NCBI RefSeq assembly: GCF_030503595.1
Contig: NZ_CP129966.1
Coordinates: 372,001-436,000, forward strand
Length of the DNA: 64,000 nucleotides
Direction: 5' to 3'
DNA from: Corynebacterium sp. P4-C1
GTDB lineage: Bacteria > Actinomycetota > Actinomycetes > Mycobacteriales > Mycobacteriaceae
The position numbers and the translations under genes were made by a program. The notes beneath the pieces were generated by a model. That model was not told the origin of the DNA. It worked only from the letters and a program-made list of their open reading frames with translations, and ran no database searches. Shown here piece by piece: positions 1 through 64,000 of the stretch (within the stretch, counting starts at the first letter, position 1; each line of letters opens with the position of its first letter).

Positions 1-1422
1 GAGGCCGGCCTAGACGTGGACATGGACGCGTTCCACGCGGCGATGGACGAGCAGAAGCAGCGCGCCAAGGCCGACAACAAGGCGAAGAAGCACGGCAACA
101 TCGACGAATCCCTCTACCGCGAGTGGATCGACGGCCACCCGACCGAATTCGTCGGCTTCACAGAGCTGTCCCACGAGGGAAAGGTCCTGGGTTTGGTCCG
201 CGGGGGCGAGAAGGTCGGCGAGGCCGCGCAGGGCGACGAGGTCGAGGTCATTCTCGACGTTACCCCGATGTACGCCGAAGGCGGCGGACAGCTCGCCGAC
301 CGCGGCCGCATCGTCGTAGGCGACACGGTGCTGGACGTCCACGACGTGCAGAAAGTGGGCAACAAGAAGCTCTGGGTGCACAAGGCGACCGTGGCCAACG
401 GCGGCCTCGATGTCGGCCAGACCGTGCGGGCGGAGGTGGACCCGACGTGGCGCCACGGCGCCCGCCAGGCGCACACCGCGACCCACTTGATCCACGCGGC
501 ACTGCGCCAGGTGCTCGGCCCGACCGCCGTCCAGGCGGGTTCCATGAATAAGCCGGGCTACCTGCGCTTCGATTTCAACTACACCGAGCAGCTGAGCCCG
601 GAGCAGCTAGAGGAAATCGCTGCCATCACCAACCAGGCCGTCGACGCGGACTTCGCGGTGAACACCTTCGAGACGTCCCTGGACAAGGCCAAGGAGATGG
701 GTGCAATGGCGCTGTTCGGCGAGAACTACGGCGATGAGGTGCGCGTCGTGGAGATCGGTGGCCCGTTCTCCATCGAGCTGTGCGGCGGCACCCACGTGGA
801 ACACTCGTCGCAGATCGGCCCGGTGGCCGTCCTCGGCGAGTCGTCCGTCGGGTCCGGCGCACGCCGCATTGAGGCGTACTCGGGTCTGGATTCCTTCCAG
901 TACTTCTCCAAGGAAGCCGCGATCGCGAACCTGCTCGCCGGCGAGATGAAGACCCCGTCGGAGGACCTTCCGGAACGCGTCGCCCAGCTCACTGAGCGTC
1001 TCCGCGCCGCCGAGAAAGAGATCGAGAACCTGCGCAAGAAGGAGCTCGCCAACCAGACCGGTGAACTGGTCAACAAGGCGGAGGAGATCGGTTCCTTCCG
1101 CTTCCTGAGCGTGAAGCTTCCCGACGGCACGAGCGGCGGCGACCTGCGTACGATCGCCACGGACCTCAAGGGCCGCTTCGGCGATACTCCGGCTGTGATT
1201 GTGCTGGCAGCAGAAGCGGGCGGCAAGGTCCCGTTCGCAGTGGCCGCGACCAAGGCCGCCGTGGACGAGGGCGTCAAGGCCGGCGAATTCGTCGGCGCAT
1301 TCGGCCAGTACGTCGGCGGCAAGGGCGGCGGTAAGCCGGATCTCGCGCAGGGCTCGGGATCGGACGCCGCTGGCGTCGAGGCAGGTTTCGCTGCCCTCCG
1401 GGAACGCATTTCGCAGATATAG
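1..1422 (+). CDS. alaS: Alanyl-tRNA synthetase, C-terminal part (5' end outside window)
   Basis: Charges tRNA-Ala with alanine in the cytoplasm. The open frame runs in from base 1, so this is a partial gene of 473 codons; full AlaRS is about 880 residues, so the class II catalytic domain lies upstream. Visible here are the editing domain, with the HxxxH metal motif (HTATHLIH, near base 472) and the second metal motif CGGTHVEH (near base 781), then a charged coiled-coil linker (AAEKEIENLRKKELANQ) and the glycine-rich C-Ala domain ending in GGGKPDLAQGSG. The ATG at 16 is internal, not a start. It is followed by ruvX and mltG, the usual actinobacterial order. Nothing looks abnormal in the visible part. 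Confidence 0.97.
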   Translation, partial: EAGLDVDMDAFHAAMDEQKQRAKADNKAKKHGNIDESLYREWIDGHPTEFVGFTELSHEGKVLGLVRGGEKVGEAAQGDEVEVILDVTPMYAEGGGQLADRGRIVVGDTVLDVHDVQKVGNKKLWVHKATVANGGLDVGQTVRAEVDPTWRHGARQAHTATHLIHAALRQVLGPTAVQAGSMNKPGYLRFDFNYTEQLSPEQLEEIAAITNQAVDADFAVNTFETSLDKAKEMGAMALFGENYGDEVRVVEIGGPFSIELCGGTHVEHSSQIGPVAVLGESSVGSGARRIEAYSGLDSFQYFSKEAAIANLLAGEMKTPSEDLPERVAQLTERLRAAEKEIENLRKKELANQTGELVNKAEEIGSFRFLSVKLPDGTSGGDLRTIATDLKGRFGDTPAVIVLAAEAGGKVPFAVAATKAAVDEGVKAGEFVGAFGQYVGGKGGGKPDLAQGSGSDAAGVEAGFAALRERISQI

Positions 1423-1438
1423 GATAGGCTTCAACAAG

Positions 1439-1504
1439 GTCACGAATTGATTACGTGACACGCCCTGCCTGTGGTACAACGGCAGTGCCTCCGGGCACTA
1501 CCGT
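1439..1504. other. alaS-ruvX intergenic inverted repeat and hairpin
   Basis: Two dyads fill the short gap after alaS. GTCACG (1439-1444) and CGTGAC (1454-1459) are perfect 6-bp arms around a 9-bp AT-rich spacer, which looks like an operator. ACGGcAGTGCC (1479-1489) and GGCACTaCCGT (1494-1504) can fold into a strong hairpin with a TCCG loop and one mismatch. No T-run follows, so a Rho-independent terminator is only one option. Confidence 0.45.
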
Positions 1505-1548
1505 GGAAACGACGGTGTATTCAGCAAAAGTAAAGGTTCCCGCGCACG

Positions 1549-2088
1549 ATGAAAGTTCATCCGGACAACCCCGGGGTCGACGACCCCGGCAACGGCCGCC
1601 GCATCGGTCTCGATGTCGGCACCGTCCGGATCGGCGTTTCATCCTCGGACCGCGATGCGCGGCTGGCCACTCCCGTGGAGACAGTCAAGCGCGTCACCGG
1701 GTTCAAGGACCGCGATGGCGAGGATATCGAACGCCTGCTGGAAATCATCGACGAATATGACGCTGTAGAAGTCGTGGTGGGGCTTCCCCGCGACCTCAAG
1801 GGCAACGGATCGTCCAGCGTGAAGCACGCCAAGGAGATCGGGTTCCGGATTTCGCGCCGCAGCGATGTTCCGGTCCGGTACGCCGATGAGCGTCTCACCA
1901 CCGTCGAGGCAACGCATGCGCTGCGTGCCTCTGGCGTGAGTGAGCGCGAGGGACGTTCCGTCATCGACCAGGCCGCGGCCGTGGCCATCCTTCAGTCTTG
2001 GCTGGACGGACGTAAGAACTACCGCGAGGAAACCGCGCCCGAGCAGTCGGCCAGCGCGGATCCGTCGCCACAACCCAAGGAGACTTAA
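1549..2088 (+). CDS. ruvX: Putative pre-16S rRNA nuclease / Holliday junction resolvase-like protein (YqgF family)
   Basis: An RNase H-fold nuclease of the YqgF/RuvX family, implicated in 16S rRNA 5'-end maturation in other bacteria; the resolvase role is only inferred. Family motifs are [13 protein letters not shown] with the first catalytic Asp, [12 protein letters not shown], and [11 protein letters not shown] with the second acidic site. It has 179 residues, somewhat longer than the usual 140-170, because of an N-terminal Gly/Asp/Pro stretch and a hydrophilic tail. It is placed 3 nt before mltG, so the two are probably co-transcribed. The ATG at 1549 follows a purine-rich stretch but no strong Shine-Dalgarno. 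Confidence 0.93.
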
Positions 2089-2091
2089 AAC

Positions 2092-3246
2092 GTGAGCTCG
2101 GCAACCTCGTCTCAAGGGCGCACCCGCGGAGTCGCGGTGTTGGTCGCGTCGATCTTGCTGATCATCGGCGCTGTCGTCTACATCGCATTCGCCCGGAGCA
2201 ACTCCACCGGCAGCGATTTCAAAGGCGCCGGTAACGGCGTCGAGCAGATCGTTGAGATTCCGGAGGGCTCCACCCTCTCGGCTATGGGTCCCGCGCTGAC
2301 GGATAAAGGCGTCGTCCGTTCAGACAAAGCATTCCAGAATGCCGCGATGGCGAACTCGGATGCGGACAACATCCAGCCGGGCTTCTACCGCCTGCAGGAG
2401 AAGATGAGTGCCGACGAGGCCGTCAAGGCCCTGCTCGATCCCGCCAACAAGGTGGACATGCTCAAGATCCCCGGCGGCGCCACGTTGATGGACGTCAAGG
2501 TCGTCGGCGGCGACACGCGCTTCGGCATCTTCAGCAGCATCTCGTCGGTCTCCTGCGGCTCCGAAGGGGAGAAAGACAGCTGCGTGAGCGTGAAGGAGCT
2601 CCACGACGTGGCCGCCAATTCCGATCCGGTGGCGCTCGGTGTTCCGCAGTGGGCGGTCGACCCGGTCAACGCCCACAAAGGCGACCCCAAGCGCCTTGAG
2701 GGCCTGATCGCCCCGGGCGAGTACATCGTCGACCCGAACGCGGATGCCCAGACGATTCTTACGGACTTGATCAGCCGTTCCACAGAGAAGTACAACAGCA
2801 CCGACATCGTCGGACGCGCCCAGGCGATCGGCTTGAGCCCCTACGACCTGCTGACCGCTGCGTCGCTTGTGGAGCGCGAAGCACCGGAGGGGGAGTTCGA
2901 CAAGGTCGCACGCGTGATCCTCAACAGGCTCAAGGAGCCGATGCGCTTGGAGTTCGACTCGACGGTGAACTACGGCCTGGAGTCGGTGGAGCTGGCCACC
3001 GGCGACACCGACCGCAAGAAGGTCACCCCGTGGAACACGTACGCCAAGGACGGCCTGCCGGAGACTCCGATCGCATCGCCGTCGGAGGAGGCGATCCAGG
3101 CGATGGAGCACCCGGCCGAGGGCGCGTGGCTGTTCTTCGTCACCGTCGACGACAAGGGCACCACGATCTTCAGCAACACGTTCGAGGAGCACCAGGCGAA
3201 TGTTCAGCAGGCATACGACTCCGGAATCCTCGATTCCCAGCGTTAG
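2092..3246 (+). CDS. mltG: Endolytic transglycosylase MltG (YceG-like)
   Basis: A membrane-anchored peptidoglycan lytic transglycosylase thought to cut nascent glycan strands and set their length. The GTG at 2092 is preceded by AAGGAG inside the ruvX tail. Residues 13-34 form the single N-terminal membrane anchor; the rest is extracytoplasmic. The YceG catalytic signature is present: SLVEREAP with the candidate catalytic Glu261, then VARVILNRL and the C-terminal block with GLPETPIASPS and WLFFVT. The 384-residue length fits corynebacterial homologues. It forms a block with ruvX (3 nt) and aroE (9 nt). Confidence 0.93.
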   Translation: MSSATSSQGRTRGVAVLVASILLIIGAVVYIAFARSNSTGSDFKGAGNGVEQIVEIPEGSTLSAMGPALTDKGVVRSDKAFQNAAMANSDADNIQPGFYRLQEKMSADEAVKALLDPANKVDMLKIPGGATLMDVKVVGGDTRFGIFSSISSVSCGSEGEKDSCVSVKELHDVAANSDPVALGVPQWAVDPVNAHKGDPKRLEGLIAPGEYIVDPNADAQTILTDLISRSTEKYNSTDIVGRAQAIGLSPYDLLTAASLVEREAPEGEFDKVARVILNRLKEPMRLEFDSTVNYGLESVELATGDTDRKKVTPWNTYAKDGLPETPIASPSEEAIQAMEHPAEGAWLFFVTVDDKGTTIFSNTFEEHQANVQQAYDSGILDSQR

Positions 3247-3255
3247 AGCAACGCG

Positions 3256-4116
3256 ATGAGCACAGCAGTCAGCGTCGAGCATAAAGCTGCAGTCCTGGGC
3301 AGCCCGGTCGAGCATTCTTTGTCGCCGGTGCTGCACAGCGCCGGCTTCGAGGCCGCGGGCCTGGAAGGCTGGACGTACGAGCGCATCGAGTGCGATGCAG
3401 AGCGGCTCCCCGGTCTAGTCGGGGAGGCGGGGGACGAATACCGTGGTTTCTCCGTGACCATGCCCGGGAAGTTCGCTGCGCTGGAATTCGGCGGCACTGT
3501 CACGGAGCGTGCACAGGCGATCGGTTCGGCGAACACCCTCGTCCGCGAAGGGTCGACGTGGCGTGCGGACAACACCGACTGCGAAGGAATCGCGGGGGCG
3601 CTGGAGGAGCTCGTCGGCACGCACACACCAATCGGCCATGCCCTTGTCATCGGCGCCGGCGGAACTGCCCGGCCGGCGCTGTGGTCGCTGGCGGAGCGCG
3701 GTGCCGAAAAAGTCACGGTGCTCAACCGCTCCGACCGTTCGGCCGAGCTGCTGCCGTTGCTGGACGGCGTTGAGACGGAATTCATCGATTTCGAGCGAGA
3801 CCTGGAACCGCTGGCGATGAGCGTGGATCTGATCATCTCCACCGTCCCTTCAGCGGCGCTATCCGGACGTGAGAAGGAGCTCGGGCACGCGCCGCTGCTC
3901 GACGTCATCTACAACCCCTGGCCCACGCCTCTGGCGACCCGCTGCGCGTCAAACGGCCACCTGACCGTCGGCGGCCTAGTCATGCTCGCGTGCCAGTCTT
4001 ATTCGCAGTTCGAGCAGTTCACCGGTGTCCCCGCTCCGCGCGAAGAAATGCGCGAAGCCCTCTTCCGCCACGTCGGTTGGGTGGCACCCACTGGAGTGAC
4101 GCGGAAGAACCGGTAG
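3256..4116 (+). CDS. aroE: Shikimate dehydrogenase
   Basis: Reduces 3-dehydroshikimate to shikimate with NADPH, step four of aromatic amino acid synthesis. The N-terminal substrate domain has SPVEHSLSPVLH (shikimate-binding serines) and SVTMPGK with the catalytic Lys; NTDCEG supplies the Asp partner. The nucleotide-binding loop is GAGGTARPAL. The C-terminal NGHLTVGGLVML block closes the domain. Length is 286 aa, typical. The gene opens the local aro cluster, which continues with aroC, aroK, aroB and aroQ. Confidence 0.95.
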   Translation: MSTAVSVEHKAAVLGSPVEHSLSPVLHSAGFEAAGLEGWTYERIECDAERLPGLVGEAGDEYRGFSVTMPGKFAALEFGGTVTERAQAIGSANTLVREGSTWRADNTDCEGIAGALEELVGTHTPIGHALVIGAGGTARPALWSLAERGAEKVTVLNRSDRSAELLPLLDGVETEFIDFERDLEPLAMSVDLIISTVPSAALSGREKELGHAPLLDVIYNPWPTPLATRCASNGHLTVGGLVMLACQSYSQFEQFTGVPAPREEMREALFRHVGWVAPTGVTRKNR

Positions 4117-4223
4117 TAGCGGTGAAGCCGGTAGAGCCCTGGAACTCCGCCACTGCTTCGCTAGATAGCGCCGTTGCGCATTAGAGTGCGCACCCCGCCT
4201 GTGCGGTCGGGCGGCCACTGTTC

Positions 4224-4229
4224 TAGGTT
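4224..4229 (+). promoter_or_regulatory. -10 hexamer TAGGTT, leaderless start of the prepilin-peptidase-like gene
   Basis: TAGGTT fits TAnnnT and ends 7 nt before the ATG at 4237. No Shine-Dalgarno sequence is present. This also supports 4237 over an upstream in-frame start at 4174. Confidence 0.5.
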
Positions 4230-4236
4230 GAGCGTC

Positions 4237-4674
4237 ATGGGGGAGATCTCGGTGGGGGCCGTTGCCGTGAGCTCGGTGTTGTGCGCGGCGGCGGCGATCT
4301 GGACGGTGGCGCTCATCGCGGTGGACGCGGAAGAACGTCGGCTGCCGGACGTGTGGACTTTGCCGGTGGCGGGTGCCGCGGCCGCCGCGTGCGTCGCCGT
4401 GCCGGCAGGGGCGGCCGGGCTCGTCTGGCCGCTGGCGTACGCGGTTGCTGGAAGGGGAATTGGCGGGGGAGACGTGAAGTTGGCGGTGCCGCTGGGGGTG
4501 GTGCTCGCGCTTCTTGGGGGAGTCGGCGCTGTTCTCGCCGGAATGTTTCTGGCCAGCATGTTCACTGTTCTGGTGCTGTTGGCCCGGCGGAAGAAGACGA
4601 TGGCGCACGGGCCGTCTATGCTCGCCGCGGCATGGCTGGTGGGTATTGCTAGCACTTTCCTGTCACCGGTATGA
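4237..4674 (+). CDS. Type IV prepilin peptidase-like membrane protein (A24 family)
   Basis: A 145-residue integral membrane protein resembling the catalytic half of prepilin peptidases. The two Asp motifs of aspartic protease family A24 are present: DAEERRLPD after the first membrane helix and GGGDVKL between later helices. About four hydrophobic segments are visible. The methyltransferase domain of full-length PilD is missing, as is common in actinobacteria. It is an orphan in the shikimate cluster with no pilin or assembly gene nearby, so its substrate cannot be named. It ends 12 nt before aroC. Confidence 0.78.
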   Translation: MGEISVGAVAVSSVLCAAAAIWTVALIAVDAEERRLPDVWTLPVAGAAAAACVAVPAGAAGLVWPLAYAVAGRGIGGGDVKLAVPLGVVLALLGGVGAVLAGMFLASMFTVLVLLARRKKTMAHGPSMLAAAWLVGIASTFLSPV

Positions 4675-4680
4675 GACAAT
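4675..4680 (+). promoter_or_regulatory. Possible -10 hexamer GACAAT before aroC
   Basis: GACAAT ends 6 nt before the aroC ATG at 4687 and there is no ribosome binding site. It departs from TAnnnT at position 1, so this is a weaker example of the leaderless pattern. Confidence 0.35.
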
Positions 4681-4686
4681 GCCTCC

Positions 4687-5907
4687 ATGCTTCGTTGGAC
4701 TACCGCAGGTGAATCCCACGGTCAGGCGCTTGTCGCACTGGTCGAGAATATGCCGGCTGGGGTCACCGTCTCCGCGGAAGAGATCGGTCACCAGCTCGCC
4801 CGCCGCCGTCTCGGATACGGGCGCGGCGCACGCATGAAATTCGAGCAGGACGAGTTGACCCTGCTGACCGGTGTCGTGCACGGAAAGACCATCGGCAGCC
4901 CGATCGCCATCATGATCGGGAACACCGAGTGGCCGAAATGGACGACGATCATGTCGCCGGACGCGCTCGACTACGACGACCCGGAAGTGGCGAAGGCGAT
5001 GAATTCGGGCCGCGGTGCGGCGCTGACCCGGCCGCGCCCGGGCCACGCGGATTTTTCCGGGATGGTCAAGTACGGATTCGATGCGGCACGTCCGGTGCTG
5101 GAGAGGTCGTCGGCACGCGAAACCGCGTCCCGCGTTGCGGCCGCCACGGTAGCGCGGTCATTCCTGCGTGAGGTGCTTGGCGTCGAGGTCTACTCGCACG
5201 TGATCTCCATCGGCGCTTCCGAGCCGTACGATGGCCCGTCCCCGTCGTTCAGCGACAATGACGCGATCGACGAGTCCCCAGTCCGCGCCTACGGCAAGGA
5301 TGCGGAGGAGTCCATGATCGCCGAGATTGAATCGGCGAAGAAGGCGGGAGACACACTCGGCGGAATCGTGGAGGTCATCGTCGACGGCCTGCCGATCGGA
5401 TTGGGCTCCCACGTCTCCGGCGAGACCCGCCTCGACGCGCAGCTCGCCGCTGCTTTGATGAGCATCCAGGCGATCAAGGGCGTCGAGATCGGCGACGGTT
5501 TCGAGGAGGCCCGCCGCCGCGGTTCGGAAGCCCACGACGAGATCCTCCGCGATGAGAATGGCGTTCACCGCGCAACGAACCGCGCGGGCGGTCTTGAAGG
5601 CGGCATGACCAACGGCGAGCAGCTCCGCGTCCGTGCGGCGATGAAGCCGATCTCCACAGTCCCGCGCGCGCTGCAGACACTCGACATGGCGACGGGGGAT
5701 GCAGCCACCGCCATCCACCAGCGTTCCGATGTCTGCGCCGTGCCCGCCGCCGGAGTCGTCGCCGAAGCCATGGTCGCGCTTGTGCTTGCACGTGCGACGT
5801 TGGAGAAATTCGGCGGCGACAGCGTGGAAGAAACGAAACGCAACGTTGAAGCGTATAAGCAGTACGTGTCTGAGCGTCTCGCGTTTGGAGGAAACAACAA
5901 TGACTAA
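4687..5907 (+). CDS. aroC: Chorismate synthase
   Basis: Converts 5-enolpyruvylshikimate-3-phosphate to chorismate using reduced FMN, the last step of the shikimate pathway. The N-terminus [10 protein letters not shown] and the internal [13 protein letters not shown] and [16 protein letters not shown] blocks are hallmark chorismate synthase motifs; the RxxxRxTA region reads [15 protein letters not shown]. At 406 aa the length is normal for actinobacteria. Its 3' end overlaps the aroK start by 8 nt, so translation is probably coupled. Confidence 0.97.
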
Positions 5908-6598
5908 CTCTGTGGCACAGCCCCAGCCGCAGCCGAAGCCGCGTCCGCAGCGCCCCGCGCGCTTCCCGGCCACCGCTGGTACTCCCGACCCGTCCACGGC
6001 GCAGCACGGCCGAATTTCCAATGTCGCGGAACCGGTCGGCTCGCACGGTGATGCCGCTGCTTTCGGTGCGCCGGAGGAACCCGTGGTCCACGGTTCGCCG
6101 CGCGTTGTTCTGGTCGGCCCGCCCGGCGCCGGCAAGTCGACAATCGGCCGCCGTCTCGCCCGCGCCATGAACCTGCCGTTGGTCGATTCGGACGATCTGA
6201 TCGCCAAGGGTGAGGGAAAACCCACCGGCGAGGTCTTCAGTGATCTGGGGGAGGAGCGCTTTCGCGAGGTTGAGGCAGAATACGTCGCTCGTTCGCTGGC
6301 ATCCGGTGGAGTAGTCAGTTTGGGCGGTGGGGCAGTGCTCACCGAGTCCACACGGAGGCTGCTCCAGGCGCACAACGTTGTCTGGATCGACGTCTCCGTT
6401 GAGGAAGGCGTGCGCCGCACCTCCGGCAACGATTTCCGCCCAGTGCTCAATGCCGACGATCCCGTGGCGCATTACCGTGCGCTGCTCGAGTCCCGTGAGC
6501 CCTTCTACCGGGAGGTGGCCATGCACCGTGTGCGTACCGATTCCCGCCCGCCGCAGCGGCTCGTCGCTGAGATTCTCTCGCTGATCGACACCCTCTAG
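5900..6598 (+). CDS. aroK: Shikimate kinase with a proline-rich N-terminal extension
   Basis: Phosphorylates shikimate with ATP. The P-loop GPPGAGKST lies at residues 73-81; DSD (shikimate binding) and SLGGGAVL follow, and the lid region contains [12 protein letters not shown]. The 232-residue protein is about 60 longer than the usual kinase because of a Pro/Gln/Ala-rich N-terminus. The ATG at 5900 is supported by GGAGG at 5887-5891 and overlaps aroC by 8 nt. No other credible start lies closer to the kinase core, so the extension is probably real. Confidence 0.93.
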
Positions 6599-6649
6599 CC
6601 CCCACAACGTTCACAACCCCGAGAGCCCACAGCAAGGAGCGCCCCCCTC

Positions 6650-7711
6650 ATGGCCGAGATTCAGGTCGCAGGACCGTCCCCGTACACCGTCCGGATCGAC
6701 CACGGGCTGGACGGCCAGGTGGCGCAACGCATCGCTGAGTCAGGTGCGCGTCAGGCACTGATCGTGCACCAGGAACCGCTCGCGGGTGCGGCTGAGGCGC
6801 TCCGTGCGCGCTTGGAGGGCGTAGGCCTCAGCGCGGCGTTGGCTCCGATTCCGGATGCGGAAGACGGGAAATCGCTCGCTGTCGCCGGGCAATTGTGGGA
6901 CACACTCGGCGAGAAGAATTTCTCGCGTCAGGATGCTGTCGTTGGCCTTGGCGGGGGAGCCGCCACCGATCTGGCTGGTTTCATTGCCGCCACGTGGATG
7001 CGCGGCATCAAGGTCGTCCAGGTTCCCACCACATTGCTGGCGATGGTCGACGCCGCCGTCGGCGGAAAGACCGGCATCAACACTGCCGCAGGCAAGAACT
7101 TGGTCGGTGCGTTTCACGAACCGGATTCCGTGTTCATCGACCTCGACCGCCTGGATACCCTGCCGGAGGCGGAGTTCGTCTCCGGCTCCGCCGAGATCAT
7201 CAAGACGGGGTTCATCGCTGACCCGGTGATCCTGGACATCTACCGCGCGGGAGGCAGCGTGCCCACCGACAAGATCGCGGAGCTCATCGAGCGTTCCGTC
7301 GCGGTGAAAGCTTCGGTTGTGACACAGGACCTGAAGGAGTCCTCCCTGCGCGAGATCCTCAACTACGGCCACACTCTCGGTCACGCCATCGAGAAGCGGG
7401 AAGACTACCGCTGGCGCCACGGGAACGCGGTGGCGGTCGGAATGATGTTCGTCGCAAAGCTGGCGCGCAACCGCGGGCTCATCGGGGACGATGTGGTGGA
7501 CATGCACCGCGAGATCCTCGAAGCAGTCGGTTTGCCCACGACCTACGAGGTGGGTGCGTTCGATGAGCTGTACGAGGGCATGACGCACGACAAGAAGAAC
7601 CGCAACGGGCAGATCAGGTTCGTCGCCCTTGACGGGATCGGCAGCACCACCCGAATCGAGGATGCGGGCATCGAGGAGCTGCGCACCGCGTACACTGAGC
7701 TTTCACAGTGA
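6650..7711 (+). CDS. aroB: 3-dehydroquinate synthase
   Basis: NAD- and metal-dependent enzyme that cyclises DAHP to 3-dehydroquinate. Diagnostic motifs are [34 protein letters not shown], and the metal ligands in [11 protein letters not shown] and [11 protein letters not shown]. Length is 353 aa, typical. AAGGAG lies upstream of the ATG. It is 51 nt from aroK and 76 nt from aroQ in the same direction, so the aro genes are probably one transcription unit. Confidence 0.97.
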
Positions 7712-7787
7712 GCACCGGCCGTGCCTGGCCCGGTGACAAATCAAGACTGAGTCTCAGCGCGACGCTGAGCGGCGAGGAGGCCCCGAC

Positions 7788-8225
7788 GTGAAGATCCTGG
7801 TGCTCAACGGCCCGAACCTGAACAGGTTGGGCAAGCGGCAGCCGGAGGTGTACGGCACGACCACGTTGGCGGACATTGAGAGTCACCTGCGCTCGCGCGC
7901 CGAGGAGGCGGGCACGGACATTGCGTTCTTGCAGTCCAACCACGAGGGCGAGCTTATCGACGCCGTGCACGAGGCCGCCGACAATTCCTGGCCCGTGATC
8001 ATCAACCCCGGCGGCTTCACCCACACCTCTGTGGCGCTGCGTGACGCTCTGGTGGAGCTGCAGGACGGCCCCGGCTTCATAGAAGTCCACATCTCCAACG
8101 TCCACGCACGTGAACCGTTCCGCCACCACTCGTACCTTTCGCCGATTGCCGCCGGCGTCATCGCCGGGCTCGGCACCGACGGCTACGACATGGCGCTCGA
8201 CTACTTCCTGAGGAGGGCTAAGTAA
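7788..8225 (+). CDS. aroQ: 3-dehydroquinate dehydratase, type II
   Basis: Dehydrates 3-dehydroquinate to 3-dehydroshikimate. The type II signature is complete: [17 protein letters not shown] with the catalytic Arg and Tyr, [23 protein letters not shown], and [17 protein letters not shown] with the active-site His. Length is 145 aa. The GTG start at 7788 follows GAGGAGG. The stop codon abuts the pepQ ATG directly. Confidence 0.96.
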
Positions 8226-9317
8226 ATGAGCTTTGCAGATTCCCGCTTTCTCACCCGCCGCCGCAAACTGTCCGCGAAGCTCGCGGCTCAGCGGATCGAC
8301 TCGTTCCTGCTCACGGACCCCACGAATGTGCGCTATTTCTCCGGTTTCAGCGGTTCCAACGGCGCGCTGCTGATGAACAAGGACCTCTCGGCCGCGATCG
8401 CCACTGACGGCCGGTACACCACCCAGATCGCCGAGGAAGTCCCCGACATCGATGCGATCATCGAGCGTGAGGCAGGCACCGCGGTCCTGGCGACAGTGCC
8501 GGAAGGGTGGCGCGTCGGCTTCGACCCCACCAGGGTGACGGTGGACGAGCTCGAGCGGCTGGACAAGGCCACACCCGATTCGGTGGCACTCGTCCCAGTG
8601 AAGGGTGTGGTCGAGCAGATCCGGCTGCTCAAGGACAGCTTTGAGTTACACCGCCTCGAGGACGCCGCGAAGATTGCCGTTGACGCGCTCGCGCAGCTTA
8701 TCGACGCCGGCGAGCTGCGTGCCGGCCGCACCGAGAAAGAGGTCGCCGCCGACCTCGAACACCGGATGCGTTTGCTCGGTTCGGAGCGTGTCAGCTTCGA
8801 CACCATCGTCGCGTCGGGGCCGAATTCGGCGCTTCCGCACTACGCCGCCGGGGACCGTGAGCTCACCGATGGGGACCTGGTCACCATCGATTTCGGCGCG
8901 CACTACGTCGGCTTCAATTCGGACATGACCCGCACGTTCTGCATAGGTGAACCGAGCGACTTCAACCGGGAGATCTACGAGATCGTCCTGCAGGCGCAGA
9001 AAGCCGGTGTCGCCGCCGCGACACCGGGCCGCCCGCTCGTCGACGTCGATAAGGCCTGCCGTGACATCATCACCGAGGCTGGCTACGGCGATTATTTCGT
9101 GCACTCCACCGGCCACGGCATCGGGCTGGAAGTGCATGAGGGGCCGGCCGCGTCGACACGCGCTCAGGGCGTGCTCGAAGAGAACATGACGCTGACCATT
9201 GAGCCCGGCATCTACGTGCCCGGCAAGGGCGGCGTGCGCATCGAAGACACCCTGATCATCACCTCCGGTGCGCCGAAAGTGATCACGCCCGCGCCGAAGG
9301 AACTGACCATCCTGTAG
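8226..9317 (+). CDS. pepQ: Xaa-Pro aminopeptidase / M24 metallopeptidase
   Basis: A cytoplasmic peptidase cleaving bonds next to proline. It has the creatinase-like N-domain (PTNVRYFSGFSGSNG) and the pita-bread M24 domain with dinuclear metal ligands: the Asp in TIDFGAHYVGFNSDMTRTF, the His in HSTGHGIGLEVHE, and the Glu in TIEPGIYVPGKGGVRIED. Length is 363 aa. The ATG immediately follows the aroQ stop and uses AGGAGG at 8211-8216. In actinobacteria this gene normally sits between aroQ and efp, as here. Confidence 0.93.
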   Translation: MSFADSRFLTRRRKLSAKLAAQRIDSFLLTDPTNVRYFSGFSGSNGALLMNKDLSAAIATDGRYTTQIAEEVPDIDAIIEREAGTAVLATVPEGWRVGFDPTRVTVDELERLDKATPDSVALVPVKGVVEQIRLLKDSFELHRLEDAAKIAVDALAQLIDAGELRAGRTEKEVAADLEHRMRLLGSERVSFDTIVASGPNSALPHYAAGDRELTDGDLVTIDFGAHYVGFNSDMTRTFCIGEPSDFNREIYEIVLQAQKAGVAAATPGRPLVDVDKACRDIITEAGYGDYFVHSTGHGIGLEVHEGPAASTRAQGVLEENMTLTIEPGIYVPGKGGVRIEDTLIITSGAPKVITPAPKELTIL

Positions 9318-9362
9318 GTAAACCCGGGGCTATGACCGTGCGGCCCAGCGCGGGCCGTGGTG

Positions 9363-9368
9363 TAGCAT
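9363..9368 (+). promoter_or_regulatory. Candidate -10 hexamer TAGCAT for efp
   Basis: TGTAGCAT fits an extended TAnnnT -10. Transcription would begin near 9375, about 40 nt upstream of the efp GTG at 9415, leaving room for its AAGGGAG ribosome binding site. Confidence 0.4.
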
Positions 9369-9414
9369 AGCCATGTTTGAATCACCCACCGAGCCGAAAA
9401 TAAGGGAGAATATC

Positions 9415-9978
9415 GTGGCAACGACCGCTGATTTCAAGAACGGCCTTGTGCTCAAGGTTGACGGCAAGCTGCAGCAGATCATCGAGTTCCAGCACGTCAA
9501 GCCGGGCAAGGGCCCCGCGTTCGTGCGCACGAAGCTCAAGGATGTCGTCTCCGGCAAGACTGTCGACAAGACTTGGAACGCCGGCGTGAAGGTGGAGACC
9601 GCGACGGTGGACCGCCGCGACATGACCTACCTGTACAACGACGGCACCAATTACGTCGTCATGGACGACAAGACCTTCGAGCAGTACGAGCTCGGCGAGG
9701 ACAAGTTCGGCGATGCCGCACGTTTCCTGCTGGAGAACATGCGCGTGCAGGTTTCCTTCCACGACGGTGAGGCACTCTTCGCCGAGCTGCCGATTTCCGT
9801 GGACCTGAAGGTGGAGCACACCGATCCGGGCCTGCAGGGCGACCGTTCCACCGGCGGCACCAAGCCGGCCCAGCTGGAGACGGGCGCTGAGATCCAGGTG
9901 CCGCTGTTCATCGAGACCGGCAACGTGCTCAAGGTCGACACACGCACCGGCGAGTACCTCTCCCGCGTCAACAACTAA
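9415..9978 (+). CDS. efp: Translation elongation factor P
   Basis: Binds ribosomes stalled on polyproline and stimulates peptide bond formation. The 187-residue protein starts [18 protein letters not shown], as in other corynebacteria, and contains the [18 protein letters not shown] loop, the TYLYNDG segment and the C-terminal [11 protein letters not shown] and [10 protein letters not shown] blocks. GTG 9415 is preferred to the upstream in-frame ATG at 9373: it has AAGGGAG upstream and yields the conserved N-terminus. A hairpin terminator follows. Confidence 0.96.
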
Positions 9979-9990
9979 GACGCACGAATG

Positions 9991-10023
9991 AAGGTGGATC
10001 CGCTCGGATCCACCTCATTTTTC
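9991..10023 (+). terminator. Rho-independent terminator after efp
   Basis: GGTGGATCC (9993-10001) and GGATCCACC (10006-10014) are perfect 9-bp arms around a GCTC loop, followed by TCATTTTTCC. It separates efp from nusB, which begins 28 bases after the T-run. Confidence 0.88.
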
Positions 10024-10050
10024 CCTGCACCTTCTTTCTTGGTTGAGAAA

Positions 10051-10749
10051 ATGCCTGATTACAAACGTCATGGTGCGCGCTACCGTGCGCGCCGCCGCGC
10101 AGTAGACATTCTCTTCGAGGCGGAGACCCGCGACATCGATCCCGTCTCCATCGTCGAGGACCGTGCCGCATTAGCCCAGGACCCGGCGAATGCGGTGGCC
10201 CCTGTCGCTGACTACACGCGCGAGATCATCGCTGGCGCCGCCGAGAATCTCGACGAGATCGACGATTCCATCGAGCGCTTCTTGTCCGAGAACTGGGAGC
10301 TAAACCGTCTCCCGGCAGTCGATCGCGCGATCCTCCGCGTTGCCACGTGGGAGATCCTCCAAAATGACGATGTCGCCCCGGCGATCATCATCGCCAACGC
10401 CATGGAGATGTCCACGGAATACGCCGGGGACAACGCCTCGCCGTACATTCACGCTGTCCTCGACGACATCATCCAGGCCAACGCCGCTGAGGCCCCGGAG
10501 ATGGTGACCTCCCCGCCAGGCGCCGGTGTTGACACCGCCGATGATGAGTTCGGTACCGCCAATGAGTTTGATTCCGGCGATGAGCGGGGTGCGGAAGCTC
10601 CGCAGTTCAGTCCCGAAGTCGCTCCCGAGGTCACCGAATCCACCGAGCTCTCCGGTGGCACAGCGTGGATCGGGCTGAATCCGGAAGCCGAGCAGCCGGA
10701 AGCCGAGCAGCCGGAGACGAATGCACCGGCGGCAGAAGAGAAGGAATAG
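10051..10749 (+). CDS. nusB: Transcription antitermination factor NusB with long acidic tail
   Basis: Binds NusE/S10 and boxA RNA in rRNA antitermination complexes. The NusB fold spans about residues 1-147: [12 protein letters not shown] at the N-terminus, [16 protein letters not shown] in the middle, and INP-type block YIHAVLDDI near its end. The remaining 85 residues are acidic and low-complexity, with a perfect EAEQP repeat just before the C-terminus. Most NusB proteins end near residue 150. The ATG at 10051 gives the typical [15 protein letters not shown] start; the in-frame start at 9988 lies in the terminator and is rejected. It is 13 nt before the PPK2 gene. Confidence 0.93.
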
Positions 10750-10762
10750 GAGTCGCGCAGCC

Positions 10763-11611
10763 ATGGCGAAGGTGTCCATCAAGGAAGCGGAGAAACTCCG
10801 CGTCGACGACGACTTCACAATCGCCGACGTCGATCCTGAATCCACGCCGGGCGTGGACGAGGACGACATCGACGACGCTTTCGAAAAGTACGACGAGGAG
10901 ATAGCCGAGCTCCACGACTGCCTGTACGCCAACGGCCGCGCCGGCAACGAGAACGCAGGGTCGATCCTTCTCGTGCTGCAAGGAATGGACACCTCCGGCA
11001 AGGGCGGGATCATCCGCCACGTCGTCGGCGATCTCCTAGACCCGCAAGGCGTGCACATCAAAGCCTTCGGCAAGCCGACCGAGGAAGAGCAAAAGCACGA
11101 CTTTCTGTGGCGGATCAAGCCCCACCTCCCGGAGCCGGGCATGGTGAGCGTTTTCGACCGCTCCCACTACGAGGATGTGCTCGTCCAACGCGTGCGCGAG
11201 ATGGCACCGCCGGAGGAAATTGAGCGCCGCTACGGCGCAATTGTGGACTTCGAGGCGGAAGCCGCGGCGAACGGCACCAAGATCATCAAGGTGATGCCGC
11301 ACATCTCAAAGGCATTCCAGGGAGAGAACCTGCGCAAGCGTATCGAGCGCGAGGACAAGCACTGGAAGTACAACCCGGGAGACATCGACGACCGCATGCT
11401 CTGGGACGAGTTCCAAGAGGCCTACGAGATCGCGATGAAGCGGACCTCCACCGATGCCGCGCCGTGGTACTGCGTGCCTTCCGACGACAAGGACTACTGC
11501 CGCACCGTGGTCAAGACCTTGTTGTTGAAGGCGCTTCGCGAGCTGAACCTCGAGTGGCCGGCTGCAGATTTCGACCGCGATCTGGAACTGAAGCGGCTCG
11601 AAGAGTCCTAA
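10763..11611 (+). CDS. Polyphosphate kinase 2 family protein (polyphosphate:nucleotide phosphotransferase)
   Basis: PPK2 enzymes move phosphate between inorganic polyphosphate and nucleotides. Walker A is GMDTSGKGG at residues 74-82 and Walker B is FDRSHYED at 131-138; the lid-like region carries the Arg/Lys-rich NLRKRIEREDKHWKY. Length is 282 aa. The first 45 residues are very acidic. Whether it favours NDP or NMP cannot be read from the sequence. The start at ATG 10763 has AGGAG upstream and excludes an N-terminal shadow of nusB. Confidence 0.9.
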   Translation: MAKVSIKEAEKLRVDDDFTIADVDPESTPGVDEDDIDDAFEKYDEEIAELHDCLYANGRAGNENAGSILLVLQGMDTSGKGGIIRHVVGDLLDPQGVHIKAFGKPTEEEQKHDFLWRIKPHLPEPGMVSVFDRSHYEDVLVQRVREMAPPEEIERRYGAIVDFEAEAAANGTKIIKVMPHISKAFQGENLRKRIEREDKHWKYNPGDIDDRMLWDEFQEAYEIAMKRTSTDAAPWYCVPSDDKDYCRTVVKTLLLKALRELNLEWPAADFDRDLELKRLEES

Positions 11612-11724
11612 AGTTCCGGTGCCTCGCTCCGACATCCCGGACGGCTGGGGGCACGAATATTTCTTGATCGGTAAAGCAGCTCCGGAATGCCCGCTTTCTC
11701 GCACATGCGGGGCACACTAGATGA

Positions 11725-12723
11725 GTGCTAAAGATCGGAAAGTTTTTCAAGGCAGCGGCTATCACCGCAGCTGTTGGGCTGGCGGGAGCAGGCTGCTCGG
11801 CCACAGGCGGCGCGCCGCGCAATAACGGTTCTGACGGGACTGCAGGCGGAGTGGACACTCCGCGCTATGTCGTGGCGATGGTCACCCACGGCGCGCCCGG
11901 CGACACCTACTGGGACCTCGTGCGTAAGGGGGCGGAGGACGCGGCCAAGAAGGACAATATCGAGCTGCGCTACTCGTCCGACCCGCAGGCGCCCAACCAA
12001 GCGAATCTGGTGCGCAGCGCTGTGGACTCGAAGGTCGACGGCATCGCAGTGACGTTGCCCAATGCGGAAGCAATTGGGCCGGCGGCGCAGAGCGCCGTTG
12101 ACGCAGGCATCCCCACCGTCGGCCTGAATGCGGGCATGGACGAGTACACCAAGTACGGCATCACCGGCTTCTTCGGCCAGGACGAGACGATCGCCGGCAC
12201 CACAGCGGGTGAACGCCTCAAGGAGGAGGGGAAGAAGAAAGTGCTCTGCGTGATTCACGAGCAGGGCAACTCCTCCCAGGAGGCCCGCTGCGACGGAGTG
12301 AAGAAGGGCCTCGGCGGTGGAGAGGTCGAGATCCTCTACGTCAACGGCCAGGACCTGACATCCGTGCAGTCGACAATCAACTCGAAGTTGAGCCAGGACT
12401 CCAGCTTCGACACTGTCTTCGCGCTGCAGGCTCCAGTGGCCATGCGGGCCACAGAATCAGTCAAGCAGTCCGGTTCCGAGGCACAGGTGGTCACGTTCGA
12501 CACGAACTCCGAGCTTGTCGGCGCGATCGCTGACGGGCGCGTCGCTTGGGCAGTCGACCAGCAGCCGTATCTCCAGGGCTACCTGGCGGTCGACTCGCTG
12601 TGGGTGGCCAAGCGCAATGGTGGCACGTTCGGCGGGGGGCAGCCGGTGTTCACCGGACCGAGTTTCGTGGACAGCAGCAACGTGGACACGATTGCTGAAG
12701 CCGCGAAGGAAGGGCTGCGATGA
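11725..12723 (+). CDS. Sugar-type ABC transporter substrate-binding lipoprotein
   Basis: Extracellular solute-binding component of a carbohydrate-uptake (CUT2, RbsB-like) importer. The signal sequence ends in the lipobox LAGAGC with lipidated Cys24, followed by a Gly/Ser linker. The periplasmic-binding fold starts at YVVAMVTHGAPGDTYWD and contains the family phrases VDGIAVTLPN, AGIPTVGLNAG, VVTFDTNSEL and VDQQPYLQGY. The ligand is unknown; ribose, fructose or myo-inositol-like sugars are candidates. The start is GTG 11725 without a clear ribosome binding site. It overlaps the permease gene by 4 nt (ATGA). Confidence 0.88.
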   Translation: MLKIGKFFKAAAITAAVGLAGAGCSATGGAPRNNGSDGTAGGVDTPRYVVAMVTHGAPGDTYWDLVRKGAEDAAKKDNIELRYSSDPQAPNQANLVRSAVDSKVDGIAVTLPNAEAIGPAAQSAVDAGIPTVGLNAGMDEYTKYGITGFFGQDETIAGTTAGERLKEEGKKKVLCVIHEQGNSSQEARCDGVKKGLGGGEVEILYVNGQDLTSVQSTINSKLSQDSSFDTVFALQAPVAMRATESVKQSGSEAQVVTFDTNSELVGAIADGRVAWAVDQQPYLQGYLAVDSLWVAKRNGGTFGGGQPVFTGPSFVDSSNVDTIAEAAKEGLR

Positions 12724-13805
12724 GCACGGCCGCACCTGAACCCGTCACAAAGGTCAAAGCGACAGCGCATGTCTCCCCGCAAGACACCAACGCCGACGAC
12801 CGTCTGCGCACCCACACCGGAATGGCGAAACTGATTCGTCGCCCGGAGTTGGCCAGCCTGCTCGGCTTCCTGGCTATTTTCGCGCTCTTTCTCGCGGTGG
12901 CGCCCGCGTTTCGTTCTTTCGAGGCAATGGCGACGATTCTCTACGCCAGCTCGACTCTCGGCATCGTGGCGCTCGCCGTCGGCTTGCTCATGATCGGCGG
13001 CGAATTCGACTTGTCCTCCGGTGTCGCCGTGACTACGGCGGCGCTGGCGGCGACGATGCTCAACTACAACCTGCACTTGAATTCGTGGGTCGGGGCAGGA
13101 CTCGCATTGGTGATTTCCTTGTCCATCGGCGCTTTGAACGGATTCTTAGTCTCCCGCACAGGCATCGACAGCTTCTTGATCACTCTGGCGGCTTTCCTCA
13201 TGCTGCAAGGATTGAACCTGGCCGTCACCAAACTTGTCACCGGCCAGGTGGCCACCCCGACGATCGCAGACATGGAGGGCTTCCCGTCTGCGCGGACATT
13301 CTTTGCCGGTAGCTTCCACATCGGCGATGTGCGCATCAGCGTCACTGTGCTGTGGTGGCTGCTTTTCGTCGCCATCGCGTCCTTCGTGCTCTTCCGCACG
13401 AAATTCGGCAACTGGATCACCGCGGTCGGCGGCGACGAGGACGCTGCCCGCGCAGTCGGCGTCCCGGTCGGCCGGGTCAAGGTCGCCCTGTTCATGACGG
13501 TCGGCTTCGCGGCATGGTTCGTGGGCATGCACACCTTGTTCGCCTTCGACTCCATCCAGGCAGGGCAGGGCGTGGGCAACGAATTCTTGTACATCATCGC
13601 GGCCGTCATCGGCGGCTGTGCGATGAAGGGCGGCCGCGGCACAGCGATCGGAACGATGATCGGCGCACTGATCTTCGGCATGACCAATCAGGGCATCGTT
13701 TATGCCGGGTGGAACCCCGACTGGTTCAAATTCTTCCTTGGCGCGATGCTCCTGTTCGCAGTGTTCACCAACACGTCGTTCGCCAACATCACGAAACGGA
13801 GGTAG
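12720..13805 (+). CDS. Sugar-type ABC transporter permease
   Basis: Integral membrane component of the importer, RbsC/FrcC-like (CUT2). The 361 residues hold a cytoplasmic N-terminus of about 40 residues and then roughly eight to ten hydrophobic helices. Family phrases are GLLMIGGEFDLSSG, LNGFLVSRTGIDSFLITLA and, after the loop toward the ATPase, GGDEDAARAVGVPVGRVK. The ATGA overlap with the binding protein and the 4-nt gap to the ATPase indicate one operon. Confidence 0.9.
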   Translation: MSTAAPEPVTKVKATAHVSPQDTNADDRLRTHTGMAKLIRRPELASLLGFLAIFALFLAVAPAFRSFEAMATILYASSTLGIVALAVGLLMIGGEFDLSSGVAVTTAALAATMLNYNLHLNSWVGAGLALVISLSIGALNGFLVSRTGIDSFLITLAAFLMLQGLNLAVTKLVTGQVATPTIADMEGFPSARTFFAGSFHIGDVRISVTVLWWLLFVAIASFVLFRTKFGNWITAVGGDEDAARAVGVPVGRVKVALFMTVGFAAWFVGMHTLFAFDSIQAGQGVGNEFLYIIAAVIGGCAMKGGRGTAIGTMIGALIFGMTNQGIVYAGWNPDWFKFFLGAMLLFAVFTNTSFANITKRR

Positions 13806-13809
13806 CTCG

Positions 13810-14568
13810 ATGGCCATCATTGAATTGCGGGACATCACCAAGTCCTACGGCAGTTTCGACGCTCTCCGCGGGGTCGACCTCGACATCGAGGAAGGCGAAG
13901 TCACGTGTGTCCTCGGCGACAACGGCGCGGGCAAGTCGACGTTGATCAAGATCCTCGCGGGATTGCACGAGCCGACGAGCGGAGAGCTGCTTATCGACGG
14001 CTCCCCGGTCACCTTCTCCTCACCCCGCCAGGCCATTGATGCGGGCATTGCGACGGTCTACCAGACCTTGGCAGTGGTGGATGAGCTGAGCGTGTGGCGG
14101 AATTTCTTCCTCGGCCAGGAACTAACCGGCGCATTCGGGGTGCTCAAACAGGAGGAGATGAAACGCATCTGCTCCGAGCAGTTGCTGGAGATGGGAATCG
14201 ACATCCCCGACGTGAATGTGGAGGCCGGGAACCTCTCCGGGGGCCAGCGCCAGGTCGTCGCGATTGCCCGCGCAGTCTATTTCGGTGCCCGCGTGGTGGT
14301 GCTCGACGAGCCCACCGCGGCACTTGGCGTGAAGCAATCGGGCGTGGTGCTCAAGTTCATCGCTTCAGCACGGGACCGTGGAGTGGCCATCGTTTTTGTC
14401 ACCCATAACCCGCATCACGCGCACATGGTGGGGGACCACTTCACCATTTTGAAGCTCGGACGCCAGGAGTTGAACGCCTCCCGCGATGAGGTGACACTCG
14501 ACGAGCTGACCCGCGAAATGTCCGGCGGAGCCGAGCTCGACGCGCTCAGCCACGAGCTGCGGAATTAA
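13810..14568 (+). CDS. Sugar-type ABC transporter ATP-binding protein (single domain)
   Basis: Energises the importer. Walker A is GDNGAGKST at residues 36-44; the signature is LSGGQRQ and Walker B is VVVLDEPTAAL, with the switch His in VFVTHN. It is a single ATPase domain of 252 aa, unlike the fused 500-residue RbsA type, so it must act as a homodimer as in FrcA-type systems. The ATG at 13810 follows a GGAGG at the permease end. The next gene is convergent, so the operon ends here. Confidence 0.92.
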   Translation: MAIIELRDITKSYGSFDALRGVDLDIEEGEVTCVLGDNGAGKSTLIKILAGLHEPTSGELLIDGSPVTFSSPRQAIDAGIATVYQTLAVVDELSVWRNFFLGQELTGAFGVLKQEEMKRICSEQLLEMGIDIPDVNVEAGNLSGGQRQVVAIARAVYFGARVVVLDEPTAALGVKQSGVVLKFIASARDRGVAIVFVTHNPHHAHMVGDHFTILKLGRQELNASRDEVTLDELTREMSGGAELDALSHELRN

Positions 14569-14615
14569 TTCCCCCGAGTCCGCCAAGGCCCGCCGAGATC
14601 CACCACGTCCCATAC

Positions 14616-14637
14616 GCGGTAGCGGGGGGACTACCGC
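14616..14637. other. Hairpin between convergent genes
   Basis: GCGGTAG and CTACCGC are perfect 7-bp arms around an 8-nt G-rich loop. The hairpin overlaps the stop of the minus-strand gene and may end transcripts from both sides, but there is no T-run. Confidence 0.35.
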
Positions 14638-15050
14638 ACGGCATTATCTGGGGCTTTCCGCGGTTCGGAGGCGGCGGGCTCCGGCCGCGGTGTCGTCGTC
14701 ACGGCGGCAGACGCTGCGGAGGTACTGGATGAGCTGGATATCTCACTATCGGTGTAGTTGACCGCCCACACGCCGAAGCCGACGACGAATAAGGTGCCGA
14801 TGATCAGAAGGATGATCGGTAGCCCCAAGGTGAAGAGCACGACCAACGCGGAGGCGCAGCCGCCTGCTGACTGATCGTTCTGCGGCATCGCGTAATACGG
14901 TGACGGTCCGCCCATCGGTGCCCCATACGGCTGGCCCGGTTGACCCGGTTGACCCTGCTGGCCCGGCTGGTGGCCGTTGAGCTGGTACCCGCCGGCCGGC
15001 TGCTGCGGGTTGTTGTCCGGGTACTGGGGGCCGTACGGGGGATACGTCAT
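14631..15050 (-). CDS. Small membrane protein with Pro/Gln/Gly-rich N-terminus
   Basis: Function not recognised. The 139 residues comprise a cytoplasmic-looking N-terminal part rich in Pro, Gln and Gly with QPGQ repeats (about residues 1-60), one strong hydrophobic segment (ALVVLFTLGLPIILLIIGTL, about 66-92), and a Ser/Thr/Ala/Pro-rich tail that would be outside. Its ATG overlaps the stop of the upstream gene as TAATG, so it is the third cistron of a tightly coupled operon with two YbjN-like genes. Confidence 0.75.
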   Translation of the reverse strand: MTYPPYGPQYPDNNPQQPAGGYQLNGHQPGQQGQPGQPGQPYGAPMGGPSPYYAMPQNDQSAGGCASALVVLFTLGLPIILLIIGTLFVVGFGVWAVNYTDSEISSSSSTSAASAAVTTTPRPEPAASEPRKAPDNAVR

Positions 15051-15520
15051 TACTGTGCTCCGCCGTTCGTTTCAGCGGCTGCCTGGGCTTCGGCGATCTG
15101 CTCGGATAGAGCCGACATCGCGTTGTGGGCGCTGACCACGCCGTTGACTGCCGCGGAGACGGCGGAGCGCAGCTGTGCGTCAGTCATGCCGGCGGCGACG
15201 GACTGCTCGGCCTCGGTGCGGACCACGAGATTCTCGGCGCGGTTGCCCACGATGGCGCGGGCGCCGATCAGCGTGGAGTTCACCTCGTTCGCCGCCAGGT
15301 AGTAGGTCGCGTCGGGGGAGTCGGCGGCAGTGTCGGTCTCGGAGTCTGCGCGGACGATGAACACCGAGTCGAGGAGAACCACCATGAGCTGGAGCTCTTC
15401 GTGGGTGCCGTGCGCGGCACGGCCGCTTTCATCGGCGGTGATGCCAATGCCGGATTGGGATGCAGCGTGGACAATGCGGTCGATGGTGACCAAAGAAGGG
15501 GTGGCGGAATCAGCGGACAT
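15050..15520 (-). CDS. YbjN-like domain protein
   Basis: A 156-residue soluble protein of unknown function that resembles the YbjN/type III chaperone-like fold: a short helix (VTIDRIVHAASQSGI), beta strands including LMVVLLDSVFIVRAD, ANEVNSTLIGARAIVG (the family's N-rich helix), and an Ala-rich C-terminal helix. The ATG at 15520 overlaps the stop of the preceding gene as TAATG and has AGGAG upstream, so it is preferred to the in-frame start at 15535. It probably partners the next YbjN-like protein. Confidence 0.7.
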   Translation of the reverse strand: MSADSATPSLVTIDRIVHAASQSGIGITADESGRAAHGTHEELQLMVVLLDSVFIVRADSETDTAADSPDATYYLAANEVNSTLIGARAIVGNRAENLVVRTEAEQSVAAGMTDAQLRSAVSAAVNGVVSAHNAMSALSEQIAEAQAAAETNGGAQ

Positions 15521-16008
15521 TAGTTCTCCTCCCACGTGACTGCTGTCGGGAACGAATCGGCCAGGAAACTGAACGCCTGCATCGTCGCCTGGATCGACGT
15601 GACAACGAATGCACCGAGCTGGTTCGTCGACAAGCCTTTGCTCACATCGAGAGTGCGCACGCCGGTGATCGCGAGGGTCTCCTCCTCGCTCTGGAAGAAG
15701 CGCAGCGTCGGAGTGAAGTGCGACTGGTTGAATTCATTGCAGGCGTACAGCAGCGAGGAGACATCCTCGGGCTCGAATTCGCCGCGCCACACGGACTCGA
15801 AGAGGAGCTTTCCGTCGTCGAAGGTGAACACCATCGCGGCGTTGACGAAGCCGGTGCGCACCACGGGCTCCTCCAAGCGGTACTCGAGGTTCTCCCCCTC
15901 GAGCACATTGGCGATATCGGTGAGCGTCACCTCGCGGACAGTGTCCTCGCTGGCGCTCGCACCGGCCGCTGCCGCCTCGGGGGCTGAATTGTCGTTCGGT
16001 GTGGTCAT
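15520..16008 (-). CDS. YbjN domain protein (putative sensory/regulatory)
   Basis: A 162-residue soluble protein with a clear YbjN-type domain: LTDIANVLEGENLEYRLEE, an acidic FDDGKLLFESVW strand pair, LLYACNEFNQSHFTPTLRFF (the conserved helix with Asn) and a C-terminal long helix. YbjN-type proteins have no settled biochemical role. The first 25 residues are low-complexity Ala/Ser/Glu. ATG 16008 is chosen because a TAnnnT -10 lies 8 nt upstream; the in-frame TTG at 16017 would be inside the promoter. It heads a three-gene operon joined by TAATG overlaps. Confidence 0.78.
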   Translation of the reverse strand: MTTPNDNSAPEAAAAGASASEDTVREVTLTDIANVLEGENLEYRLEEPVVRTGFVNAAMVFTFDDGKLLFESVWRGEFEPEDVSSLLYACNEFNQSHFTPTLRFFQSEEETLAITGVRTLDVSKGLSTNQLGAFVVTSIQATMQAFSFLADSFPTAVTWEEN

Positions 16009-16016
16009 GGCACCCA

Positions 16017-16022
16017 AGGCTA
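16017..16022 (-). promoter_or_regulatory. -10 hexamer TAGCCT, leaderless start of the YbjN operon
   Basis: On the minus strand TAGCCT ends 8 nt before the ATG at 16008, with no Shine-Dalgarno. Confidence 0.5.
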
Positions 16023-16034
16023 CATCGTGGCTCC

Positions 16035-17405
16035 CTACAGGGCTGAAGTTTGCTCAACGTCCAGGAAGTCTTCTTTGCCCAGCTCGTGTCGCAACGCTTC
16101 GACGAGGGTGGGGTAGCGGAAATGGTGGCCGAGACCGTTTAAGACCGCCGGTGCCACACGCTGGTCGGCCAGCGCCAGCTCGCGGGCACCCTCATCGCCC
16201 AGGAGGAGCTTGGGACCTAACTCGGGGATCCCCATCAATTCCGGCCGGTGCAGTAGGGATGTGAGCGTGCGGGACAGCTCCGCGTTGGTCACCGGGTTCG
16301 GGGCAGTGGCGTTGACCGGACCGGCGAGTGCGTCGTCGACAAGCGCGCGGAAATAGATGTCGGTCAGGTCGTCGAGCGCGACCCAGGACATCCAGAAGTC
16401 GCCGCCGCCGAAACGGGCGCTCATTGCCGTCTGCGCGGAAAGCCTCAGCAGCGGCAGGAGACCGCCCGCGCCGGAGAGCGCCAGACCCGTGCGGATATTC
16501 ACGGTGCGCACCCCGGCGTCGCGGGCGTAGCTGGTGGCGCGCTCCCACTGGTCCACGACATCGGCGAGGAAGCCATCCCCAAGTGGATCGGCCTCCGTGC
16601 GGGGCGGGCTGCCGGCATCGGTGCCGTAGAAGCCCACCGCTGATGCGCTGACGAATGTCGCCACTCCGGAATCGGCGGCGAGCTGCGCCAGGCGGCGCGT
16701 CGGGCCGATGCGCGAGGAGTAGATCTCCGCCTTGTGGGCGTCGGTGAACCGGCCCATGATCGACTCGCCGGCAAGGTGGACCACTGCATCCACACCGTCG
16801 AGAAGACTCCTGTCCGGGTTGTCCATGTCCCAGTGCCGCTGGCCGTCCCCGGCGTTTCCGCGGACGAGCTGGATGACGGAGTGGCCGGCGGTGCTCAACT
16901 GCGCCGACAACGCAGTGCCGACGAGCCCGCGGGAGCCAGTCATGGCGATGGTCAGCTTCTTTGCCGGCGCATCCGGACCGAGCTGGTCCATGCGCCCCAA
17001 AAACGCGATGTCCTCTGCCAACTGGTGCTGGCGGTAGGCGAAGGAGGGGGCTAGGACTGCCCCCGGGGCGGTGGTATGCACTGTGTCGGTGATGCGGGTG
17101 GAGGCACCGGCGGCCTCGAAGTGGTGCTCGTGGCGCCACTTGGTCAACTGCTTGACGGGGGCGTTGGCGGCTACATCGACGAACTTCTCCCGCTCGATGT
17201 AGCCGTCCGGCATGTGGCGTGCGACCCACTTCTGGCCAGCCGGAAGGGAAAAGACCGTCGTGCCGTCCTTCAGGGACGAAGCGCCGGAGAGCGCCTTCAT
17301 GGGGAGGAACGGCGGAGTGAGCCGCTCAACTGCGCCGGGTTGGGTGTGCCACCGCCAGACGTCGTCAAGCGGCGCATGGATCGTGTGGGTGGCGGTGAGG
17401 CACAT
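16035..17405 (-). CDS. SRPBCC domain fused to TIGR01777-type NAD(P)-dependent epimerase
   Basis: Two domains. Residues 1-145 look like a START/SRPBCC ligand-binding domain (HTIHAPLDDVWRWHTQPGAVERLTPP opening, shortened here for length). From about residue 153 an SDR-type Rossmann fold begins with MTGSRGLVGTALS and continues with VVHLAGESI, FVSASAVGFYG (Ser...Tyr of the active site) and NIRTGLALSG, the pattern of SDR39U1/TIGR01777 proteins. Substrate is unknown. The 456-residue fusion is common in corynebacteria. It is transcribed away from pyrR, sharing a 130-bp divergent region. Confidence 0.82.
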   Translation of the reverse strand: MCLTATHTIHAPLDDVWRWHTQPGAVERLTPPFLPMKALSGASSLKDGTTVFSLPAGQKWVARHMPDGYIEREKFVDVAANAPVKQLTKWRHEHHFEAAGASTRITDTVHTTAPGAVLAPSFAYRQHQLAEDIAFLGRMDQLGPDAPAKKLTIAMTGSRGLVGTALSAQLSTAGHSVIQLVRGNAGDGQRHWDMDNPDRSLLDGVDAVVHLAGESIMGRFTDAHKAEIYSSRIGPTRRLAQLAADSGVATFVSASAVGFYGTDAGSPPRTEADPLGDGFLADVVDQWERATSYARDAGVRTVNIRTGLALSGAGGLLPLLRLSAQTAMSARFGGGDFWMSWVALDDLTDIYFRALVDDALAGPVNATAPNPVTNAELSRTLTSLLHRPELMGIPELGPKLLLGDEGARELALADQRVAPAVLNGLGHHFRYPTLVEALRHELGKEDFLDVEQTSAL

Positions 17406-17448
17406 AAGCGGGCACCTGCTTCGATGAAATGAATGGGCGGGGAAGTGC

Positions 17449-17454
17449 TACTGT
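17449..17454 (+). promoter_or_regulatory. Candidate -10 hexamer TACTGT for the pyr operon
   Basis: TACTGT fits TAnnnT. Transcription would start near 17461, giving a leader of about 75 nt that includes the PyrR-type hairpin. No good -35 is visible. Confidence 0.4.
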
Positions 17455-17504
17455 GGCAAGCGTCTACCAAGCATAGGCAGGCTCTAAAAGAAGCATCCTT
17501 TAAA

Positions 17505-17531
17505 TTCCGCACAGAGAGGCGGGGAAGGAGG
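17505..17531 (+). promoter_or_regulatory. PyrR-binding RNA hairpin next to the pyrR ribosome binding site
   Basis: CCGC (17507-17510) pairs with GCGG (17519-17522), and TTCC with GGAA extends the stem past a small bulge. The loop is ACAGAGAG, so the RNA carries CAGAGAGGC, close to the conserved PyrR-binding loop known from Bacillus pyr leaders (core GNGAGGY). The 3' arm runs into the AAGGAGG ribosome binding site at 17525-17531. PyrR bound to UMP/UTP could therefore block translation, as described for mycobacterial pyr mRNA. Confidence 0.75.
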
Positions 17532-17535
17532 TTCG

Positions 17536-18090
17536 ATGAGTGCCACTGAGTTGCTTGACGCTAGTGACGTCTCGCGCACTATTGCACGCATCGCGCACCA
17601 GATCATCGAGAAAACTGCACTCGATTCAGACGGTGCTCCACCAGTGATCATTCTGGGTATCCCCTCCGGAGGAGTGCCCCTGGCCGACCGCATTGCGGCG
17701 GCGATCGAGGAATTCTCGGGGGTGAGCGTTCCCGTCGGCAGCCTCGACGTCACGCTCTACCGCGACGATCTCCGCGGACGCCCGCACCGCGCGCTGGCTC
17801 CCACCGATATTCCGGGCAACATTAACGGCGCGACCATTGTTCTAGTCGATGACGTGCTGTTTTCCGGCCGCACGATCCGCGCCGCCCTCGACTCGCTCAG
17901 CGACATCGGCCGGCCCGAGGCTATCCAGCTCGCCGTCCTCGTCGACCGCGGGCACCGCGCACTGCCAATCCGCGCCGACTACGTGGGAAAGAACATCCCG
18001 ACATCGCTCACTGAGGATGTCCGTGTCACGCTGACTCCGCTCGACGACGCTGATGCGGTTCTCCTGATGAAAGAGGAGGGAGAAGAGTGA
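17536..18090 (+). CDS. pyrR: Pyrimidine operon RNA-binding regulator PyrR / uracil phosphoribosyltransferase
   Basis: Senses uridine nucleotides, binds pyr mRNA, and usually keeps uracil phosphoribosyltransferase activity. The PRPP-binding motif is [12 protein letters not shown]; the N-terminal [15 protein letters not shown] and the [20 protein letters not shown] region are typical. Length is 184 aa. The ATG at 17536 follows AAGGAGG. The stop overlaps the pyrB start as GTGA, so translation of the operon is coupled to pyrR and autoregulation at its leader would affect the downstream genes. Confidence 0.95.
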
Positions 18091-19046
18091 AGCACCTCAT
18101 TAGCATCGCGGATCTGAGCCACGAGGAGATCATCGGTCTGATGGACGAGGCCGATCGTTTCCGCGAGGCCCTCGACGGCCGCGAAATGAAGAAGCTGCCG
18201 ACACTGCGCGGGCGCACCGTGTTCACGTTGTTCTACGAGAACTCCACCCGTACCCGTTCCTCGTTCGAGACCGCCGGCAAGTGGATGAGCGCCGATGTGA
18301 TCAACGTCTCCGCGTCGAGCTCGAGCGTGAAGAAGGGCGAGTCCCTCAAGGACACCGCGAGCACCCTGCGCGCAGTCGGTGCTGACGCGATCATCATGCG
18401 CCACCCGTCATCCGGCGCGCCGAACCTGTTGCGTGAGTGGGTGCCGGGCGCGTCCATCATCAACGCCGGTGACGGCTCGCACCAGCACCCGACGCAGGCG
18501 CTTCTCGACGCTGTGACGATGCGCCAGCGCATCGGCGACGTGGCCGGCAAGAAGGTCCTCATCGTCGGCGACATCCTGCATTCCCGCGTGGCGCGCTCTA
18601 ATGTCGACCTGCTGTCCACGCTTGGTGCAGAGGTCGTTCTCGTCGCCCCACCGACGCTGCTGCCCACCGGGGTGGAGCACTGGCCGTGCCGCGTCGCCTA
18701 CGACTTCGACGCGGAACTCGAATCGGCGGAAACGCCCAGCGTCGTCATGATGCTGCGCGTGCAGGCTGAGCGCATGAACGGCGGTTTCTTCCCGTCCCAC
18801 CGCGAATACGCGGCGCTCTACGGACTGTCCAAGGACCGCGCCGAGAAGCTCGATAGCAGCACCCTGATCATGCATCCCGGCCCGATGCTGCGCGGCATGG
18901 AGATCAACTTCGATGTCGCCGACCGCCCCAACACCGTCGTCCTCGACCAGGTGACCAACGGCGTGTACACCCGCATGGCAGTGCTGTTCACTCTGCTCGC
19001 GGGGTCCGGAGATCCGGTCAGCCTTGAGGAAGGAGCCACCAAATGA
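18087..19046 (+). CDS. pyrB: Aspartate carbamoyltransferase catalytic subunit
   Basis: Condenses carbamoyl phosphate with aspartate, the committed step of pyrimidine synthesis. The carbamoyl phosphate motif is [40 protein letters not shown] and [10 protein letters not shown] are further active-site blocks. Length is 319 aa. It has a GTG start overlapping the pyrR stop by 4 nt and ends in an ATGA overlap with pyrC. No pyrI regulatory subunit is present. Confidence 0.97.
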
Positions 19047-20371
19047 CCACGCTCGCACTCAACAACGTCCGCCCCTACGGGGAGGACGAGACCAATATCC
19101 TCATCGACGTCGCCGACGGCGTGATCGACTCCATCGGCGAGAACCCCTTCAACGACGCGGACGAGGTCATGGACTGCGGCGGCAAGGTCCTGCTGCCGGG
19201 GCTCGTGGACATGCACGTGCACCTGCGCGAGCCCGGCCGCGAGGACACCGAGACGATCGCCACCGGTTCCGACGCCGCGGCCAGGGGCGGTTTCACAGCC
19301 GTGTTCACCATGGCTAACACCCAGCCAGTCATCGACCAGCCCTTCCTCGCCGACGCGGTGTGGGAGAAGGGCCAGGCATACGGGAAATGCGATGTCTACC
19401 CGGTCGGCTCCATCACGAAGGGGCTGGACGGCGACACTCTGACCGAGATCGGCTTGATGTCCCGCGGGCACGTGAAGATGTTCTCCGACGACGGCAAATG
19501 CGTCAACGACCCGCAGCTCATGCGCCGCGCCATCGAGTACGCGAAGGCCTACGATGTCGTGCTGGCCCAGCACGCTGAGGACCACCGCATGACGGAGGGG
19601 GCCTGCGCCCACGAGGGCGAGAACGCTGCCCGCCTGGGTCTGCGCGGCTGGCCGCGCGTGGCCGAGGAGTCCGTGATTGCTCGTGACCTGATTATGACGC
19701 GCGATTACGGCGGGCGCTACCACCTGTGCCATGCCTCCACCGAAGGAACTGTCTCCCTGCTGCGCTGGGCAAAGGAACAGGGCATCAAGGTCTCTGCCGA
19801 AGTGACGCCGCACCACTTGCTGCTCACCGATGCCAAGCTGGAGACCTACGACGGCGTCTACCGGGTCAATCCGCCGCTGAGGGAGGACCGCGACACCATC
19901 GCCCTGCGCGACGCGCTTCTTGACGGCACCATCGACATCGTGGCCACGGACCACGCCCCGCACGGCTCCGAAGACAAATGCGTGGAATTCGAAAACGCCA
20001 AGCCCGGCATGATCGGCCTGGAGACGTCGCTGGCGATTATCGCCAAGGTCTTCGTCGAGTCGGGCCTGGCTGATTGGCGCTTCGTGGCCAAGGTCATGAG
20101 CGAACGCCCCGCAGAGATTCTCCGTCTCGCGGACCAGGGCCGCCCCATTGCGGTGGGACAGCCAGCCAACCTCGTCCTCGTCGACCCGGACGCCGGGTGG
20201 ACCGCGCTCGGCGACGAGATGGCGTCGAAGTCCCGCAACACCCCGTACGAGGGCGCGGAATTCGCGGCGCGCGTGGTGGGCACGTGGCTCCGCGGTGAAC
20301 AGACCTTCCACCTCGCCGAGGTTGGAAGTGGAGCCGACAGCAACACCGACAAAAACACAGACACAGACTGA
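19043..20371 (+). CDS. pyrC: Dihydroorotase
   Basis: Zinc amidohydrolase that cyclises carbamoyl aspartate. Metal ligands are visible in [13 protein letters not shown], in [11 protein letters not shown] and in ATDHAPH; the Lys/Asp region VKMFSDDGK is also conserved. Length is 442 aa, including a short acidic Asp/Thr-rich tail (residues about 430-442) of low complexity. It starts in an ATGA overlap with pyrB and is followed by a 78-nt gap before carA. Confidence 0.96.
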
Positions 20372-20449
20372 CCAGCACGAGCGCCGCTCCCACATAGGGG
20401 AGAGGCGCAGAAGCAGCGTGAATAGAGCGAAACGAAGAAGGAAACACAC

Positions 20450-21682
20450 ATGAGCACTGAACGCATCCCCGCCGTGCTGGTACTGGCCGACGGCACCACG
20501 TTCCCGGGCTTCGCCTTTGGCGCGGCCGGCGCCGACACCGAGCCTGTGTTCGGCGAGGCCGTTTTCACCACTGCCATGACCGGCTACCAGGAGACGATGA
20601 CGGACCCGTCCTACCACCGCCAGATCGTGGTGGCCACGGCTCCGCAGATCGGCAATACCGGGTGGAACGACGAGGACAACGAGTCCCACGACAACCGCAT
20701 CTGGGTTGCCGGACTGGTGATCCGCGACTTGTCCAAGCGGGTCAGCAATTGGCGCGCTGAGCGCAGCCTCGAGGACGAGATGAGCAGCCAGGGCATCGTG
20801 GGCATCCACGGTGTGGACACCCGCTCGCTCGTGCGCCACCTGCGCAACTACGGCTCCATCGCCGCCGGCATCTTCATGGGCGAGCAGGCGCGCGGCGACG
20901 TCGACAAGCTTGCCGCCCTCGTCAAGGAGCAGCCCGCGATGTCGGGCGCGGACCTGTCCGCAGACGTGTCCACCGACGAGCCCTACGTGATCGAAGCGAA
21001 GGGGGACAAGCGCTACACCGTTGTTGCTTACGACATGGGCATCAAAACGGCGACCCCGGGGCACTTCTCCCAGCGGGGAATCGAGACAATCGTCGTCCCA
21101 GCCGGCACGCCGTACGCGGAGATCAAGAAGCACAACCCGGATGGGGTGTTCATCTCCAACGGCCCCGGCGACCCGGCGACCGCCGACGACATGGTGGCGG
21201 TCACCCGCGACATCATCGCCGACGGCACACCGCTGTTCGGCATCTGCTTTGGCAACCAGATCCTGGGTCGCGCGCTCGGACTGGACACCTACAAGCTGAA
21301 GTTCGGCCATCGCGGTGTGAATGTCCCAGTGAAGAACCACACCAGCGGGAAAATCGACATCACCTCCCAGAACCACGGCTTCGCAGTGAAGGCGCCGGAA
21401 GGCTTCACCTCTGAGAAGATCGCGGCAGGAACGACATTCGACACCGATTTCGGTCCGGCGCTGATCACGCACACCTGCCTCAACGACGGCGTCGTCGAGG
21501 GCGTGGCACTCGAGTCCGGCATGGCGTACTCCGTGCAGTACCACCCGGAATCCGCCGCCGGCCCGCACGACGCGAACCCGCTCTTCGACCAGTTCGTGAA
21601 GCTCATGGACGGCCACAAGGCGAAGAAGAACGGCACCACCACCAGCACCGGCAGCGCAGCCGCGGCCACCGAGCAGAACTAA
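20450..21682 (+). CDS. carA: Carbamoyl phosphate synthase small (glutaminase) subunit
   Basis: Releases ammonia from glutamine for CarB. The N-terminal CPSase domain includes FTTAMTGYQETMTDPSY; the class I amidotransferase domain has SNGPGDP, the nucleophile Cys in FGICFGNQILG, and the His/Glu pair in QYHPESAAGPHD. Length is 410 aa with a Thr/Ser/Ala-rich tail. It lies 15 nt before carB. Its product also feeds arginine synthesis. Confidence 0.97.
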   Translation: MSTERIPAVLVLADGTTFPGFAFGAAGADTEPVFGEAVFTTAMTGYQETMTDPSYHRQIVVATAPQIGNTGWNDEDNESHDNRIWVAGLVIRDLSKRVSNWRAERSLEDEMSSQGIVGIHGVDTRSLVRHLRNYGSIAAGIFMGEQARGDVDKLAALVKEQPAMSGADLSADVSTDEPYVIEAKGDKRYTVVAYDMGIKTATPGHFSQRGIETIVVPAGTPYAEIKKHNPDGVFISNGPGDPATADDMVAVTRDIIADGTPLFGICFGNQILGRALGLDTYKLKFGHRGVNVPVKNHTSGKIDITSQNHGFAVKAPEGFTSEKIAAGTTFDTDFGPALITHTCLNDGVVEGVALESGMAYSVQYHPESAAGPHDANPLFDQFVKLMDGHKAKKNGTTTSTGSAAAATEQN

Positions 21683-21697
21683 CCAGGAAGGGAACTA

Positions 21698-25060
<3,363 letters not shown>

Positions 25061-25918
25061 ATGAGCGTGCAGGACACACCGCGCAACTTCGGTAACCGTC
25101 TCGTCGCGGCGGGGGAGGAATACGGCCGGCTCTGCGTCGGCATCGATCCCCACGAGGGGCTCCTCAACGCCTGGGGCTTGTCCCAGGATGTCGCCGGGCT
25201 CAGGGAGTTCTCACTCCGTTGCGTCGAGGCCTTCGCCGGCCACGTCGCCCTGATCAAGCCCCAGGTGGCGTTCTACGAGCGGTTCGGTTCCGCCGGCTTC
25301 GCGGTGCTCGAGGAGACACTTGAGCAGCTACGGGGCAGCGGTTCCCTGGTCGTGGCGGACGCGAAGCGCGGGGATATCGGCTCGACCATGGAGGGGTATG
25401 CCCTTGCGTGGTTGGACGCGAATTCACCGCTGTGCTGCGATGCGGTGACGCTGACTCCGTACCTCGGTGTCGGCTCGCTCACACCGGCGATCGAGCTCGC
25501 CGGTCGGGAGAACCGGGGTGTGTTCGTCATGTCCGCCAACTCCAACCCGGAAGCCGAAGCCTTCCAGGGGCAGACCCTCAGCGGCAGTGGTGTCACCGTG
25601 GCGCAGCAGATGGTGGACGAGTGCGCGGAATTCAACGTCGATAAGCGCGCCTCGCACAGCGGGGACACGCCCTACGTCGGGCACGTGGGCGTTGTGGTCG
25701 GTGCGACTGTGGCGTCCCCGCCGCGTCTCGAGGACCTCAATGCGCCGGTGCTCATGCCGGGCGTGGGCGCGCAGGGCGCGACGATGGAAAATGTGGCGCG
25801 GATCGCCGGAAAGCAGTCCCACCTTGTCTTCCCGAATGTCTCGCGCTCCGTTCTGTCCGCCGGTCCCGATGTTGCTGACCTGCGGAAAGCGGCGAAATCG
25901 CTGGTTGTGTCGGGCTAG
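25061..25918 (+). CDS. pyrF: Orotidine 5'-phosphate decarboxylase, type 2
   Basis: Decarboxylates OMP to UMP. The active-site motif is VADAKRGDIGSTMEGYA, the Asp-Lys-Asp tetrad site of the longer type 2 enzymes found in actinobacteria. The N-terminal LCVGIDPHEGLLNAWGL and the C-terminal VLMPGVGAQGATMENV phosphate-binding segment also fit. Length is 285 aa. It is the last gene of the pyr operon and starts at the base after the carB stop. pyrD and pyrE are not in this window. Confidence 0.96.
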   Translation: MSVQDTPRNFGNRLVAAGEEYGRLCVGIDPHEGLLNAWGLSQDVAGLREFSLRCVEAFAGHVALIKPQVAFYERFGSAGFAVLEETLEQLRGSGSLVVADAKRGDIGSTMEGYALAWLDANSPLCCDAVTLTPYLGVGSLTPAIELAGRENRGVFVMSANSNPEAEAFQGQTLSGSGVTVAQQMVDECAEFNVDKRASHSGDTPYVGHVGVVVGATVASPPRLEDLNAPVLMPGVGAQGATMENVARIAGKQSHLVFPNVSRSVLSAGPDVADLRKAAKSLVVSG

Positions 25919-26026
25919 ATCAGCCCTGAACTACGCGAGGATGAAAACTGCTGGTAGGTTATAGGCGTCGATGCGATGACGTGGCAAAACACACCGCCAA
26001 TCATCGTGTCAGGAACCGCTCAGTGG

Positions 26027-26032
26027 TACAGT
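26027..26032 (+). promoter_or_regulatory. Candidate promoter of mihF-gmk-rpoZ (TGG-TACAGT)
   Basis: TACAGT, preceded by TGG, is the best -10 in the 218-nt gap after pyrF. It would give a leader of about 100 nt. The gap is otherwise moderately AT-rich and holds no other structure I can support. Confidence 0.4.
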
Positions 26033-26136
26033 TGTCCCACGTCGACGAGTTGCATCTATGTAATTCTTTTGCGACAGTGTCGAATCGGTTCAAAAGCTGG
26101 ATCAGAACTTAACCCCTAACACATTGGAGGAACCCA

Positions 26137-26457
26137 GTGGCCCTTCCCGAACTGACCCCGGAACAGCGCCAGCAGGCTCTCGCTAAAGCTGCGGAAGCAC
26201 GCAAGCAGCGTGCTGAGCTCAAGGCTTCCCTGAAGCGTGGCGACACCAACCTGAAGGACGTCCTCGCTAAGGCTGAGTCCGACGAGATCATTGGCAAGAC
26301 CAAGGTCTCCGCTCTCCTCGAGGCTCTGCCGAAGGTGGGCAAGGTCAAGGCCCGCGAGATCATGGAGGAGCTGGAGATCGCCCAGACCCGCCGTCTGCGC
26401 GGCCTCGGCGACCGCCAGCGTCGCGCTCTGCTCGAGCGCTTCGGCTACGGGGAATAA
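26137..26457 (+). CDS. mihF: Actinobacterial integration host factor
   Basis: A small nucleoid-associated protein found only in actinobacteria, unrelated to the HU-like IHF of enterobacteria. The 106 residues begin with a charged helix (LTPEQRQQALAKAAEARKQRAEL) and then carry a helix-two-turn-helix DNA-binding fold: KTKVSALLEALPKVGKVKAREIM and RRLRGLGDRQRRALLERFG. The GTG at 26137 follows TTGGAGGAA. It is 3 nt before gmk, the standard actinobacterial arrangement. It is essential in mycobacteria and probably highly expressed here. Confidence 0.96.
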   Translation: MALPELTPEQRQQALAKAAEARKQRAELKASLKRGDTNLKDVLAKAESDEIIGKTKVSALLEALPKVGKVKAREIMEELEIAQTRRLRGLGDRQRRALLERFGYGE

Positions 26458-26460
26458 TCG

Positions 26461-27051
26461 GTGACAAACGTGAACGGGAAGGGCCGGCTGGTTGTTTTGG
26501 CTGGCCCTTCCGCCGTTGGTAAATCGACGGTGGTTCAGCGTCTCCGCGACAAGGTGGAGGACCTGTACTTCTCCGTCTCCATGACCACGCGTGATCCGCG
26601 CCCGGGTGAAGTGGACGGCAAGGACTACTTCTTTGTTTCCCGCGACGCGTTCCAGGAGCGTATCGACGCTGGTGAGATGCTTGAATGGGCCGATATTCAC
26701 GGCGGTCTGCAGCGTTCCGGCACTCCCGCCGCACCTGTGCGGGAAGCCCTCGATGCCGGTCGCCCGGTGTTGGTCGAGGTTGATCTGGCCGGTGCGCGCA
26801 ACATCAAGCAGATCATGCCGGAGGCCGTCACGGTCTTTCTCGCCCCTCCGTCGTGGGAGGTGCTCGTGGAGCGTCTCACCGGCCGCGCCACCGAAACCGA
26901 GGACGTGATCGCGCGTCGACTTCAAACGGCTCGTGCTGAGCTCGCCGCTCAGGACGAATTCGACGATGTCATTGTCAACAACGATCTGGATGAGGCTGTG
27001 CAGGGGATTAGTGATATTCTCTTGTGCGTCCAGCGTCCAAACAACGAATAG
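26461..27051 (+). CDS. gmk: Guanylate kinase
   Basis: Phosphorylates GMP to GDP. The P-loop is [12 protein letters not shown]-binding residues lie in [23 protein letters not shown], and [10 protein letters not shown] is the lid region. Length is 196 aa. It has a GTG start only 3 nt after mihF and is followed after 6 nt by rpoZ. Confidence 0.97.
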
Positions 27052-27057
27052 GTGTGA

Positions 27058-27369
27058 GTGAGCAACGTGACCAACGATCTGGCCAACACGGCGGAGGCCG
27101 CCGACGTCAACGAGCAGGTGTTCGACACGCCTGAGGGCATTACCGCCCCGCCTATTGATGAGCTGCTGACCAAGGTGTCTTCCAAGTACGCCCTGGTGAT
27201 CTTCGCGGCCAAGCGTGCCCGTCAGATCAACAGCTACTACCAGGAGCAGGACGAGGGTGTGTTCGAGTTCATCGGCCCCCTGGTCACTCCGCAGCCGGGT
27301 GAGAAGCCGCTGTCCATCGCCCTCCGCGAGATCGAGCACGGTCTCTTGGAGCACGAGGAAGGCCAGTAA
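27058..27369 (+). CDS. rpoZ: DNA-directed RNA polymerase omega subunit
   Basis: Supports assembly of the beta' subunit into RNA polymerase. The omega core is [29 protein letters not shown], and the C-terminal segment [18 protein letters not shown] is conserved in actinobacteria. Length is 103 aa with a GTG start. It ends the mihF-gmk-rpoZ operon, closed by the hairpin downstream. Confidence 0.96.
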
Positions 27370-27397
27370 CGCTTTTCGACGGCACCCTGCGCCGGCG

Positions 27398-27437
27398 CGG
27401 GTCGCCCACCATCACGGTGGCGCGGCCCGTTTTTTCA
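27398..27437 (+). terminator. Rho-independent terminator after rpoZ
   Basis: CGGGTCGCCCACC and GGTGGCGCGGCCCG pair imperfectly (a G-U pair and small bulges) around ATCAC, followed by TTTTTT at about 27430-27435. Confidence 0.82.
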
Positions 27438-27505
27438 TGCCCGCATTCTCTCCGTCGGCCTCTACTCACACCCGACGCGATCAAGGACGCAACCAAGGAC
27501 GGACG

Positions 27506-27527
27506 AATGTCTACTGAAGTAGACATT
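27506..27527. promoter_or_regulatory. 22-bp palindromic operator candidate
   Basis: AATGTCTACT (27506-27515) and AGTAGACATT (27518-27527) are perfect 10-bp arms separated by GA. The palindrome sits just upstream of a TACATT hexamer (27535-27540) and about 100 nt before the lipoprotein ATG. This is the position expected for an operator overlapping a -35 region. It contains GTCTA-N6-TAGAC, the reverse arrangement of the McbR motif, so it is not a McbR site. Confidence 0.6.
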
Positions 27528-27534
27528 GTTGGGT

Positions 27535-27540
27535 TACATT
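27535..27540 (+). promoter_or_regulatory. Candidate -10 hexamer TACATT for the lipoprotein / PPE-like operon
   Basis: TACATT fits TAnnnT and lies 7 bases after the palindrome. Transcription would start near 27547 and leave a leader of about 80 nt with a GGACGGAGG ribosome binding site. Confidence 0.4.
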
Positions 27541-27625
27541 CCCGTTGAAAACATGTCATTCTTGTTCCTGTCGGCCAGCACCACTACGAACACAGGCGAA
27601 TCCGCCGATACGGGGGACGGAGGAT

Positions 27626-28306
27626 ATGGGAAAGCGTCACGGCAGGATCAATGGTTGGGGGACCATTGCAGCCCGCGCGTTCTCTGCCGCACCGGGGGCT
27701 GTGTTGGTAGTGGCGCTGGCCGGCTGCTCGTCGGAACTGCAAGATCACGGCACACCCGCCGAGCTACCCGCTGGATCCGCCGCCGCTGACACCCAAACGT
27801 CAGCCCAAGCCCCGGCCGACGACGCGGACCGCCCCGCCTTCCATTTCGCAAGCGGCGACCTTGTCCTCGGCGACTTCAACTACGAGGACATCGCCGGCAA
27901 CATCTTCAACCCCTGCGAGGAGATCTCCGCCGAGGAGTTCGCCGCGATCGGGTTTGAGAGCCGAGGTCGGAACAAACGGACACACATGAAGGACCTCAAT
28001 TCCTGCTTTATGGACCTTCCTGGGGATACGAGTGGCCTCACGTATGTCTTGCTTGGTGGTTCAGCAGATCTAGCAAGGACGGTGGAGCAGGGAGCGTTGG
28101 TTGAGACCGGAGTATCGGATGTAGTGCCCGGTGTTTACGCATACGGACCAATCGGCATTGACGACGACATCTGCTATGCGGGCGTCGATACAGAGCGGGG
28201 CCAATTCGCAGTTGCTTCCGGAGTAGGCGGGGTCAGCGGGATTTACCAGCATGAAGAACTTTGCAAAGTATCGATCGAGATTTTAGAAGCGCTTTACAGA
28301 CTCTAG
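27626..28306 (+). CDS. DUF3558-like lipoprotein
   Basis: Predicted exported lipoprotein of unknown function, 226 aa. A basic N-terminus (MGKRHGRINGW) and hydrophobic stretch end in the lipobox VALAGCSS. A Thr/Ala/Asp-rich linker follows, and the globular part opens with NPCEEISAEEFAAIGF, which matches the DUF3558 opening (NPC..L..ee.aalG). Further cysteines (NSCFM, DDICYAG, ELCKV) could pair into disulfides. ATG 27626 has GGACGGAGG upstream; an in-frame ATG at 27545 lacks this and lies in the leader. It sits 16 nt before the PPE-like gene. In other actinobacteria DUF3558 genes often neighbour PPE-type genes. Confidence 0.75.
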   Translation: MGKRHGRINGWGTIAARAFSAAPGAVLVVALAGCSSELQDHGTPAELPAGSAAADTQTSAQAPADDADRPAFHFASGDLVLGDFNYEDIAGNIFNPCEEISAEEFAAIGFESRGRNKRTHMKDLNSCFMDLPGDTSGLTYVLLGGSADLARTVEQGALVETGVSDVVPGVYAYGPIGIDDDICYAGVDTERGQFAVASGVGGVSGIYQHEELCKVSIEILEALYRL

Positions 28307-28322
28307 AAAACAGGGGGGGAAA

Positions 28323-30041
28323 ATGAAATTAGTAGTTTCCGATGTGCAGAATGCAATCGGGAAATTGAATGATGCCTCGGCCGCGTGTACCGACGGCAGA
28401 TTTGGGTTTGGCTTCGGGAGTGACCAAACATTTTCGCAAGTTTCCGGTCTCGATAAGTCTGGCTCCATGCACAGCACGATTAGGGCGGATAGTGAGCCAG
28501 AAGCCACATTCGGGTTAGTTCAGCATTTCAACAACGCCGTGGACCTTCTTTCTGCTCAGCTGTTGGGGTACCAGATGGCGGACATGAGCTTCGCGGATGT
28601 GCTGGGCAGCGTGGGGCAGTCGGTGATGGGGAATAGCTACCAGGCGGTCATCGATGACGTGAGCACGGAGCACCCGGTGATCAATACGTTCGATGCCACC
28701 CGGCCGGTAGCGGGAAAACCGATGAGCTTGGACTCGCTGAACATGCAGCTCATCGCTACGGATGTGGTGTCGATGTCGGGGATGTCGGCGGACTGGGCGG
28801 ACACCGCGGCGACGGTCGGGGAGGCGCTGTCCTTCATTCCGGGCGCCATCGCTGATCTTCAGGGGTCGGCGGAAACTGAGTCGATCTCCAGGGCGATCGA
28901 GAACCTCGGCCAAATTCAGACGGCGGGGACAGAGTACGCGGCGAACGCGTCGGCGTTGTCCGCGCACACAGCGAGTCTAGTCACCGTGACGGAAGCGAAC
29001 GCGCTGCAGGTGGCCGCGGCATTGGCGGTGGCACGGTTAACCCCGAGCCCGGGTGTGGCGAAAGCGCTGGAGGAATCATTCCTCGCGGCATTCTCGCCGA
29101 AGCTGACCACCGAACTTGTGCCGGTGACGCCACTGTTCACACAGCTGCTGCCCGAGTTGGGGGCACCGAACGGTGCTGGGACGAACCAGTCAGGGCAGCT
29201 GGCGCCGAACGCCCCAGGCTTCGAGGACACTCCTTTGCCGAAGATCGTGCAGCAGGCGCTGTCGAACGCGGGGTACCGCGACTTAGCGTACGCATCGACA
29301 CCAACGCAGGTCATTGAACAATTCGGACGGCCGAACCCGGACATGCTCCAGTCGATCGCGGCTGGCGCCACACCGACGCAGGCGGCGAGTGCGGCGGCAC
29401 CGACGATGCCGCCGTCGCTGACAGGGATCACGGGCGGAGGTGCAGCCGGAACCGGTGGCGCACTGCCGGGTGGCGCTGGCGTGAACGGCATCGGACCGAC
29501 AACAGGCCTGGCTGGTGTAGGCGGCGTGGCCGGCGGTGTGGGCAGTGCAGGAGCAGGCAACCTCAACGGACTGGCTGGCCCGGCGATGGGCGCGCTAGGC
29601 GGAGGACGCGGTGGGGCAGGAGCTGCTGGCGGGTTTGGAGGAATGCGCGGGGGCGCAGCCTCCGGCGGAGTCGGTGGTGCAATGGGAGCAGGGCGTCTCG
29701 GCGGGGCAGGATTCGGCGGTGGTGCAGGCGTCGGATTCGGCGGCCCGGGCGGAGGCTTTGCTGGATCGGCAACCGGTGGCCACGGTGGCGGAACGTTCGT
29801 CGGGACGGGTGCGTCCGGCGGCGGTAGCGCTGGGGCAGGTGCGCGTGGAGCGATCGCCGGTGGGCCGGGGATGTATGGTGCCGGGCAGCGCGGCGCCGGA
29901 GCGGCGAACAGGAAGCGGGGCAAGGTTCAGGCTGTGACCTCCTCTGTCGAGCGTGAAGGAAACCTGAAGGCGCTACTCGGCGAAGCACCGGAAGTCGTGC
30001 CCGGCGTGATCGGGGCGTGGGTGCGCCAACCGAACCACTAG
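28323..30041 (+). CDS. Large glycine-rich PPE-like protein, possible type VII secretion substrate
   Basis: Function not known. The 572 residues split into an N-terminal region of mixed and largely helical character (about 1-360: AIGKLNDASAAC, VQHFNNAVDLLSAQLLGYQMAD, SISRAIENLGQIQTAGTEYAANASALSAH) and a Gly/Ala-rich repeat region (about 365-530), ending in a conserved-looking tail VTSSVEREGNLKALLGE / VVPGVIGAWV. This plan resembles mycobacterial PPE and other ESX-type proteins. No signal peptide is present, and YQMAD (83-87) matches the YxxxD/E export signal, though by chance is possible. The first 200 bases are near 40 percent GC, clearly below the surroundings. The partner lipoprotein lies 16 nt upstream. 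Confidence 0.6.
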   Translation: MKLVVSDVQNAIGKLNDASAACTDGRFGFGFGSDQTFSQVSGLDKSGSMHSTIRADSEPEATFGLVQHFNNAVDLLSAQLLGYQMADMSFADVLGSVGQSVMGNSYQAVIDDVSTEHPVINTFDATRPVAGKPMSLDSLNMQLIATDVVSMSGMSADWADTAATVGEALSFIPGAIADLQGSAETESISRAIENLGQIQTAGTEYAANASALSAHTASLVTVTEANALQVAAALAVARLTPSPGVAKALEESFLAAFSPKLTTELVPVTPLFTQLLPELGAPNGAGTNQSGQLAPNAPGFEDTPLPKIVQQALSNAGYRDLAYASTPTQVIEQFGRPNPDMLQSIAAGATPTQAASAAAPTMPPSLTGITGGGAAGTGGALPGGAGVNGIGPTTGLAGVGGVAGGVGSAGAGNLNGLAGPAMGALGGGRGGAGAAGGFGGMRGGAASGGVGGAMGAGRLGGAGFGGGAGVGFGGPGGGFAGSATGGHGGGTFVGTGASGGGSAGAGARGAIAGGPGMYGAGQRGAGAANRKRGKVQAVTSSVEREGNLKALLGEAPEVVPGVIGAWVRQPNH

Positions 30042-30059
30042 TTGGAAGCACTAGTTGCC

Positions 30060-30114
30060 GGTGGATAAGCCCGGGCACGGTGAGTGAGACCCGAGGTCGG
30101 TGGGTAAGCTCGGG
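30060..30114 (+). repeat. Two 16-bp direct repeats upstream of coaBC
   Basis: GGTGGATAAGCCCGGG (30060-30075) and GGTGGGTAAGCTCGGG (30099-30114) differ at two positions and start 39 bases apart. The second contains the TAAGCT -10 hexamer of coaBC; the first carries TAAGCC at the same place. Just before, CACTAGTTG also occurs twice (30036-30044 and 30049-30057), the first spanning the stop codon of the PPE-like gene. Confidence 0.6.
30105..30110 (+). promoter_or_regulatory. -10 hexamer TAAGCT, leaderless start of coaBC
   Basis: TAAGCT ends 8 nt before the ATG at 30119 and there is no ribosome binding site. Confidence 0.5.
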
Positions 30115-30118
30115 GGCC

Positions 30119-31372
30119 ATGAGCCCAGAGCCCAGTGAGAACACCCGCAGCCCACGCAACGTCGTCGTCGGAGTCGCAGGAGGCATCGCCGCATACAAGG
30201 CCTGCCACCTTATCCGCGAATTCACCGAGGACGGAGATGATGTCCGGGTGGTTCCCACACCGGCGGTACTGAACTTCGTGGGCGCGGCGACCTTCGAGGC
30301 GCTGTCCGGAAACCCGGTCGATACAGACGTGTTCTCCCGCGTGGACGAAGTCCAGCATGTGCGCGTGGGTAAGGAAGCTGATGTGATTGTTATCGCCCCC
30401 GCAACGGCGGACACCATTGCGCGCATCGCCGCCGGTCGTGCGGATGATCTCCTGACCGCGACGGTCCTGGTGGCCACCTGTCCCGTGGTACTCGCCCCCG
30501 CAATGCATACGGAAATGTGGGAAAACCCCGCCACCCAAGACAACGTGGCCACGCTGCGTCGCCGCGGCGTGATCGTGCTGGAACCGGCGCACGGGCGGCT
30601 AACCGGCACAGACACCGGCGCCGGCCGGATGCTCGAGGCGGTACAGATCGCGGAGATGGCCAGGACGGTGCTTGAGGTTGGGCTGTTCACCCGGACACTG
30701 GAGGGCAAGAAGGTCGTCATCAGCGCGGGCGGAACGCAGGAGAATATCGACCCTGTGCGCTTCATTGGCAACCGCTCCTCAGGACGCCAAGGCTTCGCCC
30801 TCGCCGACATTGCCGCGCATCGCGGCGCGCACGTCACTGTCGTCGCCGGCGATACCGAATCGCTGGACACTCCACCGGGGGCGGAAGTCGTGCACGTCCG
30901 CTCCACCCGCGACATGCAAAAAGCCGTGGATGCGGCTGCGGCGGACGCCGACATCGTCATCATGGCGGCGGCGGTCTCCGACTACCGCCCGGAAAATGAA
31001 GCGACGTCGAAACTGAAGAAGGGCCAGTCCGACGATGCACTATCCAACCTGAGGATGGTGGAGAACCCGGACATTTTGAAGGAGCTCGTCGATAAGCGCG
31101 CTGCGGGGGAGACAAACGCGACCATCGTCGGCTTCGCGGCGGAGACCGACAACCCCCTCGAATACGGCAAGGCGAAGCTGGAGCGCAAGGGCGCGGACAT
31201 GCTCATGGTCAACTCCGTCGCGGGCGGCGCGGTATTCGGGGAAATGCGCAACAGCGGTTGGCTGATCAACCGCGACGGGGATGTGGAGGAGATCGCCGAC
31301 GGGCCGAAGCACGTGGTCGCCGCGCGGATCTGGGATGCGATTGAGGCGATGACTGTAAACACACGGAAATAG
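30119..31372 (+). CDS. coaBC: Bifunctional phosphopantothenoylcysteine decarboxylase / phosphopantothenate-cysteine ligase
   Basis: Catalyses two steps of coenzyme A synthesis. The FMN-binding CoaC half starts with VVVGVAGGIAAYKACHLIREF and holds the substrate loop APAMHTEMWENPA; the CoaB half starts at VVISAGGTQENIDPVRFIGN (cut for length), with SSGRQGFALA and the KLKK segment. The loop has His where Escherichia coli Dfp has the Asn of PAMN; I recall the same His in mycobacterial enzymes. Length is 417 aa. ATG 30119 is preferred to an in-frame start at 30017 that would overlap the previous gene. Confidence 0.94.
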   Translation: MSPEPSENTRSPRNVVVGVAGGIAAYKACHLIREFTEDGDDVRVVPTPAVLNFVGAATFEALSGNPVDTDVFSRVDEVQHVRVGKEADVIVIAPATADTIARIAAGRADDLLTATVLVATCPVVLAPAMHTEMWENPATQDNVATLRRRGVIVLEPAHGRLTGTDTGAGRMLEAVQIAEMARTVLEVGLFTRTLEGKKVVISAGGTQENIDPVRFIGNRSSGRQGFALADIAAHRGAHVTVVAGDTESLDTPPGAEVVHVRSTRDMQKAVDAAAADADIVIMAAAVSDYRPENEATSKLKKGQSDDALSNLRMVENPDILKELVDKRAAGETNATIVGFAAETDNPLEYGKAKLERKGADMLMVNSVAGGAVFGEMRNSGWLINRDGDVEEIADGPKHVVAARIWDAIEAMTVNTRK

Positions 31373-31381
31373 TGGCGTCTT

Positions 31382-31397
31382 TAGACAGCTTGGTCTA
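31382..31397. promoter_or_regulatory. McbR operator upstream of metK
   Basis: TAGAC-AGCTTG-GTCTA is a perfect match to the McbR consensus TAGAC-N6-GTCTA of the corynebacterial sulfur/methionine repressor. It lies 75 nt before the metK ATG. A related shorter dyad, AGAC-AGCC-GTCT, lies at 31438-31449 with a spacing of 4. Confidence 0.88.
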
Positions 31398-31471
31398 TTG
31401 TTGGGTGCGCGCCGCGTATGACGCGTCTCAGAAGCACAGACAGCCGTCTAAGACAAAGGACCGACTTCACA

Positions 31472-32686
31472 ATGATTGACCCCTTCTACCGCCTTTTCAC
31501 CAGCGAATCCGTAACCGAAGGGCACCCGGACAAGATCTGCGATGCCATCTCCGACACAATCCTGGATGACATGCTCGCGCAGGACCCCCTGTCGCGTGTC
31601 GCCGTGGAGACGGTGGTGACCACCGGCCAGGTGCATGTGGTGGGAGAAGTGACCACGAAGGCATACTCCAACATCGCGAAGCTCGTCCGTGACAAGCTCG
31701 TCGAAATCGGCTTCATTTCCTCAGAGGTCGGATTCGACGGCCGCACCTGCGGCGTGAACATCTCCATCGGCGACCAGTCGGTGGAGATCTCCGACGGTGT
31801 GACCGACTCGCTCGAGGTGCGCTCCAACACCTCCACCGGTGAAGAAGATCAGTCCGGCGCCGGCGACCAAGGCCTCATGTTCGGCTACGCCACAGATGAG
31901 ACACCGGAATTCATGCCGCTTCCCATCTCCACCGCTCACCGCCTATCCCGCCGCCTCACCCAGGTGCGCAAGGAGGGCATCGTGGAGGGGCTGCGCCCGG
32001 ACGGCAAGACCCAGGTCACCTTCGCCTACGACGGCGACACACCGGTGTACCTGGACACCGTGGTCATCTCCACCCAGCATGACCCGGACTTCACCGGGGA
32101 GGCGCTCGAAGCTGCCTTGCGCGAGCACGTTCTGGAATGGGTGCTTGACGATGCCGGGCTGCGCCACTTCCTCACCCCCGACACCAAACTGTTGGTCAAC
32201 CCGTCCGGTTCCTTCGTGCTCGGTGGGCCGATGGGTGACGCGGGACTCACCGGCCGCAAGATCATCGTGGACACTTACGGCGGCATGGCCCGTCACGGCG
32301 GCGGCGCATTCTCCGGCAAGGACCCGTCGAAGGTGGACCGCTCCGCCGCCTACGCCATGCGCTGGGTGGCCAAGAATATCGTCGCCGCCGGTCTGGCGAA
32401 GCGCGTTGAGGTCCAGGTGGCCTACGCCATCGGTCGTGCGACCCCGGTGGGCCTGTACGTGGAGACCTTCGGCACCGCAGCTGACGGCCAGACCAACGAG
32501 ACGATTCAGCAGGCAGTGGAGAAGGTCTTCGACCTGCGCCCGTCCGCGATCATCCGTGAGCTGGACCTGCTGCGCCCGATCTACTCCGCCACCGCAGCCT
32601 ACGGCCACTTCGGCCGCACTGACGTTGACTTCCCGTGGGAGGAAGTCAACAAGGCCGATGAGCTGAAGGCAGCCGCTGGCATCTAG
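31472..32686 (+). CDS. metK: S-adenosylmethionine synthetase
   Basis: Makes S-adenosylmethionine from methionine and ATP. Motifs are [30 protein letters not shown], and the P-loop-like [19 protein letters not shown]. Length is 404 aa. ATG 31472 gives the usual short N-terminus before RLFTSESV; an in-frame start at 31418 would lie in the leader. Control by McbR is inferred from the operator upstream; McbR responds to S-adenosylhomocysteine. The gene is convergent with the next one and the two stop codons overlap as CTAG. Confidence 0.97.
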
Positions 32687-33642
32687 TCCGAAAGGCGGGG
32701 CGGGGCAGAGTCTGTCGGCAGGGCAGATTCTGTCTCTGCCTGGGGCCCAGTCTCGGACCCGGTCTTTCCCTCCGGCGCGGGAGCGGCCTTGCGCTTTGCG
32801 CGCCATTGCTCCTTTTCTGCCTCGGACTTGCGGTAATTGCGCAGCGCGAGCACTCCGACGACGATGCCGACGAGGATCGGCATCCAGATCTTCGAGTACT
32901 CCATCACAACGCCCACCCACTCCGGCAGCGGCGGTAGGCGGGGCAGGTCGAGATTCGGGGTGGGCAACGTGGCCTGAGGAAGGTCGGGGACGGGCAGATC
33001 GACGTGGGGGAGAGTGATATCCGGCAGGTCCCAGTCCGGCAGGAATTGGGACAACCAGCTCAGGATGCGGCCGACCAACGGTCCGAGCACGATCACCGCG
33101 ATTGCCCACCCCGCTTTGCCCACGCCTTCCAAAATCGGAATGGCCGTGCGCTTGACCGGACTGGACTGCATCATCTCCCGGCGCCGCTCGCCGCGGGAAC
33201 CGGCGGGTGGGTCGAATTCGACCACAGTTGAGCCTTCCCGGAATTCGATCTGCAGGATGTCCTTGAAGGTGTTGACTTGCAAGCGCAGGTGTGGCTTTGA
33301 ACGGTCGGTTCCCACGTTGAGGAAGGTTTGCAGCTTTTCTTTCTTACCCGGACCACGCAACGGGATCCGGTTCGAGCCCTGTTCAAGGGAGTCGTATTGG
33401 TGCTGCACTTCGCCGTCGACAAGCACCTGCAGGCGCAACGGCGGGTTGGAGCGGAGCTCACCGAGACGCTGCCACGGCTTCGCGTCGACGGGAGCGCGCT
33501 CGCCGGCGTCCGGGTTCTCCGCGAAGCGCTCCGGAAGCTCGCCGGGCCAGTCGGGATCTTCCGCGCGGAAGTCTTTGTCGAAGCCGGAGCGTACCTCAAT
33601 GCGGCCGTAATCGGGGTGGTCGAGTACCCAGGTCTCTAGCAC
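32683..33642 (-). CDS. Membrane protein with a DLP-rich linker between two helices
   Basis: Function not recognised. The first 160 residues form a soluble, charged domain with beta-rich stretches ([33 protein letters not shown]). Two membrane segments follow at about 178-197 and 249-267. Between them, residues 201-241 are a quasi-repeat of Leu-Pro with Asp at intervals ([17 protein letters not shown] and onward). The C-terminal 50 residues are charged, then Pro/Thr/Glu-rich. The GTG at 33642 directly follows the stop of the upstream gene, so the two are an operon. Confidence 0.72.
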
Positions 33643-34032
33643 TTATTCCGCCCCATCCCCAGCAGTACCGGCGAGGAGTCCAGCAAGGTAATCGAAGGCC
33701 GCGGCGACGATCACAGCACCGATGAAATAGATCACTGTTCCGTCGTTGAAATACAGCAATTTCGCGAGCAGGAAGCCCACGCCCGCGAGAATCGGCAGCG
33801 ACCAAGTGGGGCGGAATGTCCAGCCGTCGATGAAGCCGAACAGTGCTGCGGTGCCGAAGATCAAGCCGATGGACGGGATGGCCGCGTTGTCCTCGCCAAC
33901 CGCGGGGATCAGGACGAGTGGTGCGAGCAGATACACCGCGATCATGACGTAGGGAGTGGCTTTCCGCCAGCCTTTACGTCCCCCTTTATGGGCTTGTTGC
34001 CTATCGACGTCTACCGCTACCGATTCACTCAT
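33643..34032 (-). CDS. Four-helix membrane protein
   Basis: Function not recognised. 129 aa with a basic N-terminus (VDVDRQQAHKGGRKGWRKA) and four hydrophobic segments starting at about YVMIAVYLLAPLVLI, SIGLIFGTAALFGF, LPILAGVGFLLAKLL and VIYFIGAVIVAAAF. ATG 34032 is chosen because a TACATT -10 lies 6 nt upstream; a longer frame reaching 34362 is an overlap with the deacetylase. It is followed without gap by the DLP-linker protein. Confidence 0.72.
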   Translation of the reverse strand: MSESVAVDVDRQQAHKGGRKGWRKATPYVMIAVYLLAPLVLIPAVGEDNAAIPSIGLIFGTAALFGFIDGWTFRPTWSLPILAGVGFLLAKLLYFNDGTVIYFIGAVIVAAAFDYLAGLLAGTAGDGAE

Positions 34033-34038
34033 GCCCCG

Positions 34039-34044
34039 AATGTA
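34039..34044 (-). promoter_or_regulatory. -10 hexamer TACATT, leaderless start of the membrane protein operon
   Basis: On the minus strand TACATT ends 6 nt before the ATG at 34032, with no ribosome binding site. Confidence 0.5.
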
Positions 34045-34130
34045 TGTGAGCGGTGATGTAGGTACAACGGGTGTGGCCGTGTTCTTGCGCACACGGCCAC
34101 ACCCTGGTTTTTGGGGGTGGGGCGACTGCG

Positions 34131-35081
34131 TTAATCGGCCCGGGTGTAGGTGTGGCCCGGCACCGGCTGGATCATCTCGTCGAGAGTCACCGGGCGCAGA
34201 CCCTTCGCCCGGAGTCCGTCGATAATGCACGCCGCGGCATCGACAGTGCTCGGGTGAATGTCGTGCATGAGGATGATGGAGCCGGCCTGTGCGTTGTCCA
34301 CGGCGTTGCGGCAGGTGATGTCCGCGTTGCGGTTCTGCCAGTCGGCAGTGTCCACATCCCACAGTGCGAGGCTGAGTCCGCGCTCGCCGGCGATGGCCGC
34401 GACGCGGTCGTTGGTCGCACCGTAGGGCGGCCGCACCCAGTGCGGCTTGGAACCCAAAGCGGACTCGACGGCGCGGTTGCTCTCATCGAGTTCGCGGCCG
34501 ACGCGGTCTTCGGAGATCGCGTTGAGCTGCGGGTGGTTGTAGGAGTGGTTCGCAACCACATGGCCCTCGTCGCGCTCACGGCGCAGGATGTCCGGGAACG
34601 CGTCAGCGTTGCTGCCGATGGTGAAGAATGTGGCCTTGACATCCTTGCTCTTGAGGATGTCGAGCAGGCGGTTAGTCGTTTCCGGCGACGGGCCGTCGTC
34701 GTAGGTGATGGCCACGGTGTTGGTGCATGCGGGCGGTGCTTCCGGCGGGCGCTTCTTGCGGCCGTTCGTGTCGAAGCACATCGGGGCCGCCTGGGGCAGC
34801 GGCTGCGTACGCGGCAGTGGGGTGCGCTGCACGGGGCGGAGTTCGTTGGGGATCGCTTTCTTCACGTCGGCGGGCAGGGCGTTGTAGGCCTGGCTCATGC
34901 CGTTCTGGATGCCCGAGTCGATGCTCTGGGCGGCCTGGGAACTCAGCGCCGCCGGTTCGGGTGCCAGGGACGGCCCCGGATTCGACGAGATCGGTGCCGC
35001 AGCCGCAGGGCCGGCGATAAGAGCGGAGGTGAACAGAGCTAATGAAGAAGCAACGAGGGAGCGTTTCACAGCAGGGCGCAC
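34131..35081 (-). CDS. Secreted polysaccharide deacetylase (NodB-type)
   Basis: Probably removes N-acetyl groups from a cell-wall or surface polysaccharide. A signal peptide (KRSLVASSLALFTSALIAG, then PAAAA) precedes an Ala/Pro/Gln-rich region. All five carbohydrate esterase family 4 motifs are visible: TYDDGP with the catalytic Asp, HSYNHP with the metal His pair, RPPYG, DVDTADW and LMHDIH. Length is about 316 aa. The start is uncertain: GTG 35081 or GTG 35069 fit, with TATTCT (35095-35100, minus) as the -10; the ATG/GTG further upstream would place extra residues before the signal peptide. Confidence 0.9.
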   Translation of the reverse strand: MRPAVKRSLVASSLALFTSALIAGPAAAAPISSNPGPSLAPEPAALSSQAAQSIDSGIQNGMSQAYNALPADVKKAIPNELRPVQRTPLPRTQPLPQAAPMCFDTNGRKKRPPEAPPACTNTVAITYDDGPSPETTNRLLDILKSKDVKATFFTIGSNADAFPDILRRERDEGHVVANHSYNHPQLNAISEDRVGRELDESNRAVESALGSKPHWVRPPYGATNDRVAAIAGERGLSLALWDVDTADWQNRNADITCRNAVDNAQAGSIILMHDIHPSTVDAAACIIDGLRAKGLRPVTLDEMIQPVPGHTYTRAD

Positions 35082-35217
35082 TTTCGGACGACGGAGAATA
35101 GTTTGAAGCGAGTTGATTATGCGACGTGGGGCGCATTTTCGCAAGGATTCACACACCCTATTCGGTGGAAAAATTCAGCATTGCGCTCGGCCGCGATCCG
35201 GTGGTGGACGGGGTCAT

Positions 35218-35223
35218 TAGACT
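35218..35223 (+). promoter_or_regulatory. -10 hexamer TAGACT, leaderless start of priA
   Basis: TAGACT ends 7 nt before the ATG at 35231 with no ribosome binding site; this decides against an in-frame start at 35126. Confidence 0.55.
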
Positions 35224-35230
35224 CTGGTGC

Positions 35231-37258
35231 ATGTCCGAGTCATCCCGCAGCGCCGTCGCGTCCGTCGACCCCGTCGTACGTGTGCTGCCGCTGTTGGGAT
35301 TGGCGCACCTGGACCGGGCTTTCGACTACTTGGTCTCCGAGAAGCAGTCCGCTGAGGCGGTTCCGGGGGTGCGTGTCCGGATTCGTTTCGCCGGCCGTCT
35401 CGTGGATGCGTTGGTACTCGCACGCTCAGCTGAGTCCGAGCACGACGGTAAGCTCCGCTTCATCGAGCGCGTTGTCTCGCCCGAGGTGGTCTACCCGGAG
35501 CGGATGCGCGAGCTTGTCGACGCATTGGCCGACCGCTACGCCGGCACCCGCTCCGACATCATCCGCTCCGCGATTCCCGCCCGCCACGTCAAGGCCGAAG
35601 CCACCGACACGTCGACGCCCTGGGACGAACTAGGGACAACCGAGGAGCCGGATCTGTCAGGGTGGAGCGCATACACTCACGGGGAATCTTTCGTCGATGC
35701 TGTCGTCGGCGGAACTGTGGCGCGTGCCGCCTGGCAGATCGCTCCCGGTGATGACTGGGCGGACGCGCTGGCGTCGTTAGCCGCGAGAGTCGCCATAGGT
35801 GGCGGGGGAGTCCTCATCGTGGTGCCCGACCAGACGGAACTGGACAGAATGGACTTTGCGCTGCGCCGGATCGTCGGCCCCCGCCAGATCACCACGTTGA
35901 CGGCGTCGCTGGGACCCCAGGCGCGCTACAGTCGGTTCCTGTCGATCCTCCACGGCCAGGGGCGCCTTGTTGTGGGCACCCGATCAGCCGCTTTCGCGCC
36001 TGTGGAGAACCTGGAGCTGGCGGTGGTCATGTTCGATGGCGACGATTCTCTCGTCGACCCCCGCGCCCCGTACACCCACGCCCGGGAGGTGTTGACTACG
36101 CGGTCGGCGGTGGAGAAGTGTTCCCTGATCGTCGGAGGCCATGCGCGCACGGCGGAGACCCAGCTGCTTGTCGAGTCGGGTTGGGCGCATGACCTGCTCG
36201 CCCTGCGCTCGACGTTGCGCACCCGCTCGCCCCGTATTCACGCCGCCGGCGACAGCGATTTCGAGCTCGAGCGCGACCCCCGCGCCGGTGCCGCACGACT
36301 GCCGTCGGTGGCTTTTGAAGCGGCCCGGCGTGCGCTCAGCGCAGATAAGCCGGTGCTTTTTCAGGTTCCCCGCGCCGGCTACGTGCAGTCGTTGGCCTGC
36401 GGCGTGTGTCGCACGCCGGCGCGTTGCCGAGCCTGCAACGGGCCGCTCGGACTCCCGTCGGGCAATGAGACAGCGGCGCCGACGTGCCGCTGGTGCGGGC
36501 GCATGGATAGCGCTTTCGTGTGTCCGAACTGCGGGTCCCACCGTCTTCGAGCGGTGGTGGTGGGCACCCAGCGCACGGCGGAAGAACTGGGACGGGCCTT
36601 TGCCCCTCAGAAAGTGGTCGCGTCCTGGGGCGAGCGGATACGCACAGAGGTGCCCGACGCCCCCGCGATTGTCGTTGCCACGCCGGGGGCGGAGCCGCAC
36701 GTCGCTGACGGCGGCACGTATGGCGCGGTGATTTTGTTGGATACCTGGGCACTGCTCGGCAGGCCGGACCTGCGCGCGGCGGAGGAAACGATGGCGAAGT
36801 GGATGGCCGCCGCCACGCTCGCCGCCCCGCACGGCAAAGGCGGGGAAGTCGTCGTGGTGGCCGACGCGGCGCTTCCGGCGGTGCAGCACCTCATCCGCTG
36901 GGACGCGGCCGGGCACGCGGCGGCGGAGCTAGCCCAGCGCCGCGAGGTGCGTTTCCCTCCGGCGGTGCACATGGCCGCAGTCGACAGCCCGCGCGAGTCC
37001 CTCACCGATTTTCTCGAGCACATCGACCTGCCGCAGGAAGTGGACATTCTCGGCCCCGTCGACCTTCCCGCGGGTGTGGAACTGCCCGGGGAGTGGGATA
37101 CCCGCGCTCATGGACACGCGCAGCGCGTGCTCATCCGCACTCCGCTGTCCAGCCGCACTGCGCTGGGCAAAGCGTTGCGCGCCGCGGCTGTGAACCGTGC
37201 GACCCGTAAGCAGGATCTTCCGCTGCGCATCCAGGTGAACCCGATGCACATCGGATAG
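35231..37258 (+). CDS. priA: Primosomal protein N' (PriA-like, helicase motifs degenerate)
   Basis: Replication restart factor. The 675-residue protein keeps the N-terminal DNA-binding domain (VRVLPLLGLAHLDRAFDYLV), the zinc-binding cysteine cluster (LACGVCRTPARCRACNG, PTCRWCG, FVCPNCGSHRLR) and a C-terminal RVLIRTPL block. The Walker A GKT and the DEEH box of PriA are not recognisable: the corresponding places read IAPGDDWADAL and FDGDDSLVD. Actinobacterial PriA is generally described as lacking helicase motifs, so this is a family trait. It may act as a DNA-binding scaffold rather than a helicase. Confidence 0.9.
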   Translation: MSESSRSAVASVDPVVRVLPLLGLAHLDRAFDYLVSEKQSAEAVPGVRVRIRFAGRLVDALVLARSAESEHDGKLRFIERVVSPEVVYPERMRELVDALADRYAGTRSDIIRSAIPARHVKAEATDTSTPWDELGTTEEPDLSGWSAYTHGESFVDAVVGGTVARAAWQIAPGDDWADALASLAARVAIGGGGVLIVVPDQTELDRMDFALRRIVGPRQITTLTASLGPQARYSRFLSILHGQGRLVVGTRSAAFAPVENLELAVVMFDGDDSLVDPRAPYTHAREVLTTRSAVEKCSLIVGGHARTAETQLLVESGWAHDLLALRSTLRTRSPRIHAAGDSDFELERDPRAGAARLPSVAFEAARRALSADKPVLFQVPRAGYVQSLACGVCRTPARCRACNGPLGLPSGNETAAPTCRWCGRMDSAFVCPNCGSHRLRAVVVGTQRTAEELGRAFAPQKVVASWGERIRTEVPDAPAIVVATPGAEPHVADGGTYGAVILLDTWALLGRPDLRAAEETMAKWMAAATLAAPHGKGGEVVVVADAALPAVQHLIRWDAAGHAAAELAQRREVRFPPAVHMAAVDSPRESLTDFLEHIDLPQEVDILGPVDLPAGVELPGEWDTRAHGHAQRVLIRTPLSSRTALGKALRAAAVNRATRKQDLPLRIQVNPMHIG

Positions 37259-37284
37259 CCCGCAGCGTTGCGGAGTGAGCTAAG

Positions 37285-37290
37285 TAGACT
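37285..37290 (+). promoter_or_regulatory. -10 hexamer TAGACT, leaderless start of def
   Basis: TAGACT ends 8 nt before the ATG at 37299 and no ribosome binding site precedes it; a TTG in frame at 37290 lies in the hexamer. Confidence 0.55.
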
Positions 37291-37298
37291 TGGGCGCC

Positions 37299-37799
37299 AT
37301 GACCATCCGCCCCATCAGGATCTTCGGTGATCCGATTCTGAACACGCAGGCCACTCCCGTCGAGCGTTTCGACGACTCCGTCGTCTCTCTTGCGGCAGAC
37401 ATGCTCGAGACCATGGACGACGCCGGTGGTGTCGGCCTAGCCGCCAACCAGATCGGATTGGCCAAGCGCGTGTTCGTCTACGACTGCGACGGCATGCGTG
37501 GCGCTCTCATCAACCCGGAGTGGAAAGCCATCGACGATGTCGTGCAGATCGACGTCGAAGGGTGCTTGTCCATCCCGGATTTACAGGCGGAGGTGGCGCG
37601 CCACGAAACGGTCGTGGCCCGCGGTTGCGATGAGTTCGGCCGTCCGGTCACGTTGCGCGCCAACGGATTGCTCGCCCGGTGCATCCAGCACGAGACCGAC
37701 CACTTGGACGGGGTGTTGTTCCTGCGCCGTCTGGAGCCGGAGGTGCGCAAGGAAGCGATGCAGATGATCCGCGGCATGGATTGGTACGCGGGCGAGTAG
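37299..37799 (+). CDS. def: Peptide deformylase
   Basis: Removes the formyl group from nascent proteins. The three metal-site motifs are intact: GVGLAANQIG, EGCLSIP and QHETDHLDG. Length is 166 aa. It is 26 nt before fmt, so the formylation and deformylation enzymes are produced together, as is common. Confidence 0.97.
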   Translation: MTIRPIRIFGDPILNTQATPVERFDDSVVSLAADMLETMDDAGGVGLAANQIGLAKRVFVYDCDGMRGALINPEWKAIDDVVQIDVEGCLSIPDLQAEVARHETVVARGCDEFGRPVTLRANGLLARCIQHETDHLDGVLFLRRLEPEVRKEAMQMIRGMDWYAGE

Positions 37800-37825
37800 G
37801 CAGCGAGTAGGAGAGAGGTAGAGAC

Positions 37826-38752
37826 ATGCGTTTGGTTTTCGCGGGCACGCCGGAGCCGGCGGTTGTGGCGCTGGAGAAGCTCATCGCGTCCGAGCATGAA
37901 GTGGTGGCGGTGCTGACTCGCCCGGATGCCAAGAAGGGGCGCGGACGCACGCTGCACCCGTCGCCGGTGAAGGCCTTGGCCATGGAGCACGGTATTGAGG
38001 TGCTCACCCCGGAGAAGCTCAAGGGAAACGAGGAAGCGAAGGAAGCGCTCAACTGCCTCGCCCCGGACGCGATCCCGGTCGTGGCCTACGGCAACCTCAT
38101 CCCGGAGGATTTTCTCGGCATTCCCACCCACGGGTGGGTGAACCTGCACTTCTCGCTGTTGCCGCGGTGGCGCGGTGCCGCGCCGGTTCAGGCAGGGATT
38201 CTCCACGGCGACGAGTACAGCGGTGCGACGACGTTCCGCATCGACGCCGGCCTGGACACGGGAGATATCCTCCAGCAGGAACCGGAGCTCATCCAGCCGT
38301 CCGACACGGCCGACGACCTGCTGACCCGGCTGGCCTATTCGGGCGCGGACCTGCTCGTGCGCACCATGGACGACCTGGCTACCGGCCACGCCACCTTCAC
38401 GCCGCAGGAGGGGGAGGCGACGTACGCGCCGAAGATCAGCAAGGACGATGCCCGCATTGATTGGACGGCACCCGCCGAGCGCATCGACCGCGCCATCCGC
38501 GCCTACACCCCGGGCCCCGGGGCGTGGACCACGCTGGGAGGCGACCGCGTGAAGGTCGGCCCCGTCACCGTGGACCCGGAAGCAGGTGCGCTCGCTCCGG
38601 GCCAGGTCGCGGTGAGCAAGGACTCAGTGCACGTGGGCACCGGCACGGCCGCGGTCAGGCTGGACCGCATTCAGCCTCCGGGCAAGAAGATGATGGTCGC
38701 GGCCGACTGGGCACGCGGGCTGCAGGACAACGATGGAGTGGTATTCGAGTGA
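37826..38752 (+). CDS. fmt: Methionyl-tRNA formyltransferase
   Basis: Formylates initiator Met-tRNA. The hallmark HFSLLPRWRGAAPVQ and the N-terminal VFAGTPEPAVVALEKLI are present; the C-terminal OB-like domain includes IDRAIRAYTPGPGAWT. Length is 308 aa. The stop overlaps the rsmB GTG start by 4 nt. Confidence 0.97.
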   Translation: MRLVFAGTPEPAVVALEKLIASEHEVVAVLTRPDAKKGRGRTLHPSPVKALAMEHGIEVLTPEKLKGNEEAKEALNCLAPDAIPVVAYGNLIPEDFLGIPTHGWVNLHFSLLPRWRGAAPVQAGILHGDEYSGATTFRIDAGLDTGDILQQEPELIQPSDTADDLLTRLAYSGADLLVRTMDDLATGHATFTPQEGEATYAPKISKDDARIDWTAPAERIDRAIRAYTPGPGAWTTLGGDRVKVGPVTVDPEAGALAPGQVAVSKDSVHVGTGTAAVRLDRIQPPGKKMMVAADWARGLQDNDGVVFE

Positions 38753-40206
38753 GCGGAGGATTCCGGTCGCGCACCAAGCGCGCGAAAGAGCAGGCTGAGC
38801 AAGAAGCGCTGCACGGCCCGAAGAAACGGGCGCCGCAGCGTGACGGCGCCACACGCCACCAGCCGTCGTCCTCGTCGCCCGACATCGGAGATGTCGCCCG
38901 CCAGGCCGCTTTCGATGCAGTGCTGAGGGTGGAGACCGAAGACGCGTTCGGCAACCTTGTCCTGCCGCAGATTCTGCGCGAGCGGCGCATCACGGGCCGC
39001 GACGCGGCGTTCGCCACTGAGATCGCCTACGGCACGCTGCGCACCATGGGTGTGCTCGACACGGTGGTCGCGGAGTGCTCTTCGCGTCCGCTCGCCGATC
39101 TCGACCCGGCGGTGCTCACAGCATTGCGGCTGGGTGCGTACCAGGTGTTGTTCACGCGTGTCGACGACCACGCCGCCGTCGATACCTCAGTCCGTCTCGC
39201 CGAGGCTGCTGGTGCGGGGAAAGCCAAGGGCTTCGTCAACGGGATTCTGCGCACCATCACGCGCACGACTCCCCGGGAGTGGATGGAAATGCTCGCCCCG
39301 GAAGGGGAGATCGCGGCCACGGCGTTCCGCACAGCGCACCCGGAATGGATCGCGCGGTCTTTCGCCGCAGTCGTCGGGGAGGATGAGCTCGAAGCGGCGC
39401 TGGAAGCAGATTCGCAACGCCCGATCGTGCATCTCGTCGCACGTCCGGGTGAGATGTCCGCAGAAGAGCTTGCACTGGTCACAGGTGGGGAGGAAGGCCG
39501 CTACAGCCCGTACGCCGTCTACCTTGCCGAGGGCGGCGACCCCGGATCGCTGGAGCCCGTGCGCGAGAAAATGGCCGCGGTGCAGGACGAGGGATCGCAG
39601 CTCATCGCCCGGGCCGTCGCGGAACTCGCTGTCACTGACGATGCCGGTCGATGGCTGGACCTGTGCGCGGGCCCGGGCGGTAAGGCGGCGCTCATGGGCT
39701 CGCTCGCTTCCATTGACGGTGCGGCCGTCGACGCGGTGGAGATCACCCCGACACGCGCCGACCTCATCCGCAAATCCACCGAGGGCCTGCCGGTCACAGT
39801 CCACGTCGCTGACGGCCGCGACTCGGGCCTTGAGCCGGGGTACGACCGCGTGCTCGTCGACGCCCCATGCTCCGGTCTTGGTGCCCTCCGCCGCCGCCCC
39901 GAGGCCCGCTGGCGCAAGAGTGAAGCGGACATTGCCGAGCTCACCGGGCTGCAGTCCGAACTCCTCGCATCGGCTGTGAAGCTCGCCAAGCCGGGCGGGG
40001 TCATTGTCTACTCGACGTGCTCGCCGGATGAGAGGGAGACGAGGAGAATCGTCGATAAGCAGCTCGCCCAAGGCGATGTCGAGGAGATCGACGTGCGCGG
40101 GGTCCTGCCGCAGATGGGCGACCTCGGGCCGCATCTGAGCGCGCAGATGTGGCCGCACCGCCACGGCACCGACGCGATGTTCCTTGCTGCCCTACGGAAG
40201 CGATAG
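38749..40206 (+). CDS. rsmB: 16S rRNA m5C967 methyltransferase-like protein (Fmu/RsmB)
   Basis: Transfers methyl groups to 16S rRNA cytosine. The N-terminal NusB-like domain (ARQAAFDAVLRVETEDAF, LRLGAYQVLFTRVDDHAAV) is followed by the catalytic domain with DLCAGPGGKAALM (SAM-binding), DAPCSGLGALRRRPEARW and STCSPDERE, which supply the two conserved catalytic cysteines. Length is 485 aa, with a basic 45-residue N-terminus (KKRAPQRD region). GTG 38749 overlaps the fmt stop. Confidence 0.95.
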   Translation: MSGGFRSRTKRAKEQAEQEALHGPKKRAPQRDGATRHQPSSSSPDIGDVARQAAFDAVLRVETEDAFGNLVLPQILRERRITGRDAAFATEIAYGTLRTMGVLDTVVAECSSRPLADLDPAVLTALRLGAYQVLFTRVDDHAAVDTSVRLAEAAGAGKAKGFVNGILRTITRTTPREWMEMLAPEGEIAATAFRTAHPEWIARSFAAVVGEDELEAALEADSQRPIVHLVARPGEMSAEELALVTGGEEGRYSPYAVYLAEGGDPGSLEPVREKMAAVQDEGSQLIARAVAELAVTDDAGRWLDLCAGPGGKAALMGSLASIDGAAVDAVEITPTRADLIRKSTEGLPVTVHVADGRDSGLEPGYDRVLVDAPCSGLGALRRRPEARWRKSEADIAELTGLQSELLASAVKLAKPGGVIVYSTCSPDERETRRIVDKQLAQGDVEEIDVRGVLPQMGDLGPHLSAQMWPHRHGTDAMFLAALRKR

Positions 40207-40209
40207 TCT
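40204..40209 (+). promoter_or_regulatory. -10 hexamer TAGTCT, leaderless start of rpe
   Basis: TAGTCT overlaps the rsmB stop codon and ends 6 nt before the rpe ATG at 40216. Confidence 0.5.
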
Positions 40210-40215
40210 GGGGCC

Positions 40216-40878
40216 ATGATCTACATTGCCCCGTCGATCCTCGCCGCCGACTACGCGAACCTCGGCGCGGACGTGCGCAAAGTGCCGTCCGCCGACCTCC
40301 TCCATGTCGACATCATGGACGGCCATTTCGTGCCTAACCTCTCCTTCGGTCCCGATGTGACCAAGGCCGTCGACGGGGTCACGGACCAGTTCCTCGACAT
40401 CCACATGATGATCGAAGAACCGGAACGCTGGTTCGAGATCTACATCAAGGCCGGCGGCGACCGGCTGGTCTTCCACATCGAGGCCGCCGGCGACCACATC
40501 GCGGCGGCGAAGCAGCTGCACAATCTCGGGGTCCAGGCCGGTTTCGCAATCAAGCCCGGCACCCCGATCGAGCCGTACCTCGACGATCTCGAGCATTTCG
40601 AGCAGGTCATGATCATGAGCGTCGAGCCCGGTTTCGGCGGCCAGAAATTCATGCCGGAGGTGCTCGGCAAAGTCGCCGCTGCCCGTGAACGAATCGAGGA
40701 AGCTGGGTTGTCGACGATCATCGGCATCGACGGCGGCATCGCCTCGTCCACCATCGCGCTCGCCGCCGAAGCGGGCGTGGACGCGTTCGTAGCGGGTTCC
40801 GCCGTCTTCGGCGCCGAGGACCCGGCTGAAGCCGTCGAGACGCTGCGCGACCTCGCCCAGGCCGCCGCACAGCGCTAG
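40216..40878 (+). CDS. rpe: Ribulose-phosphate 3-epimerase
   Basis: Interconverts ribulose-5-P and xylulose-5-P in the pentose phosphate pathway. Motifs are IAPSILAADYANLG, HVDIMDGHFVPNLSFGP, DIHMMIEEPERW, MSVEPGFGGQKF and GIDGGIASSTI, containing the metal-binding His and Asp residues. Length is 220 aa. It is one base from ribD, so it heads a transcription unit with the riboflavin genes. Confidence 0.97.
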   Translation: MIYIAPSILAADYANLGADVRKVPSADLLHVDIMDGHFVPNLSFGPDVTKAVDGVTDQFLDIHMMIEEPERWFEIYIKAGGDRLVFHIEAAGDHIAAAKQLHNLGVQAGFAIKPGTPIEPYLDDLEHFEQVMIMSVEPGFGGQKFMPEVLGKVAAARERIEEAGLSTIIGIDGGIASSTIALAAEAGVDAFVAGSAVFGAEDPAEAVETLRDLAQAAAQR

Positions 40879-40879
40879 C

Positions 40880-41926
40880 ATGCCCGTCGAACGTATTCTG
40901 GAGATACCGCCCGCCGTTGAAGCAGCGGTGGTCGCGGCTGTGAACGCCGGCCAGTCCGTTCGCGGGACGACCAGCCCGAACCCGCCCGTCGGTTGCGCGC
41001 TTTTCGACGCCGCCGGCATCATCGCCACCGGCGCCACCGAGCCCGCCGGCGGACGTCACGCCGAACGCGTCGCCCTCGATGCAGCAAAGGCCGCCGACGC
41101 CGACGCAGACCGCATCCGTGGCGCGTCCCTGGCCGTGACCCTGGAGCCGTGCAACCATACCGGCCGCACGGGGCCGTGCACCGAAGCGATCGTGAACGCC
41201 GGGGTCGAGCACGTCTACTACGTCCACCAGGATCCGAACCCGGAGGCGCGCGGCGGTGCCGGTTACCTGCGCGCCCACGGCGTCCGCGTGACTCAGGTTT
41301 CGTACCCCGTCGACGGGTTGCTGCCGTGGCTCGATTCCGTCGTTCATGGGCGTGTCTCTGTCACCGCGAAATTCGCTGGCACCCTCGACGGGTTCACCGC
41401 CGCGCCCGACGGGACGAGCCAGTGGATCACCGGCCCCGAAACCCGCCAGTACGCGCACTACGACCGGGCAATGCGCGACGCGATCGTCATCGGAACGGGC
41501 ACCGCGATCGCGGACAACCCGTCGCTGACTGCCCGCGACCGAGACGGGACGCTGTTGGGGAACCAGCCGCGGCGGGTGGTCGTGGGCAAGCGGAAAGTGC
41601 CGGAAGGAAATTTGACGCGTCTCGGCTTCGAGCAGTACGGCACCCCGCAGGAAGCGTTCGACGCCCTGTACGCCACGGGTGCGCGCGACGTGCTCGTCGA
41701 GGGCGGACCGACGCTCATGCGCAGCGTTTTCGAGCTCGATATCGTCGACCGCATCACCGCGTACGTCGCACCGGTGCTGCTCGGCGGCGGCCGCGGGCTG
41801 CTCGACGGGCCGGTGGCGGAGACCCTCGAAGCCGCCCTACGTTTCGACATGCATGACGCGTTCACGCTCGGCGGGGACGCAGTCATCGAGCTGCGCCGCC
41901 CGCACACTCAACGGAAGGACAACTGA
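40880..41926 (+). CDS. ribD: Bifunctional riboflavin deaminase / reductase
   Basis: Deaminates and reduces the pyrimidine intermediate of riboflavin synthesis. The N-terminal deaminase has the zinc motif [10 protein letters not shown] and [16 protein letters not shown] (PCxxxGxxxxC). The C-terminal reductase starts at [14 protein letters not shown] and contains [10 protein letters not shown] and [12 protein letters not shown]. Length is 348 aa. It overlaps ribE by one base (TGATG). Confidence 0.96.
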
Positions 41927-42519
41927 TGTTCACAGGCCTGGTGGAAGAAATCGGCACGGTGGAGAAGCTCGAGCGCCTCGACGACGCCGTGCGCCTGACA
42001 GTCCGCGGTCCCGCCGTCACCGCGGACGCGGTTGCGGGCGACTCGATCGCCGTCGACGGCGTGTGCCTGACCGTCGTCGACAACGATGGCGGTGCTTTCA
42101 CCGCCGACGTGATGCGCGAGACTCTCGACCGTTCGCGTCTGGGCAGCTACGAGACTGGAAGCCGTGTCAACCTCGAGCGCGCGCTGGCTGCCGGTGCCCG
42201 GATCGGCGGCCACATCGTGCAGGGGCACGTCGATGGAGTGGGCGCGCTCGAGTCCCGCGAGTCCTCCGAGCATTGGGACGTTCTTCGCTTCACCCTGCCC
42301 GCCCAGCTGGAGAAGTACGTGGTGGAGAAGGGATCCATCGCCATCAACGGCACGTCGCTGACCGTGTCCGCCGTGGGGGAGAGGTTCGTGGAAGTCTCGC
42401 TCATCCCGACGACGTTGCACGAGACAACCTTCGGCGAGCTCTCCGTGGGCGACCGGGTCAATTTCGAGGTCGATGTCGTAGCCAAATACGTCGAGAAAAT
42501 GGTGGGGGGCTACCATTAG
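41926..42519 (+). CDS. ribE: Riboflavin synthase alpha chain
   Basis: Dismutates two lumazine molecules into riboflavin. The protein has two homologous barrels: [16 protein letters not shown] with [11 protein letters not shown] and [13 protein letters not shown] in one, and [27 protein letters not shown] in the other (shortened motifs). Length is 197 aa. It is called ribC in some corynebacterial annotations. The ATG overlaps the ribD stop. Confidence 0.95.
42511..42516 (+). promoter_or_regulatory. Possible -10 hexamer TACCAT before ribBA
   Basis: TACCAT ends 8 nt before the ATG at 42525 and no ribosome binding site is present. It overlaps the ribE stop region. Confidence 0.4.
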
Positions 42520-42524
42520 CTCCC

Positions 42525-43772
42525 ATGACGGACACCCTGCGACTCGATTCAGTTGAAGACGCTGTTGCGGCGGTCGGCCGCGGTGAAGCGGTCGTGGTGG
42601 TGGACGACGAAGACCGCGAGAACGAAGGCGACCTGATCTTCGCCGCCGAGCACGCCACCCCCGAACTCGTCGCGTTCATGGTGAGGTATTCCTCCGGCTA
42701 CATCTGCGTGGCAATGGAGGACGAGGCGGCCACCCGCCTGGAGCTGCCTCCTATGGTGGCTGTCAACGAAGACGCGCGCAGCACCGCCTACGCCGTCACT
42801 GTCGACGCGGCCACCGGCACCACCGGTATTTCAGCGCGTTCCCGTGCGGAGACAATTCAGCGTCTCGCCGACCCGGCGCGCACCGCCGCTGATTTCACCC
42901 GCCCGGGCCACGTTGTTCCGCTGCGCGCCCGCCGCGGCGGAGTTCTCGTGCGCGACGGGCACACCGAAGCATCGGTCGACTTGGCCCGCCTGGCCGGGTG
43001 TCAGCCAGCCGGCGCATTGTGCGAGATCGTCTCCGAGGACGACCCGACGGACATGGCGCGCGGGGAAGAACTCCGCCGTTTCGCCGACGAGCATCGGCTG
43101 AAGATGATTTCCATCGCCCAGCTCATCGCGTACCGCCGCCGCACCGAACGCATTGTCGAGCGTGTCGTGGAGACATCGCTGCCGACCACGTACGGCCCCT
43201 TCACGGCGTACGGCTACAAATCGCTTATCGACGCCTCCGAGCACATCGCCCTCGTCACCGGCGATGTCGCCGGCGGAGACGAAGTATTGGTGCGCGTGCA
43301 CTCTGAATGTCTGACCGGCGATGTCTTCGGCTCCCTGCGGTGCGACTGCGGGCCGCAGCTGCACGAGTCCATGCGCCTCATCCAGGAGGCCGGTCGCGGC
43401 GTGATCGTCTACGTCCGCGGCCACGAAGGGCGCGGCATCGGGCTGGCGGCGAAACTTCAGGCTTACCGCCTCCAAGAGGAGGGGTTGGACACCGTGGACG
43501 CCAACGTCGAGCAGGGGTTGCCGGTGGATGCGAGGGAATATTCCGTCGCCGGCCAGATTCTCGCGGATCTCGGCGTGGCCTCCATGAACTTGCTGTCCAA
43601 CAACCCGGACAAGGTGGAGGCGCTGAGCGGCTACGGCCCGGTTGTGTCAGGCCGGACCCGCGTCGAGATCGTGCCCTCGCACGAGAACATCGCCTACCTC
43701 CGCACCAAGCGCGACCGGATGGGGCACGATCTCCCTTCAGTCGATGAGTGGGATGTGACGTATGGCAACTAG
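42525..43772 (+). CDS. ribBA: Bifunctional 3,4-DHBP synthase / GTP cyclohydrolase II
   Basis: Makes both precursors of lumazine. The N-terminal half has the DHBP synthase motif [18 protein letters not shown] and [12 protein letters not shown]; the C-terminal half has the zinc motif [19 protein letters not shown] and [12 protein letters not shown] of GTP cyclohydrolase II. Length is 415 aa. ATG 42525 is preferred over the longer frame from 41679, which is a shadow of ribD and ribE. It is 74 nt before ribH. Confidence 0.96.
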
Positions 43773-43846
43773 GATCGACTCTCAGAGTCGCACGGCCGTC
43801 GCGTAGGATTGAAAACTGGCGCAAACATCTTCCATAAGGAGCAACC

Positions 43847-44365
43847 ATGATTTTCGGAGCACCCGACTCTTCCCCTGACCATCTCGATGCGGAAGGCATG
43901 CGTGTCGCCGTCGTCGGCACCGAGTGGAACGCGGAGGTCGTGGACATGCTGACCAAGCGCGCAGTCGAAACGGCCGAGGCCGCTGGCGCAGAGGTCCAGA
44001 TCTTCACGGTGTCCGGCGCGATGGAGCTTCCACTGATGGCCCAGGCAGCCGCGAAGCGCTTCGACGCTGTGGTCGCCCTCGGCTGCGTCATCCGCGGCGA
44101 GACCCCGCACTTCGACTATGTGTGCCGCGCCGTCACCGATGGCCTGACACGCGTCACCCTCGACTCTTCCGTCCCCGTCGGCAACGGCGTTCTCACCGTG
44201 GACACCTACGATCAGGCTGTGGCCCGCACCGGTGGCCCGAACGCCCGCGAGGACAAGGGTGCTGAGGCCATTGCAGCTGCCATCGGTGCAGCCAATGTCA
44301 TGCGCGACATTGAGCAGTTCCCGCTGATGAAGCTCACCCACGGCGACGCTCACGACGCTTGGTAG
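43847..44365 (+). CDS. ribH: 6,7-dimethyl-8-ribityllumazine synthase
   Basis: Condenses DHBP with the ribitylaminopyrimidine. Motifs are VAVVGTEWNAEVVDML, VSGAMELPLMAQ, ALGCVIRGETPHFDYVC (catalytic His) and VPVGNGVLT. Length is 172 aa, slightly longer than the family because of the N-terminal APDSSPDHL stretch. ATG 43847 follows AAGGAG. With ribD, ribE and ribBA the window has a complete late riboflavin pathway. Confidence 0.96.
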   Translation: MIFGAPDSSPDHLDAEGMRVAVVGTEWNAEVVDMLTKRAVETAEAAGAEVQIFTVSGAMELPLMAQAAAKRFDAVVALGCVIRGETPHFDYVCRAVTDGLTRVTLDSSVPVGNGVLTVDTYDQAVARTGGPNAREDKGAEAIAAAIGAANVMRDIEQFPLMKLTHGDAHDAW

Positions 44366-44376
44366 AGAAGCGGGAC

Positions 44377-44958
44377 ATGGACGGTTTGGGTACAAGCGCG
44401 CAAGGCACGCAAGGCGCAGAGGACGCACGGGCACACGGCCCCGTTGGCGCAACCGCCAACGACCGCGATGTCGCTTTTTTCAACGCGCTCGACCCCCACG
44501 CCGTCACCTCGTCGAAGCCGTGGGAGATCGAGATCGTCTCGCATTTCCTGCGGCGTGTCGCCGTCGTCGCCGTCGTCGTGATCATGGCGGCCCACATCTT
44601 CGCCGGTGTGGTGGTGGACGATGAGTTCACCGGGGCGGCGATCACGACCGTCGATAAGTTCGCTTTCCCGGCGATCGGCCTGATTTTGTCGGTCTGCGTG
44701 TGGTTGGCGCTTTCCCGCCCGCGTGTGCGCGCCAACGAAGACGGCGTGGAAGTGCGCAACATCATCGGCACCCGCTTCTACCCGTGGGTCGTCATCTATG
44801 GGCTGTCTTTCCCACGCGAATCCCGCATGGCGCGACTCGAGCTCCCCGAATTCGAGTACGTTCCGCTCTGGGCGATCCAGTCGGGGGACAAGGAACGCGC
44901 GATCGAATCCGTCAAGGCATTCCGCCGGCTCGAAGCCCGCTATATGCCGGAAGACTAG
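44377..44958 (+). CDS. PH-domain-like membrane protein
   Basis: Function unknown. 193 aa: a hydrophilic N-terminus of about 55 residues, two membrane helices (VAVVAVVVIMAAHIFAGVVV and FPAIGLILSVCVWLAL), and a bacterial PH-like domain (VRANEDGVEVRNIIGTRFYP, YGLSFPRESRMARLELPE). This lipid-bilayer-anchored arrangement is typical of a family common in actinobacteria. It is placed 11 nt after ribH and 12 nt before uvrC. ATG 44377 is preferred to a TTG at 44359 inside the ribH end. Confidence 0.78.
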   Translation: MDGLGTSAQGTQGAEDARAHGPVGATANDRDVAFFNALDPHAVTSSKPWEIEIVSHFLRRVAVVAVVVIMAAHIFAGVVVDDEFTGAAITTVDKFAFPAIGLILSVCVWLALSRPRVRANEDGVEVRNIIGTRFYPWVVIYGLSFPRESRMARLELPEFEYVPLWAIQSGDKERAIESVKAFRRLEARYMPED

Positions 44959-44970
44959 GGCGGAGACGCT

Positions 44971-47058
44971 GTGGTCAACCCGGCAACTTACCGCCCCGCG
45001 CCCGGCACGATTCCGACCGAGCCCGGGGTGTACAAATTCCGCGACGGCGCCGGCCGCGTCGTCTACGTCGGCAAAGCAAAGAACCTCCGCGCGCGCCTGA
45101 ACAACTATTTTCAGCCGCCTGCACAGCTGCACCCCCGCACACGCCAGATGGTGTTCACCGCCTCCAAGGTGGAGTGGACCGTCGTAGCCAGCGAAGTGGA
45201 AGCGCTGCAGCTCGAGTACACGTGGATCAAACGCTACGACCCGTGGTTCAACGTCATGTACCGCGACGACAAGACGTATCCGATGCTCGCGGTCAGCGTG
45301 GGGGAGAAGTACCCGCGCGCATTCTTCTACCGGGGGCCCCGCCGAAAAGGCGTGCGTTATTTCGGTCCGTTTTCCCACGCGTGGGCGGTGCGGGAGACGC
45401 TCGACCTGCTCACCCGCGTTTTCCCGGTGCGCACCTGCTCGAACGGCGTGTTCAACCGCCATGAGCAACTCGGGCGTCCGTGCCTGCTGGGGTACATCGA
45501 CAAATGCTCGGCACCCTGCGTTAAGCGTATCGACGAGGCCTCCTACGACGAGACCGTCGCTGGCTTCATGGCCTTCATGTCCGGCCGCACTGACGCCGTG
45601 GTGAAGGATCTCACCGCCCAGATGATGGAGGCCAGCGAGAACCTCGAATTCGAGAAGGCGGCGCGGCTCCGCGACGATCTCGGCGCTGTCAACAAGGTCA
45701 TGGAGCGCCAGACGGTCGTGCTCAGCGTCGACACTGACGCGGACATCATCGCCTTCGACACCGACGAACTCGAGGCGGCAGTGCAGATCTTCGCCGTCCG
45801 GGAGGGACGCATCCGCTCCCAGCGCGGGTGGGTCGTGGAAAAGACCGGCGACGAGCCCGGATCAATGGAGAGGTTGGAGGAAGGCCAAGCCGATCCCGCG
45901 TTGCCCGCCCTCATGCAGAACTTCCTCATCCAGCACTATTCCGACGCGGTCGAGCGCATGCGGCAGGAGAGAGCGGAGGACGAGCGGCTGGCCGCCCAGA
46001 AGGTCCGCCGCCGCGGCGTGGACCAGGAGTCGCACGAAAAGGTCCGCCCCGCCATGCCCATCCCCCGCGAGATTCTCGTCCAGGTCATGCCCGACGAACC
46101 CGAAGAGACCCGAGAGCTCCTGGAGAAACTGCGCGGCGGCCCCGTCGATTTCCGTGTTCCCCAGCGCGGCGACAAGAAGGCCCTCATGGAGACCGTGCAG
46201 CGCAATGCCAAGGAATCCCTGCGCCAGCACAAACTCAAGCGCGTCGGCGACCTGACCGCGCGTTCACAGGCACTCCAGGACATCCAGGACGCGCTGGGCA
46301 CGGACGAGGCTCCGCTGCGCATCGAGTGCACCGACATCTCCCATATCCAGGGCACCGATGTCGTGGCGTCGCTCGTCGTCTTCGAGGACGGACTGCCCAA
46401 GAAATCCGATTACCGGCGCTACCGCATCAAGGAAGCGGCAGGCGATGGACGCAGCGACGACGTCGGCTCCATCGCGGAGGTCACCCGCCGCCGTTTCAAG
46501 CGCCACACCGAAGATAAGCTGGCAAACCCGGAAGACCCGGATGTCGACGGGACGGCCTTCGAGGACGAGGAAGAGCTCACCGACGGAACCACCGTCGAGA
46601 GCACCGGCAACAAACGCTTCGCCTACCCGCCCCAGCTGTTCATCGTCGACGGCGGCAAGCCCCAAGTCACAGCCGCCCAGAAGGTCTTCGACGAACTCAG
46701 CGTCGTCGATGTCACCCTCATCGGCCTCGCCAAGCGCCTCGAGGAGATCTGGGTGCCCTACGACGATGAGCCGCTCATCCTGCCCCGCAACTCCGAGGGC
46801 ATGTACCTACTCCAGCAGATCCGTGACGAGGCCCACCGCTTCGCCATCACCTACCACCGCCAGCAACGGTCCAAGCGCATGCGCGCCTCGGCCCTCGACG
46901 GCATTCCAGGTCTCGGCCCCGCCCGCCGCAGCGACCTCGTCAAGCACTTCGGCAGTGTGAAGAAGCTCAAGGCCGCCAGCGTCGAGGACATAACGGAGGT
47001 CAACGGAATCGGCCCGAAACTCGCGCAGACGGTGTACGACCATCTGCGGGAAAGCTGA
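44971..47058 (+). CDS. uvrC: Excinuclease ABC subunit C
   Basis: Makes both incisions in nucleotide excision repair. The GIY-YIG domain reads [20 protein letters not shown]; the UvrB-binding region, the RNase H-like domain ([31 protein letters not shown]) and two helix-hairpin-helix motifs at the end ([18 protein letters not shown] and [16 protein letters not shown]) are present. Length is 695 aa with an Asp/Glu-rich insert near residues 520-550. The GTG start has GGCGGAG upstream. Confidence 0.97.
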
Positions 47059-47080
47059 CGTCGGCAAGCGCGTGATTGGA

Positions 47081-47086
47081 TACGAT
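47081..47086 (+). promoter_or_regulatory. -10 hexamer TACGAT, leaderless start of rapZ
   Basis: TACGAT ends 7 nt before the ATG at 47094. This argues against in-frame starts at 47076 and 47085. Confidence 0.5.
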
Positions 47087-47093
47087 GGGGCAC

Positions 47094-47969
47094 ATGCCGA
47101 CCCCAACTGAGCTGCGACCCGTCATCATCACAGGACTATCCGGCGGTGGACTGTCCTCGGCCGCGAAGGTCTTCGAGGACAAGGGCTATTTCGTGTCCCA
47201 AAACCTGCCGCCCCAGCTCATCCTGGAACTGATGGATCTCGCTGCCACTAAGGGTTCGCCCGTGGACAAGCTCGCCGTGGTCACAGACGTGCGTGCCCGC
47301 ATCTTCAAGGGCTCGCTGATGGAGATGATCGACGGTGCGCGCGAACGAGGCTTCAACCCGTTCATCCTCTACCTCGAGGCGCGTGACGACGTCTTGATCA
47401 AGCGCTTCGACAGCGTCCGCCGCACGCACCCGCTGCAGGGGGACAACCCGCTCAGCGTCGGCATCGCACGCGAACGCGCCGAACTCGCCCGGGTGCGCGA
47501 CACCGCCGATGTCATTATCGACTCGTCGAGCCTGTCCGTTCACGACCTCCGCCGGGCGATCGAAGCGTCTATCGGCGACCTCGGGTCGATGAAGCAGCAC
47601 GTCACCATCCAGTCTTTCGGTTTCAAGCACGCTTCACCACGGGACGCCGATCTCATTTTCGATGTCCGCTTCTTGCCCAACCCGTACTGGATCGAGGAAC
47701 TGCGGCATTTCCGCGGCGTGGACCGCCCGGTCAGCGACTACGTGCTCTCCCAGCCGGGGGCGAATGAATTCATCGACAACATTGTCGGGCTCCTGTCGTC
47801 GATGATGGATGGGTACAAGCACGAAGGGAAGGACTTCGTCACCGTCGGCATCGGCTGCACCGGTGGACACCACCGTTCCGTCGCCGTTGCCGAAGAAGTC
47901 GGGCGCAGACTCGCGCAACGCGCAGGCCTCGACGTCTCCGTCATGCACCGCGATCTGCAGCGCAATTAA
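47094..47969 (+). CDS. rapZ: RapZ/YvcJ-family nucleotide-binding protein
   Basis: Family members bind nucleotides, and RapZ of enterobacteria controls glmS small RNAs; the role in actinobacteria is unclear. The N-terminal P-loop position reads [10 protein letters not shown] (residues 14-23), where most members have GxSGAGR/KS: the basic residue is Leu here. The C-terminal YvcJ domain keeps [26 protein letters not shown] and [19 protein letters not shown]. Length is 291 aa. It is followed by yvcK (14 nt) and whiA, the conserved Gram-positive trio. Confidence 0.92.
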
Positions 47970-47983
47970 AGGAGACCGCGAAA

Positions 47984-48982
47984 ATGACTCAACTGCGCAT
48001 CACCAGTCTCGGCGGCGGCCACGGCCTGCACCAGACTCTTCTCGCCGCCAAGATCGTCGCTGGTATTTCTCCCGAGGACGTGCAGGACCCGGAGAACTAC
48101 GCCGTCAACGCAATCGTGACAGTCGCCGACGACGGCGGTTCCTCCGGCCGACTGCGGCGCGAGCTCGCCGTAGTTCCACCGGGCGATCTCCGCATGGCGA
48201 TGGCAGCGTTGACCCCCGACACCGATGAGGGCCGCCTGCTGCGCGACGCGCTCCAGCACCGCTTCGGTGGCAACGGCGCCATGGCCGGCCACGCAGTCGG
48301 CAACCTCATCATCGCCGGCCTCACAGAGATGACCGGCAGCATCCAAGGCGCCCTCGACAGCGTGGGGAACTGGGTTGACGCCTCGGGCCGTGTGCTGCCC
48401 GTCGCGCTCGAACCGCTCGAAATTGAGGCGGAAGTCAGCGGGCTCGACGACGATCCTCGTGTCCTCCGTTCCGTCCGCGGCCAGGTCGCCGTCGCCACGA
48501 CACCCGGCTCGGTCCGGCGCGTTCGCTTGCATCCTGGTTCTCCGGCAGCCAACCCAGCCGCAGTGGACGCCATCATGAATGCCGATGTGGTCACCATCGG
48601 CCCCGGATCGTGGTTCTCCTCTGTGATCCCGCACCTGCTCGTCCCCGAAATCGTGACGGCGCTGAACGAGACCGAGGCTGCCGTTGTAGTCATCTTGAAC
48701 CTCTCTCCCGAAGCGGGGGAGACACCCGGCTTCACCACCGAGCGCCACATCCAAGTTTTCAACCAGCACGCACCGAAGTTGAAAGTCGACATGTTCCTCG
48801 TCGATGAGGCCATTGATTTTTCGGAAGGGGAGAGGGCGTACCTCGAACGGTCGGCCGAGCAGAATGGCGCGCGCCTGGTCTTCGCTGATGTCCGCGAGAC
48901 CGATGCCTCGGGCGGGCGCACAAACAGGCACGCCCCAGAGAAACTGGCAGCTGCCATCACCGCGGTAATGGACACAAACTAA
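47984..48982 (+). CDS. yvcK: Gluconeogenesis factor YvcK (CofD-like)
   Basis: A cytoplasmic UDP-sugar-binding protein that links carbon supply to cell wall synthesis in Bacillus and mycobacteria (CuvA). Motifs are SLGGGHGLHQTLLAAK, VTVADDGGSSGRLRREL, GNLIIAGLTE and IGPGSWFSSVIPHLL. Length is 332 aa. AAAGGAG precedes the ATG. Confidence 0.94.
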   Translation: MTQLRITSLGGGHGLHQTLLAAKIVAGISPEDVQDPENYAVNAIVTVADDGGSSGRLRRELAVVPPGDLRMAMAALTPDTDEGRLLRDALQHRFGGNGAMAGHAVGNLIIAGLTEMTGSIQGALDSVGNWVDASGRVLPVALEPLEIEAEVSGLDDDPRVLRSVRGQVAVATTPGSVRRVRLHPGSPAANPAAVDAIMNADVVTIGPGSWFSSVIPHLLVPEIVTALNETEAAVVVILNLSPEAGETPGFTTERHIQVFNQHAPKLKVDMFLVDEAIDFSEGERAYLERSAEQNGARLVFADVRETDASGGRTNRHAPEKLAAAITAVMDTN

Positions 48983-49030
48983 ACTATCCAGCAGCTGGGA
49001 CTCCGGAGCACAGAAAGGGAGAATTCTCTC

Positions 49031-49999
49031 GTGGCGTTGACTGCGAAGGTCAAAGACGAACTGTTGGCGGTGACGCCAGCGGGTGTGGATGCCCGTATTG
49101 CCGAAGCCACCGCGATGCTCCGCATTGCCGGCGAATTCACTCAGAGACTGCACGGGATTGAGGTGCGCGCCGATTTCGCCGAGCTCACCGTCGCAGAGCA
49201 TCTGGCCGCCATCATCCGGGATGTCTGCGAGGTCGGTGTTCAAGTCACATCCATCTCGCCGGGCAGCAATTCCCGGGAAGCCCGCTACGAGGTCACGGTC
49301 TCTGACGGGGCCCGCGATGTGATCCGCCGCTTCAAGCTCGTCACCGCTTCCGGCCACCCGGTGGTGGGTCTGCCGCGCACCATCATCTCCGGCACGATTT
49401 CGGAGGTCGAAGCCGCATGGCGCGGTGCCTTCCTGGCCCGTGGGGCACTCACCGAACCGGGCCGCACCGCCAACCTCGAGGTCGTGTGCCCGCGCCAGGA
49501 GGCGGCTCTCGCTCTTGTTGGGTTGGCGCGGCGTCTCTCGGTATCCGCGAAGACCAAAGAAACCCGCGGCACCGAGCGCGTCTTCGTCCGCGACGGAGAC
49601 GGAATCGGCATTCTGCTGTCCCGCATGGGCGCTCCCCGCACCCGTCTCGAGTGGGACGAGAAGCGCAAGACCCGCAATGAGCGCACCAGCGCCAGCCACC
49701 ACGCGAATTTCGACGACGCGAATCAGCGGCGCTCCGCACAGGCTGCAGCGGCCGCAGCGGCCCGCGTCGACCGCGCCATGCAGATTCTCGGCGACGATGT
49801 GCCCGAGCACCTCGCCGACGCTGGCTACCTGCGCGTCAAGCACCGGCACGCGTCCCTCGAGGAACTCGGTCGTCTCGCCGACCCGCAGATGACCAAAGAT
49901 GCCGTCGCCGGCCGCATCCGCCGCCTCCTCTCACTCGCCGATAAGCGCGCAGAAGAGCTCGGCATCCCGGATACCCACGCCGCCGTCCACGAGGATTAG
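49031..49999 (+). CDS. whiA: WhiA, DNA-binding regulator (sporulation/cell division family)
   Basis: Combines a degenerate LAGLIDADG homing-endonuclease-like N-domain (LTAKVKDELLAV, EAAWRGAFLARGALTEPGR) with a C-terminal helix-turn-helix (HRHASLEELGRLADPQMTKDAVAGRIRRL). In streptomycetes WhiA activates division genes; in non-sporulating corynebacteria its targets are unknown. Length is 322 aa. The GTG start follows AAAGGGAG. Confidence 0.94.
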   Translation: MALTAKVKDELLAVTPAGVDARIAEATAMLRIAGEFTQRLHGIEVRADFAELTVAEHLAAIIRDVCEVGVQVTSISPGSNSREARYEVTVSDGARDVIRRFKLVTASGHPVVGLPRTIISGTISEVEAAWRGAFLARGALTEPGRTANLEVVCPRQEAALALVGLARRLSVSAKTKETRGTERVFVRDGDGIGILLSRMGAPRTRLEWDEKRKTRNERTSASHHANFDDANQRRSAQAAAAAAARVDRAMQILGDDVPEHLADAGYLRVKHRHASLEELGRLADPQMTKDAVAGRIRRLLSLADKRAEELGIPDTHAAVHED

Positions 50000-50126
50000 A
50001 CGCGCGGAACCCCCTCTAGCAGCTACGGCTGCGGCACCCCTATCTGCCGTAACGACGCTGGCTGGGCGGGGAAGAGCGGGGCCCGGGGAGCGTCGAAAAG
50101 CGTCTGCAGGGGAGAGAGCATTTCTC

Positions 50127-50132
50127 TACACT
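50127..50132 (+). promoter_or_regulatory. Candidate -10 hexamer TACACT for gap
   Basis: TACACT fits TAnnnT; transcription would begin near 50139 and give a 75-nt leader. The 214-nt gap also contains a TTGACA at 50152-50157 without a good partner -10, so a second promoter is possible. Nothing else is evident in the gap. Confidence 0.4.
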
Positions 50133-50168
50133 GGGTTTTGAAGGCCGCGAGTTGACAACATCTCGTAA

Positions 50169-51224
<1,056 letters not shown>

Positions 51225-51247
51225 ACACCAGTTCTTCCACGCGAGCC

Positions 51248-51282
51248 GCCCGGGGAGAGTGCAGCACGCACCCTGTCCGGGC
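51248..51282 (+). other. Strong hairpin between gap and pgk
   Basis: GCCCGGGGAGAGTGC (51248-51262) and GCACCCTGTCCGGGC (51268-51282) pair with two internal mismatches around a 5-nt loop. No T-run follows, so an RNA-stability or processing element is likelier than a terminator. Confidence 0.5.
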
Positions 51283-51323
51283 TTCGCTCGTTCAGCAAAC
51301 ATTCACAAGGAGTTCAATCCACC

Positions 51324-52544
51324 ATGGCTGTACGTTCCATCGACGAGCTGCTCAAAGAAGGCGTCGACGGGCGCCACGTGCTCGTCCGCTCCGACTTCAA
51401 CGTCCCGCTCGACGACGACGGCAACATCACGGACGCGGGCCGCATCGACGCGTCGCTGCGCACCATCAAGGCGCTTATCGACGGTGGCGCAAAGGTCATC
51501 CTCACCGCCCACCTCGGCCGCCCCAAAGGTGAAGTGAACCCGAAGTATTCCCTCAAGCCTGTCGCAGAGGCCCTGTCCGAGAAGCTCGGCCAGTACGTCG
51601 CCCTGGCATCTGACGTCACCGGCGAGGACGCTCACGAGCGTGCCAACGGCCTGTCCGAAGGCGATGTGCTCCTCGTCGAGAATGTGCGTTTCGACGCCCG
51701 CGAGACCTCTAAGGACGAGTCCGAGCGCGGCACCTTCGCCGACGAGCTCGCTGCCCTCGCCGCAGATAACGGCGCCTTCGTCTCCGACGGATTCGGTGTC
51801 GTCCACCGCGCGCAGGCATCCGTCTACGACGTTGCTAAGCGTCTGCCCGCCTACGCCGGTTACCTGGTCCAGGACGAGGTGGAAAAGCTCGCCTCCGTCA
51901 AGGAAAACCCGACCTCCCCGTACGTCGTCGTTCTCGGCGGCTCCAAGGTATCCGACAAGCTGGGCGTCATCGAGGCGCTGGCCGAGAAGGCTGACAAGGT
52001 CATCATCGGCGGCGGCATGTGCTACACGTTCCTCACCGCACAGGGCCACAACACCCAGGCCTCCCTGCTGCAGGAGGAGATGGTGGACACCTGCAAGGAG
52101 CTGATCGAGAAGTACGGCGACAAGATTGTTTTGCCGGTCGACCTCGTCGCGGCCTCCGAGTTCGACAACGACGCTGACCGCAAGGTCGTCGACCTCGACG
52201 GCACCCCGGAGGGCTGGATGTCCCTCGACATCGGCCCGGAGACCGCAAAGAAGTACGCCGAGATCATCGCCGACTCCAAGACCGTGTTCTGGAACGGCCC
52301 GATGGGCGTGTTCGAGAAGTCCAACTTCGCCGACGGAACCCGCGCGGTCGCCCAGGCCATGATCGACGCCACCGCGAACAACGGTTCCTTCACCGTGGTC
52401 GGCGGCGGCGACTCTGCCGCATCCGTGCGCACTCTCGGCCTTAACGATGACGGCTTCTCCCACATCTCCACCGGCGGCGGCGCTTCCCTCGAGCTCGTCG
52501 AAGGTAAGGAACTTCCGGGCGTTGCAGTCCTGGAACAGAACTAA
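51324..52544 (+). CDS. pgk: Phosphoglycerate kinase
   Basis: Transfers phosphate from 1,3-bisphosphoglycerate to ADP. Motifs are [48 protein letters not shown] and [11 protein letters not shown]. Length is 406 aa. It has AAGGAG upstream and is 20 nt from tpiA. Confidence 0.97.
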
Positions 52545-52564
52545 AGCGAAAGGAGCCACCAACC

Positions 52565-53350
52565 ATGGCACGCACACCACTCATTGCCGGTAACTGGAAG
52601 ATGAACCACGACCACCTCGAGGCCATCTCCCAGGCGCAGCGCCTCGCATTCGCCCTGCCGGGCGACTACTACGAGGACGTCGACGTGGCGCTCACCGTCC
52701 CCTTCACCGACCTGCGCTCCCTGCAGACCCTGGTCCAGGGGGACAAGCTGAAGATCACCTACGGTGCCCAGGACGTCTCCGCCCACGAGTCGGGCGCCTA
52801 CACCGGTGAAGTCTCCGCCGCGATGCTGGCGAAGCTCGATTGCACCTGGGTCGTCGTCGGCCACTCCGAGCGCCGCGACTACCACAATGAGTCGAACGAG
52901 CTCGTCGCCGCTAAGGCCAAGGCAGCACTCGACAACGGTATCAGCCCGATCGTGTGCGTCGGTGAGCCCTTGGAGGTGCGGGAGGCAGGGGAGCAGGTGG
53001 ATTTCGTCGTCAAGCAAACGCGCGAATCTCTCGCTGGCCTGTCCACCGAGAAACTCTCGAAGACCGTGATCGCCTACGAGCCCGTGTGGGCCATCGGCAC
53101 CGGCAAAAGCGCCTCCGCAGAGGACGCGCAGGAGATCTGCGCCGCCATCCGCGGCCTCATCGCCGAGCTTGCCGACGACACCGTCGCCTCCTCCATCCGC
53201 ATCCTCTACGGCGGGTCCGTGAAGGCCGACACTATCGCCGACATCATCGGCCAGCCCGATGTCGACGGCGGCCTCGTCGGCGGCGCATCCCTCGACGGTA
53301 ACGACTTCGCCAAGCTCGCCGCCGCCGCAGGCGACGCCGTCCGCGCCTAG
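52565..53350 (+). CDS. tpiA: Triosephosphate isomerase
   Basis: Interconverts dihydroxyacetone phosphate and glyceraldehyde-3-[19 protein letters not shown] (catalytic His) and [14 protein letters not shown] (catalytic Glu) are present, then [11 protein letters not shown]. Length is 261 aa. In C. glutamicum the next gene is ppc; here secG follows directly after 106 nt. Confidence 0.97.
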
Positions 53351-53364
53351 CCCCTTCCGTGAAA

Positions 53365-53391
53365 GCCTCCCCGGCACGTCGATGCTGGGGA
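53365..53391 (+). terminator. Possible terminator hairpin after tpiA
   Basis: GCCTCCCCGGCA and TGCTGGGGAAGC can pair with two G-U pairs around CGTCGA. No T-run follows, so this is tentative. Confidence 0.45.
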
Positions 53392-53398
53392 AGCTTCG

Positions 53399-53421
53399 CC
53401 GTTCATGTAACATGTGAACGG
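53399..53421. promoter_or_regulatory. Inverted repeat over the secG promoter
   Basis: CCGTTCA (53399-53405) and TGAACGG (53415-53421) are perfect 7-bp arms around TGTAACATG, which itself contains a -10-like TAACAT (53408-53413). It lies 36 nt before the secG ATG, so a repressor bound here would cover the promoter. Confidence 0.45.
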
Positions 53422-53456
53422 TTAACCGCCCGTACCCGATATGGAGGCATCTTCAC

Positions 53457-53693
53457 ATGGCCATCGCACTGCAGATCATCCTGGTTATCGCATCCCTGCT
53501 GATGACCGTCTTCGTTCTGCTGCACAAGGGCAAAGGTGGCGGCCTGTCCTCCCTCTTCGGCGGCGGCGTCCAGGCGAACCTGTCCGGTTCCACCGTCGTG
53601 GAGAAGAACCTCGACCGCTACACCGTGGCTGTGGCGATCATCTGGATCGTCTGCATCATTGGCCTGAACCTTATCCAGGCGTACGGCCTGTAG
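53457..53693 (+). CDS. secG: Preprotein translocase subunit SecG
   Basis: Small SecYEG subunit. 78 aa with two membrane helices (LQIILVIASLLMTVFVLLHK, then VAVAIIWIVCIIGLNLIQ) and the cytoplasmic loop KGKGGGLSSLFGGG. ATG 53457 follows ATGGAGG. A terminator follows. Confidence 0.94.
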   Translation: MAIALQIILVIASLLMTVFVLLHKGKGGGLSSLFGGGVQANLSGSTVVEKNLDRYTVAVAIIWIVCIIGLNLIQAYGL

Positions 53694-53714
53694 ACCTCCG
53701 CATCACGGCTTCCT

Positions 53715-53747
53715 AACGCTCACCAGCTTCGCGTGGTGGGCGTTTTG
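53715..53747 (+). terminator. Rho-independent terminator after secG
   Basis: AACGCTCACCA (53715-53725) and TGGTGGGCGTT (53734-53744) pair around GCTTCGCG, with one G-U pair, and TTTTG follows. Confidence 0.82.
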
Positions 53748-53751
53748 CATG

Positions 53752-53761
53752 CTTATCGACG
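53752..53761 (+). repeat. CTTATCGACG motif, intergenic copy
   Basis: One of 13 exact copies of this 10-mer in the window, here between the secG terminator and the DnaA-box repeat. It lies in no gene, so codon usage cannot explain it. Confidence 0.7.
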
Positions 53762-53783
53762 CCTCCCGCAACCCCTCCCTTGC

Positions 53784-53828
53784 AATTCTGTGGATAAGTC
53801 TTTTCTTGGGTGGGTTATCCACAGAATT
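53784..53828. repeat. Inverted pair of consensus DnaA boxes
   Basis: AATTCTGTGGATAA (53784-53797) and TTATCCACAGAATT (53815-53828) are perfect 14-bp arms with a 17-bp spacer. Each arm holds a consensus DnaA box (TTATCCACA, in opposite orientations). The pair lies 48 bases before the HNH gene. As RNA it could also form a long hairpin followed by a short U-run. Confidence 0.85.
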
Positions 53829-53862
53829 TTCACGCGCGCTTTTTCGGGGTTGCTGTTCTGTT

Positions 53863-53868
53863 TAGCGT
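53863..53868 (+). promoter_or_regulatory. -10 hexamer TAGCGT, leaderless start of the HNH gene
   Basis: TAGCGT ends 7 nt before the ATG at 53876 with no ribosome binding site. Confidence 0.5.
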
Positions 53869-53875
53869 GTGGGTC

Positions 53876-54967
53876 ATGAGCGATTTTGACGCGTTTCTTG
53901 GATCACTTGGCAGCCCGATGGATATCCTGGCTGGTTTCGACCGCCAGGCCGTTGTCGATGCCGGAATCAAGTCCTCGGTGGCCATCGAGGGCGAGAAGGC
54001 GCGCAAGGTCTACTTCGGTGTAACCCGCTACAAGCGCCAACAAGCCAATGCCGTGCGCATTGCCCGGCAGACGTCGAAGTCGTTGGATCAGATTCTGTTC
54101 ATCGAGCAGCACGTCAAAGCCGCCGGCTCGGAGAAGGACAAGTGGAAGCTTCGCCTCGCCCTGCTCTCGGTGCGCGGCGACTACAAGACCTTGCAGCGCC
54201 GCGCGAAAGACATCGTCCCTGACCCGGATGCTGACACACCCGCCCCGGAGTCGTCTGTCCGGTTCGGCCGGACGCGGAAAGGCAAGCGCACCTTCAGCGC
54301 GACCGGCGACGAGGGCGATATTGCTGCGTTGGAGCACGCTCTGCGGAAGGATCTGGATGATAATCGTCCTGAGGGCCCGCAGATGTACGAGGCGTTTGAT
54401 GCGTTGCTCAAAAACGGCGGTGGTGTCGCCGCATCTGTCCCACGCCCCCTAATCCAGATCCCGCTTCCCGACTATGTGTCAATCCTCGGCGGCCAAGGCG
54501 ATGAGACCGTCCTGGGTCTGTCAGATGGCACCACGATGACCGGTGCGGAGTACCTGACCCACCATCACTCGAAGGACTTGGAGGTGGCCTTGTTCCACCC
54601 GCAGGCAGGACCGGTGAACCTGTACAGCACGAAACGGTTCGCCAACGCCAAGCAACGCGACCTGGCGCGTGCGACACTCACGACCTGTCCGGTGCCGGAC
54701 TGTAGGCACGCGGCCGATAACTGCGAGGTCCACCACATCACACCCTGGGCCCGCGGCGGGCCGACGAATATGGACAACCTGTCCATCTTGTGTAGGTACC
54801 ACAACCGCACCAACGACGACGACCCCCACGGATGCGCGGAGGAACCCCAACATGGGTCTCCCCGCGCGGAACACCAGTACCGAACACCACACACCAATAC
54901 GGTGCAATGCACCTGTTGTTCGGAAGCTAGTTCGCGACATAGCGAAACGGCCGCAGACACAGTCTGA
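53876..54967 (+). CDS. HNH endonuclease-family protein (13E12/DUF222-like)
   Basis: Probable DNA nuclease of the multicopy actinobacterial DUF222/13E12 type. The first 260 residues are a helical, charged domain I cannot assign. The HNH module begins at CPVPDC (C271, C276), continues with EVHHITPWARGG (H286, H287), and ends NLSILCRYHNR (N301, H309, N310). After it, 50 residues are low-complexity with a CTCC cluster. Length is 363 aa. ATG 53876 is preferred to 53810, which lies inside the DnaA-box dyad. The gene stands alone between secG and a convergent lipoprotein gene and is bracketed by repeats, so it may be mobile. Confidence 0.8.
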   Translation: MSDFDAFLGSLGSPMDILAGFDRQAVVDAGIKSSVAIEGEKARKVYFGVTRYKRQQANAVRIARQTSKSLDQILFIEQHVKAAGSEKDKWKLRLALLSVRGDYKTLQRRAKDIVPDPDADTPAPESSVRFGRTRKGKRTFSATGDEGDIAALEHALRKDLDDNRPEGPQMYEAFDALLKNGGGVAASVPRPLIQIPLPDYVSILGGQGDETVLGLSDGTTMTGAEYLTHHHSKDLEVALFHPQAGPVNLYSTKRFANAKQRDLARATLTTCPVPDCRHAADNCEVHHITPWARGGPTNMDNLSILCRYHNRTNDDDPHGCAEEPQHGSPRAEHQYRTPHTNTVQCTCCSEASSRHSETAADTV

Positions 54968-54990
54968 CCACGCGGGTCAGGCATGTTTAC

Positions 54991-55130
54991 GGCCACTTCG
55001 GTGCGCGACTTTCACGACGCGGCAATCAGGCACGCCCACCGGCCGCTTCGGTGCGCCCGAAAGTACGGCGCAGCGTCGACGCAGTTCACGCAGTTAACGG
55101 ATGACAACCGGCCGCTTCGGCGAGCCCGAA
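54991..55130 (+). repeat. Three degenerate direct repeats downstream of the HNH gene
   Basis: The core GGCCRCTTCGGTGCG occurs at 54991 (GGCCACTTCGGTGCGCGA) and 55041 (GGCCGCTTCGGTGCGCCCGA), with a third variant, GGCCGCTTCGGCGAGCCCGA, at 55110. TCAGGCA precedes the first two copies. They fill most of the gap between the convergent HNH and GDPD genes. Confidence 0.7.
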
Positions 55131-55131
55131 T

Positions 55132-56268
55132 CTAGCGGGAGTAGTCCACGGACTGCTCGTCGAGGATCGTCTTCAGCATCGTCGGGTAGTCGGTGATGAT
55201 GCCGTCGACGCCCGCCTCGATCTGTCCGCGCATGGTGGCTTCGTCGTTGACAGTCCACGGGATGACGCGGAGCCCGGCGTCGTGAGCTTTTTGGATGTAT
55301 TCGGGGGTGGCGACGGGGTTGTAGTCGTCGTCGCCGGCTTCGGCGTCGCTGGGCACGGAATAGCCGGGGGAGAGAACTGCGGCCCCGATGTGCCGAGCGG
55401 CTTCGACGATATCGCCGCCGACAGAGTCGTAGTCAACATCGCCGGTCCAGGGGGAGTCGGGGACCCAGGTGGTGTCGTCGTAAAGCATGATGAGCGGAAC
55501 GTCCGGGTTCTTCTCGCGCACGAGCGGGAGGCTGCGCCAGTCGAAGGATTGAATCATGAGGCGGTCAGTCGTGCCAGCCTCATCGGCGGCGGCGAGGATC
55601 GCGTCGACGAATTCCTGGGGTTCGGCGGACTTGTCGCGCTCCTCGGCCTCGATTTTCGTCTCGATGTTGAAGTAGACGTCGTCGTCACTCGATGCCAGCT
55701 CGAACAGCTCGGGGAGATCGATGAGCTTATTGCCGTCGACCGGTACTTGGTCGGGGAAGTCCTCGAGCTTGACGTCGCATTCGAGGGTCTGGAGTTGCTC
55801 CCACGTGAGGTCGTGAACCAGCTTTCCAACGTACGGGAACTGCTCATCGTCCGCCTCGACCGGCTCGGTGTCGCGGCATTTATCAGTCTGAATCTCCGGG
55901 TCGTGCCAGACGACGGGCACACCGTCGGCCGACATGACGATATCGAGCTCGAGGGTGGTCACGCCCATCGCGAGGGATTCTTCGAAGGCTGTGCGGGATT
56001 CCTCGGTCCATTCGCCGCGCCCGCCGCGGTGCGACTGGAGGTCGAAGTTCGGCGGAAGATTCGCATTGCTTATCGACGCCCCGTCCCCCGCCTCCGCAGA
56101 CACCGTCCCCGCTGCCTGCGAGGAGGATTCGGTGGGTTGTTCACTTGCCGGTTCGGCGTTGTCAGATGGGCTGCAGGCCGTGAGCGCGAGTGTGGTGGGC
56201 AGTAGGAGGGCGAGGGCGCCACGGGCGGCGGTAGTGCGGGTGTTGGCGCGGGAAGAACGGTTCCGCAT
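55132..56268 (-). CDS. Glycerophosphodiester phosphodiesterase-family lipoprotein
   Basis: Predicted to hydrolyse glycerophosphodiesters outside the membrane. The signal peptide ends in the lipobox LALTAC with Cys32; a Ser/Glu/Ala linker follows. The GDPD signature is present: QSHRGGRGEW (H80, R81), LELDIVMSADGVPVVWHDP (metal Glu107, Asp109; His122), and later an FNIETK-type segment, ending with VIPWTVNDEATM and GVDGIITDYP. The usual ENT motif reads EES here. Length is 378 aa. ATG 56268 has GGAGAG upstream. The substrate is not known. Confidence 0.88.
   Translation of the reverse strand: MRNRSSRANTRTTAARGALALLLPTTLALTACSPSDNAEPASEQPTESSSQAAGTVSAEAGDGASISNANLPPNFDLQSHRGGRGEWTEESRTAFEESLAMGVTTLELDIVMSADGVPVVWHDPEIQTDKCRDTEPVEADDEQFPYVGKLVHDLTWEQLQTLECDVKLEDFPDQVPVDGNKLIDLPELFELASSDDDVYFNIETKIEAEERDKSAEPQEFVDAILAAADEAGTTDRLMIQSFDWRSLPLVREKNPDVPLIMLYDDTTWVPDSPWTGDVDYDSVGGDIVEAARHIGAAVLSPGYSVPSDAEAGDDDYNPVATPEYIQKAHDAGLRVIPWTVNDEATMRGQIEAGVDGIITDYPTMLKTILDEQSVDYSR
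56069..56078 (+). repeat. CTTATCGACG motif inside the GDPD linker
   Basis: This copy falls in the third reading frame relative to most others (codons TCG ATA AGC on the coding strand) and uses the rare Ile codon ATA. Confidence 0.6.
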
Positions 56269-56404
56269 AGGTATCTCTCCAAGTCGGTGCTGTTGTGTGT
56301 GCAAGTAAATGCACTGCCCGATGGTAGAGATCCGGCCGGGGGAGCGCCGTGCAGTGTTCAGACATGCCGATGTGTTCCGAACCGGCACGCTCTAGTGAGG
56401 GGGG

Positions 56405-57133
56405 CTACTGGGCCGGGGAGAACGCGTCCTCGGCGACGAAGAGGGTGGTCTCCGCGAGAGCCGGCACTCGGGTGACGGGCCACTCGTCGGACGGTTCGCC
56501 GTCGACGAGGTGGCTGATTGCCTCGGCTTTTTCGGAGCCGGAGACGAGCAGCCAGACTTCCTTCGCTCGGGCGACAGCAGGCAGCGTCAAGGTGATGCGC
56601 TCCGCGGGCGGCTTCGGGGAATCGTAGACGCCGACGACGAGCTTCTCCTCTTCGTCCAGCGCCGCGGAGGAGGGGAACAGGGAGTTGATGTGGCCGTCGG
56701 GGCCCATGCCGAGCAGGTGCAGGTCAAACCCGCGCGGGGCGTGCTGCTGGATGGCGTTGGAGTAGTACGCAGCCGTGTCGTCGAGCGGCAGATTCCCCGG
56801 GCGGTAGCCGTGGATATTCGCCTCGGGGATGTTGACGTGGTTGAGCAGGGCGTAGCGTGCCTGCCCCTCATTCGAGTCCGGGTCGTAGACGGGGACGTTG
56901 CGCTCGTCGCCGAAGAAGACGTGGATGCGGGACCAGTCGAGGTTCTTAGCGCGCACGAGGCGGGAGAGGAGCTTGATGCCGGCGCCGCCGCCGGTGAAGA
57001 CTACGCGTGCGACACCGTCCCCGTGAACACCGCCGGTGTCGGAGGTGATGATCTCGGTGACGGTGTCGATGAAGCGGGAGGAGGCTTCGTCAATAAGCAC
57101 ATCGAGATTGGGGACGTTTTCGACGGTAATCAT
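56405..57133 (-). CDS. pgl: 6-phosphogluconolactonase
   Basis: Hydrolyses 6-phosphogluconolactone in the oxidative pentose phosphate pathway (devB in older annotations). Motifs are VVFTGGGAGIKLL, VFFGDERNVP, HLLGMGPDGHINSLFP (catalytic Asp/His region) and ITLTLPAVARAKEVWLLVSG. Length is 242 aa. AAGGAG precedes the ATG. It is the last gene of the tkt-tal-zwf-opcA-pgl set, 37 nt after opcA. The 136-nt gap after it holds nothing notable. Confidence 0.95.
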   Translation of the reverse strand: MITVENVPNLDVLIDEASSRFIDTVTEIITSDTGGVHGDGVARVVFTGGGAGIKLLSRLVRAKNLDWSRIHVFFGDERNVPVYDPDSNEGQARYALLNHVNIPEANIHGYRPGNLPLDDTAAYYSNAIQQHAPRGFDLHLLGMGPDGHINSLFPSSAALDEEEKLVVGVYDSPKPPAERITLTLPAVARAKEVWLLVSGSEKAEAISHLVDGEPSDEWPVTRVPALAETTLFVAEDAFSPAQ

Positions 57134-57170
57134 TGCTATCGCTCCTTCAAAAACTGGCTATCTAACGACT

Positions 57171-58106
57171 CTAGACAAAATTCACTTCCGACAGTGACCG
57201 CAGCGCCTGCGAATACGCCCAGTCGGGGTCGAGGTGGCGGAGTTCCTCGGACAAGCAGTCGGCGTCGCTGCGTGTGCTCATGGCGACGAACGAGTCCGGC
57301 AGCCCCGGGGCCTGCACACGGAGGGTCTTGTCGTCCTTGACGCTCACGCACACTGGCCCGGAGGCGCGCTGCAAGGATAGACGGCGGACGGGGAACAGAC
57401 GGGAGGGCTCAGACTTGGTCGTTTCGCTGCAGATCCGGTTGACCGGCGCGTCGAGGGCCGACGCCAGCCACGCCGCGGCGATATCGACACTCGGGTCATC
57501 TGCGGGCCCATCGATTTCCACGGAGGCGACGGGTTCGTGAGGGTAGCGGTCGAGCGCGGAGGCGACGACGCCGCGCCAGTGCGTGATCCGGGACCACAGC
57601 ATGTCGGAGTCGCCGGGGCAGTAGCCGTTGGCGAGGCGCATGAGGGTGTTGCCGTCGACGTCCTCCCGGGCGTTCGTGATGCGGCGATGCGCGAGTTGCC
57701 CGAGCGGGTGCTCGGCTGGGCGCGCGGGAGCGGTCGACGGCCACCACGCGACAACGGGGGTGTCCGGTAGCAAAAGAGGCGTGACGACGGATGCGAGGTT
57801 ATTCGCCAACTCCCCGTGCAAGTCCATCACGATGATCTCCGAAGCCCCGGCGTCATCTGCGAGGATGGCCTGGGCATCGAGGATGTTTTCCCCTTCGGGG
57901 TTGCCGGTGATCAGCATGAGCACGCGTGAGGGGTGCTCGTGGGAGGCGGTGCGGACGTGGTCGAGGATGGATTCCACGTCGTCGTGGATGTCGGCGACGA
58001 CGATGAGGGTGAGCACGCGACCGGTGGCCAGGGAGTAGTTCTCTTGGGTGTCCAGCAGCAGTTTCGTGATCTTGCGCGTGGACGTGTCGGACATGGTGAT
58101 GATCAT
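57171..58106 (-). CDS. opcA: OpcA, glucose-6-phosphate dehydrogenase assembly/allosteric factor
   Basis: Required for active glucose-6-phosphate dehydrogenase in actinobacteria and cyanobacteria. The 311-residue protein has the OpcA phrases VLTLIVVADIHDD, VLMLITGNP, LLLPDTPVVAWWPS and WSRITHWRGVVASALD. It lies 24 nt after zwf, so the enzyme and its partner are made together. The ATG at 58106 follows AGGAGA; a second ATG at 58094 is possible. Confidence 0.95.
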   Translation of the reverse strand: MIITMSDTSTRKITKLLLDTQENYSLATGRVLTLIVVADIHDDVESILDHVRTASHEHPSRVLMLITGNPEGENILDAQAILADDAGASEIIVMDLHGELANNLASVVTPLLLPDTPVVAWWPSTAPARPAEHPLGQLAHRRITNAREDVDGNTLMRLANGYCPGDSDMLWSRITHWRGVVASALDRYPHEPVASVEIDGPADDPSVDIAAAWLASALDAPVNRICSETTKSEPSRLFPVRRLSLQRASGPVCVSVKDDKTLRVQAPGLPDSFVAMSTRSDADCLSEELRHLDPDWAYSQALRSLSEVNFV

Positions 58107-58130
58107 GTGTGACTCTTCTCCTGCGGAGGA

Positions 58131-59672
58131 CTAGGGGCGGCGCCAGGTGCGTCCGTGGGCAGCCATCATTTGGTCGGCGGTTGCCGGGCCCCAGGTGCCG
58201 GCGGCGTATTCGTCGGGGCGGCCGTTGGCGGCCCAGTAATCGAGGATGGGGTCGAGGATCTCCCAGCTTCGTTCGACTTCGGAGGCGGTGGGGAAGAGGC
58301 CGGTTTCGTCGAGAAGCGCGTCGAGGATGAGGCGCTCGTACGCTTCCGGCGACTCTTCGGTGAAGGCCTCGGTGTAGGAGAAGTCCATGTTGACGTCGCG
58401 GACTTCCATGGTGGAGCCGGGGACCTTGGAGCCGAAGCGCAGCAGGATTCCCTCGTCCGGCTGCACGCGGATGACGAGGGTGTTGGCGCCGAGCTGACTG
58501 GTCAACCCCGGGCCGAATGCCTCGTGGGGCGCTTTCTTGAATACGAGGGCGATCTCGGTGACGCGACGGCCGAGGCGTTTTCCGGTGCGCAGGTAGAACG
58601 GCACGCCCGCCCAGCGGCGGGAATTCACGCCGAGGGTGCACGCGGCGTAGGTTTCGGTGGTGGACTCGGGGTCGAAGCCCTCTTCCTCACGCAGCCCGAC
58701 AACCTGTTCCGAGCCCTGCCATCCGGCGGTGTACTGGCCGCGGGCGGTGGTTTCCTCGAACGGGCCGATGGGCTTGGTGGCGCGCAGGATCTTGAGCTTC
58801 TCGTAGCGCAGCTGGCGGGGCGAGAAGGAGACAGGCTCATCCATGGCCACCAGGGCAAGGAGCTGGAGGAGGTGGTTCTGGATCACATCGCGGGCAGCGC
58901 CGATGCCGTCGTAGTAGCCGGCGCGGCCGCCGAGCCCGATGTCTTCGGCCATGGTGATCTGGACGTGGTCGACGAATTGGGCGTTCCACAGCGGTTCGAA
59001 CATCTGGTTGGCGAACCGCATGGCCAGGATGTTCTGGACGGTCTCTTTGCCGAGGTAGTGGTCGATGCGGAACACGGCGCGCTCGGGGAAGACGGAGTTG
59101 ATCGTCTCGTTGAGCTCGCGGGCAGTGGCGAGGTTGTGGCCGAAGGGCTTTTCGATGATTACGCGCCGCCACTGCCCCTCGGACGCTTGCGCCATGCCGG
59201 TGCGGTCGAGCTGGTCGATGACGTTGGCGAAGTAGTCCGGCGGCACGGACAAGTAGAAGGCCCAATTGCCGGCGGTGCCGCGGGTGGCGTCCATGTGCTT
59301 GAGCAGGTCGGCCATGCTGTCGAAGGCTTCGTCGTCGTCGAAGGCGCCTTGGACGAAGTGCATGCCTTCGGCGAGGCGGGACCAGACGTGCTCGTCGAAG
59401 TCGGTGCGAGCACCGGCCTCGACCTGCTCGCGGACGTAGGACTCGAAATCTTCTTTCGACCAGGGGCGTCGGCCGAAGCCAACGAGCGTGAAACCGGCGG
59501 GCAGGAGACCGCGGTAGGCGAGGTCGTAGATGGCGGGAAGGAGCTTCCGTTTGGCCAGGTCGCCGGTCACGCCGAAAATGACCATGCCGGACGGCCCGGC
59601 GATCCGCGGCAGCCGCCGGTCAGCGTGGTCGCGGAGGGGATTCTTCCATTCTTCGGGTGCCAGATTCGACAC
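58131..59672 (-). CDS. zwf: Glucose-6-phosphate dehydrogenase
   Basis: Entry enzyme of the oxidative pentose phosphate pathway. Motifs are [18 protein letters not shown] (nucleotide binding), the active site [13 protein letters not shown], and IEKPFGHNL. Length is 513 aa. The GTG start at 59672 has GAAAGG upstream. It follows tal by 116 nt, a gap with an unusual AT-rich inverted repeat. Confidence 0.97.
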
Positions 59673-59737
59673 AGGCGTGGGCCTTTCGTCTGGTGGGCGG
59701 TGGTGCGCCGCGAAGTGGGTACCGTCGCGGCTACATG

Positions 59738-59768
59738 GTCAATTAAGAAGATTAAACCTTAAATTGAC
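59738..59768. promoter_or_regulatory. AT-rich inverted repeat between tal and zwf
   Basis: GTCAATT-AAG and CTT-A-AATTGAC pair around AAGATTAAAC, in a 31-bp block that is about three quarters A+T within a GC-rich region. On the coding strand it lies just past the tal stop and about 65 nt before the zwf GTG. It may be an operator, a promoter element (TAATCT is a possible -10) or a weak terminator. Confidence 0.45.
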
Positions 59769-59788
59769 GGCCGCGATGAAGGAATCGG

Positions 59789-60865
59789 CTATTTCAGGTT
59801 CTCGAGCATAGAATCGAGCAGTTCTTGCCAGGCGTCGACGAACTTGTCGACGCCTTCGCGTTCGAGGACGGCGACGACGTCGTCAAGCTCGATGCCGACT
59901 GTGGCGAGCTGCTCGAAGACCGTGCGCGCCTCGTCGGCGGTTCCGGTGAGGGTGTCTCCGTGCACGTTGTCGCCGTTGAGGACGGCGTCGATGGTCGGCT
60001 CCGGCATGGTGTTGACGGTGTCCGGCCCGGCGAGCTCGATGACGTACATGTCGGCGGGGTAGTCCGGATTCTTCACACCAGTCGACGCCCACAGGGGGCG
60101 CTGCTTGTTCGCGCCCTCTGGGAGGTCGCCGAGGGAATCGAGGAAGAGCTGGTACGCCAGACGCGCGTTGGCGATGCCGGCTTTGCCCTTGAGCGCGCGG
60201 GCTTCGTCGGTGCCGATGGCGTCGAGGCGGTTGTCCACCTCGGTGTCCATGCGGGAGACGAAGAAGGAAGCGACGGAGTGGATCGCGGACACGTCGTGGC
60301 CGTTGGCGGCGGCCTGCTCGATGCCGGCGACGTAGGCGTCGATGACCTGCTTGTAGCGCTCGACGGAGAAGATCAGAGTCACGTTGACCGAGATGCCCTC
60401 GGCGAGCGCCTGCGTGATCGCGGGCAGGGAGGCGTCGGTGGCGGGGATCTTGATCATCACATTGGGGCGGTCGACGAGCGCCCAGAGTTCTTTCGCGTGG
60501 GCGACGGTAGCTGCTTCGTCGTCGGCGTGGCGCGGGTCGACCTCGATGGACACGCGGCCGTCCTGTCCGCCGGTGGCGTCGTAGACGTCGCGGAAGAGGT
60601 CGCAGGCGTCCTGGACGTCCTTGACGCTCATTGCGTAGACGGCTTCGTCGACGCCGACCTTGCCAGCTTTGAGTTCGGCGATCTGTTCGTCGTAGGCGGT
60701 GCCGGACGACATGGCTTTGGCGAAAATCGCCGGGTTGGTGGTCACGCCGGCCAGCGATTTCGCGGCTTTGATCTCGGCGAGGTTGCCCGACACGATGCGC
60801 TCGCGCGACAGGTCGTCGAGCCAGGTGGAGGTGCCGGCTTCAGCAAGACGGTCAATTGCGGTCAT
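59789..60865 (-). CDS. tal: Transaldolase
   Basis: Transfers a dihydroxyacetone unit in the non-oxidative pentose phosphate pathway. The Schiff-base Lys lies in [30 protein letters not shown] and [12 protein letters not shown] are conserved. Length is 358 aa, typical of the actinobacterial class. AAAAGGAGC precedes the ATG. It is 47 nt after tkt. Confidence 0.96.
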
Positions 60866-60888
60866 GGGTAGCTCCTTTTCGCTTTTCG

Positions 60889-60898
60889 CTTATCGACG
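60889..60898 (+). repeat. CTTATCGACG motif, intergenic copy
   Basis: Second non-coding copy of the word, placed in the 47-nt gap between tkt and tal, just upstream of the tal ribosome binding site. Confidence 0.7.
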
Positions 60899-60912
60899 TT
60901 TCCCTGATTCCC

Positions 60913-63123
60913 TTACACCCCGTCCCCGCGCACCGGGCCGCGCTGCGGGTCGGCGGCGGAATCCGCGGTGCCGGTGCGCACGGAGTCGAGGGATTCGCGG
61001 GCGGCGGCGACGACGGCATCGGTGGTGAAGCCGAAGCGCTCGAAGAGTTCGGCACCGGGTGCAGACGCGCCGAAGTGCTCGAGGGAGATGTTGCGGCCTT
61101 GGTCGCCGGTGAAGCGGAACCACGGCATGGCCACGCCTGCTTCGACAGAGACGCGGGCGAGCACGTCGCGCGGGATGACCTCGTCGATGTAGGAGCGGTC
61201 CTGCTGCAGGAACCAGTCCATCGACGGCATGGACACGACCCGGGTGGCGATACCGTCGGCTTCGAGGACCTTGGCCGCCTCAACGGCGTACTGCACCTCG
61301 GAGCCGGAGCCCATGAGGATGACGTCGGGGGTGCCGGATGCCTCGACGAGCACGTAGGCACCGCGGGCGACACCGTCGATGGCCTTCTCCTTGGTGCCTT
61401 GGAGCACCGGCAGGTTCTGGCGGGAGAGGGCGAGAGCCTTCGGCTGCGGGTCCGCCTCGAGGGCGGCCTTCCACGCGGCGGCAGTCTCGTTGGCGTCGGC
61501 CGGGCGGATCACGGCAAGGTCCGGGATGGCGCGCAGTGCCGTCAGCGTCTCGACCGGCTGGTGGGTCGGGCCGTCTTCACCGAGGCCGATGGAGTCGTGG
61601 GTGAAGACGTAGTAGCCGTCGATACCGGACAGAGCCGCAACGCGGATGGACGGGTAGAGATACTCGGAGAAGATCAGGAAGGTGCCGCCGTAGACGCGGG
61701 TGTTGCCGTGCAGGGCGATGCCGTTCATGATCGCGCCCATGGCGTGTTCGCGGATGCCGAAGTGCAGGTTACGTCCGTACGGGTGCGCGGTGAACATGTC
61801 GGTGGAGATCGCCTCCGGCCCGAAGGACGGCTCGCCCTTGATCAGCGTGTTGTTGGAGCCGGCCAGGTCGGCGGAACCGCCCCACAGTTCGGGCAGGGTC
61901 TTCGCCAGAGCCTGAATGGAGGCCTCGGAGGCCTTGCGGGTAGCCAGGCCCTTCTCGTCGGGCTCCCAGGTCGGCAGCTCGTCGGCCCAGCCTTCCGGCA
62001 GTTCGCGGGCGGAGAGGCGGTCCAGGAGGGCCTTGTGGTCGGAGTGGGAGGAGGCCCAGGCGTCGAAAAGCTTCTGCCATTCGGCGTGGACCTGTGCGCC
62101 GCGCTCGACGAGCTGGCGGGTGTGCGAGAGGACGCTCTCCTCGGCGGGGAACGCGGCATCCGTGTCGAAACCGAGGACCTCCTTGACCGCCGCGACCTCG
62201 TCCGCGCCAAGCGCTGCGCCGTGGACGGAGCCAGTGTTCATCATGTTCGGGGCGGGGTAGCCGATGACTGTCTTGACACGAATCATGGTCGGCTTCGAGG
62301 TCTCAGCCTGAGCCTTCTCGATGGCCGCCAGAATCGCAGTCACGTCCTCACCGGATTCGACGGTGAGCGTCTGCCAGCCGTACGCCTCGTAGCGTGCGAG
62401 CACGTCCTCGTTGAAGGCGATCTGGGTGTCGTCCTCGATGGAGATGCGGTTGTCGTCCCAGAAAGCGATCAGGTTGCCCAGCTGCTGCGTGCCCGCGAGG
62501 GAGCTGGCCTCGCTGGTCACGCCCTCCTGGAGGTCGCCGTCGCCGGCAATGACGTAAATAAAGTGGTCGAACGGGGACTGGCCGGGAGCGGCATCGGGGT
62601 CGAACAGGCCGCGCTCGCGTCGGGAGGCCATCGCCATACCGACAGCAGAGGCCAGACCCTGGCCGAGCGGGCCCGTGGTGATCTCCACGCCGTCAGTGTG
62701 GTTGTACTCCGGGTGGCCCGGAGTCTTCGCGCCCCAGGTGCGCAGGGACTTCAGGTCCTCGAGCTCGAGGCCGAAGCCGCCCAAGTAGAGCTGGATGTAC
62801 TGCGTCAGCGACGAGTGGCCGTTGGACAGCACGAAACGGTCGCGCCCGATCCACCGCGGCTCCGCCGGGTCATGGCGCATGACACGCTGGTAGAGGGTGT
62901 AGGCCAGCGGTGCCAGGGACATCGCCGTGCCGGGGTGACCGGAGCCGCAGTTCTCGACGGCATCGGCGGCGAGAACGCGCGCGGTGTCGACTGCGCGGCT
63001 GTCCTCTGCGGTCCAGTCCTCCGGGTAGCGGGCCACGGTCATGGCCTGCAGCTCGACGGGGAGGGACGCGGCGGCATCGGAAACGCCGGTCGCCTGGGAA
63101 GAGTTCTCGGAAGAGGTAGTCAC
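60913..63123 (-). CDS. tkt: Transketolase
   Basis: Thiamine diphosphate enzyme moving two-carbon units. Motifs are ENCGSGHPGTAMSLAP, AGDGDLQEGVTSEASSLAG (TPP site), and FTHDSIGLGEDGPTHQPVE in the pyrimidine domain. Length is 736 aa, about 35 longer than usual because of a Ser/Thr/Ala-rich N-terminus. GTG 63123 has GCGAGGAC upstream; an in-frame start at 63171 lies in the promoter region. It is the first gene of the pentose phosphate operon. Confidence 0.96.
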   Translation of the reverse strand: MTTSSENSSQATGVSDAAASLPVELQAMTVARYPEDWTAEDSRAVDTARVLAADAVENCGSGHPGTAMSLAPLAYTLYQRVMRHDPAEPRWIGRDRFVLSNGHSSLTQYIQLYLGGFGLELEDLKSLRTWGAKTPGHPEYNHTDGVEITTGPLGQGLASAVGMAMASRRERGLFDPDAAPGQSPFDHFIYVIAGDGDLQEGVTSEASSLAGTQQLGNLIAFWDDNRISIEDDTQIAFNEDVLARYEAYGWQTLTVESGEDVTAILAAIEKAQAETSKPTMIRVKTVIGYPAPNMMNTGSVHGAALGADEVAAVKEVLGFDTDAAFPAEESVLSHTRQLVERGAQVHAEWQKLFDAWASSHSDHKALLDRLSARELPEGWADELPTWEPDEKGLATRKASEASIQALAKTLPELWGGSADLAGSNNTLIKGEPSFGPEAISTDMFTAHPYGRNLHFGIREHAMGAIMNGIALHGNTRVYGGTFLIFSEYLYPSIRVAALSGIDGYYVFTHDSIGLGEDGPTHQPVETLTALRAIPDLAVIRPADANETAAAWKAALEADPQPKALALSRQNLPVLQGTKEKAIDGVARGAYVLVEASGTPDVILMGSGSEVQYAVEAAKVLEADGIATRVVSMPSMDWFLQQDRSYIDEVIPRDVLARVSVEAGVAMPWFRFTGDQGRNISLEHFGASAPGAELFERFGFTTDAVVAAARESLDSVRTGTADSAADPQRGPVRGDGV

Positions 63124-63205
63124 AGTGTCCTCGCTTAGCAGTGTGTCGGAGCTAACTAACTCTTTACACACTAGTGGTATTCGGTGGGCGGGGATCGCGG
63201 TGGGT

Positions 63206-64000
63206 TCAGTCGAGGTAGTCGACGACCTCGACCTCGGTGTACGTGTTCATCAGTGCGGTGATGTCGGCTTTGGCAGCATCGGGGTCGACCCAGCCGAGGG
63301 AGGCGGCGTCGGCAAGCGGGACGACCTTGTACTCGCTGGTCTGAGGCTTGCCGACGGTGTAGGTGGGCATGAAACGGATCTTGTCCAGCGAAAGAGTGCC
63401 GTCGGTGTGGCGGGTGATGGTGTATTCGCCGATGCCGCCGTACTTAGTTTGCTCGTTGTACTGGCCGTGGAGGAAATTGCCGTGCGAGAACCAGACGCCC
63501 AGACCCGGCTCGTTGTCCGGGTGCCGCTGGAACGGCTCGAGAACGTGCGGGTGTCCCGCGAGAACGAAGTCGGCACCGGCGTTACGTGCGGTGTCAGCCG
63601 CGTCGATCTGCGATTGGACGGGCAGTGATTCGTATTCTTCGCCGGCGTGAAGGTTGACGACGAGAATGTCGACGTCGTCACGCAGCTTAGCGATATCGCG
63701 CTTCATCAGCTCCGGATCAATGAGATTCACGGCGTGTTCCTGTCCGGCCGGCACCGGGATCCCGTTCGTGCCGTAGGTGTAGCCGAGGAAGCCCACCCTT
63801 AGCCCGTTGCGCTCGATCACGCGCGGGGTCGCCCGGTCCTCAGGGGAAGCGAAGCTGCCCATGTACAACATTCCGCGCTCGCGCAGATTGCTTGTCGACG
63901 CCTCAACTCCCTCCGGCCCCCGATCCATCGAGTGGTTTGTGGCGTTGTTGACGATGTCCACCCCCGCACCTTTCAGCGCGTCCACGATTTCAGGCGGCGA
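63206..64000 (-). CDS. CapA-family (poly-gamma-glutamate capsule type) protein, 5' end outside window
   Basis: Metallophosphatase-like protein of the PGA_cap family. The frame stays open to base 64000, so the N-terminus, including any signal peptide, is missing; the GTG at 63985 is internal. In the visible 264 residues, IVNNATNHSMDRGPEG, VDILVVNLHAGEEY and VLAGHPHVLEPF carry the metal-binding His and Asn residues of the family, followed by VWFSHGNFLHGQ. Corynebacteria are not known for a polyglutamate capsule, so the actual substrate is open. Confidence 0.85.
   Translation of the reverse strand, partial: SPPEIVDALKGAGVDIVNNATNHSMDRGPEGVEASTSNLRERGMLYMGSFASPEDRATPRVIERNGLRVGFLGYTYGTNGIPVPAGQEHAVNLIDPELMKRDIAKLRDDVDILVVNLHAGEEYESLPVQSQIDAADTARNAGADFVLAGHPHVLEPFQRHPDNEPGLGVWFSHGNFLHGQYNEQTKYGGIGEYTITRHTDGTLSLDKIRFMPTYTVGKPQTSEYKVVPLADAASLGWVDPDAAKADITALMNTYTEVEVVDYLD

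What the first reader, a model, noticed from the sequence alone, without database searches (positions are those of the whole stretch)
7953..60898. The word CTTATCGACG is enriched more than 100-fold
Exact copies start at 7953, 8697, 13990, 43224, 51474, 53752, 56069 and 60889 on the plus strand and, as CGTCGATAAG, at 9044, 25636, 31087, 40050 and 44649. That is 13 in 64 kb, where about 0.1 is expected at this base composition. Eleven of 13 are preceded by G (GCTTATCGACG). Coding copies use three frames (Leu-Ile-Asp with the rare codon CTT; Val-Asp-Lys with GAT; Ser-Ile-Ser with the rare ATA) and two are intergenic, so the signal is at DNA level. Near-matches exist at 23142, 34004, 34218 and 63893. 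Orientation is 8:5, so it is not a strong polarity signal. It could be an uptake, recombination (Chi-like), chromosome-organising or protein-binding word. I do not know a described corynebacterial element with this sequence.
Basis: partly seen in the sequence, partly recalled or inferred. Interest (0 to 1): 0.78.

Follow-up and report, generated by a model that had tools for sequence, protein, structure and literature searches.

The report
Genus-wide directional DNA word in Corynebacterium
Many Corynebacterium genomes carry hundreds of copies of one short oriented DNA signal that most resembles the self-recognition tags some bacteria use for taking up DNA, but no function has been shown.

Summary
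CTTATCGACG occurs 13 times in the window (0.09 expected) and 517 times in the 2.31-Mb genome (256+/261-; reversed control 3). The full unit is a core, GCTTATCGACG, followed on one side only by about 33 nt in which C replaces G. The tail appears in every codon frame, on both gene strands and between genes, so the signal is in DNA. Forty or more copies occur in 100 of 151 genus genomes, up to 711; genomes outside the genus stay at 25 or fewer. Eight genomes carry a second dialect, GCTTGYCGATG; the dialect rows sampled form one clade. Same-direction copies avoid each other below about 1.5 kb while opposite ones do not, suggesting one-sided action. No strand polarity. Best reading: an uptake-sequence-like self tag used with the genus-wide ComEA/ComEC/DprA/Tad machinery, the first I know of in Actinobacteria. 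Word-less species keep that machinery, the prophage test was mixed, and no receptor is known. A directional recombination signal or a chromosome-organising site remain open.

The parts
7952..7995 (+). core GCTTATCGACG (7952-7962) plus tail (7963-7995)
   Evidence: tail C14 G10
8696..8739 (+). core (8696-8706) plus tail region; tail not C-rich here
   Evidence: tail C12 G13
9011..9054 (-). 10-mer preceded by C, tail region (9011-9043) G-rich: probably a weak or chance copy
   Evidence: tail C11 G17
13989..14032 (+). core plus tail
   Evidence: tail C18 G6
25603..25646 (-). core (25636-25646) plus tail, antisense in a called gene
   Evidence: tail C13 G6
31054..31097 (-). core plus tail, antisense in a called gene
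   Evidence: tail C12 G5
40017..40060 (-). core plus tail
   Evidence: tail C15 G5
43223..43266 (+). core plus tail
   Evidence: tail C15 G8
44616..44659 (-). 10-mer preceded by A, plus tail
   Evidence: tail C13 G9
51473..51516 (+). core plus tail
   Evidence: tail C14 G8
53751..53794 (+). core plus tail, no gene called
   Evidence: tail C15 G5
56068..56111 (+). core plus tail, antisense in a called gene
   Evidence: tail C21 G6
60888..60931 (+). core plus tail, no gene called
   Evidence: tail C17 G4
50058..50101 (-). variant core GCTTTTCGACG plus tail
   Evidence: variant enriched 32 vs 1.2 expected in 584 kb; tail C20 G7
52972..53015 (-). variant core GCTTGACGACG plus tail
   Evidence: tail C19 G3
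53167..53210 (+). variant core GCTTGCCGACG plus tail
   Evidence: tail C17 G4
58274..58317 (-). variant core GCTTCTCGACG plus tail
   Evidence: variant enriched 27 vs 2.9; tail C16 G6
62028..62071 (-). variant core GCTTTTCGACG plus tail
   Evidence: tail C18 G6
63890..63933 (+). variant core GCTTGTCGACG plus tail (6 of the 24 variant sites are listed here, those with good tails)
   Evidence: variant enriched 41 vs 2.7; tail C17 G5

Best explanation
The word is the core of a directional element of about 44 bp that marks Corynebacterium DNA as self, working like the DNA uptake sequences (DUS/USS) of Neisseriaceae and Pasteurellaceae. Proposed steps: a surface receptor (unknown, perhaps a Tad minor pilin or a ComEA partner) binds the core on double-stranded DNA. 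The C-over-G tail (G-poor on one strand) may help strand opening or threading in one direction. The DNA then passes through ComEA/ComEC and is handed to DprA for recombination. Preferential uptake of tagged DNA would spread and maintain copies, and changes of receptor would give dialects. Shown here: the element, its architecture, lineage restriction, dialects, lack of strand polarity, the orientation-dependent spacing, and genus-wide machinery. Inferred: receptor, uptake, one-sided action and the role of the tail.
For: Abundance 517 in 2.31 Mb; with degenerate cores 366 against 22 reversed controls in 464 kb, roughly one per 1.3 kb, near the ~1,000 bp USS spacing stated in the summary of PMC7811141. 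Balanced on strands. Dialects: GCTTGYCGATG in 8 of 151 genomes at 294-508 copies, again with G in front (91% of 32 copies in G006, 82% of 17 in G111) and a C-rich tail (skew -0.33 and -0.23). The six dialect rows on the TadA tree fall in one clade, with one word-less row inside. Invariant inner letters and drifting outer ones parallel Neisseriaceae DUS dialects (PMC3630211, passages). An asymmetric extension of the core is also known for USS (PMC12616744 and PMC7811141, passages). Machinery: ComEC 151 of 151, DprA 151 of 151, ComEA 151 of 151, 143 over cut-off, Tad ATPase 148 of 151, 142 over cut-off. Tad/Flp pili serve natural transformation in the actinobacterium Micrococcus luteus (PMC6370729, passages). 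No words near 3 of 3 portal genes in G112, nor on the + strand around the G098 portal.
Against: Machinery is equally present in word-less species, so presence/absence does not tie it to the word. A prophage-type locus in G023 carries + strand words at 732940, 747069, 748260 and 764141 around its portal at 733151, against simple exclusion from phage DNA. Only same-direction neighbours are depleted; uptake that ignores orientation would deplete both. That spacing effect was not seen in the second dialect (190 sites). Inverted half-copies of the terminator type are rare: 2 of 146 exact copies in the 584-kb sample have one within 35 nt upstream. Exact copies are not evenly spread (mean 5.1, variance 7.0 per 20 kb). 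No receptor candidate emerged. None of the papers listed is a report of natural transformation of Corynebacterium, judged from titles and abstract starts.
Confidence: 0.45

Rival explanations
1. A directional recombination signal of the Chi kind: a helicase-nuclease travelling along one strand recognises the core, and the G-poor tail helps loading of RecA or another single-strand binder, so that DNA of the own lineage is recombined rather than degraded.
For: One-sided architecture with a strand-composition tail in which I saw no 10-bp period by eye fits a protein that reads single-stranded DNA; same-direction copies appear mutually redundant below about 1.5 kb, as expected for a one-sided action.
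Against: No replichore polarity: 36 leading against 44 lagging among the 80 of 113 copies that lie in stretches with clear GC skew, taking positive skew as leading, and 256:261 overall. Chi sites of well-studied species are shorter and mostly leading-strand biased (recalled). Partner nucleases were not surveyed; a paper search with Chi, AdnAB and RecBCD listed one unrelated paper.
Confidence: 0.2
2. A binding site of a chromosome-organising or nucleoid protein gained in derived Corynebacterium lineages, with the tail as a second contact or as a strand-biased bend or melting region.
For: Genome-wide spread, with slightly under-dispersed counts of the degenerate family (mean 14.9, variance 12.3 per 20 kb in 26 stretches); lineage-specific gain and loss.
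Against: Exact copies are slightly over-dispersed (mean 5.1, variance 7.0). Known organisers with few sites (parS, matS) are regional and KOPS is strand-biased (recalled); neither is seen. Dialect change and loss in single species is unusual for an essential organiser (inference).
Confidence: 0.2
3. A host mark of a modification or defence system (methylation of the word, or avoidance of self-cutting), like HIP1-type or restriction-linked words.
For: Genus-wide but patchy, with dialects.
Against: The core is not palindromic, tolerates any base at its fifth letter and carries a 33-nt tail, none of which fits a methylase site well; no methylation data at hand and no methylase survey was made.
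Confidence: 0.07
4. By-product of codon usage or mutation bias.
For: Most coding copies fall in two frames (90 of 101 copies inside called genes).
Against: 13- to 22-fold over synonymous shuffles, present outside called genes with the same tail, not enriched in other GC-rich genera.
Confidence: 0.01

Closest known systems
DNA uptake sequence (DUS), Neisseriaceae
   Same: Very many short words per genome, with dialects that follow phylogeny around a constant inner core (PMC3630211, passages read)
   Different: DUS is a continuous motif up to about 13 nt (PMC12616744 passage); here a 33-nt C-over-G tail follows. Copy number is lower (493 exact 11-mers; 2,245-5,918 in the DUS passages read). Lineage is Actinobacteria; no counterpart of the receptor ComP is known to me; uptake not shown.
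Uptake signal sequence (USS), Pasteurellaceae
   Same: [quoted passage not shown] inner core, outer core and AT tracts, PMC7811141 passage); spacing near 1 kb when degenerate copies are counted
   Different: Extension here is C-for-G over about 33 nt; same-direction neighbours are depleted; close inverted pairs of the terminator type are rare.
Chi recombination sites
   Same: Oriented word, apparently one-sided action
   Different: No leading-strand bias; longer composite element.
HIP1 and methylation-linked words (recalled)
   Same: Abundant, lineage-restricted
   Different: Not palindromic; directional tail.

Membership tests
DUS/USS | Strong genome-wide over-representation at DNA level | tested here: met
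DUS/USS | No replication-strand polarity (recalled as a DUS/USS trait) | tested here: met
   256:261; 36 leading: 44 lagging in the 14 of 20 stretches with clear skew
DUS/USS | Dialects that follow phylogeny around a fixed inner core | tested here: met
   one protein tree only
DUS/USS | Competence machinery present in carriers | tested here: met
   but also present in word-less genomes
DUS/USS | Depleted in phage or foreign DNA | tested here: inconclusive
   None near 3 of 3 portal genes of G112 and none on the + strand at the G098 portal; present on the + strand at the G023 portal; the other 13 genomes with a portal match were not looked at
DUS/USS | Close inverted pairs forming terminators | tested here: not met
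   2 of 146 exact copies with an inverted half-word within 35 nt upstream; closest exact pair 83 bp apart; a common trait rather than a defining one
DUS/USS | Tagged DNA is preferentially taken up | not testable with these tools
   needs an uptake assay
DUS/USS | Specific surface receptor | not tested
   no candidate found; 20 Tad loci compared only by similarity
Chi site | Leading-strand bias (usual in known cases, recalled) | tested here: not met
Chi site | Protects DNA from or regulates a helicase-nuclease | not testable with these tools
   biochemical
KOPS (FtsK-orienting word) | Strong polarity toward the terminus | tested here: not met
HIP1-type word | Palindrome | tested here: not met
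   sequence itself; one-sided tail

The most novel reading that the evidence does not exclude
A new class of directional self-DNA signal: an 11-bp core recognised as duplex plus a 33-nt G-poor strand that is read as single strand, serving DNA entry or recombination to one side only, with species dialects that set sexual isolation barriers across Corynebacterium.
Probability: 0.3. Interest if true: 0.93.

Novelty: new variant of a known kind. Interest (0 to 1): 0.85.

Why it matters
If it is an uptake sequence, it would be the first I know of in Actinobacteria. It would imply that much of Corynebacterium is, or recently was, naturally transformable, and would offer a genetic handle on a genus for which my searches listed no report of natural transformation. 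The dialects would predict who exchanges DNA with whom. If it is instead a directional recombination or chromosome signal, it is a word of unusual design with a testable direction of action. Either way one oligonucleotide pull-down could name the partner.

Tried and rejected
ComEC reading-frame length correlated with word count (long in 30 of 51 low-count genomes and 12 of 99 others; G001 left out). Reading 12 of the proteins showed that the long forms carry extra N-terminal sequence, and Pfam found only the Competence domain in the one long and one short form tested, so I dropped it as a functional link; I take it for a clade marker.

Presence or absence of ComEC, ComEA, DprA and Tad ATPase does not separate word-positive from word-negative genomes.

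A search for other words in word-poor genomes (20-160 kb samples) found none convincing in G014, G039, G041, G120, G028, G203 and G147. Family counts modestly above control, without a clear tail, were seen in G048 (24 against 5), G110 (11 against 3) and G062 (9 against 0). In G148 a weaker word, CGACGCCAC (21 against 3.7), sits in a T/C-rich context. In G133 the enriched words look like parts of an unrelated longer interspersed repeat.

Polypyrimidine tail: rejected, T does not rise, only C replaces G. RNA-level (Rho rut-like) reading: rejected, the tail is similar in sense, antisense and intergenic copies. One search ran on wrongly labelled older loci and its output is void. One search failed on a letter N and was rerun.
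Full report
WHAT WAS CHECKED. The window is bases 372001-436000 of a single 2,313,418-base contig. The whole genome holds 517 copies (256 on +, 261 on -) against 3 copies of the reversed word. Within 395 crudely called genes of a 484-kb sample, synonymous shuffling gives 7.9 on average against 102 observed, and 4.4 against 95 for the 11-mer. By its Tad ATPase the nearest named relative is C. urinipleomorphum (89% identity).

ANATOMY. In 464 kb of own sequence (window plus 20 evenly spaced stretches), 94% of 125 copies with usable flanks have G before the 10-mer. After the word, and only after it, C rises to about 0.5 and G falls to about 0.18, and both are back near the genome mean 40 bases from the start of the 10-mer (126 copies). 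A and T hardly change. Pooling 735 core sites (own 584 kb and 33 loci of other genomes with the same dialect; short and word-poor loci were left out) and separating codon positions, the C share of C+G at third codon positions is 0.62-0.95 from +11 to +44 of the 11-mer and scatters around 0.56 beyond. I saw no 10-bp period by eye; it was not tested formally. Copies in the gene's sense, in antisense and outside called genes have a similar tail: C 0.52, 0.48 and 0.52 in the three largest classes (53, 37 and 29 of 132 copies). So the unit is an oriented element of about 44 bp: core, then a G-poor strand.

RECOGNITION. Of the 33 single-letter changes to GCTTATCGACG in 584 kb, those at the fifth letter (A to G 41, T 32, C 27) and of the first T to G (20) or C (6) are far above expectation (2.7, 1.2, 2.9, 0.9, 0.5) and also carry the tail. 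Changes at the sixth letter occur 4 times each (0.2-0.4 expected). No change in CGA or of the final G exceeds 1 copy. The perfect word counts 139 against 2.1. A family pattern of such cores counts 366 against 22 for its reversed form in 464 kb, roughly one per 1.3 kb.

DISTRIBUTION. Of 151 genomes of the genus (own included), 149 have at least one copy, 100 have 40 or more and the maximum is 711. In the family draw of 151 genomes the 140 rows outside the genus do not exceed 25. In a phylum draw of 246 genomes the 11-mer occurs 493 times in the own genome and at most 11 times in any other. Among named loci around the Tad ATPase (one locus of up to 21 kb each) the family is dense in C. urinipleomorphum (16), C. 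haemomassiliense (16) and C. bouchesdurhonense (11) but not in C. pygosceleis (2) or C. otitidis (1); loci of other genera give 0-5 against 0-5 reversed controls.

DIALECTS. In genomes with few copies I looked for other words. G006 and G111 gave GCTTGCCGATG and GCTTGTCGATG, again with G in front and a C-rich tail. GCTTGYCGATG is abundant (294-508) in 8 of 151 genomes, 66 in G073 and at most 44 in all others. Seven of the eight are low in the first word; so 44 of 151 genomes have fewer than 40 of the first and at most 66 of the second. On a TadA tree of 34 rows the six rows of the second dialect (two of them labelled from one 21-kb locus each) fall in one supported clade that also holds the word-less G014. 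Other word-less rows lie outside the carriers, except G133 (beside the carrier G098) and G132 (unresolved). The tree is of one protein and not a species tree: the four outgroup rows fall inside the Corynebacterium rows, and G148, G028 and G147 outside them. The simplest picture is a gain in a derived part of the genus, one dialect switch and several losses. This parallels the dialects described for Neisseriaceae (PMC3630211, passages).

POLARITY AND SPACING. In the 14 of 20 stretches with clear GC skew, 36 copies are on the leading and 44 on the lagging strand, taking positive skew as leading. Among neighbours the orientation matters. In the own sample (359 family sites), same-direction pairs under 400 bp number 18 against 43.6 expected by uniform placement, and opposite pairs 39 against 44.0. 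In the 33 loci of other genomes (378 sites) it is 18 against 41.9 and 40 against 42.6. The deficit of same-direction pairs is also seen at 800-1500 bp (56 against 72.9 and 51 against 71.9), is unclear at 400-800 bp in the own sample (33 same, 34 opposite, about 43 expected each) and is gone by 3-5 kb. Shuffling orientations over fixed positions gives as few same-direction pairs in 2.7%, 5.3%, 66% and 1.0% of 300 shuffles for the four bins up to 1.5 kb in the own sample, and in 0.7%, 22%, 2.0% and 9.0% in the others. Adjacent pairs tell the same: under 1.5 kb 80 same and 125 opposite (p 0.002), and 74 and 125 (p 0.0004). The second dialect (22 loci, 190 sites) does not show it. I read this as mutual redundancy of copies that act in the same direction, that is, one-sided action. 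This is an inference, and it is not what an orientation-blind uptake signal predicts.

MACHINERY. ComEC and DprA are in 151 of 151 genomes, ComEA in 151, 143 over the cut-off, and a Tad pilus ATPase in 148, 142 over the cut-off. The own genome has comEA and comEC side by side and a Tad locus with an 81-aa protein that I take for the Flp pilin without a family test. A review records that Flp pili are required for natural transformation in Micrococcus luteus (PMC6370729, passages). Thus the means for DNA uptake exist throughout the genus, but as they exist in word-less species too they do not prove the link.

FOREIGN DNA. Portal genes were found in 16 of 151 genomes, 13 over the cut-off. In G112 all 93 words are listed: none lies near its two chromosomal portals (gaps 216.7-344.9 kb and 2093.2-2162.3 kb, where the mean spacing is about 26 kb) and none on the second contig, which carries the third portal. 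On the + strand of G098 none lies between 340.2 and 403.8 kb, which holds its portal. In G023, however, + strand words flank the portal at least at normal density. The other 13 genomes were not looked at.

LITERATURE. Searches for the words themselves returned 11 papers (all listed) and 25 papers (20 listed), unrelated as judged by the listings. Searches for uptake sequences or natural transformation with Corynebacterium, Actinobacteria or Gram-positive listed no title reporting such an element in this genus. The library holds open-licence papers only, and listings were capped.

VERDICT. A real, lineage-restricted and oriented DNA element, undescribed as far as searched. It works most like an uptake sequence (0.45), with directional recombination and chromosome organisation as serious rivals. 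Membership in DUS/USS is not claimed, because preferential uptake and a receptor are untested.

Noticed in passing
G133 loci L123, L124, L244-L248, L154: A word-less genome carries enriched words such as TGCACGGTTGG and CGGGGACCCTG (9-12 copies each in 160 kb) that look like parts of an interspersed repeat unrelated to the element.
   Followed up: no
G148 loci L063, L064, L107, L249-L252, L148: CGACGCCAC occurs 21 times against 3.7 expected in 160 kb, with a T/C-rich stretch of about 15 nt before it and a mild C excess after it: possibly a further, differently built dialect.
   Followed up: partly
L099:9326-10888 and L101:8737-11010: ComEC of the own genome and of G028 match only the Competence domain in Pfam; no metallo-beta-lactamase-type nuclease domain was found.
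   Followed up: partly
G112 contigs C1 and C2: Three near-equal portal genes (E about 1e-132), one on a separate contig: a phage present more than once, perhaps also extrachromosomal.
   Followed up: no
G112:C1:297808-298844 and G101:C2:174454-175475: The Tad ATPase match is split into two pieces in these two word-positive genomes.
   Followed up: no
G148:C1:674943-675134: The ComEA match is reported with one internal TGA in this word-less genome.
   Followed up: no
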